DNA of 33,582 bases, taken from Alistipes sp. (GTDB taxonomy: Bacteria > Bacteroidota > Bacteroidia > Bacteroidales > Rikenellaceae). Position numbers and translations under genes: made by a program. Location of the stretch: positions 1 through 33,582 of the forward strand of contig JAFTNV010000023.1 of NCBI GenBank assembly GCA_017451685.1, written 5' to 3'. Under the pieces are notes generated by a model. That model searched no databases. It was not told where the DNA came from and saw only the letters and a list, made by a program, of their open reading frames with translations. Below, piece after piece: positions 1 to 33,582 of the stretch; the stretch's first letter is position 1; each line of letters begins with the position of its first letter.

Positions 1-26
1 CCCCCCGAAAAATGTGACGAAAATAT

Positions 27-58
27 TTGAAATATTCAAAGAAGTTTTGCTAAATTTG
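27..58 (+). promoter_or_regulatory. Bacteroidetes promoter for the 149-2885 operon
   Basis: A TTG at 27-29 (within TTTG) is followed after 21 bases by TAAATTTG at 51-58. This fits the Bacteroidetes sigma-ABfr consensus TTG-N19-21-TAnnTTTG. Transcription would start near position 63, leaving a leader of about 85 nt before the first gene. Confidence 0.7.
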
Positions 59-72
59 TAAAAACAAAATCA

Positions 73-114
73 CATTAGCGGTAGCCTTAATGAGGTTCTG
101 ACTACTCGCTAATG
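73..114 (+). promoter_or_regulatory. Leader stem-loop upstream of the MazG-like gene
   Basis: CATTAGCG at 73-80 is the exact reverse complement of CGCTAATG at 107-114. The stem extends inward through GTAG/CTAC (81-84 with 102-105) with one bulged T. A smaller CCT/AGG helix can form in the loop. The loop also holds a three-codon open frame, ATG AGG TTC TGA (90-101), which may be chance. There is no T-run, so it is not an intrinsic terminator. It lies just downstream of the predicted transcription start. Confidence 0.5.
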
Positions 115-148
115 AAAAATTGAAATTATAGAACCTCCCTTTAACAAT

Positions 149-544
149 ATGAAGAAAGAGTGGAATGATGTTCGTGAGTTTCACGAGAAGTTTGGCCATC
201 CCGTGGCTACGGAGCCGAGGATGATTGATAAGAAGCGCGCACTGTCGCGTGCAAAGTGGATGCAGGAGGAGGTTGCCGAGTTCCTCGTTGCCGACGACAT
301 CTACGAGCAGGCAGATGCCATGATCGACCTTATGTACTTCGCCCTCGGCACGATGGTGGAGATGGGCCTCGAGGCCGACGAGCTCTTCGATATTGTGCAG
401 CAGGCAAACATGGCGAAGCTGTGGCCCGATGGCAAGCCTCACTACAATCCCAAGGATGGCAAGGTGATTAAGCCCGAGGGTTGGGAGGATCCTGCACCTA
501 AGATTAAGGCTTATATCGACTCGATTATTAACAAACAAAGATAG
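149..544 (+). CDS. MazG-like all-alpha nucleotide pyrophosphohydrolase
   Basis: This 131-residue cytoplasmic protein most resembles the small all-alpha NTP pyrophosphohydrolases (MazG / phosphoribosyl-ATP pyrophosphohydrolase-like, sometimes annotated Cof-like). These hydrolyse nucleoside triphosphates or related nucleotides to monophosphates using Mg2+. The metal-binding pattern is visible: E40, E41 and E44 in MQEEVAEF, then E53, D56 and D60 in YEQADAMIDLMY. The C-terminal part (KLWPDGKPHYNPKDGKVIKP) matches the conserved tail seen in this subgroup. There is no signal peptide. It is the first gene after a good promoter and lies 7 bp before a surface lipoprotein gene, an odd pairing. The substrate cannot be told from sequence; housecleaning of non-canonical nucleotides is an inference from the family. 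Confidence 0.8.
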   Translation: MKKEWNDVREFHEKFGHPVATEPRMIDKKRALSRAKWMQEEVAEFLVADDIYEQADAMIDLMYFALGTMVEMGLEADELFDIVQQANMAKLWPDGKPHYNPKDGKVIKPEGWEDPAPKIKAYIDSIINKQR

Positions 545-551
545 AACGGAG

Positions 552-2885
552 ATGAAGATTAGAGAGTTGTTTGCAACGGTTGTGTTGTTCGCCATGACCG
601 TTGCTGTGGCGTTTACGTCGTGTGAGAAGACTCCGGATGTGGATAAGACCCCCAAGCAGAGCAAGAACATCGTGGTCTATGTCGAGGAGTTGGAGGCTAA
701 GGCTGAGGGTGAGACCCTGCGCTTTGGCTATGAGATAAAGAGTAGCGTGGAGGGTGTGACGCTGGATGTCACGTGCGAGAGCGAGTGGGTGACGGATATC
801 AAGGTGTACCCCACGTTGGTGGATGTCACCGTGGCGCATAATGACACGGGCGCGGAGCGCACGGCAACGCTTAAATTGACCTACGGTGACGATGTAAGAA
901 CGCTCGCTATCAAGCAGAAGCCGTGGCTCGAGCCTCTTGCGCTCAAGATTGATAAGATTGAGGCTACGGCCGTGGTTATTTCAGTTGATGCTCTCGACCC
1001 CGAGACCACGTGGATAGGTCAGATTGTCGGCAAAGAGTGGTACGACGAGCGCACGGAGGATGACATCTTCTATGAGGACTTGGTCTACTTCCGCCAGATG
1101 GCATTGGACGAGGAGGTGTCGTTGGAGGAGTATCTTATGCAGGTGCTCAGCAAGGGCTCGCACTCGGGCATACGCATGAAGGGCCTCGATGCGGAGTCGG
1201 AGTATGTCGTATACGTTTACGGCATGAACGAGTATGGCATTACGACGACATCCATCTATGCCGAGTCGTTTACCACCACGGCACCCTACGAGGGTAACGA
1301 TGTAACGTACGACATCAACGTGGAGTGTGTGCGCTCGAAGGCGACCATATCTATCGAGCCGTCGCACGAGGGCGTGGCCTACTACAACAACATCACCACA
1401 CGCGAGCACTTCGAGGAGTGTGGCAGCGACATCAACGCCCTTGTTGAGGATGTTGTAAGCACGGCTCTCGACAACTACCTCTATTGGGATATGACCGAGG
1501 CGGAGTTCTACGAGAATAACACCGAGATGTTCGCCACGAGCTACGAGATTGAGACCCTCTCGGCAACCGATTATGTGGTCTTTGCGTTTAAGTGGGACGA
1601 GGCGCTGAAGCCTCTCAGCGAGGTGTCGTATAAGTGGTTCACGTCGAACGAGATAAAGCCGTCGGACAACCAGCTATCGATGACCATCTCGAAGGTCACG
1701 CAGACGACATTCTATGTCGAGACGACGACAACCAACGACGACCCCTACACCATCTTTGCGGTGCCCACCTCGGAGATTAGGAAGCTCGTTACCGACAGCC
1801 AGATATTCGACTATATCATCGAGGAGTATGGCGCTCCGGAGCTCGCCTACAACCAGTGTACGGGCAATGTCGCAGGAACATTCAGTGGCCTTGAGGCCGA
1901 CACAGATTATACGGTGCTTCTCTTTGGCTATGAGGCAGGTACGCGCACTACGGCGATGGTTAAGGAGAAGATTATGACGGCCGCGCCTGGCGATGTTGAG
2001 GCGTGTGTGTACGATGTCGAGGTGAGTGGCGTTACCGACCGCACAGCATCGGTTGCAATCACCCCGTCGGACTATAGCATCTGGTACTATTGGAATGTAT
2101 TCGAGGCCTCGACCTCGGACGATGACATCAAGGCATACATCGAGAGCACCATCAACTCGTACTACTACGGTGACTACTCGGAGTTTAGCTGGGAGGAGAT
2201 CATGCAGGGCGAGGTGTCGGGACGCCTCTCGCAGTTACGTCCCTCGACCAAGTATGAGGTCGTCATCGTGCCTATGAATCCCGGCAAGTTGGAGTATACG
2301 GGTACGATACGCCGCGTGGCAGAGTTTACCACCAACGAGGCCGTCATTGCCGATATAACCATCACGGCGAGCTTCGATGCCTACTACGATGGCGATGAGC
2401 TTATCGAGATTGAGGGCGACGACTACGACTTTAGCCCCTATGCAGGTTATGCCGTGATACCCATGCGTGTGAATATTGATGGTGAGTATTCGAGCTATCT
2501 GTACACCATCTTCGACTATGTTGATGGCTTGGATGACCACGCGAAGTATGACGACAACCTGCTCCTGGATACACTCTACGAGGTGGGTACGTATTACTCT
2601 CCGGCACACTTCCGCTGTGCGTGGGATACACCTCTGATGATTGCTGCCGTGGCCTTCGATGCTGCGGGCAACCCCAGCCGAGTGTTCCGTGAGCGCTTCG
2701 AGTGTACGCGCGACGGGGCGGGTGATGCTCAGGAGTACCTCAACATGTACTACGGTGGCGGGTCGTCATCGTCGGCAGCACAGATGTCTACAAAGCGCCA
2801 TGCGAGTGTTGTGGTTGCCGCCCCCGAATACGCCTCAATGGTTGTTAAGGAGTGTGAGCGTAGAGTGTCAGGACTAAAGCGTTAA
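552..2885 (+). CDS. Large surface lipoprotein with BACON-like and Fn3-like repeats
   Basis: A 777-residue protein with a lipoprotein signal peptide ending in the lipobox AFTSC (C24), so it should be anchored in the outer membrane and probably surface-exposed. Residues about 38-124 resemble a BACON/Ig-like domain, with a W near the centre, ERTATLKLTYGD and a closing IKQKPW. The rest appears to be repeats of about 150 residues, each ending in a fibronectin-like motif such as LDAESEYVVYVYGMNEYG or LEADTDYTVLLFGYEAG, followed by an FTT-type strand. BACON domains are usually linked to carbohydrate or mucin binding, but no catalytic motif is visible. It is probably co-transcribed with the gene before it. 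A terminator follows 43 bp after the stop. The precise role is unknown. Confidence 0.7.
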   Translation: MKIRELFATVVLFAMTVAVAFTSCEKTPDVDKTPKQSKNIVVYVEELEAKAEGETLRFGYEIKSSVEGVTLDVTCESEWVTDIKVYPTLVDVTVAHNDTGAERTATLKLTYGDDVRTLAIKQKPWLEPLALKIDKIEATAVVISVDALDPETTWIGQIVGKEWYDERTEDDIFYEDLVYFRQMALDEEVSLEEYLMQVLSKGSHSGIRMKGLDAESEYVVYVYGMNEYGITTTSIYAESFTTTAPYEGNDVTYDINVECVRSKATISIEPSHEGVAYYNNITTREHFEECGSDINALVEDVVSTALDNYLYWDMTEAEFYENNTEMFATSYEIETLSATDYVVFAFKWDEALKPLSEVSYKWFTSNEIKPSDNQLSMTISKVTQTTFYVETTTTNDDPYTIFAVPTSEIRKLVTDSQIFDYIIEEYGAPELAYNQCTGNVAGTFSGLEADTDYTVLLFGYEAGTRTTAMVKEKIMTAAPGDVEACVYDVEVSGVTDRTASVAITPSDYSIWYYWNVFEASTSDDDIKAYIESTINSYYYGDYSEFSWEEIMQGEVSGRLSQLRPSTKYEVVIVPMNPGKLEYTGTIRRVAEFTTNEAVIADITITASFDAYYDGDELIEIEGDDYDFSPYAGYAVIPMRVNIDGEYSSYLYTIFDYVDGLDDHAKYDDNLLLDTLYEVGTYYSPAHFRCAWDTPLMIAAVAFDAAGNPSRVFRERFECTRDGAGDAQEYLNMYYGGGSSSSAAQMSTKRHASVVVAAPEYASMVVKECERRVSGLKR

Positions 2886-2927
2886 CGCGCTCTCCCGATA
2901 GACCTAAATATTGCAAATTAGCACGAG

Positions 2928-2961
2928 AAGGGCTGTCCGATAGATGTCGGATGGCCCTTTT
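2928..2961 (+). terminator. Intrinsic terminator
   Basis: AAGGGC (2928-2933) pairs with GCCCTT (2954-2959), and TCCGA (2936-2940) pairs with TCGGA (2947-2951), with a TG/TG internal mismatch and a six-base loop. TTTT follows. It separates the first operon from the next promoter at 3018. Confidence 0.75.
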
Positions 2962-3017
2962 CACCATGTAAAATGGAGTATTCATTGATTTTTTTTCTTA
3001 AAAGAAAAAGTTTCCCC

Positions 3018-3025
3018 TATCTTTG
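3018..3025 (+). promoter_or_regulatory. -7 promoter element of the fimbrillin/DUF4493/PCMD operon
   Basis: TATCTTTG matches TAnnTTTG exactly. No clear TTG lies 19-21 bases upstream; the region is a T-rich run. The predicted start is near 3030, 29 bases before the ATG at 3059. This also argues against the upstream in-frame TTG at 3023 as a start codon, because it lies inside the promoter. Confidence 0.6.
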
Positions 3026-3058
3026 CTCGCGATTAAATTAATATCAGTGTATACGAAT

Positions 3059-4816
3059 ATGAACATAGTATCGAAGATAATCTCTGTTGTGGCACTCACG
3101 ATGGGTGTCGTGGCGTGTAGTACGGATGTGGCCCCGACGATGGGTGGCGCTGAGAGCGTGGAGGTGGGCTTTGCCATGCCCATGGATGCTACGCGCACAT
3201 CTATTGCCGACGATGGCATGACTACGCGCTGGGCTGCGGGTGATAGGCTCGCCGTGTGGGCTAAGGATAGCGGTGGAAGATACGTTGTCGAAAATAGCGT
3301 GTTTACGTTGCGCAACTTCTCGGATAGCTACGACATGGCCTACTTCTCGGGTAACGTGCCCGCGATGCCCGAGGGCGACTATACATATCTGCTGTCATAC
3401 CCTACGCCCAAGAAGGTGGTGAGCACGTTGGCGACATACACCGTGTCGGATAAGCAGTCGGGAGAGTATGATGGCGTATACGACATCATGATTGCCGAGC
3501 CCGTTACGGATGGCTCGCTGACCGAGGGCAACAATGTCGTTCTCAACACCACGATGCGCCATAAGATGCACGCCCTGAAGATTACCATCCCCGAGGGTCG
3601 CAACATCTTCGGCTCGCGCTTCACGCGCCTCGAGATAACCTTCCCGGTGAAGGTCGTGGGCGACATTACGTTTGACCTCAGCGACTTCAGCGAGGAGCCC
3701 ATATACTCGAACATGTCGAATATCATCACCGTGGAGAATGACAAGGGCTTCGATGCCGGTGACGATATATGGGTCTTTGTCATCCCCGGAACGGTGGATG
3801 GCAACGTGAGCTATAAGGTGGAGTCGGCGACACAGCGCTCGGTGGTGAATACCTACCCGTTGCAGCGCACGCTCGCTGCCGGCCATGTGACACCCATACG
3901 CATGGCTACGCCCGAGTTATACCGCTACACATCGTTTGTGCTCTCGGAGGGCGTGAATAACCTCGGCGAGGACTTCAATAGCTTCCAGGTGTACGATAAG
4001 GATAATACGTTGTTGGCATCGTTTGCCCGCAATGCCGAGAATAGGTATGAGTTTGGCTTCGAGGGTAATGTCGACTTCACGCCATGGCACAATACCGACC
4101 TGCGTCTGGTGCTCGACTCGGATCACGCCATCGTGGAGACGAGGGTGCGCATCGGCACTATTGACCACTCGCACACGAATGTACTCACTCCCTTCGTTGT
4201 GCCATACCTCCTTGAGGAGGACTTCAGCGGACTGAATACATCGTGGAGCGACAGGATGACCAGCGCGCAGGTGGCGCCTGCCAAGACACCCACCACGCGC
4301 GACCTCTCAAGCATGGGTATCAAGGCGGGGTGGACGGGCTCGCACACGGGAGGTGAGGCTGCCAATGCCATGGCCATCTACACACGTGTCGACGAGGTAA
4401 TTGCCGCAACACGCACCTACGGCCGTCTGGACTCACCCCAGCTCACAGGATTGAAGAGTGGCGCCTCAGCAAAATTGAAGGTGTCGTTCAACTACAGTGG
4501 AGGCAGAAGCGGTGATGAGGCGTACTCTATCATCGGCGTATTCGGACGAACAACCACTACGGGACAGATAGGTGCCCGTGCAGCCGTGGAGGGCTCGCCC
4601 ACGTGGGAGAACATCACGGACTATGTCAACTTGCCGACAATACCGCTCACGGGTTCGTATGCCAACATCGACCAGACGGTAGAGTATACCATCACGGGTG
4701 TAACATCATCGTGCCGCCTATCGTGGGTGGTGATGGGCGATGGTAAGACCTCGGGCATCACAAACGGTAACCAGTGGATGTTTATCGACAACATAAAGGT
4801 TCAAATCGAGAAGTAA
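3059..4816 (+). CDS. Fimbrillin-like (Mfa-like) lipoprotein with C-terminal jelly-roll-like region
   Basis: Starting at ATG 3059, the product has 585 residues with a lipoprotein signal peptide and lipobox GVVAC (C20). The segment just after it, with EVGFAMPMDATRTSI and then RWAAGDRLAVW, is the typical opening of the Bacteroidetes fimbrillin / Mfa-like family (TR motif, then WxxGD). Such proteins are exported as lipoproteins and may be incorporated into fimbriae or stay as surface anchors. The C-terminal 200 residues (from about LEEDFSGLNTSW) look like a separate beta-sandwich of the carbohydrate-binding or choice-of-anchor kind. That makes it longer than a typical fimbrillin. It is the first gene of a seven-gene operon. 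Whether it truly polymerises is unknown; there is no usher-like or anchor gene beside it. Confidence 0.65.
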   Translation: MNIVSKIISVVALTMGVVACSTDVAPTMGGAESVEVGFAMPMDATRTSIADDGMTTRWAAGDRLAVWAKDSGGRYVVENSVFTLRNFSDSYDMAYFSGNVPAMPEGDYTYLLSYPTPKKVVSTLATYTVSDKQSGEYDGVYDIMIAEPVTDGSLTEGNNVVLNTTMRHKMHALKITIPEGRNIFGSRFTRLEITFPVKVVGDITFDLSDFSEEPIYSNMSNIITVENDKGFDAGDDIWVFVIPGTVDGNVSYKVESATQRSVVNTYPLQRTLAAGHVTPIRMATPELYRYTSFVLSEGVNNLGEDFNSFQVYDKDNTLLASFARNAENRYEFGFEGNVDFTPWHNTDLRLVLDSDHAIVETRVRIGTIDHSHTNVLTPFVVPYLLEEDFSGLNTSWSDRMTSAQVAPAKTPTTRDLSSMGIKAGWTGSHTGGEAANAMAIYTRVDEVIAATRTYGRLDSPQLTGLKSGASAKLKVSFNYSGGRSGDEAYSIIGVFGRTTTTGQIGARAAVEGSPTWENITDYVNLPTIPLTGSYANIDQTVEYTITGVTSSCRLSWVVMGDGKTSGITNGNQWMFIDNIKVQIEK

Positions 4817-4851
4817 CGAAAAAAGTATAATTAATTAAAACCGAAAAGATT

Positions 4852-5625
4852 ATGAGAAAACTTTTCACAATTGCATCGCTCGTGGCCGTGGCGTTGGTGT
4901 CGTGCACCAACGAGGAGCCTAAGAGCGAGGAGAAGGGTGAGGGTAGAGTCTCTATCACGTGTAGCGTGGCAACGGATGTTGTCGAGACACGTGCAAATGT
5001 CTCGTGTACCACACCCGCGGTGGACGACTTCGCATTGAAGATTGAGGGTGTGGGTCATGACTACGTGGCTGAGTACGCCTCGTTGGCCGAGTTTGCGGAG
5101 GATAACTACCTCGCAAGTGGCACATATAAGGCTACGGTTACTGCCGGTGATGTTGCGGTTGAGGGTTACGACAAGGCGACCTTCATCGGTAGCGAGGAGT
5201 TTACCATCGAGGCACGCGCGGAGATTGGTGTTGACATTACGGCAACGATAGCCAACGCCCTTGTGAAGGTGGAGGTTACGGATAACTTTAAGACATACTT
5301 CCCCGGGGGGTACAGCCTCACGCTTACGACCGAGGCTGGAAATGAGTATGATGTTACGGCACAGACGGAGCCCCTCTTTATCGCTCCCACGACGTTCGCC
5401 GTAACGGGAAGTGCTACGAAGCAGCCCGCACAGTCGGGTAAGGAGGGTGTCACGGTAGACCTTGGCGAGTACAAGAGCGAGCAGCTCAGCGCCCAAACAT
5501 TATATAGCGTGAAGATGGATGTGGCGGATGCCGGCGAGGCGACGCTCACCATCACGCTCAACGACACGCTTGTCGATAGCATCGTCATCGACCAGGAACT
5601 TAACGATAACGCAGAAGAGAAATAA
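4852..5625 (+). CDS. DUF4493 domain lipoprotein
   Basis: A 257-residue lipoprotein (lipobox LVSC, C18; acidic residues follow, CTNEEPKSEE, consistent with surface export). The rest fits the DUF4493 pattern: GRVSITCSVATDVVETRA, then VDDFALKIEG, then an LASGTYKATV turn, then a strand ending in NALVKVEVTDNFKTYFPG. This order of a TR cleavage-like site, a DF strand, an aGtY turn and an NalVKVeV strand is what defines the family. The function of DUF4493 is unknown. It sits 35 bp after the fimbrillin-like gene and 15 bp before a second DUF4493 gene, so all three are probably one transcript. Confidence 0.75.
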   Translation: MRKLFTIASLVAVALVSCTNEEPKSEEKGEGRVSITCSVATDVVETRANVSCTTPAVDDFALKIEGVGHDYVAEYASLAEFAEDNYLASGTYKATVTAGDVAVEGYDKATFIGSEEFTIEARAEIGVDITATIANALVKVEVTDNFKTYFPGGYSLTLTTEAGNEYDVTAQTEPLFIAPTTFAVTGSATKQPAQSGKEGVTVDLGEYKSEQLSAQTLYSVKMDVADAGEATLTITLNDTLVDSIVIDQELNDNAEEK

Positions 5626-5640
5626 AAACTACGCAAAGAT

Positions 5641-7287
5641 ATGAAATCAGTTGTAAGAGTATTGGGCATCGCAGCGTTGTGCGCACTAACCCTCGGTGCT
5701 TGTAATAAGGATAAGGTCGATTACGCCGATGTTGAGGGTAACGGCACGGAGAATGTCGGTTATCTCTCTTTCGCGGAGTTCGAGGCTACGGTGATGGAGG
5801 ATACGGAGAATATCACCACGTCGCCTAAGACACGTGCTGAGGGCGTGGATATCAACACGTTTGATGTCACGCTGTCGGATCAGGCGGGCGAGGTTATCGC
5901 CTCGTTTAAGTATGGCGCACGCCCCACCGAGCCTATATCATTGGATGCAGGCGTGTATAAGGTTAAGATGACATCGGGCGCGATGCAGGGTGCCGCATGG
6001 GAGAGCCCTGTTTATGGTGCCGAGAAGGAGTTTACGGTAATACGTAAGCAGACGACCAACGTCAACGACATCGTATGTAAGCTCTCGAACATCAAGGTTA
6101 CGGTGGGCTACTCTGCAGACCTCGCCGACCAGCTCGATGCCGAGTATACGAAGATGACCGTAGCGCTCGAGGAGAGCGCCCTGGAGTATCCCTTAGCGGA
6201 GACACGTGCCGGATATTATGCCCCCGTGGCAGCGGATAATACGCTGAAGCTCACGTTCAACTGTCGATATAAGGGCTCGGATAAGGATGTCACGATGACA
6301 AACGAGATTAAGGGCGTGAAGGCGGCACAGTGGCGTAAGATTAATGTCGTCGTGCAGCACGCCTCGGATGGTGCTGCAACAATTGGCATCGTATGTGATA
6401 CGTGGACATACGACGAGGAGGTTACGTTCGACACCTCGGCGATGATGATGGAGGTTGAGATTCCCGATGACTCGGATGCTCCCGTAATCAATTGGGAGGG
6501 TCACGACCTGACGCAGCCCTTCGAGCTCCTTGACGATATGTTCGATGCAGATGGTAACTTCACCTCGAGCATCAACGTGGATGTCACGGCTAAGAGTCCT
6601 CTTAAGTCGCTCGTAGTGAAGGCCAGCTCGGATAATGGCGAGTTTATCACGGCATATGAGGGTGCCATGCCCCTGGAGGTAGACCTGTGCAACACCACAA
6701 CCTCGGCATTTATCCTCAACCTTATGGGCTATCCCACAAACATCGGTGGCGCCACGACGGCACGCATACAGTTTGGCAAGCAGGCATCGATGTTTAAGAC
6801 CTACGAGGGTACGTACAACTACGAGATTACGGCCGTCGACGAGAATGGTGCCTCGACAACAGCGACGCTTGTCGTACGACACATCACCAGCCTCGCACCG
6901 CGAATCGTGTGGGCGGGATATAACATCGACGAGCAGCAGACCTACGTTCCTGGCATGACTTGTGATTTGAACATCACGGCGCCGATGACCATCGCCGACC
7001 TATGTGTCGAGATTATCTCTCAGACGCTTACCCCCGAGGAGTTGGCGGGCGTGGGCCTCGCGGGTGAGTTCAGCCTTATCAACGACACGCAGTACTTCGA
7101 GTCGTTGAAGAACCTCGGCTTCCCCGTGGGTGACGAGGTATACGGTCTCACGGAGCTTAACCTGAGCATCACCAACTTCCTCGGTGTGCTCAATATGCTT
7201 GGCGCGGGCGACCACAACTTTGGCATTACGGTTGTTGATGCCGAGGGTAATACGACAACAAAGACGGTGATGATGCATTTCGAGTAG
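5641..7287 (+). CDS. DUF4493 domain lipoprotein, long form
   Basis: A 548-residue lipoprotein (lipobox TLGAC, C21). Residues about 40-270 carry a DUF4493-like domain: GYLSFAEFEATVMED, a TRAEGVDINTFDVTL segment, SLDAGVYKVKMTSG, and CKLSNIKVTVGYSADL. This is followed by a DVTMTNEIKG region and KINVVVQHASDGAATIGI. The C-terminal half is a set of Ig-like strands without a recognised domain. It is a longer relative of the preceding gene. Both contain the paired TR residues seen in fimbrillin-type prosequences, which may mark protease processing, though this is only an analogy. The next gene starts 24 bp downstream. Confidence 0.72.
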   Translation: MKSVVRVLGIAALCALTLGACNKDKVDYADVEGNGTENVGYLSFAEFEATVMEDTENITTSPKTRAEGVDINTFDVTLSDQAGEVIASFKYGARPTEPISLDAGVYKVKMTSGAMQGAAWESPVYGAEKEFTVIRKQTTNVNDIVCKLSNIKVTVGYSADLADQLDAEYTKMTVALEESALEYPLAETRAGYYAPVAADNTLKLTFNCRYKGSDKDVTMTNEIKGVKAAQWRKINVVVQHASDGAATIGIVCDTWTYDEEVTFDTSAMMMEVEIPDDSDAPVINWEGHDLTQPFELLDDMFDADGNFTSSINVDVTAKSPLKSLVVKASSDNGEFITAYEGAMPLEVDLCNTTTSAFILNLMGYPTNIGGATTARIQFGKQASMFKTYEGTYNYEITAVDENGASTTATLVVRHITSLAPRIVWAGYNIDEQQTYVPGMTCDLNITAPMTIADLCVEIISQTLTPEELAGVGLAGEFSLINDTQYFESLKNLGFPVGDEVYGLTELNLSITNFLGVLNMLGAGDHNFGITVVDAEGNTTTKTVMMHFE

Positions 7288-7311
7288 CATAATTAATGTA
7301 TAACGAGGATT

Positions 7312-9366
7312 ATGACTATGAAAAAGATATTAGCATTAGTTGGTTTTGTGCTCCTTGTGGCATCGTGTGCCAAGGAGCCGAACGAGCGTGTTGAGATGGC
7401 TGTGGGCGAGGGTGCCATGCGCCTGGGTGTAGCCCTACAGTCGGAGGTGGCGGATGCCGAGAGCATCGTCATCCGAATATATAAGACCGAGGGCGAGAGT
7501 GAGATGCTCGTGCGCCGCTATACATCGTTGGACGATGTTGCCGAGCCGCTGGCTCTGCTTGCCGGCGAGTATGTTGCGAAGGTGCAGGTTGGTGAGAAGA
7601 GGGTAATATCGTTTGACAAGAAGTATTACTATGGTGAGCAGCCCTTTACGATTGTTGCCGGTGAGGTGGAGAGCGTCACGGTAGATTGTAGGTCGCAGGC
7701 GACGGTCGTGGGCGTGGAGTACGATGCTACGATTGCCGAGACATTCGAGGCGGGATACTTTACGACCATCGCCATAGACGATAAGTACGATGCCGAGGCC
7801 ATCAAGAGGGAGGATGTATACGCACTCACGTTCAGCGAGACGGGCGAGGGTTATGTCATCATGCCCGAGGGCGAGACGACGCTCTTCTGGCACTTCGAGG
7901 GTGAGCACACGGAGAGTGGTGCGATTGTTAAGGAGGCCGCTATCGAGAATGTAAGACCCTCGGTTAAGTACACCATCAAACTAAGATACTCGGCCGATGC
8001 CCCGGGTGGTGTCGTTATCGAGGCTACGGTGGATGAGAGTCTTGAGGAGTGTAAGGATGAGATATTCTTCAGCCCCGACCCCACTATTATTGGCGTAGGC
8101 TTCGATATGACCGAGGAGCAGCTATCTACGGGTGCGGCACGCCAGTATAAGGTGTCGGCACTTGCTGCAATCGCTACTCTCGGCATCGTTGTCGACGGCC
8201 AGGAGTTAGACATCCTAAACAACACGTATGCGGGCCTTAGCGTGACGAAGAATGCCGATACGGACTATGTCGTCACCCTCGCGGAGGAGTTCTTCACCCT
8301 TGTTGCGGGCGGTCACAATAGCCTCACGTTCTATGTCGAGGATGCCGATGGCGGTAAGTTGAGTAAGAGTGTTGCCTACAACGTGCAGGGCGTTATGCCT
8401 ATCACCTCGTCAGACTACAACCTATGGTTTGGTGATGTGGCGTTCAAGGCCAACGTGATTAACACCTCGGCCACGTCGGTGAAGATTGCCTACCGCGCAA
8501 ATGGCGGAGAGTGGACGGAGGTTGAGGCTTCGGCAGGTGCCGATGGCGTATATACCGCCTCGGGTACTAACTTCGCAGCAGAGAAGGAGTACGAGTATAA
8601 GCTCGTTGTCGATAGCACGGACTCGGGTAAGACATTGGCCCACACCACGGCTGCGGGTGCTCAGATACCTAACGGCGACATGGAGGCGTGGTCTAAGTCG
8701 GGCGATGTGGTCTACCCCTATGCTGCGGGTGCTTCGCCCTTCTGGCTCACGGGTAACGATGGTGCCAAGATGGCGAATGCGACACTTACTAAGTCGTCTA
8801 CCGATGTGCGCCCCGGAAGTACGGGTCAGTACTCGGCATACCTCAAGTCGCAGTTCGCTAATGTGGCGGGTATAGGCAAGTTTGCTGCGGGCAACCTCTT
8901 CGTCGGCTCATTCTCGATGAGCGGCCTTGATGGTACTGTTAGCTTCGGTCGTAACTTCAACTTTACGGCTAAGCCCAAGGCTCTAACCTTCTGGATGAAG
9001 CATCACGAGGGTACCATCGACAAGAACTCGGGTAAGCCTGCTTCGGGCCCCGATACATGTACCGCAAATATCATCATCACCAACTGGACGGAGCCCTATG
9101 CGGTGAATACCAAGGATCAGTCTACGTTCTTCACGATGGCCGACCTTGCTACGATGCCTGGCGTCATAGGCTATGCCTACTACCAGTCTACAACGTCGAA
9201 TGCCGAGTGGACGGAGTATACGCTCGATATCATCTACCGCGAGGATATGAAGAATGTGAAGCCCACGATGCTTGTGGTGTCGTTCACGCCCTCGGGCTAT
9301 GGTGACTACTTCTGTGGCTCTACCGAGTCGTGGATGTATGTGGATGACATACGTTTAACATACTAA
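7312..9366 (+). CDS. DUF4493-PCMD fusion lipoprotein
   Basis: A 684-residue lipoprotein (lipobox LVASC, C19). Residues about 30-240 look like DUF4493 (ESIVIRIYKTEG, LLAGEYVAKVQVG, CRSQATVVGVEYD). Residues about 245-445 are Ig/Fn3-like. Residues about 453-684 form a PCMD domain (putative carbohydrate metabolism domain), recognised by IPNGDMEAW, DVRPGSTGQYSAYL, KFAAGNLFVGSF, WMKHHEG and the closing GDYFCGSTESWMYVDDIRL. A second start at 7318 is equally possible; a GAGGA lies just upstream of both. Its PCMD domain closely resembles that of the last gene of the operon, so the two PCMD proteins bracket the two beta-barrel genes. Carbohydrate binding is suggested only by the family name. Confidence 0.75.
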   Translation: MTMKKILALVGFVLLVASCAKEPNERVEMAVGEGAMRLGVALQSEVADAESIVIRIYKTEGESEMLVRRYTSLDDVAEPLALLAGEYVAKVQVGEKRVISFDKKYYYGEQPFTIVAGEVESVTVDCRSQATVVGVEYDATIAETFEAGYFTTIAIDDKYDAEAIKREDVYALTFSETGEGYVIMPEGETTLFWHFEGEHTESGAIVKEAAIENVRPSVKYTIKLRYSADAPGGVVIEATVDESLEECKDEIFFSPDPTIIGVGFDMTEEQLSTGAARQYKVSALAAIATLGIVVDGQELDILNNTYAGLSVTKNADTDYVVTLAEEFFTLVAGGHNSLTFYVEDADGGKLSKSVAYNVQGVMPITSSDYNLWFGDVAFKANVINTSATSVKIAYRANGGEWTEVEASAGADGVYTASGTNFAAEKEYEYKLVVDSTDSGKTLAHTTAAGAQIPNGDMEAWSKSGDVVYPYAAGASPFWLTGNDGAKMANATLTKSSTDVRPGSTGQYSAYLKSQFANVAGIGKFAAGNLFVGSFSMSGLDGTVSFGRNFNFTAKPKALTFWMKHHEGTIDKNSGKPASGPDTCTANIIITNWTEPYAVNTKDQSTFFTMADLATMPGVIGYAYYQSTTSNAEWTEYTLDIIYREDMKNVKPTMLVVSFTPSGYGDYFCGSTESWMYVDDIRLTY

Positions 9367-9374
9367 ACTAACTT

Positions 9375-9406
9375 CGTGAATGGCGGTTGTATGGCCGCCA
9401 CTCACG
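9375..9406 (+). promoter_or_regulatory. Intergenic hairpin inside the operon
   Basis: CGTGA (9375-9379) and TGGCGG (9381-9386) pair with CCGCCA (9395-9400) and TCACG (9402-9406). That gives 11 base pairs with one A/C mismatch and an eight-base loop. No T-run follows, only CTCTTTGC. It lies between the lipoprotein genes and the beta-barrel genes and may set mRNA processing or stability. Confidence 0.45.
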
Positions 9407-9417
9407 CTCTTTGCTGA

Positions 9418-10239
9418 ATGAAGAAATTATACATTGTAATCATAGCACTACTCTCGGTTGTGGGTGCTGTGGCGCAGGATGAGGGTGTCACGGCTACCAC
9501 CGACCAGGAGGTGACGACGGCTACACCGCTCACGCCCAACGAGGCGCGCAAGCAGCGCGGCTTCTCGGCCGACACCAACTTCGTGCCACGCGGACAGTGG
9601 ATATTTGGTGGCACGGCATCCTACTCTACGCACAGGAATACGGACTACAAATTCATTATCGTCGACAACATCAACTCCGAGGGCTATACCGTCAACGTAA
9701 GCCCCATGATAGCCTATGCCCCGTGGCGTAATATGGCTGTGGGTATACGCTTTGGCTATGGTCGCTCGCTCTTAGCGATGGATAGCGCTGCGTTGGCCTT
9801 CGGCGATGAGGAGTCGGGCATAAACATCGCGGTGGAGAACCTCCACCAGATAAAGCATAGCTACACGGGAACGCTCTTTTGGCGCCCCTACATCCCGCTG
9901 GGCCACAGCAATCGCTTCGCGATATTTGCAGAGGTGCAGCTCAATATGACGGGCGCGCAGTCGAAGCTCGTGATGGAGGATGGCATGGTGGATGAGTATC
10001 AGAACTATCGCGGAACATACTCCGAGTCGATAGGTGGCTCTATAGCCTTGCAGCCCGGTATCGTGGCCTTCGTGACGAACAACACGGCGCTGGAGCTCTC
10101 GATAGGTGTCTTTGGCATCGGCTACGAGCGCACGAAGAAGACGAAGAACCAGATTGAGACGGGCATCGTCAAGTCCAGCAATATGAATTTCAAGGTCAAC
10201 CTCCTGTCGATTGGCTTTGGTGTATCGTTCTACCTATAA
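9418..10239 (+). CDS. Outer-membrane beta-barrel protein
   Basis: A 273-residue protein with a classical signal peptide (cleavage near AVAQ-DE) and no lipobox cysteine. The mature part alternates hydrophobic and polar residues in strands such as VSPMIAYAPWRNMAVGIRFG, TGTLFWRPYIPLG and FAIFAEVQLNMTG. It ends in the strand LLSIGFGVSFYL with aromatic residues near the C-terminus, as in outer-membrane barrels. The size suggests about 8-12 strands. It is paralogous to the next gene: both share an AYAxRxN...VGxRFGY segment and an FxAxxEVQ-type strand. The stop lies 13 bp before that gene. Function is unknown; it could be a pore, anchor or export partner for the neighbouring lipoproteins. Confidence 0.7.
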   Translation: MKKLYIVIIALLSVVGAVAQDEGVTATTDQEVTTATPLTPNEARKQRGFSADTNFVPRGQWIFGGTASYSTHRNTDYKFIIVDNINSEGYTVNVSPMIAYAPWRNMAVGIRFGYGRSLLAMDSAALAFGDEESGINIAVENLHQIKHSYTGTLFWRPYIPLGHSNRFAIFAEVQLNMTGAQSKLVMEDGMVDEYQNYRGTYSESIGGSIALQPGIVAFVTNNTALELSIGVFGIGYERTKKTKNQIETGIVKSSNMNFKVNLLSIGFGVSFYL

Positions 10240-10252
10240 ACTGTAAGTCACA

Positions 10253-11095
10253 ATGAAGAGATTAATACTACTACTTTTGGCGGCACAGTTTATCACGCTT
10301 GCAGCATACGCCGAGAAGCCCACGACAGCACCCGCGCGCGATAGCGTCGCCATGGGGCAGGGTGCAACGAAGAAGGCACCGTTCCTGCCTACAAGCCGTC
10401 GTGTGGATAGAAACATCAACAAGAATAAGTTCGTCTTCAAGAACGAGTTTATGTGTGGCCTCGCCGCCTCGTACGGTACGCTTGATGCCTCGGATGCCGA
10501 CATCATGCTCATCCTCGACGACATAGACTTCGGTCTACGTCGCACACAGGTGATGCCCTACGTAGCCTATGCCTATAGGGACAACTGCTCTGTGGGCCTT
10601 CGCTTTGGCTACGAGTTCCTCAAGGGCGACCTCGGAAACATAGCCCTCGACTTAGGCTCGGCTGCCGACCTCGGCTTCTCGCTCTCGGATGTGGGTCTTA
10701 AGAGCGAGAACTTCGCATGGTCGCTCTTCCACCGCAACTATATAGGCCTTGACCGTCGTGGCATCGTGGGTGCCATCCTCGAGGCCGAGATACAGGTGAA
10801 GACTGGCACCTCGTCGTTCTACATGGGCTCGGGTGAGGATATAAACTACTCGCGCAATAAGAATTTTGCTGCACGACTCAATTTCAACCCGGGTATTGCC
10901 GTTTATGTCTTCCCGGAGGTGTGTGTCACCGTCACCGTGGGCATCGGTGGCTTTAAGTACAACCAGGTCCGCCAGCTCGATGCCTATGGCGTGGAGACGG
11001 GGCGTAGAGCACACTCGGCATTGAAGTTTAAGTTCAACATCGCCGACATACAGATAGGCGTTGTGGCGCACTTGTGGAATAAAAAGAAGAACTAA
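10253..11095 (+). CDS. Outer-membrane beta-barrel protein, paralogue
   Basis: A 280-residue exported protein (signal peptide ending near AAYA-EK). Strands like FMCGLAASYGTLDASDADI, VMPYVAYAYRDNCSVGLRFG and IVGAILEAEIQVKTG indicate a small outer-membrane barrel. It parallels the preceding protein along most of its length but diverges in the N-terminal 50 residues, which here are basic and polar (SRRVDRNINKNKF). The C-terminus carries extra WNKKKN residues after the last strand, unusual for a barrel that ends in an aromatic. Its TAA stop overlaps the ATG of the next gene by one base, so the two are probably translationally coupled. Two barrels side by side suggest a heteromeric or duplicated membrane component. 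Confidence 0.68.
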   Translation: MKRLILLLLAAQFITLAAYAEKPTTAPARDSVAMGQGATKKAPFLPTSRRVDRNINKNKFVFKNEFMCGLAASYGTLDASDADIMLILDDIDFGLRRTQVMPYVAYAYRDNCSVGLRFGYEFLKGDLGNIALDLGSAADLGFSLSDVGLKSENFAWSLFHRNYIGLDRRGIVGAILEAEIQVKTGTSSFYMGSGEDINYSRNKNFAARLNFNPGIAVYVFPEVCVTVTVGIGGFKYNQVRQLDAYGVETGRRAHSALKFKFNIADIQIGVVAHLWNKKKN

Positions 11096-12705
11096 TGATG
11101 AAAACGATGATTCATAACATACGGCGTGTGGCCGTTGTCGTGATGCTTGCTGTGGCTGCCATAGCGTGCATCAAGAACGATGTGCCCCTACCCGTTATCA
11201 AGCTCGACATCCTGAGCCTCACGGCTGAGGGTACCGTCGGCGAGGCTAAGATTGATGCTACGGCACATACCGTCGATATCGTCTTGGAGGAGACCACCGA
11301 CATACGCAACGTAAAGATCACGGAGGTGACTGTCACCGAGGGTGCGGAGATGGATGTCCTCTTCCCCGGCACCTTCGACCTACGCCACCCGCTATACGTG
11401 ATGCTCACGATGTATCAGGACTATGAGTGGACTATCGCTGCCGAGCAGACCATCGAGCGTTACTTCCGTGTGGAGGGTCAGATTGGCGAGTCGGTCATCG
11501 ACCCCGTAAACCACGTGGCTACGGCCTATGTGCCTATGGATGCCGACCTTAATGCTGTGACAATTACCGACATTAAGCTCGGCCCGAAGGATATATCTAC
11601 CTACTTCCCCGACCCAGCTACGCTGACGTCGTTCGACGGTACCGTGCGCCACGTTACGGTCACGTATCATGGCGATGTTGAGGAGATGTGGACGCTGTGC
11701 GTCGTGCCTACGGATGTGGAGGTGGCCTTCTCGTCTGTCGATGCGTGGGCGAAGCGTATATGGCTCTATGCTGATGGTCGTAGCGATACCGACCTCGGCT
11801 TCAAGTACCGCAAGGCGGGCGACGAGGAGTGGATTACGGTCAACGATGTCACGGTCAACGGAGGTAGCTTCTCGGCATGTGTCGAGGGCCTCGAGACTAT
11901 GACGTCGTACGAGGTCGTTGCCTTCTCGAACGATAACCTCACGGAGGTTGTCACCGTGACTACGGAGGATGCTTATACGCTGCCTAACGGAGGCTTCGAG
12001 GAGTGGTCTACGAATGAGGGCATCGTATGTCCCTACCTTACGGGTGCTCCCTTCTGGGGCTCGGGTAACGATGGCGCTGCCATGGCGAGCACCACGCTCA
12101 CGGAGCCTACGTCGGATGTGCGCCCCGGAAGTGCGGGAACGAAGGCAGCATCGTTGCAGTCGAAGAAGGCTGCGGTGATGGGCATCGGTAAGTTCGCTGC
12201 GGGTAACATCTTCCTTGGCGAGTTTGGTGGCTTGGTGGGCTTGGATGGCCTCGTTAACTTCGGTCGCCCCTCTACGGCACGCCCCGTGGCACTGCACGGA
12301 TGGGTTAAGTATAACTGTGGCACCATCGACGAGCTCGGTCGTGTGCCCTCGACACGCCCCGACCTTAAGAAGGGTGATAGCGACGAGGGACAGATACTCA
12401 TTGCTGTGGGTAACTGGACTGCCGAGGAGTATGGCGGTAGCGCCGACTGCCCCGTGGTGGTGAACACCAAGGATGAGAGCACCTACTTCGATAAGAATGG
12501 CAAGAATGTCATCGGCGTAGGCGAGATGATACTCGCAGAGTCTACCAATGGCTGGTTAGAGTTCACGCTGCCGTTGGATTACCGCTCTACGAGCGAGATT
12601 CCCACGCACATGATTATCATCTGCTCGGGCTCACGCTATGGCGACTACTTCACCGGCTCGACACATAGTCTGATGTTGGTGGACGACCTCGAACTCATCT
12701 ATTAA
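11095..12705 (+). CDS. PCMD domain lipoprotein
   Basis: A 536-residue lipoprotein (lipobox AIAC, C25, followed by IKNDVPLP, a common opening in this family). The N-terminal half has two related strand blocks: DATAHTVDIVLEETTDIRNV, with a YQDYEWTIAAEQTIERYF motif, and DPVNHVATAYVP. These are the Ig-like repeats typical of PCMD lipoproteins. Residues about 230-290 are Fn3-like. Residues 296-536 are the PCMD domain (LPNGGFEEWS, DVRPGSAG, KFAAGNIFLGEF, WVKYNCG, GDYFTGSTHSLMLVDDLEL). Unlike the other PCMD protein of the operon it has no DUF4493 part. The start overlaps the previous stop. Copy A of the palindromic repeat follows and probably terminates the operon. Confidence 0.8.
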   Translation: MMKTMIHNIRRVAVVVMLAVAAIACIKNDVPLPVIKLDILSLTAEGTVGEAKIDATAHTVDIVLEETTDIRNVKITEVTVTEGAEMDVLFPGTFDLRHPLYVMLTMYQDYEWTIAAEQTIERYFRVEGQIGESVIDPVNHVATAYVPMDADLNAVTITDIKLGPKDISTYFPDPATLTSFDGTVRHVTVTYHGDVEEMWTLCVVPTDVEVAFSSVDAWAKRIWLYADGRSDTDLGFKYRKAGDEEWITVNDVTVNGGSFSACVEGLETMTSYEVVAFSNDNLTEVVTVTTEDAYTLPNGGFEEWSTNEGIVCPYLTGAPFWGSGNDGAAMASTTLTEPTSDVRPGSAGTKAASLQSKKAAVMGIGKFAAGNIFLGEFGGLVGLDGLVNFGRPSTARPVALHGWVKYNCGTIDELGRVPSTRPDLKKGDSDEGQILIAVGNWTAEEYGGSADCPVVVNTKDESTYFDKNGKNVIGVGEMILAESTNGWLEFTLPLDYRSTSEIPTHMIIICSGSRYGDYFTGSTHSLMLVDDLELIY

Positions 12706-12736
12706 TTTAGCGTGATAAGCAATTTAGCGTGATAAG
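12704..12736 (+). repeat. 17-bp tandem duplication just after a stop codon
   Basis: AATTTAGCGTGATAAG occurs at 12704-12719 and again at 12721-12736, one base apart, overlapping the TAA stop of the PCMD gene. The second copy runs directly into palindromic repeat copy A. Copy C is preceded by the related GTGATAATGG. It may be a slippage product or a trace of how the repeat arrived. Confidence 0.7.
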
Positions 12737-12835
12737 GCAGCATCTACTGCCGCTAACAAAAAGTGCCGTCAATGGGCTGTACGTTTAAGTACTATCCCAT
12801 CGACGGCATTTTTGCCGAGCGTTGTATCTACTGCC
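12736..12835 (+). repeat. Palindromic dispersed repeat, copy A (probable bidirectional terminator)
   Basis: The core stem pairs 12764-12776 with 12796-12808, with a single A/C mismatch at 12771/12801. It is extended by AAAA (12759-12762) against TTTT (12810-12813) and capped by GTAC (12779-12782)/GTAC (12789-12792). The arms outside the stem, ATCTACTGCCGCTAAC on the left and GCCGAGCGTTGTATCT on the right, recur in the other copies. T-runs on both sides would allow termination in both directions. It follows the seven-gene operon. Confidence 0.8.
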
Positions 12836-12915
12836 TTCTGACGCTAATTTGGATTCTTGAGATAAAACATCATAGACGGCCGAGACCTCGTTGTTATCCC
12901 TGCCAAATTAATAAT

Positions 12916-12943
12916 TACTCACTACTCACTACTCATTACTCAT
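12916..12943 (+). repeat. Four tandem 7-bp repeats upstream of the HAD gene
   Basis: TACTCAC, TACTCAC, TACTCAT, TACTCAT occupy 12916-12943, ending 10 bases before the -7 promoter element. They occupy the place where the -33 element would be expected. Confidence 0.8.
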
Positions 12944-12953
12944 TGTTTTGTGC

Positions 12954-12961
12954 TATCTTTG
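12954..12961 (+). promoter_or_regulatory. -7 promoter element of the HAD gene
   Basis: TATCTTTG matches TAnnTTTG, but no TTG lies 19-21 bases upstream because the tandem 7-mers are there. The predicted start of transcription (about five bases after the element) coincides with the ATG at 12966, so the mRNA may have almost no leader. Confidence 0.55.
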
Positions 12962-12965
12962 TCGT

Positions 12966-13625
12966 ATGAAACCACGATTGATAATCTTCGACTTCGACGG
13001 CACGCTCTGCGATACGCGCCAGAATATCATCAAGGCATTCCGTGCGACGATGGATGCCCTCGGCCTGCCGTTAAGGAGCGAGGCGGCATGTGGCGCAACC
13101 ATAGGCCTCACGCTTAGGGACGGCTTCGCGGAGCTATACCCCGCGCTCAGCGATGCCGAAGTGGAGCATGCTGTCGCCACCTATCGCCGCATCTTTGCCG
13201 AGCACCGCGAGGAGTATATGCCCGCGCTGTTTGCGGGTGTTAGTGATGTGCTCGACAAGCTGCATAGCGATGGCTATACGCTTGCTATCGCTACCTCGCG
13301 CCTCACGGACTCGCTCATGCTCTTTATGCGCGAGCATAATATCGACTGCTACTTCACCTACGTCGTGGGCTCGGATAGTGTAGAGCACCATAAACCAGCG
13401 CCCGACCCCGCGAATAAGATTCTCGCGACGCTTGGTTTTAAGCCCTCTGAGGCCATTGTTGTTGGCGATATGCCGGTAGATGTGCTTATGGCTCATAACG
13501 CGGATATCAAGGCCGTGGGCGTAACATACGGCAATGCCACGCGCGCGGAGCTTATCGCTGCCGATGCCGACTACATCATTGACGACATCCGCGAGCTACT
13601 GCCCATTGTCGGGACTTTTTGTTAG
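12966..13625 (+). CDS. HAD-superfamily phosphatase, phosphoglycolate phosphatase-like
   Basis: A 219-residue cytoplasmic hydrolase of the haloacid dehalogenase superfamily, with the cap type of the beta-phosphoglucomutase / phosphoglycolate phosphatase group. Motif I is FDFDGTLCD (nucleophile D9, general acid D11), motif II is AIATSR (T110), the motif III lysine is K143 in HHKPAPDP, and motif IV is VVGDMPVDV (D168, D172). All catalytic residues are present. The start at 12966 is preferred over the upstream in-frame TTG at 12948 because the promoter lies between them. The last seven codons (P213-C219) and the stop are encoded by half copy D of the palindromic repeat, so the natural C-terminus may have been altered. 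The substrate is unknown. Confidence 0.85.
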   Translation: MKPRLIIFDFDGTLCDTRQNIIKAFRATMDALGLPLRSEAACGATIGLTLRDGFAELYPALSDAEVEHAVATYRRIFAEHREEYMPALFAGVSDVLDKLHSDGYTLAIATSRLTDSLMLFMREHNIDCYFTYVVGSDSVEHHKPAPDPANKILATLGFKPSEAIVVGDMPVDVLMAHNADIKAVGVTYGNATRAELIAADADYIIDDIRELLPIVGTFC

Positions 13626-13643
13626 GGGCAGTAGATGTTTGCC
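13602..13643 (-). repeat. Palindromic repeat half copy D, overlapping the HAD gene end
   Basis: These 42 bases match 13766-13807 of copy B at 40 of 42 positions. They correspond to one stem strand plus the outer arm; the other half is missing. The HAD stop codon (13623-13625) lies inside it. Orientation is the same as copy B. Confidence 0.85.
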
Positions 13644-13693
13644 AGATTCGCGAAACGAGCAATGGCTGTAATTTATTGTTAGAGTGGTACGAG

Positions 13694-13821
13694 GTTTCGC
13701 AAAATAAGGTTGCAGATACAACACTCGGCAAAAATCCCGACGATGGGTAGTACTTGAGCGTACAACCCATTGTCGGGATTTTTTGTTAGGGGCAGTAGAT
13801 GTCTGCCTTATTTTGCGAAAC
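13694..13821. repeat. 16-bp inverted repeat flanking copy B, one arm being a gene end
   Basis: GTTTCGCAAAATAAGG at 13694-13709 is an exact inverted copy of 13806-13821. The right arm is the last codons and the stop of the GGGtGRT gene. A degenerate third version (CGCGAAAC) follows half copy D near 13650. Confidence 0.85.
13711..13807 (-). repeat. Palindromic dispersed repeat, copy B (probable bidirectional terminator)
   Basis: Read on the minus strand, the order is ATCTACTGCCCCTAAC, AAAAAATCCCGAC, AATGGG, GTACGCTCAAGTAC, CCCATC, GTCGGGATTTTT, then GCCGAGTGTTGTATCTGC. The stem differs from copy A in sequence but stays paired, with the same A/C mismatch kept. It sits between the convergent HAD and GGGtGRT genes, where a two-way terminator is expected. 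Confidence 0.85.
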
Positions 13822-14809
13822 TCTGCTGGATAGCTACCGCAATAGCCACAGTCGCGCCCACCATAGGGTTGTTACCCATACCGAGGAAGCCCATCATCTC
13901 CACGTGTGCGGGAACTGACGATGAACCAGCGAACTGTGCGTCAGAGTGCATACGACCCATAGTGTCGGTCATACCGTATGATGCGGGGCCGGCAGCCATG
14001 TTGTCGGGGTGCAACGTACGGCCGGTACCACCACCCGAGGCTACCGAGAAGTACTTCTTGCCTGCCAACGTGCGCTCCTTCTTATACGTACCTGCTACGG
14101 GGTGCTGGAAGCGTGTGGGGTTTGTCGAGTTACCGGTGATAGATACATCAACATCCTCCTTCCACATGATAGCCACGCCCTCGCGTACATCGTCGGCGCC
14201 ATAGCAGCGTACCTTCGAGCGAAGACCGTCAGAGTAAGAGATGGTCTCTACCTCCTTAACCTCACCCGTGTAGTAGTCGAACTCGGTGCGTACGTATGTG
14301 AAGCCGTTGATGCGCGAGATAATCTTCGCAGCATCCTTGCCAAGGCCGTTGAGAATCACGCGCAAGGGGTTCTTACGCACGCGGTTAGCCATCTCGGCAA
14401 TCTTAATAGCGCCCTCAGCCGCAGCGAATGACTCGTGGCCGGCGAGGAAGGCGAAGCACTGTGTCTCCTCGCGGAGAAGGCGTGCTGCGAGGTTACCATG
14501 GCCGATACCTACCTTGCGGTCCTCGGCAACAGAGCCGTTGATGCAGAAGGCCTGAAGACCCTCACCGATAGCCTCGGCAGCATCAGCAGCATTCTTGCAA
14601 CCCTTCTTGATAGCGATAGCAGCACCTACGACGTAGGCCCACTTAGCGTTCTCGAAGCAGATGGGCTGAGTCTCCTCGCACATCTTATAGGGGTCGATGC
14701 CCTTCTCGTCGCAGATGGCCTTAGCCTCCTCGACTGACTTAATACCATATTGTGCAAGCACAGCGTTGATCTTATCGATTCTGCGCTCGTAGCTCTCAAA
14801 TAATGCCAT
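13808..14809 (-). CDS. GGGtGRT family protein
   Basis: A 333-residue protein without signal peptide, recognised as the GGGtGRT protein family by SVASGGGTGRTLHPDN (GGGTGRT at residues 259-265) and the small-residue C-terminus GMGNNPMVGATVAIAVAI. Cysteines are concentrated in the N-terminal 100 residues (AKAICDE, YKMCEETQPICFE, LQAFCING), plus later ones in QCFAF and RCYGADD. The family is found in anaerobes and has, to my knowledge, no established function. The glycine-rich motif suggests nucleotide or phosphate binding, which is inference. The gene has AGGAAA a few bases before its ATG and lies 45 bp after a NifU-like gene on the same strand, its usual partner. The operon runs toward repeat copy B. 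Confidence 0.8.
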   Translation of the reverse strand: MALFESYERRIDKINAVLAQYGIKSVEEAKAICDEKGIDPYKMCEETQPICFENAKWAYVVGAAIAIKKGCKNAADAAEAIGEGLQAFCINGSVAEDRKVGIGHGNLAARLLREETQCFAFLAGHESFAAAEGAIKIAEMANRVRKNPLRVILNGLGKDAAKIISRINGFTYVRTEFDYYTGEVKEVETISYSDGLRSKVRCYGADDVREGVAIMWKEDVDVSITGNSTNPTRFQHPVAGTYKKERTLAGKKYFSVASGGGTGRTLHPDNMAAGPASYGMTDTMGRMHSDAQFAGSSSVPAHVEMMGFLGMGNNPMVGATVAIAVAIQQSFAK

Positions 14810-14854
14810 AATTTTCCTAAAATTTAATGGTTAATACTCTATGAACGCCCTCGG

Positions 14855-15547
14855 TTACTCGTGACGAGGATCGATATACTTAACGGCATCCTTGAAGCGG
14901 CCGTATGAGCCCTTAGCCTTCTCCAATGCCTCTGCGGGCTCGATGCCCTTCTTGATGAAGTCCATCATCTTGCCGAGGTGCACGAACTCGTAGCCTATAA
15001 CCTCGTCGTTAGCATCGAGAGCCATGCGTGTGCAGTAACCCTCGGCCATCTCGAGGTAGCGCGTACCCTTGGCGTTGGTGCCGAACATTGTACCTACCTG
15101 TGAGCGGAGACCCTTGCCAAGATCCTCGAGCGATGCGCCGATAACAAGGCCACCCTCCGAGAAGGCTGACTGTGTACGGCCGTAGACAATCTGCTTGAAC
15201 AACTCGCGCATGGCGGTGTTGATAGCGTCGCATACGAGGTCGGTGTTGAGAGCCTCGAGGATGGTCTTGCCGGGGAGAATCTCCGAAGCCATCGCTGCCG
15301 AGTGTGTCATACCCGAGCAACCGATAGTCTCTACCAATGCCTCCTCGATGATACCGTCCTTAACATTGAGCGTAAGCTTACATGCGCCCTGCTGGGGAGC
15401 ACACCAGCCAATGCCGTGGGTAAGACCCGAGATATCCTTAATCTCCTTTGCGCGTACCCATTTGCCCTCCTCGGGGATAGGTGCAGACTCGTGGTTAGCA
15501 CCCTTCTTCACGCAGCACATCTGCTGCACTTCGTGTGAGTAAATCAT
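14855..15547 (-). CDS. NifU-like iron-sulfur cluster scaffold protein
   Basis: A 230-residue cytoplasmic protein. Residues about 43-120 match the NifU/IscU N-terminal scaffold fold: GIGWCAPQQGACKLTLNVKD, then IEEALVETIGCSGMTHSAA, then LPGKTILEAL and VCDAINTAM. The three cluster-ligand cysteine positions of IscU are plausibly C49 or C56, C77 and C106. Two extra cysteines (C11, C12) sit at the N-terminus. The IscU-type LPPVK chaperone motif is absent. The C-terminal 100 residues are not part of the classic fold. It is the first gene of a two-gene operon with the GGGtGRT protein. Together they probably assemble or transfer an Fe-S cluster for an unidentified target. No cysteine desulfurase gene is present in the window. 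Confidence 0.8.
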   Translation of the reverse strand: MIYSHEVQQMCCVKKGANHESAPIPEEGKWVRAKEIKDISGLTHGIGWCAPQQGACKLTLNVKDGIIEEALVETIGCSGMTHSAAMASEILPGKTILEALNTDLVCDAINTAMRELFKQIVYGRTQSAFSEGGLVIGASLEDLGKGLRSQVGTMFGTNAKGTRYLEMAEGYCTRMALDANDEVIGYEFVHLGKMMDFIKKGIEPAEALEKAKGSYGRFKDAVKYIDPRHE

Positions 15548-15610
15548 AGTCTTTGTTACTTTTTAGTTATTGTGTATTAGTCTTATTTTTGCCTTTAGCA
15601 CAAATCGTGA

Positions 15611-15641
15611 CAAAGGTACGAAACTAATTCGGATTTAGCAA
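15611..15641 (-). promoter_or_regulatory. Promoter of the NifU-like/GGGtGRT operon
   Basis: On the minus strand, TTG (15639-15641) is followed after exactly 20 bases by TACCTTTG (15611-15618), a full consensus match. The start is predicted near 15606, giving a leader of about 60 nt. Confidence 0.8.
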
Positions 15642-15647
15642 ATTTTT

Positions 15648-15702
15648 CAAAAAATTAAAAAACAAGCAGAGGGCAACCGATGATGTGTCCGGTTGCCCTC
15701 TG
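15648..15702 (-). terminator. Intrinsic terminator of the Oar-like receptor gene
   Basis: CAGAGGGCAACCG (15667-15679) and CGGTTGCCCTCTG (15690-15702) form a perfect 13-bp stem with a ten-base loop. On the minus strand it is followed by GCTTGTTTTTTAATTTTTT. It lies 25 bp after the receptor stop and just upstream of the NifU-like promoter. Confidence 0.92.
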
Positions 15703-15727
15703 TGTACGTTGCCGCGTTTGTTGCCAA

Positions 15728-18700
15728 CTAAAATGCCACCTTAAGGCCGAGCTGCATGTGCCAGCGCGAGGCGATGTCGTTGGTGGTGTACTCCGCGCCA
15801 TTAAACTTGTATACAGGGCGGTAGCCTCCGTCAACTTCCTTGAGCTCGGTGATTGTCACGGGCGACAGCGCCCAGTTCGATGTGCGATGCACAAGACCCC
15901 ACGAGCGCGATATGAGGTTCGAGAGGTTGAGTATGTCGAGCGACAGCTCTATATGTCGGCTGCTATGCTTCGAGAAGTAGAACGACTGCGCCACGTGTAG
16001 GTCTAAGCGGTGCACGAAGGGCAGCGAGTGCGAGTTACGCTCGGCAAATGCGCCACGATGTGTGCTGAGGTACTTGTCCGCCTTGATGTAGTCGTTGAAT
16101 GCGGCTGCCGATGTGTCGTCGGCCCATAGCATCGTTGCCATCTCAGCCTCCGTGGGGATGTAAATCAGCGAGTTGCCGCGATACGTGTCGCCATTGGCAT
16201 CCACCTTGCCGCGGGCATACGTGAGCGAGTAGTGCTCGCCCGAGTAGCCGTTGTATAGTAGCATTACGTTTGTGCCAAAGAGACCATAGCGACGCGAATA
16301 TGAGAGTGATGCCACGACCTTATGCGGGAACTCGTATATCGAGCTGCTGAGTGCCGGAGAGTTGCTATCTACGGCATACGTGCGTCCCCAGTTTGTCGAT
16401 GACTGTGCCGAGAAGCCATCGTTTATGCTGCGTGACTCGGAGTAGGTATATGCTGCCATCGCCTTAAGGCCCGTGAGTGCTCCTAAAAAACTATATTCCA
16501 CGCGTGCCGTAGCGCTCCATGAGTAGCCCTTTGCGGTGTTGCTGAGACGATATACTGCCGAGTAATCCTTCGTCGTTGAGTTGTAGTATGTGGCCGAGGC
16601 ATTGCTCCCTTCACCACCTACATATAGCCTCTCGCCGTGATCCTCGGCAACGAGATTTTCGATATATATGTTGTTTATGCCCTTGGTGTAGTCGGCATCA
16701 AGACCGATAACCAACGGGTAGAGGTCGAACTTGGCACCCATGGCCGCGCGGAATACCTGTGGGTAGCGGAAGTCGGTCGTTACCAAGTCGATAGATGGGT
16801 TACTCTTGATGCCTACGCTCTCGGGATTTAGGCTAAACGATGGTGTCTCCTCGGGGTTTGTTACGGTAACGCCCACCGAGCGCATGCCGGTATTCTGGTA
16901 GCAGTTCGAGAGCCACACGAAGGGTATGCTTCCGGTGTAGATGCCGGCGCTACCGCGTAGCGTGATGATGCCACGCTGCCACTCGATGCCTACGCGCGGT
17001 GAGAGGAGTATCTGCGCACGAGGAACGTCACCTGTGAGCGTGCCAAATTTGGCGAAATAACCACTATTGAACTCGTCGTTTGCTACGGGCGTATCGAAGA
17101 GCACGGGGATATCCATGCGTAGGCCGTATGTCAGGCGTAGCTCGCGGTTTAGAGCCACCTCGTCCTGTGCGTAGAGGGCGAAGCGTCCCGTGGTCATCGG
17201 TGGGTTCTTCTCGCCCGTGGCGAAGTAGCCGTAGGCATACTGCGTAGCGCGGTCGGCGAGGAAGTCGTCCATCGAGGCATAGGTGTACGTGCCGCGGGCG
17301 TTGGCCATGTATAGGTTGTCGGCACGGTATATCTCGTTCGATGTGCCCACGGTGATGTTATGCTTGCCGCGGTTGATGGTCACATCGTCGCCAAAGATAA
17401 AGACATCCTGATAGAGCATATTACGCCCCGAGTAGGGGTTTGTACCTATCGTTGCGCTTCCCGTGCCACGCTCACCAAGGCCGTTGATGATTACGGCAGG
17501 GAGGCTCTCCTCCGTGGTGCGACCATCCTGAAGGCGTGTGTAACCTACACGCAACGAGTTGGTTATATGGTCATTATCTCGGTATGGCCACGATGAGTTG
17601 AGCTCCGCAACGACTGAGTGTGTGCGGTTGATGTTGGTATACTCCGCGCCCGTGAAGTAGAAGGACTGAGCGGAGTTAGATACCGCATCGGCATCGGCAT
17701 GGAGCATATTGTAGCGCAACGAGAGGTGGTGGTTGTTACTGATGTTCCAATCGATGCGCGCCACGGCCGAGCCGGTAAGCTCCAATACATCGTTCTCGCC
17801 ATAGCCGCCGCCATCATAGCCCGTAAGCTCCTCATAGCGCTTAGATATGGTCTTGGCCTCCTCGAGTGTGAGGGCCGACACGCCACTACCCGGGTAGTTG
17901 GTCGAGGGGGTCATATTGCGGTTGAACTCGCCCGCAGCAAAGAAGAAGAGCTTATCCTTGATGATGGGGCCACCGAGGGTAACACCCACGATATTAGTCA
18001 TCTGCGTAGATAGAGGCTTGCGCTCGGCAATATCCTTGCCCGGCGTTGTGCCCCAGAACTCCTGATTGTTGAAGTAGGTGTATGCCGAGCCGCGAAACTC
18101 GTTGCTGCCGGAGCGTGTGATGGCATTTATGGCACCTCCCGTGAAGCCGCTCTCGCGCACATCGACCGTAGATGTAGAGAGCGATACGGCCTCAAGAGCA
18201 TCTATCGGAATAGGGTTGGCGCGTGTGAGCGAGCCGGTCATGCCCGTCGTGCCCAAGCCGTAGATGTCGGCCGACGACGTGCCGTCGATGGTGAAGGCGT
18301 TGTAGCGTGGGCTCTGACCCGCCAGAACGATGCCACCCGACGAGGGGCTCACGGCCGACGACATAAGGTGTGTGAGGTCAAATATTGCGCGGTCGATAGA
18401 GGGTATCGTCTCAATCTCCACGCGGCTGAACAAATTACCGCCTGCGGGGTGCTGCTGGTCGGCAACGACGACGACATCCTCCACCTCGATGGGCGACTCC
18501 TCGAGTGTCACATCGTAGGTGTGCTCGTTGCTAAGTGCAAGTTGCACATCCTTGATAACTAAGGTTTTATAGCCGATAAAATGAAATGTTATCTCGTATG
18601 GGCCACCCACGCGCATGCCACTAATGGAGTAGTAGCCTTCGCTGTTAGCCGTAGTGCCGTAATGTGTACCCGAGGGGGTGTGCAGTGCTACGACGGTAGC

Positions 18701-18817
18701 ACCAGGAAGAGGGTTGTCGTTGGCGGTCACATAACCACGAATAGTTGCAGTAGTAACCTGTGCTGTCGACACTGCCACGACAAGGAGCAGTGCGACGGTC
18801 AAAAGCAGTCGCTTCAT
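15728..18817 (-). CDS. Oar-like TonB-dependent receptor
   Basis: Starting at the ATG at 18815-18817, the product has 1029 residues, begins MKRLLLTVALLL and is cleaved near STAQ. An upstream in-frame ATG at 18838 would add seven residues before the signal peptide and is less likely. Residues about 20-105 form a carboxypeptidase regulatory-like domain (TIRGYVTANDNPLPGATVV, NSEGYYSISGMRVGGPYEI). A plug domain follows, with GGAINAITRSGSNEFRGSAY typical of Oar-type receptors and GGPIIKDKLFFFAAGEFNR. The rest is the barrel, ending in LGLKVAF with the C-terminal phenylalanine. Such receptors use TonB-ExbBD energy to import or display large ligands, and some Oar proteins take part in protein secretion or adhesion. 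It is monocistronic, divergent from the susC-like gene, and has no SusD partner beside it. Confidence 0.88.
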   Translation of the reverse strand: MKRLLLTVALLLVVAVSTAQVTTATIRGYVTANDNPLPGATVVALHTPSGTHYGTTANSEGYYSISGMRVGGPYEITFHFIGYKTLVIKDVQLALSNEHTYDVTLEESPIEVEDVVVVADQQHPAGGNLFSRVEIETIPSIDRAIFDLTHLMSSAVSPSSGGIVLAGQSPRYNAFTIDGTSSADIYGLGTTGMTGSLTRANPIPIDALEAVSLSTSTVDVRESGFTGGAINAITRSGSNEFRGSAYTYFNNQEFWGTTPGKDIAERKPLSTQMTNIVGVTLGGPIIKDKLFFFAAGEFNRNMTPSTNYPGSGVSALTLEEAKTISKRYEELTGYDGGGYGENDVLELTGSAVARIDWNISNNHHLSLRYNMLHADADAVSNSAQSFYFTGAEYTNINRTHSVVAELNSSWPYRDNDHITNSLRVGYTRLQDGRTTEESLPAVIINGLGERGTGSATIGTNPYSGRNMLYQDVFIFGDDVTINRGKHNITVGTSNEIYRADNLYMANARGTYTYASMDDFLADRATQYAYGYFATGEKNPPMTTGRFALYAQDEVALNRELRLTYGLRMDIPVLFDTPVANDEFNSGYFAKFGTLTGDVPRAQILLSPRVGIEWQRGIITLRGSAGIYTGSIPFVWLSNCYQNTGMRSVGVTVTNPEETPSFSLNPESVGIKSNPSIDLVTTDFRYPQVFRAAMGAKFDLYPLVIGLDADYTKGINNIYIENLVAEDHGERLYVGGEGSNASATYYNSTTKDYSAVYRLSNTAKGYSWSATARVEYSFLGALTGLKAMAAYTYSESRSINDGFSAQSSTNWGRTYAVDSNSPALSSSIYEFPHKVVASLSYSRRYGLFGTNVMLLYNGYSGEHYSLTYARGKVDANGDTYRGNSLIYIPTEAEMATMLWADDTSAAAFNDYIKADKYLSTHRGAFAERNSHSLPFVHRLDLHVAQSFYFSKHSSRHIELSLDILNLSNLISRSWGLVHRTSNWALSPVTITELKEVDGGYRPVYKFNGAEYTTNDIASRWHMQLGLKVAF

Positions 18818-18869
18818 TCTAAAGGGATTTAGGGACACTATTTATGTGTCAGGTTAATGAAAATATTGC

Positions 18870-18898
18870 CAATTTGCAGCACCAATACCTGCAAATTG
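18870..18898 (-). promoter_or_regulatory. Inverted repeat at the predicted 5' end of the Oar-like mRNA
   Basis: CAATTTGCAG (18870-18879) and CTGCAAATTG (18889-18898) are perfect 10-bp inverted repeats separated by nine bases. The predicted transcription start is about 18899, so the transcript would begin almost exactly with this stem-loop. It could equally be an operator overlapping +1. Confidence 0.6.
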
Positions 18899-18903
18899 CG
18901 TCG

Positions 18904-18933
18904 CAAATATATATAAAATTTTTTATGCAACAA
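18904..18933 (-). promoter_or_regulatory. Promoter of the Oar-like receptor gene
   Basis: On the minus strand, TTG (18931-18933, within TTTG) is followed after 19 bases by TATATTTG (18904-18911), a consensus match. The leader is about 80 nt. Confidence 0.75.
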
Positions 18934-19010
18934 ATATTTTTATTTCATATTTTTTTATTCTCGCCACATGCCCTTTTTTGACAATCTTCTTAATGCCGCA
19001 GAATTGAAAT

Positions 19011-19027
19011 TTATGCATACAGCATAA
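19011..19027. promoter_or_regulatory. Possible operator between divergent promoters
   Basis: TTATGC (19011-19016) and GCATAA (19022-19027) form a perfect inverted repeat with a five-base centre, about midway between the two divergent promoters. It could bind a dimeric regulator; no regulator gene lies in the window. The rest of 18934-19181 shows nothing else I can name. Confidence 0.3.
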
Positions 19028-19181
19028 TTATGTGCAAATGGGCGACGTCGCGGCTTGTTTGTTTATTAAATCTGCCATTTGGTTGATGTCCCCAAGATGA
19101 AACAAACGGGCTTATCTCCGCAAGATACATGCCTTAATCGCCTTTTTGGGGGTGATTATCGAAAAAAAAGATAACATATTT

Positions 19182-19211
19182 TTGCTATTTCAATTAATTG
19201 GTTTATCTTTG
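19182..19211 (+). promoter_or_regulatory. Promoter of the SusC/SusD/protease operon
   Basis: TTG (19182-19184, within TTTTTG) is followed after 19 bases by TATCTTTG (19204-19211), a full consensus match. Transcription is predicted to start near 19216. Confidence 0.82.
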
Positions 19212-19216
19212 TGCAT

Positions 19217-19561
19217 TAACTTTACGTATAAAGTGCGGGCTACTACGGATTGAGATGTAAACTATAAGTTTAAGAGTGACGAAAAAGGGTGTTAAAGAGG
19301 TGGCCCGGCAGTGAGAAAAGGGTTGATTGATGGATGGGGGATTGATAGCGAGAAACAAACTGATAGAGTAGTGAAATAACAGAACGGATAAAACGAAAAG
19401 GGCCTCAATGAGGGGGTAACAGAGAAGAGACTTAAAACGAAATAAACGCTTAAAACGAAAAACAATTGGAGAAGAGCCCCGGCGATGGGGCGAATGGAGA
19501 AGGAACCTAAAACGAAAGGAACAGAAAAAACTTTATAACTTTACAAAATTTATTAAAACTA
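19217..19561 (+). promoter_or_regulatory. Long susC leader with 5' palindrome and four TAAAACGAAA motifs
   Basis: About 345 nt separate the promoter from the susC-like ATG. ACTTTA/TAAAGT (19219-19234, four-base loop) would form a stem at the mRNA 5' end. The motif TAAAACGAAA occurs exactly four times: 19389-19398, 19433-19442, 19451-19460 and 19508-19517. Short GC hairpins lie between them: CCTC/GAGG (19403-19413) and GCCCC/GGGGC (19476-19491). The segment is strongly purine-rich. Long leaders controlled by small RNAs or RNA-binding proteins are known for Bacteroides susC genes; here this is inference. Confidence 0.6.
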
Positions 19562-22500
19562 ATGCTTATGGTTAGAAAAGTTGTACTATCAATGGTTGCA
19601 ACTCTGGTCTTGGGATGCTTCGGAGCATTCGCGCAAGGTCAGCGTGTTACCGGTACAGTGACCGATGAGACCGGTACGCCGGTCATCGGAGCAGCGGTTG
19701 TAGTCGAGGGAACATCTCGCGGTACTACTACCGACGTAGCCGGTTGTTATGAGATTGCGGCTCCATCTGACGCAAACTTGGTATTCTCGTACCTCGGTTT
19801 GCAGACTCAGACGGTGGCTGTTGCAGGCCGTTCGAAGGTAGATGTAGTCCTCGCTGCCGACTCAGAGCAGATCGAGGAGGTCATCGTACAGGCGTTCGGT
19901 ACTGCTAAGAAGGAGGCCTTCACCGGTTCGGCTAAGGTCATCAAGTCGGAGGACCTCTTGAAGACACAGTCTTCATCGGCTGCCAGCGCCCTCGTGGGTA
20001 AGGTTGCGGGTCTTCAGACATCTTCGAGCTCAGGTTCACTCGGCTCGGAGCCCTCAATCCGTATCCGTGGTTTCGGTTCTATCAACGCAAATCAGGCCCC
20101 CTTGTGGGTTGTCGACGGTGTGCCTTATGAGGGCGACCTTAATAACCTTAACATGGCCGATATCGAGTCGATGACCGTATTGAAGGATGCTGCATCTAAC
20201 GCTCTCTACGGTGCGCGTGGTGCTAACGGTGTGATCATGGTGACAACGAAGCGCGCTAAGGCAGGTGATGCTCGCGTGACATTCGATGCTAAGTGGGGTG
20301 TCAATACACGCGCGCGTATATTATATGATTATACTCGCGACCCGGGTCAGTACTACGAGATGCACTACAAGGCGTTGTATAACTACTACCTCGACCAGGG
20401 TAACGACTCATCGTCAGCTTACCAGAAGGCTGTAAACAACCTTACATCGAACAACATCGGTGGCTTGGGTTACAATGTATACGATGTTCCTGCAGGTCAG
20501 AACCTTATCGGTACTAACGGCCGCTTGAACCCCAATGCTAAGCTCGGTAAGAAGGTTACGAACGAGAAGACCGGCGAGGAGTACTACCTCACTCCCGATG
20601 ACTGGATGGACGAGTTGTACGACCCCTCATTCCGTCAGGAGTATAACATCAGCATCGCTGGTGCCTCGGAGAAGTCAAGCGTATTCGCATCGTTTGGTTA
20701 CTTGAACAACAACGGTATCACCGACGGTTCGGACATGCAGCGTTGGACTGCACGTCTGCGTGCTGACTACCAGGCAAAGAAGTGGTTGAAGATCGGTGCT
20801 AACATGAACTACACCAACTTCAACTGGAATGGTGCCTCTTCAGCTAACGAGGGTGATGGCACTACGGCCGACGTATTCTCGGCAGCTGCTAACATGGCTC
20901 CTATCTATCCCGTATACGTACGTGATGGTCAGGGTAACATCGTTAAGGATAAGTATGGCTGGCCCTTGTACGATACCGGTGACGGTCGTGACAACGGCGT
21001 GATGCGTCCTAACGGTCAGCAGTCTAACCCCTTGCAGCTTATCTGGTTGAACGAGTCTAACTCTGAGGGTAACGCCTTCGGTGTTAACGGTTTCGCAGAC
21101 TTCATCATCATCCCAGGCTTGAAGCTTACGCTCAACGGCTCGGTGACAATCGACGAGACACGTTCTACATCAATGAGCAACCCCTACTACGGTCAGTTCG
21201 TAACCAACGGTGGTGTTGTAAGTAAGTCACACGGCCGTTCATACTCGCACAACTTGCAGCAGCTCTTGAACTACAACACTACATTCGGTATGGATGACGA
21301 GCACAGCCTCGACCTCTTGCTTGGTCACGAGACTTACTCATGGCGTTCATACAGCTTGGGTGCTGCGAAGTCTAACATCTTCGATACGGACAACAACGAG
21401 CTTGCTGGTGCTATGGTTGATATGAGCTCTGCATCATCATCACGTGGTGAGTACATCAACGAGGGTTACTTCTTCCGTGCACAGTATAACTATGGTGAGC
21501 GTATCTTCGCTTCGGCATCGTTCCGTCGCGATGCATCTACCAACTTCCACCCTGATCACCGTTGGGGTAACTTCTGGTCAGTAGGTGCTGCGTGGATCAT
21601 CAACCGCGAGAACTGGTTCTACGCTCCCGTATTCAGCATGTTGAAGCTTAAGGCTTCTATTGGTTCGCAGGGTAACGACGGTATCGGTTCATACCGCTAC
21701 ACCGACCTCTACAACGTATCTAACGACGGTGCTGGTGGTATCTCTATCGCCTTTGCTCAGAAGGGTAATCCTGACATCACATGGGAGACCAACACCAACC
21801 TTAACGTCGGCGTTGAGTTCGGCTTGTGGCAGGATCGCTTGACCGGTAGCATCGACTTCTTCAACCGTAAGACTACCGACATGTTGTTCTCAGTACCTGT
21901 GGCTCCCTCAATGGGTTACTCGTCATACTATGACAATATCGGTGATATGGTTAACCGTGGTATCGAGATCGAGTTGAGCGCCGACCTTATCCGTACACGC
22001 AACGTGACATGGACATTTGGTCTTAACATGACGCACGTGCGTAATAAGGTACTTATGTTGCCCGACTCGCGTAAGGATCAGGACTTCAATGGTGATGGCG
22101 TAAACGATGGCTTCATCAGCGGCTCACAGATTGTTGCCGAGGGTTATCCTATGTATACATGGTTCTTGCCCGAGTACCGCGGTGTAAGCAGCACGGGTGA
22201 GGCTCAGTGGTACTACAAATATGAGAAGACTGATGCTGAGGGTAATCCTACCGGCGAGTTCGAGGAGGGTGTATCTTCAACATATCAGTACGCATCGCTC
22301 CAGTCATCACGTAAGCTCAAGGGCAGCGCAACGCCTGACCTCTATGGTGGTTTCAACACTACGTTGTTTGCTTACGGCTTCGACTTCTCTATCGCATTTG
22401 ACTACCAGATTGGTGGTTTGGCATACGACTCAGGTTACGCAAGCTACATGTCATCGCCCAGCGGTACATCTGTTGGTAACAACTACCACGTAGACTTGTT

Positions 22501-22825
22501 GAAGGCATGGACTAAGGGCGTGAATGAGGATTCGCAGATTCCTCGTTTCCAGTACGACGATGTTTACTCTTCGGCGACATCTGACCGCTTCCTTACCGAT
22601 GCTTCGTACTTGAATATCTCTAACATCAACTTGGGTTATACCTTCCCTGCAAAGTGGTGGAATGGCAAGATCAACAACCTGCGTGTGTACGTAGCTTGTG
22701 ACAACGTATTCTACTGGTCAAGACGTAAGGGTTTGGATCCTCGTCAGAGCTTCAGCGGTGGTACAACCAATGTTAACTACTCACCTATCCGTACCATTTC
22801 GGGTGGTGTAACCTTGACCTTCTAA
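19562..22825 (+). CDS. SusC/RagA-family TonB-dependent transporter
   Basis: A 1087-residue outer-membrane protein. The signal peptide ends near FAQG. Residues about 28-115 are a carboxypeptidase regulatory-like domain (RVTGTVTDETGTPVIGAAVV, NLVFSYLGLQTQTV). A TonB-box-like EEVIVQAFGTAKKEAFTGS follows, then the plug (SALVGKVAGLQ, SIRIRGFGSINANQAPLWVV, DAASNALYGARGANGVIMVT). The barrel ends in GGVTLTF. In SusCD pairs this protein is the barrel that imports a ligand captured under the SusD lid. An in-frame ATG at 19568 is an alternative start. The gene uses codons such as GGT, CGT, TTG and TCA far more than the upstream half of the window, consistent with strong expression. The susD-like gene follows after 20 bp. 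Confidence 0.95.
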   Translation: MLMVRKVVLSMVATLVLGCFGAFAQGQRVTGTVTDETGTPVIGAAVVVEGTSRGTTTDVAGCYEIAAPSDANLVFSYLGLQTQTVAVAGRSKVDVVLAADSEQIEEVIVQAFGTAKKEAFTGSAKVIKSEDLLKTQSSSAASALVGKVAGLQTSSSSGSLGSEPSIRIRGFGSINANQAPLWVVDGVPYEGDLNNLNMADIESMTVLKDAASNALYGARGANGVIMVTTKRAKAGDARVTFDAKWGVNTRARILYDYTRDPGQYYEMHYKALYNYYLDQGNDSSSAYQKAVNNLTSNNIGGLGYNVYDVPAGQNLIGTNGRLNPNAKLGKKVTNEKTGEEYYLTPDDWMDELYDPSFRQEYNISIAGASEKSSVFASFGYLNNNGITDGSDMQRWTARLRADYQAKKWLKIGANMNYTNFNWNGASSANEGDGTTADVFSAAANMAPIYPVYVRDGQGNIVKDKYGWPLYDTGDGRDNGVMRPNGQQSNPLQLIWLNESNSEGNAFGVNGFADFIIIPGLKLTLNGSVTIDETRSTSMSNPYYGQFVTNGGVVSKSHGRSYSHNLQQLLNYNTTFGMDDEHSLDLLLGHETYSWRSYSLGAAKSNIFDTDNNELAGAMVDMSSASSSRGEYINEGYFFRAQYNYGERIFASASFRRDASTNFHPDHRWGNFWSVGAAWIINRENWFYAPVFSMLKLKASIGSQGNDGIGSYRYTDLYNVSNDGAGGISIAFAQKGNPDITWETNTNLNVGVEFGLWQDRLTGSIDFFNRKTTDMLFSVPVAPSMGYSSYYDNIGDMVNRGIEIELSADLIRTRNVTWTFGLNMTHVRNKVLMLPDSRKDQDFNGDGVNDGFISGSQIVAEGYPMYTWFLPEYRGVSSTGEAQWYYKYEKTDAEGNPTGEFEEGVSSTYQYASLQSSRKLKGSATPDLYGGFNTTLFAYGFDFSIAFDYQIGGLAYDSGYASYMSSPSGTSVGNNYHVDLLKAWTKGVNEDSQIPRFQYDDVYSSATSDRFLTDASYLNISNINLGYTFPAKWWNGKINNLRVYVACDNVFYWSRRKGLDPRQSFSGGTTNVNYSPIRTISGGVTLTF

Positions 22826-22845
22826 CATAAAATACGATTAAGACT

Positions 22846-24564
22846 ATGAAAGTAAATAAGATATTTAAGACTGCCGCCCTTGTACTCTGCTCAGCAGTGT
22901 TGTTCAGCGGCTGTATTAAGGAGGTCCTTCCCAAGGCGGGTTCTATCACCCAGGAGCAGCTCGCCGATAGTGATGCCGGTTTGGGTTATATGATGAAGGC
23001 AATACCTGCATATATGGCTGCAAGCACCGCTATGAGCTACGACCACTCGGACTTTGGCTATCACTCAATAGGTGTATGGATGGATCACCATGCATTGATT
23101 GCATTCCCTTGTACTCGCCCCGACCGTGGTGGTAACCCCTACTACTGCCGTTTCCAGGCTACGAACTACGGTTTCGATATGAGTATGAACGGTGGTTACA
23201 CTCACTACTTGTGGTATAACTACTATCCTTTGATTAAGAAGGCTAACGAGGTTATCGGCGCTGCCGGTGATCAGGAGGACATGATCGAGTATCGTGCTAT
23301 CTCTAAGGCCTTCCGTGCGTTGTTCTACTTGGACTTGGCTCGTTACTACGATCCACTTCCTGCGAAGGCTCCCGAGCTCCCCACGTACGAGGGGGACTTG
23401 GAGAAGGTTAAGGGTTATACTGTGCCTATCGTAACGGAGACTACGGATGAGGAGGCTGCAAAGAACAATCCTCGTGCTACGCGCGAGGAGCTCTTCGAGT
23501 TCATCCTTGCCGACCTTGCTGATGCTGAGGCTATCATGAAGCGCTTCGAGAATGACCCCACAACCGGTAAGCCCGAGTTGGAGGCCGAGGTTTATGGCAC
23601 AACGCCTACTTACCCCGACTTGGCCGTTGTTTACGGTTTGTATGCACGTACTTACCTCTGGTTGGGTGGCTTCGATGATGTAACCTACGAGAACGTACCT
23701 ACGGGTAATGATGCTTACCGTCTTGCTGCCGAGTATGCACGCAAGGCTATCGACACCTCTATGGCTCCTATCATGACGGAGAATGAGTGGACAAACGTCA
23801 CCACAGGCTTCAATACCATTATCCCCTCATGGATGTGGGCAACAACGCTTTCGAGCGATACCGTTCTTAACAACTTGTTCGCCTTCGTAGCGCACATGTG
23901 CCCCGAGGCAACGTATGGCTATGCTCCCTTGGCTTGCCAGGGCGTATCGTCAGGCATGTACGATAAGTTGAATAGTTCGGATTTCCGTAAGAAGCTTATC
24001 GTTGGCCCTAACACTACCTATGAGGAGTTCCAGCCTTACACCTCGATGTCACGTGCTGAGTGGGAGGAGTTGGCTTACCGTGCTCCCTACACTAACTTTA
24101 AGTTCCGTCCTGCTATGGGCGAGCGCGTGGACTACATGACAGCAAATGCTGTTGCATTGCCCATCATGCGTGTTGAGGAGATGTACTTCATCGAAATGGA
24201 GGCTATGGCACACTACGACGATGCTCAGGCTAAGAACCTTCTTGGTCAGTTCATGCAGGGCAATCGTGACAGCCGCTACGGTAGACACGTTATGGCTAAT
24301 GTTGACATTGTTGAGGAGATTATCTTCCAGAAGAGCGTGGAGTTCTGGGGTGAGGGTCTTGTGTTGTTCGATATGAAGCGCCTTAATATGGGCGTTAACA
24401 CCTTGGATCAGAACTACCAGTCAGGTATGTTGTTCAAGACGGAGGGTCGTCTTCCCTGGTGGAATATTCCTATTCCCTCGTCTGAGTCTTCTGTAAATAC
24501 TGCGATTAAAGGCTTCGAGGGTCCCGATCCCTCTTATGGCTACGAGTCACAGGATGCGATTTAA
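22846..24564 (+). CDS. SusD/RagB-family surface lipoprotein
   Basis: A 572-residue lipoprotein (lipobox LFSGC, C23) of the SusD/RagB family, which is alpha-helical with TPR-like repeats and caps the SusC barrel. Family marks include YYPLIKKANEVIGAA, AISKAFRALFYLDLARYYDP (the typical lead-in to the ligand lid), FILADLADAEAIM, and the C-terminal IMRVEEMYFIEMEAMA with EIIFQKSVEFWGEGLVLFDM. Substrate class cannot be read directly. The absence of carbohydrate enzymes and the presence of two surface proteases in the same region favour peptide ligands, as for RagAB of Porphyromonas; this is inference. Confidence 0.95.
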   Translation: MKVNKIFKTAALVLCSAVLFSGCIKEVLPKAGSITQEQLADSDAGLGYMMKAIPAYMAASTAMSYDHSDFGYHSIGVWMDHHALIAFPCTRPDRGGNPYYCRFQATNYGFDMSMNGGYTHYLWYNYYPLIKKANEVIGAAGDQEDMIEYRAISKAFRALFYLDLARYYDPLPAKAPELPTYEGDLEKVKGYTVPIVTETTDEEAAKNNPRATREELFEFILADLADAEAIMKRFENDPTTGKPELEAEVYGTTPTYPDLAVVYGLYARTYLWLGGFDDVTYENVPTGNDAYRLAAEYARKAIDTSMAPIMTENEWTNVTTGFNTIIPSWMWATTLSSDTVLNNLFAFVAHMCPEATYGYAPLACQGVSSGMYDKLNSSDFRKKLIVGPNTTYEEFQPYTSMSRAEWEELAYRAPYTNFKFRPAMGERVDYMTANAVALPIMRVEEMYFIEMEAMAHYDDAQAKNLLGQFMQGNRDSRYGRHVMANVDIVEEIIFQKSVEFWGEGLVLFDMKRLNMGVNTLDQNYQSGMLFKTEGRLPWWNIPIPSSESSVNTAIKGFEGPDPSYGYESQDAI

Positions 24565-24602
24565 TGAGTATGCTATTTGTTAATAGAAAATAAGATACTA
24601 CT

Positions 24603-27281
24603 ATGAAAAATATCAAATTTTTATTTTTGGCTGTAGCAACACTCTGTGCCGGTGCCTTCACAGCGTGTCAGGAGGACTGGAATCCCGGTCCCGTTGACTC
24701 GGACTTGAGTGTTTATATGCCTACTGATTTGGATGTCGTTGCCTTCGCGGTCGAGGATAATCCTGACACGGAGATTGATGAGACACGTGTTGCTACCTAC
24801 CCTCTCTACCGCCAGAATCCTGGCCCCGAGATGGTCGTTGAGATTCGCTCTCGTATGGTTGACGCCGACCTTGCATTTACTCTCAATGACGAGGATGGCA
24901 AGCCGACAGGTGAGGTAGTTCCTATGACCGAGGCTTTCGTCTTTGCTGAGAGCGTTACATTTGCCGAGGGTGAGACTGTTGCTTATTTGAATGTTACTTT
25001 GGATGAGCGTCTTGTTGGCCGCGTAGCTGTAGGTACTTTGTTCGGTGCCGAGATTATGATTAAGGACTCTCAGCACTATGGCTCTTATGGCTTGTATCGT
25101 AAGAATGTCGAGGTTGGTATTCCTGAGACATGGGTTACAGCTCACATTAAGTATGATCCCAAGAGCGATGAGAAGTTCTCTAGCGAGGGTTACTTGTATG
25201 ACGACTTTGTAAGCTTTTTGTATAGCTCCACTCCGGGTAGTGTAGCATCTGTTACTATTGAGCAGAGTGAGGCGCGCCCCGGTGTCTACCGCCTTGTAAA
25301 TCCCTATAACGAGGAGAGCGTGGTATCGTTTATCGGTGGTATTCCTGTTGATATGACCTTCCCTTCGGAGGATACATATATCCTTATAGATGCTCGCAAT
25401 CCTGAAAAGGTGTATATTGATTTCCAGTTCGCGGGTATGACCGTCGAGGGATGGGGTGATGTATATATCCTATCAACAGATTATGCTTCGATGGAGGATG
25501 GTATAATATCTTTCCCCGAAAAGTCTCTCGCTATTACAATGCCCGATGGTATGGGTTATTTGTGTAATACCAGTGGTAAGATGCGTATCGTATTGCCAGG
25601 TATTGATATCTCAGACTATAGTTTTGGCGTAACATACATCGGCTCAGAGTCTGCCCCCGATAACAGTGGTACAAATGCTGTTATTAGCTTCACGGTTGGT
25701 GCTGATGTCTCGAGATTCGGTTTCGTTGCTGTGAAGGGCAATAAGGAGATTAAGACTGTAGGTATTAGCGGTGTAAAGTACAACCCCGGTATCGTTGATT
25801 TGCAGAACTTTATCAAGTACGTAGACGAGGGTGGAAAGCCCGAGGAGTATGACTACTCGGTATGTGATGCAGATACTATCGGTGAGAATATGAGTCTGGC
25901 GAAGCCTAATGAGCGTACATGGTCTTTGTCTTTCGACGAGGCTAATGTTTATACTATCTTTGCTATTCCTTACGATAAGGATGGTAATGCTCTTATTGAT
26001 GGTATCGTTTCTACGTACTTCTACTATCGTCCTGCTAATAGTGCGGATGCAGTGCCCGACATTAAGGAGTATACCATTGAGTTGGATGTCCCCAATGTGG
26101 TTTCAGGCGTTAAAACAGATGTGGCGGAGAATGTCTTCGTAGATACGGATTTGCTCTACTCTCCATCGTTCACGCTTCACTGTGATATCAACTATGCCAA
26201 CATCGACGAGGTATCGGCCCTCAGGGGTTACTTCGCCAAGAAGGCAGATATTGATGCAAAGTTGGCTGACGGTAAGACCTATGAGTCGTTGACCACCGGC
26301 GAGGGTGCCGATGACTTGAATTACTTCATTGACTACATCAAGCAGGGTAGGGGCATTATGAATTTCGGTGGTCTTGAACCTGATACGGAGTATTCTATGA
26401 TTCTTGCTGTAACGAGCATCTATGGTAAGACCATTTATATTCGTGACGATGCTAAGACAGACCAATATAATGGTCCTGCCAAGTTAGGTATCTATGAGTT
26501 CGAGGATGGTGATAGCAAGATGCAGATTAAGGTTGCTCCTTACTTCTTGCCTCAGTACGCCGAGAACTATTATATTGATGAAATAACTGATGACTGCGAT
26601 GGTCAGGCATACCTCCTTACGTTTGTAGGCGATACGCTTAAGCCCGAGGAGGATGCCGAAGATCAGACTCCTATCGAACTCAAGTTCTACGGATTATACT
26701 TGCCCGAGTTCGATGCTATCGTAGTACATGGCCCGGCTCTTGGTTATGAGAGCTATCGCCTCTTTGGCGTAGGCCTCGATACCTATATTGATGGTACTGA
26801 GGAGGGTGATCCCGAGAAGTTGTGGGGTTACTACAGTTCTTCAACCAGTGACTACGAGTACTCGAGCGAGGCTATGGTTCTCTACCTCAATGAGGAGGGT
26901 ACAGTAGTAGAGCTTGCTACCTACTTCAAGAAGTACTACTACTGGTATGAGGATGTACCTACGGGTGAGAAGGATAAGAACGGTAAGGATATTACCGAGG
27001 AGAAGTACTTCGAGGAGACTCTTACGGAGTTCACTCCCAATACTACTATCACCCTAATTGAGGACCACACGCCTGTAGTTACTCCTGATGATGACACTAC
27101 TACGGATGATCCTACTACAGATGATCCTACAACAGATGATCCTACTACGGACGATCCTACAACGGATGATACGCAGACGACTGCAAAGCGTGCATCGGTA
27201 GGTGTTTACAATGGCACGGTTAAGTGCGAGCTTCGTGCAAACACTAACGGCGCAAAGACTGCTGTGGTAAGCATTCAGTAA
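24603..27281 (+). CDS. Large surface lipoprotein in the SusE/F position
   Basis: An 892-residue lipoprotein (lipobox FTAC, C22, followed by QEDWNP, compatible with surface export). It occupies the place where susE/F-type ligand-binding lipoproteins normally follow susD. It looks all-beta. Residues about 25-180 contain a segment reminiscent of the DUF4843-like opening of such proteins. Later parts have Fn3-like ends, such as LEPDTEYSMILAVTSIYGK. The C-terminal 60 residues are unusual: five TTDDP-type repeats (833-857), then a basic tail with KRASVGVYNGTVKCELRANT. I see no catalytic motif. A role in capturing the ligand of the SusCD pair is the most likely reading. Confidence 0.65.
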   Translation: MKNIKFLFLAVATLCAGAFTACQEDWNPGPVDSDLSVYMPTDLDVVAFAVEDNPDTEIDETRVATYPLYRQNPGPEMVVEIRSRMVDADLAFTLNDEDGKPTGEVVPMTEAFVFAESVTFAEGETVAYLNVTLDERLVGRVAVGTLFGAEIMIKDSQHYGSYGLYRKNVEVGIPETWVTAHIKYDPKSDEKFSSEGYLYDDFVSFLYSSTPGSVASVTIEQSEARPGVYRLVNPYNEESVVSFIGGIPVDMTFPSEDTYILIDARNPEKVYIDFQFAGMTVEGWGDVYILSTDYASMEDGIISFPEKSLAITMPDGMGYLCNTSGKMRIVLPGIDISDYSFGVTYIGSESAPDNSGTNAVISFTVGADVSRFGFVAVKGNKEIKTVGISGVKYNPGIVDLQNFIKYVDEGGKPEEYDYSVCDADTIGENMSLAKPNERTWSLSFDEANVYTIFAIPYDKDGNALIDGIVSTYFYYRPANSADAVPDIKEYTIELDVPNVVSGVKTDVAENVFVDTDLLYSPSFTLHCDINYANIDEVSALRGYFAKKADIDAKLADGKTYESLTTGEGADDLNYFIDYIKQGRGIMNFGGLEPDTEYSMILAVTSIYGKTIYIRDDAKTDQYNGPAKLGIYEFEDGDSKMQIKVAPYFLPQYAENYYIDEITDDCDGQAYLLTFVGDTLKPEEDAEDQTPIELKFYGLYLPEFDAIVVHGPALGYESYRLFGVGLDTYIDGTEEGDPEKLWGYYSSSTSDYEYSSEAMVLYLNEEGTVVELATYFKKYYYWYEDVPTGEKDKNGKDITEEKYFEETLTEFTPNTTITLIEDHTPVVTPDDDTTTDDPTTDDPTTDDPTTDDPTTDDTQTTAKRASVGVYNGTVKCELRANTNGAKTAVVSIQ
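27099..27173 (+). repeat. Five 15-bp tandem repeats encoding TTDDP
   Basis: In-frame units begin at 27099, 27114, 27129, 27144 and 27159. The first four encode TTDDP and the last TTDDT. Units differ at synonymous positions (ACT/ACA, ACG/ACA, GAT/GAC). The peptide is a short acidic linker. Confidence 0.9.
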
Positions 27282-27293
27282 TCATAGACATTT

Positions 27294-27350
27294 CGCCTAC
27301 GGGTGGTGTCCGCGAGGTGCCACCCACGGCGGAAGCTCTCCCACGGAGAG
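27294..27350 (+). promoter_or_regulatory. Two intergenic hairpins before the first S8 protease gene
   Basis: The first has CGCC (27294-27297) and GGGTGG (27301-27306) pairing with CCACCC (27320-27325) and GGCG (27328-27331). The second has CTCTCC (27336-27341), a three-base loop, and GGAGAG (27345-27350). No T-run follows, so they are not terminators. They may separate the stability or translation of the upstream susCD genes from the protease part of the transcript. Confidence 0.55.
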
Positions 27351-27392
27351 GTCTATCGAAGTACTAACAAACAAAGAAAAACAATTAAACTT

Positions 27393-29477
27393 ATGAATAA
27401 GGGTAAGATTTTATTGATAGGCTTGGCAGGAATGCTCGCAGTGGCTTGTGCTACCGACACGGTAGATCAGCCTCAGGCTACACCCGAGGCTTCTGTTGCC
27501 AACAAATTAGTGAATACCTCTTCAGATGCTGTTCAGGGCAAGCTTCTCTTCTACGTCGAGAAGGGTAGTGTTGCACAGCTCGAGGCTGCTGCCTCAGCAA
27601 CGGCCACAGGCCTCAGCGCACTTGATACTGCCGCTGCGGAGCTTGGCGCTACGAAGGTGGAGCAGGTATTTAACATGAAGGTTAATGCTGAGCTTAAGCG
27701 TGAGCTCGGTATGGATCGTTGGTTCTCAATCGAGTTCTCGAAGGATATGGATCTCGATGCTGCCGCTAACATCTTGGCTACGGTAGATAAGGTTCAGCGC
27801 GTGGAGTTCTCGACGATTGTTAAGGCTCCTAATGTTGACGAGCCCGAGGTTGTTGAGCTCGCAGTTGCTGGCGCGACACGTGCCGGTGAGTTTCCCAACG
27901 ACCCCTATTTCGGTGCACAGTGGGGCTTGCTCAACGAGGGTAACCGCAATGTCGCTGAGGGCAAGGAGCCTACATACGCCGACTATACTGGCGAGGGCTT
28001 CGTTTCTCCCTATGTTCGCGTAGGTGCCGACATCAATGTTGTTCCCGCATGGGAGCTTATCGCATCGAAGGGTAGCACTGATATCATCGTTGCTGTTATC
28101 GACAATGGCGTTGACTTCAACCACGAGGACTTGAAGGATAACATGCTCGTTAACGAGAAGGAGTTGAACGGTGTTGAGGGCGTCGATGACGACGAGAACG
28201 GCTATGTAGACGACATTTACGGCTACAACTTCTACACTAACTCTCCCGTTATCACCTTCGGTGAGGGTCACGGTACTCACGTGGCAGGTATCCTTGGTGC
28301 TGTTAGCAACAATGGTAAGGGTATTGCCGGTGTTGCCGGTGGTAATGGCAATGGTGGTGTTCGCATCCTCAGCTGCCAGATGCTTGCTGACGAGGGTAAG
28401 GCCTTCAACGAGCAGGGCTACGACTCTGCTGCTAAGGCTTTGGAGTATGCTGCTGACCGTGGCGCCGTTATCGCCAACAACTCATGGGGTAACGATCCCG
28501 GTATCTTGTTGAACGATAACTCGTACAAGGTTAACATGTCGCTTCGTCACGTTGCCTTCGAGTACTTCATGAAGAAGAAGAATCACCCCGCATTGGATGG
28601 TGGTATCCTCATCTTCGCTGCAGGTAACGAGAGCGCAGCTATGGCAGGCTATCCCGGTGCTTACAACGAGTATGTGTCTGTAACGGCTACAGGCCCTGAT
28701 GGTCTTCCCGCATACTATACCAACTATGGCCCCGGCTGTAACATCGCAGCTCCTGGTGGTGAGTTCTTCGTGAACCAGTTTGGTCACGCTATGCGTGCTG
28801 GTTGTATCATCTCTACACTCCCCGACAACAAGTATGGTTACATGCAGGGTACCTCAATGGCTACTCCTATGGTTTCGGGTGTTGCAGCGTTGATGCTCTC
28901 GTATGCTTCGGAGATTGGCAAGTGCTACTCACTCGAGCAGTTCAAGACTATGCTTCTCACGTCGGTGTACACCATGGATCGCTTCATGTATACGAAGGAC
29001 GAGGATGGCAACGACGTACGTTTGGAGAAGAAGCCGACGATTAGTGGCGAGCTTACGTTGGAGACCTATGAGGGTAAGATGGGTACAGGTTCTATCGACG
29101 CTTACCGTGCGATGATGGCTATCCGTGGCATCAGCTGCGTGCCTATCGTTGCTGGCGAGGAGTGTGTCGTAGACCTCAAGTCGCTTATGGCTGATGGTAA
29201 CATCCTTCCCAAGACTATGGAGGATATCATCATCCCCAACGATGTTCGCGAGCGCCTTGGTATCACGAATGCTACAATCTTCGGTGATGACCTTATCATC
29301 ATCTGCGAGAATGCCGGTAGCGGTGTTATCAAGATCGTGATGGTTGCCGGTGGTGACTCTGTTGGCGGTGGTAACTCTATGGGCGGTATGCGCATCGAGA
29401 AGGAGATTGCTCTTGTAGTTAGCAGCAACTATACAGCTAACAACGGTGTTGTTAACAACCCCGGTGGTTGGTTGTAA
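27393..29477 (+). CDS. S8 (subtilisin-family) serine protease lipoprotein
   Basis: Starting at ATG 27393 (not the upstream in-frame start at 27303, which would put 30 polar residues before the signal peptide), the product has 694 residues with lipobox AVAC. Residues about 45-145 resemble an S8 inhibitor-type propeptide (GKLLFYVEKGSVAQLEAA, VFNMKVNAELKREL). The catalytic domain follows, with D237 (AVIDNGVD), H293 (GHGTHVAG), oxyanion N412 (FAAGNES) and S488 (GTSMATP), so it should be active. The C-terminal 150 residues start GTGSIDAYRAMMAIRG and form an Ig-like region ending in NPGGWL. It probably sits on the outer membrane and cuts extracellular protein for the SusCD importer. A close paralogue lies at 30809-32836. 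The next gene is its lipocalin-like partner. Confidence 0.93.
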   Translation: MNKGKILLIGLAGMLAVACATDTVDQPQATPEASVANKLVNTSSDAVQGKLLFYVEKGSVAQLEAAASATATGLSALDTAAAELGATKVEQVFNMKVNAELKRELGMDRWFSIEFSKDMDLDAAANILATVDKVQRVEFSTIVKAPNVDEPEVVELAVAGATRAGEFPNDPYFGAQWGLLNEGNRNVAEGKEPTYADYTGEGFVSPYVRVGADINVVPAWELIASKGSTDIIVAVIDNGVDFNHEDLKDNMLVNEKELNGVEGVDDDENGYVDDIYGYNFYTNSPVITFGEGHGTHVAGILGAVSNNGKGIAGVAGGNGNGGVRILSCQMLADEGKAFNEQGYDSAAKALEYAADRGAVIANNSWGNDPGILLNDNSYKVNMSLRHVAFEYFMKKKNHPALDGGILIFAAGNESAAMAGYPGAYNEYVSVTATGPDGLPAYYTNYGPGCNIAAPGGEFFVNQFGHAMRAGCIISTLPDNKYGYMQGTSMATPMVSGVAALMLSYASEIGKCYSLEQFKTMLLTSVYTMDRFMYTKDEDGNDVRLEKKPTISGELTLETYEGKMGTGSIDAYRAMMAIRGISCVPIVAGEECVVDLKSLMADGNILPKTMEDIIIPNDVRERLGITNATIFGDDLIIICENAGSGVIKIVMVAGGDSVGGGNSMGGMRIEKEIALVVSSNYTANNGVVNNPGGWL

Positions 29478-29521
29478 GAGAGTGACTTACGTAATACTTA
29501 TCTCTAAAAAGTAAAGAAATT

Positions 29522-30574
29522 ATGAAGAATCTTAAGATATGGTCACTCGCTGTAGCAATGCTTATGGTTGTGACCGGATGTGGCGAGAACACCGGCACAG
29601 GTGATACGTTCAAGCCTGGCGATGTGTCTAAGATCGTGAACGAGTGGCAGCTCACCGAGTGGGGTGGCGCCGAGGCTCGCTTCGATGTATATGTTAAATT
29701 CGATGGTGCCAACATGGAGCTCTACCAGCGCTTTGGTTCTGAGTATGAGAAGTATGAGGGTACATACACGCTCGAGGGCAACACGCTCTACGGTGCCTAT
29801 ACCGATGGTAAGGGCTTTGGCCCCTACGAGGCTGAGGTTTCGGCTGATGGTAAGACCATGCGCTTGACGAAGGATGACGTCATGGGCGTCTATACAGCAA
29901 CTACTATCCCTGCATGGGTTAAGGAGCAGGCTGTCGTAGGTGGCGCTACTGAGGATGACGAGAAGGATCCTGAGGGTGATAACAACGGCAACGAAGGTAC
30001 TGGCAACGAGGGTACTGGCAACGAGGGTACTGGCAACGAGGGTACCGGCAATGAGGGTACTGGCAACGAGGGTACCGGCAATGAGGGTACTGGCAACGAG
30101 GGTACCGGCAACGAGGGTACTGGCAATGAGGGTACTGGCAACGAGGGTACCGGCAACGAGGGTACTGGCAATGAGGGTACTGGCAACGAGGGTACCGGCA
30201 ACGAGGGTACTGGCAACGAGGGTACTGGCAACGAGGGTACTGGCAACGAGGGTACTGGCAACGAGGGTACTGGCAACGAGGGTGGCAACACCGATGATAA
30301 CAAGGATCCCGAGGGTGGTAACACCGGCAATGAGGGTACTGGCAACGAGGGTACCGGCAATGAAGGTGCTGGTAACGAGGGTACTGGTAACGAGGGTACT
30401 GGTAACGAGGGTACTGGTAACGAGGGCACTGGCACTGATAATGGCTCAACTACCGACCCTAATGCTCCCACAACTCCCGAGGATACCACAACTCCCGAGG
30501 ATACCACAACTCCCGAGGAGAATCCTACTCCCGAGACAAATGCTTGCGGCGTGGTAGGTGTTCCCTTCTTGTAA
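29522..30574 (+). CDS. Lipocalin-like lipoprotein with GNEGT repeat tail
   Basis: A 350-residue lipoprotein (lipobox VVTGC, C20). Residues about 36-138 form a small beta domain of the lipocalin-like kind (IVNEWQLTEWGG, FDVYVKFDGANMELYQ, YEGTYTLEGNTLYGAY, VYTATTIPAWVKEQA). From residue 156 to about 303 the protein is almost entirely GNEGT repeats (19 units, one GNEGG, a short DDNKDPEGGNT break, seven more). It ends with TTPED repeats and the peptide CGVVGVPFL. The same signal-peptide sequence (IKIWSL) and lipocalin-like domain recur in the gene at 32895, also directly after an S8 protease. The tail is probably an extended flexible spacer; its length may vary between strains. A terminator follows. 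Confidence 0.78.
   Translation: MKNLKIWSLAVAMLMVVTGCGENTGTGDTFKPGDVSKIVNEWQLTEWGGAEARFDVYVKFDGANMELYQRFGSEYEKYEGTYTLEGNTLYGAYTDGKGFGPYEAEVSADGKTMRLTKDDVMGVYTATTIPAWVKEQAVVGGATEDDEKDPEGDNNGNEGTGNEGTGNEGTGNEGTGNEGTGNEGTGNEGTGNEGTGNEGTGNEGTGNEGTGNEGTGNEGTGNEGTGNEGTGNEGTGNEGTGNEGTGNEGTGNEGGNTDDNKDPEGGNTGNEGTGNEGTGNEGAGNEGTGNEGTGNEGTGNEGTGTDNGSTTDPNAPTTPEDTTTPEDTTTPEENPTPETNACGVVGVPFL
29987..30286 (+). repeat. 15-bp minisatellite, block 1 (20 units)
   Basis: Twenty consecutive 15-base units of the form GGCAACGAGGGTACT. Nineteen encode GNEGT and the last GNEGG. Variation is mostly synonymous: AAC/AAT, GAG/GAA, ACT/ACC. ACC and ACT units alternate in places, suggesting 30-base higher-order duplication. 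Confidence 0.95.
30326..30430 (+). repeat. 15-bp minisatellite, block 2 (7 units)
   Basis: Seven further units of the same 15-mer, after a non-repeat insert encoding GNTDDNKDPEGGNT. The third unit encodes GNEGA. The last four begin GGTAAC rather than GGCAAC, so they expanded as a separate group. Confidence 0.93.
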
Positions 30575-30602
30575 TGGAGCAAGCAGACGAAAGTCTGTAA
30601 CG

Positions 30603-30637
30603 AAATGTCATCGGCTTCGGCCGGTGACATTTTTTTG
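30603..30637 (+). terminator. Intrinsic terminator with TTCG tetraloop
   Basis: A 13-bp stem (30603-30615 with 30620-30632, one G/T pair) is closed by the very stable C(TTCG)G loop and runs into TTTTTTTG. It ends the SusCD-protease transcript. Confidence 0.93.
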
Positions 30638-30722
30638 TTTGGTACCGATATAACTCCACCTTCGCCTCTCTGTTACAGTTGTTTTATAAATTTTTTATTA
30701 TCTACAATCTGGCGGAAAATAG

Positions 30723-30752
30723 TTGTATATACAGAAAAAATTAGTATCTTCG
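30723..30752 (+). promoter_or_regulatory. Promoter of the second protease/lipocalin-like pair
   Basis: TTG (30723-30725) is followed after 19 bases by TATCTTCG (30745-30752), one base from the TAnnTTTG consensus. The second S8 gene is therefore an independent transcript from the SusCD operon. Confidence 0.7.
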
Positions 30753-30780
30753 CACCTTGAGAGAATAACCAAAATCCTTA

Positions 30781-30787
30781 AAGGAGG
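30781..30787 (+). promoter_or_regulatory. Perfect Shine-Dalgarno sequence at an unusual distance
   Basis: AAGGAGG lies 21 bases before the ATG at 30809, too far for a normal ribosome binding site. It is part of the palindrome TCCTTAAAGGA (30775-30785). No other in-frame start lies closer to it. Confidence 0.4.
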
Positions 30788-30808
30788 AACTTAAAACTTT
30801 TATAGACT

Positions 30809-32836
30809 ATGAATAAGTACAGATTTTTGCTTATTTCTTTGGCTGCGATTCTCATGGCTTCGTGTGTTGAGGATAACCTCTCGTCACCCGAGGTTAACAA
30901 CGAGGATATTGCTGCTGCCAAGAAGATTATCAACACAGCGGCAAATGCTGATAGCGGTACGCTTATCTTCTACGTCACCGAGGAGTGTGCCTCACGCATC
31001 GAGAATGCGGAGGTCACACGTAGCGGCATGACCGAACTCGACCTCCTTGCTATGGAGATTGAGGCCTCGGCCATTAAGCCCGTCTTCAACCTTAAGGTTA
31101 ATGGCGATGAGAAGCGTGCGCGAGGTATGCACCGTTGGTATACCGTGGATTTTCCCTCGACGGTAGCTTTGGAGGATGCGGCCATGAAGCTTGCAAAGAT
31201 TGACTACGTAGAGACCGTGCAGTATGCCGGTAAGATGCAGCGCCCCGAGGCGAAGCCCATCATGGTTGACCCCGCAACCATCTCTTCAACACGTGCCGAC
31301 GAGTATCCCTTCAACGACCCGGCTATGCCTATGCAGTGGCACTACATCAACAAGGGTCGTCAGTCGTTGTACCCTGGCTCTATTGAGGGCGAGGATATCA
31401 ACGTGGAGCCCGCCTGGAAGCTCACGACGGGTCGCCCCGAGGTTGTCGTTGCCATCGTTGACGAGGGCGTATGCTACAATCACGTGGATTTAGAGGCTAA
31501 CATGCACGTAAACGAGGCTGAGCTCAATGGCGAGGATAATGTCGATGACGACAATAATGGCTATGTAGACGACGTCTACGGCTATAACTTCGGCCTTGGT
31601 GGTCGCGTGTCGTACATGCGCGACGGCGACCAGGGTCATGGTACTCACGTGGCAGGTACTATTGCTGCGGTAAACAACAATGGTGTAGGTGTTGCCGGTG
31701 TTGCCGGTGGCTCGGGTAACGGTGATGGCGTACGTATCTTCTCGGCTCAGATATTCTCGGGCAAGGAGGATCATGCTAACTATGCCCAGACGGCTGCCGC
31801 TATTGAGTACTCTGCCGACCGTGGTGCTTGTATCTTGCAGTGCTCGTGGGGTTTTGAGCCTAATGCTATCCAGAATGACAACGAGTTCCAGAATGACCAT
31901 AGATACTCTGTTGAGTATGAGGCTATCGAGTACTTCATCAGCAAGAAGAACTGCGCAGCGTTGGATGGCGGTCTTGTAATCTTTGCTGCCGGCAACGAGG
32001 GTCAGCCTATTGCGGGTTATCCCGGTGCCTACAGAAACTATCTTGCCGTTACGGCCTTCGCTCCGGATGGCCTCCCCGCATACTACACGTGCTACGATAA
32101 GGGATGTAACATCTCGGCACCCGGTGGTGAGTATTTCCTCTATAACAATAGCATACAGTCGACGGGTTGCGTTTACTCTACCGTTGCCGGCCCCAACGTT
32201 AAGCCTGCGAACGAGGGCTACGCATATATGCAGGGTACCTCTATGGCATGTCCCCACGTGTCGGGCGTTGCTGCTCTCGGCCTATCGTATGCTCTCGACC
32301 TTGGCAAGACATTCACTGTTGACCAGTTCAAGGCGCTCCTTACTACATCCGTGAATGCCTTCCCCGACAGTGCCTTCCAGGGCTATAAGGATCATGCTGA
32401 GGGTGGCTCGATGAACCTCGCAAGCTATCGTAATAAGATGGGTACGGGTAAGATTGATGCTTATCGTCTGCTTATGGCTATCCGTGGCGTTAGCTGCGTG
32501 CCCGTGTCGACAAAGGAGACAAACTATATCGACTTTAGTAAGTTCGTGGGTAAGGATGGCCTCGAGATGAAGGTTGCTGATTATGATATCTCGGAGGATA
32601 CCATCGAGGCTCTTGGCATCGTGTTCGACCAGTTTACAAGTGGTAAGGTTGTGCTCCAGTGCAGCAAAGCCGGTGTTGGCACCATCAAGGTGGGCATGAT
32701 TGCCGGTGGCACAATGGAGGGTAGTGGTATTATCACTGCCGGCATGCGCATCGAGAGAGAGTTCGCCCTTATCGCGCGCCCCGATGTGGAGACTGACGAG
32801 AATGGTAATCCCATCAAGTCGGATGGTTGGTTGTAG
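30809..32836 (+). CDS. S8 (subtilisin-family) serine protease lipoprotein, paralogue
   Basis: A 675-residue lipoprotein (lipobox LMASC, C19) with the same plan as the protease at 27393. The propeptide-like N-terminus is GTLIFYVTEECASRIENA and VFNLKVNGDEKRARGM. The catalytic residues are D218 (AIVDEGVC), H277 (GHGTHVAG), oxyanion N396 (FAAGNEG) and S478 (GTSMACP), all present. The C-terminal region starts GTGKIDAYRLLMAIRGVSC and ends in KSDGWL. Differences from the paralogue include extra cysteines near the active site (DEGVC, RGACILQCSWG, YYTCYDKGC), which could form disulfides or alter specificity. It has its own promoter and is followed 58 bp later by a lipocalin-like gene, repeating the arrangement upstream. 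Confidence 0.93.
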   Translation: MNKYRFLLISLAAILMASCVEDNLSSPEVNNEDIAAAKKIINTAANADSGTLIFYVTEECASRIENAEVTRSGMTELDLLAMEIEASAIKPVFNLKVNGDEKRARGMHRWYTVDFPSTVALEDAAMKLAKIDYVETVQYAGKMQRPEAKPIMVDPATISSTRADEYPFNDPAMPMQWHYINKGRQSLYPGSIEGEDINVEPAWKLTTGRPEVVVAIVDEGVCYNHVDLEANMHVNEAELNGEDNVDDDNNGYVDDVYGYNFGLGGRVSYMRDGDQGHGTHVAGTIAAVNNNGVGVAGVAGGSGNGDGVRIFSAQIFSGKEDHANYAQTAAAIEYSADRGACILQCSWGFEPNAIQNDNEFQNDHRYSVEYEAIEYFISKKNCAALDGGLVIFAAGNEGQPIAGYPGAYRNYLAVTAFAPDGLPAYYTCYDKGCNISAPGGEYFLYNNSIQSTGCVYSTVAGPNVKPANEGYAYMQGTSMACPHVSGVAALGLSYALDLGKTFTVDQFKALLTTSVNAFPDSAFQGYKDHAEGGSMNLASYRNKMGTGKIDAYRLLMAIRGVSCVPVSTKETNYIDFSKFVGKDGLEMKVADYDISEDTIEALGIVFDQFTSGKVVLQCSKAGVGTIKVGMIAGGTMEGSGIITAGMRIEREFALIARPDVETDENGNPIKSDGWL

Positions 32837-32894
32837 TAGGTGCAATTAGATAGTAGAACAAGAATATTTCCTTAATTCAATAGATATTCAGACT

Positions 32895-33422
32895 ATGAAG
32901 AGTATTAAGATATGGTCGCTTATCGCGATGTTGTTTATCGGCATGGTAGGCTGCGAGCCCATAGATGATAACAAGAATCCTAATGATAACCCCAGCGATA
33001 ACCCGAACGATAACCCCAATGATAACCCTAACGATAACCCCGGAGGTGTTAATAACGACGGTGTCATTGGCGAGTGGGTGCTGGTGTCGTGGAGCGAGGA
33101 TACACCTCCGTTCCATGTATACGTGGACTTCAACGATGATAACACGTTTGAGATGTACGAGCAGGTGTACTCACTTATGTATGAGTATGTTGCTGGTGTA
33201 TATCACATTGATGGCAACACCCTCTCGGGCAACTATCTCCATGGCGAGGATTGGAAGAGCAGCTATACCGTAGCCTTCTCGGAGAATGCCGAGGGCGTAT
33301 CTACGATGGAGCTTGTCGATGCCTCGGGCATCAAGAGCATCTACGAGGCTACGACCATCCCCGAGGATGTAAAGACCGAGGCTAAGGAGACACGTGCCAC
33401 TGGTGCGGAGCACTTCTTGTAG
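32895..33422 (+). CDS. Lipocalin-like lipoprotein, paralogue with N-terminal linker
   Basis: A 175-residue lipoprotein (lipobox GMVGC, C20) related to the gene at 29522: the signal peptide MKSIKIWSL, the beta domain (VIGEWVLVSW, FHVYVDFNDDNTFEMYEQ, AGVYHIDGNTLSGNYL) and the IYEATTIPEDVK segment all correspond. Here the low-complexity stretch (NPNDNPSDNPNDN, residues about 27-51) lies between the lipid anchor and the domain, whereas in the relative it lies after the domain. It ends in AEHFL against GVPFL in the relative. It directly follows the second S8 protease, so the pair is probably co-transcribed. Possible roles are protease inhibitor, maturation factor or substrate binder. None is shown by sequence. 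Confidence 0.72.
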   Translation: MKSIKIWSLIAMLFIGMVGCEPIDDNKNPNDNPSDNPNDNPNDNPNDNPGGVNNDGVIGEWVLVSWSEDTPPFHVYVDFNDDNTFEMYEQVYSLMYEYVAGVYHIDGNTLSGNYLHGEDWKSSYTVAFSENAEGVSTMELVDASGIKSIYEATTIPEDVKTEAKETRATGAEHFL

Positions 33423-33438
33423 TCGGGGATTGCAGATA

Positions 33439-33540
33439 ATGAAGAGAGTGAATAAAAAGTGTATTTTGTCGTTCTTTGTTGTGATAATGGCGCATCTACT
33501 TCCGCTAACGAATTATCTCGTCAATGGGCAGTACGCCTAA
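33439..33540 (+). CDS. Possible 33-residue small hydrophobic peptide
   Basis: An open frame starts with a basic segment (MKRVNKKC), then about 15 hydrophobic residues (ILSFFVVIMAHLLPL) and a short polar end, as in a signal peptide or small membrane protein. The second half is encoded by palindromic repeat copy C and ends at a TAA in the repeat's loop. It may be a true small protein, the remnant of a truncated lipoprotein, or chance. Confidence 0.2.
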   Translation: MKRVNKKCILSFFVVIMAHLLPLTNYLVNGQYA

Positions 33541-33582
33541 GTACAGCCCATCGCCTCGAAATTCGCCGAGCGTTGTATCTGC
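33488..33582 (+). repeat. Palindromic dispersed repeat, copy C (runs to the window edge)
   Basis: It has the left arm GCATCTACTTCCGCTAAC, the core GTCAATGGGC, the apical GTACGCCTAAGTAC, GCCCATCGCC, and the right arm GCCGAGCGTTGTATCTGC. ATGGGC (33524-33529) pairs with GCCCAT (33546-33551), and CGAATT (33509-33514) with AATTCG (33560-33565). The middle of the stem is less well paired than in copies A and B and there is no long T-run, so termination should be weaker. It follows the second lipocalin-like gene. Confidence 0.8.

Follow-up and report, generated by a model that had tools for sequence, protein, structure and literature searches.

A palindromic hairpin family at gene ends in Alistipes, with features of a REPIN-like mobile repeat

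The window, i.e. the whole stretch of 33,582 nt analysed here, is one entire Alistipes contig (G000:C15), and hence the 3′ side of copy C, the last of its three palindromic repeats, is missing. The motifs that the first-pass annotation had described as shared were all recovered, i.e. the arms, the core CAATGGG...CCCATCG, and the apex GTACGnnnAAGTAC. The left arm is ATCTACTGCCGCTAAC in A, with one base altered in B (CCCC for CCGC) and in C (ACTTCC); the right arm is GCCGAGCGTTGTATCT in both A and C, and GCCGAGTG.. in B. The annotation had delimited the interiors only; these stand, but each copy has a further outer stem beyond them (Table 1).

The duplicated arm ahead of A contains the TAA that terminates the upstream gene, and in a related genome (G097) a single arm is present at the site of A, versus the arm duplicate in the window. 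The adjacent gene has the gene-side arm of B (13808-13823) within its 3′ end, TAA included; this gene ends QQSFAK*, and its counterpart in G097 ends QQAMN*. The half copy overlaps the last codons and the stop of the HAD-family gene, whose C-terminus is VGTFC* versus VEQL* in G097. Copy C begins ~50 nt behind the stop of its upstream gene and is enclosed by a larger repeat beginning GAGAGTGAATAAAAAG.

Table 1. Repeat copies and neighbouring genes in the window
Feature	Position	Strand	Evidence
Gene upstream of A, PF13201 (PCMD), stop TAA 12703-12705	11095..12705	+	Pfam family
Direct duplicate of the left arm of A, TAATTTAGCGTGATAAG	12703..12719	+	sequence
Copy A, complete element	12720..12851	+	CM match 145.5 bits, E 1.7e-30; sequence
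Sub-parts of copy A	left arm 12720-12735, interior 12736-12835, right arm 12836-12851	+	sequence
HAD_2 family gene between A and B, first ATG 12966	12948..13625	+	
Half copy, left half of element	13597..13637	-	BLAST match to positions 6-46 of A
Copy B, complete element	13692..13823	-	CM match 138.1 bits
Gene upstream of B, PF14057 (GGGtGRT protein)	13808..14809	-	
Gene upstream of C, Lipocalin_4 match just under Pfam cut-off	32895..33422	+	
Copy C, truncated at contig end	33472..33582	+	CM match 87.6 bits (33489-33582); arm start from alignment

The three copies had been taken for members of a repeat family, and many further copies were found. A CM search of the own genome yielded 78 places, retained from 112 rows after removal of 33 other-strand matches of the same palindromes and of C37:41994, a duplicate of C23:42135; the contig duplicate C37:54036 and the overlapping match C31:49539 are still included. 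The search model (R1) was built from the A/B/C type, and other subfamilies score lower under it. Family matches were present in 68 of the 121 genomes of the genus (best 28 candidates per genome scored, stricter filters) and in none of 197 other genomes of the order (best 17 candidates per genome, stricter filters). The element is a near-perfect palindrome of ~131 nt with sharp ends, TAATTT/AAATTA-like in the alignment, the palindrome itself ending 2-3 nt outside TTT/AAA, and several interior subfamilies share this one architecture. Head-to-tail arrays of two or three copies occur in the own genome, and copies decay by halving and collapse. No description of the hairpin family was seen in excerpts of PMC3116915, PMC3733652, PMC6006769, PMC5371812, PMC5371416, and PMC8794818. 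A phage or plasmid origin was rejected, A being unmatched in phages and plasmids and the exact arm pattern absent from viral contigs.

Mapped relative to gene ends, a comparison that the annotation had proposed, the copies lie mostly at a same-strand stop codon. In 36 of the 78 own places the element starts with the T of the stop codon, in 15 more the stop lies at -6 to +13 nt from the element, and 12 places are directly behind another copy, head-to-tail. A same-strand upstream gene was found in 75 of the 77 own places that have an upstream gene call (a small codon-usage caller was used for upstream and downstream genes, stop usage, and the G056 genes below). Among 77 pattern copies (84 copies, 7 edge copies excluded), 59 have a TAA that closes an ORF of at least 100 codons in frame, compared with 19 of 313 control sites, i.e. 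other TAATTT sites in the same loci (Fisher 7e-37). The stops of genes preceding the element are 61 TAA, 5 TAG, and 1 TGA, and those of other genes 115, 59, and 7, respectively (Fisher 8e-6). As judged from the sequence, the element often supplies the TAA stop of the gene. An origin of the arms by outward mirroring of the flanking gene was considered for B and for C13:20515, where the arm coincides with coding sequence. Mirroring is not general: the palindromes end 2-3 nt outside TTT/AAA, and runs of at least 4 are no commoner there than in re-paired flanks (only 2/290 versus ~3%); at B, replacement of the gene end fits better because the gene end in G097 differs from the arm.

The lower stem had been reported to vary while staying paired, which applies to A (CCGTC/GACGG) and B (CCGAC/GTCGG), but the middle stem of C is poorly paired. 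The CGAATT/AATTCG stem of C is present, as is the A.C opposition in all three copies. None of 200 shuffles equalled the folding of A or B; copy C folds less convincingly (z -2.5, equalled by 1/200). Covariation was analysed in an alignment of 29 copies, including A and B and excluding the truncated C, in which 93.3% of 1042 cells are paired. There are 103 two-sided changes compared with a shuffle mean of 29.3 (0/500 shuffles had as many), and 19 pairs have at least one two-sided change compared with 11.1 in shuffles, kinship of the copies inflating both contrasts. When the alignment was slid by 1-3 columns, at most 20 two-sided cells were left, versus 103 unshifted. On the gene-sense strand, few cells (10/1042) have a standard pair altered on one side only, e.g. 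to G.U. The covariation that the annotation had predicted is thus clear. Its claim of selection on a fold is borne out insofar as one folded strand is selected, but compensatory change alone is weaker evidence than it had claimed, because template switching can homogenise palindrome arms (PMC8794818, excerpt). In the G097 counterpart of the C24:1693 site, the left arm looks, by reading, like a copy of the right arm. Compensatory changes in gene-end hairpins need not imply selection at the mRNA level. A cloverleaf as the general structure was rejected, since the other representatives drawn give a long opposite-strand hairpin; side hairpins to the left and right are possible in a small number of copies (L029 and, on visual inspection, L019, L021, and L027), and in the drawn folds both strands of L029 adopt them.

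The mismatches differ between the strands. In 292 elements, 1299 sense A.C oppositions contrast with 316 sense G.U pairs, under a scoring that treats both alike. A.C exceeds G.U in 266 of the 292 elements and 46 of 58 clusters, and the reverse bias is found in 15 elements and 11 clusters. By RNA folding, the strand opposite the gene is better in 143 of 152 cases (mean -68.1 versus -56.1 kcal/mol), and the asymmetry persists under DNA parameters in A and B, the two copies to which these were applied. Based on these mismatches and predicted folds, foldability is maintained on the strand opposite the mRNA of the neighbouring gene. The A/C mismatch in the annotation is indeed kept, but it reads as a retained G.U/G.T pair on the opposite strand, because that is the foldable one.

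In the well-assembled relative G056, orientation follows the contig, beyond gene strand: 57 of 64 arrays are on the contig-majority strand, compared with 157 of 295 genes (Fisher 4e-8; 92 elements kept from 122 rows, the 30 excluded being other-strand matches). The own genome, which is fragmented, shows this coherence less strongly (24 of 28 arrays, counting contigs that bear three or more, P 0.009), and its contigs C15, C23, and C41 are mixed in array orientation. The majority strand matches the sign of the whole-stretch GC skew in 18 of 20 sampled G056 stretches; the intergenic GC skew of the same stretches is mixed in sign. From the GC skew of these 20 stretches, orientation may follow replication direction. 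It may mirror survival rather than insertion, because the foldable strand would lie on the leading-strand template, opposite to IS200/IS605 elements, which use the strand on the lagging-strand template (PMC5371812, excerpt).

Near-identical interiors at unrelated genes agree with the annotated view of a dispersed palindromic family behaving as a mobile repeat. Interior identity is at least 0.93 in 352 non-orthologous pairs; C3:27016 and C17:14532, for example, have identical interiors and different arms (GTTG versus TCGAT). At orthologous sites, interior identity is <0.75 in 57 of 89 pairs, which are not independent of each other, random pairs averaging 0.67. Counterparts of 29 of 52 own stop-anchored sites, one of them a contig duplicate, were present in the loci fetched from G097. 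By reading, as for all element types and G097 site comparisons, 21 of the 29 hold another interior, some cut short, 5 hold the same interior type, 1 is empty, and 2 hold a remnant or a copy within another repeat. The arms are weakly tied to the locus, being equal in 21 of 57 swapped pairs compared with 23% of random pairs. Differential loss from tandem arrays could mimic interior exchange. Neither a target-site duplication nor a clean pair of empty and filled sites could be resolved, the intergenic DNA being too diverged. The stop-codon position, the coherent orientation, and the interior exchange are not mentioned in the annotation.

We regard it as fairly probable that A, B, and C belong to a REPIN-like, non-coding, non-autonomous family of mobile hairpins of Alistipes-type gut bacteria without the usual RAYT, probably copied as single-stranded DNA at the replication fork and doubling as gene-end structures. 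No mobilising enzyme was found with Y1/RAYT and integron-integrase profiles in 121 genomes of the genus. What follows on the mover, on the connection to replication, and on a terminator role is inferred. What moves would be single-stranded DNA folded at the fork, or else a nascent strand that jumps there from one palindrome to another as template. Most surviving copies would be those whose strongest-folding strand serves as leading-strand template, i.e. those after genes read along the replication direction. The settled hairpin would take over the gene 3′ end, including the stop codon and probably the terminator. More tentatively, the family may consist of mobile single-stranded hairpins addressed to the stop codons of replication-direction genes, which carry their own stop, exchange interiors there, and are moved by a non-Y1 enzyme or by enzyme-free template switching. 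If this is true, stop-addressed hairpins would continually reshape the ends of genes throughout a genus, in some cases together with the encoded C-termini. The stop codon as a translation landmark, fork direction as a probable replication landmark, and a strand-specific fold would come together in one element, and its dozens of natural replicates make palindrome persistence in bacterial genomes directly testable.

Alternatively, the copies could be gene-end RNA modules, i.e. terminators or 3′ stabilisers that are selected, spread by recombination without being mobile, and replace an ordinary terminator; we consider this unlikely. It would account for the gene-like orientation at gene 3′ ends in 75 of 77 copies, and for a T run of at least 4 behind the apex in 171 of 292 copies. 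In addition, a terminator-like hairpin lies no more than 200 nt from the stop in 21 of 29 element-less homologues of the gene upstream of A, and our purpose-written finder detected none between A and the HAD gene. However, 121 of the 292 copies lack such a T run, the stronger fold is on the strand opposite the mRNA, copies form head-to-tail arrays, and the orientation in G056 is coherent beyond gene strand. A terminator scanner found zero terminator-like sites over 12600-14000, and thus none in A or B; the purpose-written finder placed a single site in B, confined to the plus strand. In 151 of 292 copies, four or more A residues in a row precede the apex. The family resembles intrinsic terminators in its hairpin past the stop and, in the 171 copies above, in the T run, and differs from them in its long two-layer palindrome, its better-folding opposite strand, its modular exchange, and its arrays.

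It is improbable that the copies encode antisense structured RNAs, whose transcription would head for the 3′ end of the adjacent gene, with a 130-nt hairpin whose G.U pairs prevent a perfect DNA palindrome. The opposite strand does have G.U where the sense strand has A.C, each subfamily drawn shows a long antisense hairpin (one with side hairpins), and a single promoter-like match, on the minus strand and immediately beyond A, is directed into A. This match is at chance level (1 versus 1.7 expected in the region, by a scan that does not cover Bacteroidota promoters), 31 of 66 downstream genes are not convergent, and the same asymmetry arises with DNA parameters in the two copies tried. The window is also without any Rfam family, with 0 matches above the gathering score; a relaxed search (E up to 5) gave two matches, both under their gathering scores.

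An attC site is an imperfect palindrome located after a stop codon. That the copies are attC-like sites of an unrecognised integrase, with a post-stop hairpin whose foldable strand is opposite the gene, seems very doubtful, although place and active-strand polarity would be analogous and the arrangement relative to replication is comparable: in sedentary integrons, the attC bottom strand is on the leading-strand template in 25 of 30 cases (PMC5371416, excerpt). An integron integrase was rejected at the curated cut-off (TIGR02249, 0/121 genomes of the genus), the element is dispersed and in tandem, and no cassettes or cassette array were seen. In addition, G017 and G022 have the gene of A ahead of the same HAD gene with no element between them, so that genes need not move with the site. 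Sub-threshold matches to the integron-integrase profile occurred in all 121 genomes and in all 14 controls, and carry no signal.

A REPIN is a pair of REP sequences that together form one hairpin. Ordinary REPINs moved by a RAYT/Y1 transposase, whose traits include high-copy intergenic palindromes predicted to fold as single-stranded DNA or RNA, compensatory changes, clustering, a location near ORF 3′ ends, and termini able to supply a stop codon (PMC3116915, PMC3733652, excerpts), are most improbable despite the presence of all these likenesses, because PF01797 (Y1) was found in only 1 of the 121 genomes (G091, neither the own genome, 80.6% complete, nor G056), NF047646 (RAYT) was over cut-off in 0/121, and the GTAG or CGTC tag is absent from the element ends in the alignment. 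RAYT/Y1 mobilisation was therefore rejected for the sampled genus. The Alistipes element also differs from REPINs in its length of 131 nt, near-fixed orientation relative to the upstream gene, orientation coherent along contigs, and exchange of interiors at matching gene ends. Single-stranded DNA elements derived from IS200/IS605 are similar in their secondary structures at the element, and their orientation follows replication (PMC5371812, excerpt), as that of the Alistipes copies may, but the Alistipes family is without a Y1 transposase, and its polarity to the lagging-strand template appears reversed. REP-type palindromes are explained via RAYT; the family here is comparably successful with no RAYT over cut-off in the genus sample, and thus another mover, or none, may suffice.

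The motif GTAG does appear within some element interiors.

The motifs that the first-pass annotation had named for the three palindromic copies in the window (A, B and C) were confirmed in the sequence, with copies differing by one base. A BLAST search with copy A yielded 55 matches in its own Alistipes sp. genome (43 contigs, 80.6% complete; the window is one entire contig, C15) and revealed that a further outer stem bounds the copies, so that the element measures ~131 nt, with the architecture (T)AATTT-NNNN-TGATAAGG ... CCTTCTGA-NNNN-AAATT(A). The existence of a larger repeat family was borne out by a covariance model built on the A/B/C type, which gave 112 own-genome matches at E-values up to 0.01, reduced to 78 places. 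Judged by reading, these comprise several interior subfamilies of one common architecture, i.e. the A/B/C type and types with CATCTGCGGCACATCCC, GCATTAGCGACGCTTCAATC, TCATTCTCGGCCTCTCAATC or GGCACCAAGCTCATTG within the interior; 12 of the 78 are head-to-tail followers directly behind another copy. The stem changes, described earlier as compensatory, indeed covary. In an alignment of 29 copies, 93.3% of 1042 cells are paired, and 103 two-sided changes were counted, versus 29.3 in shuffles (none of 500 reached the true value) and at most 20 in slid-alignment controls.

Elements and associated features in the window
Feature	Position	Strand	Remark
Copy A	12720-12851	+	full extent including outer stem
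Copy B	13692-13823	minus	full extent including outer stem
Copy C	33472 to contig end	+	runs off contig
Tandem duplicate of A's left arm	12703-12735		TAATTTAGCGTGATAAG, then CAATTTAGCGTGATAAG; single arm in related genome G097
Half element fused to the HAD-family gene between A and B	13597-13637		now encodes last residues and stop codon
C-type copy within larger repeat	33440-33582		larger repeat starts GAGAGTGAATAAAAAG

The elements are placed with respect to stop codons. In 36 of the 78 places, the element starts with the T that opens the stop codon of a long same-strand ORF; another 15 have this stop between -6 and +13 nt of the element start. A further 15 places are 120-300 nt beyond the stop (12 of them array followers), eight are 17 to 95 nt from it, including A with its duplicated arm and C-type copies, and four have no long same-strand ORF upstream. 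Gene calling puts a same-strand gene upstream of the element in 75 of 77 places; the next gene downstream in these 75 runs convergently in 35, lies in tandem in 31 and was not called in 9. In the pattern set, the TAA of 59 of 77 non-edge copies terminates, in frame, an ORF with 100 codons or more, which is true of 19 of 313 other TAATTT sites. Three of the remaining copies end an ORF of 60-99 codons and 15 neither; in several of these 15, the gene's own TAG or TAA immediately precedes the element. TAA stops were found in 61 of 67 genes with an element versus 115 of 181 other genes (Fisher, 8e-6), and the TAA is thus often supplied by the element. The last codons of B's gene differ from those in G097 (QQSFAK* versus QQAMN*). 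In 20 stretches of a second related genome, G056, 10 of 19 elements, array followers included, have at their left end the end of a same-strand gene with 80 codons or more, versus one of 19 with an opposite-strand ORF of that length ending at the right end.

Within the genus, the covariance model matched 68 of 121 genomes, the own one counted (E up to 1e-4); in the rest of the order, it matched none of 197. The exact arm pattern occurs in at least 118 stretches of the named genome collection, and the 80 matches listed are all from Alistipes sp. (titles naming ruminant gut samples) or from Rikenellaceae records, which among these matches are SIG isolates with the source absent from the title. 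Viral contigs contained no exact arm-pattern match, and a search of phages and plasmids with copy A gave no match.

Mobility was assessed on a set of 338 loci with 292 distinct elements. In 352 non-orthologous pairs, of which 171 have the same arm, interior identity reaches 93% or more; at C3:27016 and C17:14532, the arms differ and the interiors are identical. Of 89 orthologous-site pairs, which are not independent and have flank identities of 74-95%, 57 show an interior identity <75%, 14 fall between 75 and 85%, and 18 reach 85% or more; the mean of random element pairs is 0.67. The product of the PCMD-family gene upstream of A is identical to its G097 counterpart at 430 of 499 aligned residues. 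For 29 of 52 own stop-anchored sites (one a contig duplicate), a counterpart is present among fetched G097 loci, which were picked for bearing elements. By reading, 21 counterparts differ in their interior (in some it is truncated or is a larger repeat), five have kept the type, A among them, two have a remnant or embedded copy, and one is empty. G097 matches were obtained for 20 of the other 23 sites, and reading these 20 revealed complete elements of different type (e.g. C23:42135) and half elements (C43:8270, C13:42269). C24:1693 is in G097 a collapsed near-perfect palindrome, its left arm copying the right, and other repeats are inserted inside the arms at C6, C1:30846 and C3:27016. Empty G097 sites occur, e.g. 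C30:3724, where TAG replaces TAA and an ordinary terminator is present. The element is absent from the stop of all 29 homologues of A's gene (30 loci read), those with 64-76% identity among them, and a terminator-like hairpin stands there in 21.

The gene-strand stems conserve A.C and T.C oppositions, which are G.U and G.A on the other strand, and 143 of 152 distinct elements have the better RNA fold on the strand opposite the gene. Eight of nine representatives drawn form a single long opposite-strand hairpin, and L029 is branched. When element halves were aligned with G.U and A.C scored alike, to avoid bias, 1299 sense A.C versus 316 sense G.U were obtained. Of the 292 elements, 266 have more A.C and 15 more G.U; the corresponding figures for the 58 interior clusters are 46 and 11. 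DNA energy parameters, applied to A and B, gave the same direction more weakly, and the asymmetry thus cannot separate RNA from single-stranded DNA.

Orientation is coherent along contigs. For G056, an assembly of about 10 contigs that is 98% complete, 92 places were kept and collapsed to 69 arrays. Of these, 62 are on the contig-majority strand, where random orientation predicts 43.7 (none of 20000 simulations gave as many as 62). On six gene-sampled contigs, the majority strand carries 57 of 64 arrays versus 157 of 295 genes (Fisher, 4e-8); on C13, 11 of 11 arrays are minus (sampled genes 37 plus, 28 minus), and on C6 nine of nine (25 plus, 25 minus). Judged by skew over the whole stretch, the majority strand is the G-rich one in 18 of 20 G056 stretches, although intergenic skew is mixed. 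Coherence is weaker in the more fragmented own genome (24 of 28 arrays, P 0.009). Provided that G-richness marks the leading strand, the strand with the stronger fold is the template for leading-strand synthesis. The same placement is reported for the attC bottom strand of sedentary integrons, in 25 of 30 (PMC5371416), whereas the strand described as used by IS200/IS605 (PMC5371812) would be the opposite one. We infer that orientation reflects survival of copies whose stronger hairpin is off the exposed template.

Template switching between palindromes, from which compensatory changes can arise, as others infer (PMC8794818), could suffice for the exchange of interiors without an enzyme, but does not by itself explain stop codons as the address. 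The family is best read as a REPIN-like mobile hairpin that is probably copied, in single-stranded form, at the replication fork, and a function of the hairpin at gene ends would be a by-product or benefit. REPINs are described as hairpins with compensatory changes (PMC3116915), and REPs are reported near ORF 3′ ends in the two species examined, many within 20 bp, their GTAG ends often giving a TAG stop (PMC3733652). The present family works in a similar way but does not show two of their defining features, the tag and the RAYT. In profile searches for a mover, PF01797 was found in one of 121 genus genomes, and the RAYT model and integron integrase exceeded the cut-off in none of the 121.

Other repeats accompany the elements. 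At L112 (G000:C31:49425-49642, own genome), an A-type element survives as two remnants, with a CATCTGCGG-type element nested between them. At these gene ends in G097 (L350, L360, L364, L370, L373), two further kinds of repeat recur, sometimes inside arms of the present family: another hairpin-like one, GGGGATGAC..CTTTTTAGTCATCCCC with its variants, and repeats ending in AGGCTGAATAAAAAG or AGAGTGAATAAAAAG. Like copy C, the C-type copies at L020, L024, L025, L028 and L030 sit within the larger repeat, whose far end, seen in L020, is CTTTTTATTCACTCTC; the window ends in C because several assembly contigs stop inside this repeat. Own-genome contigs C23 and C37 have near-identical stretches in common, in which corresponding positions carry the same elements, and the assembly may therefore hold a duplicate or strain variant.
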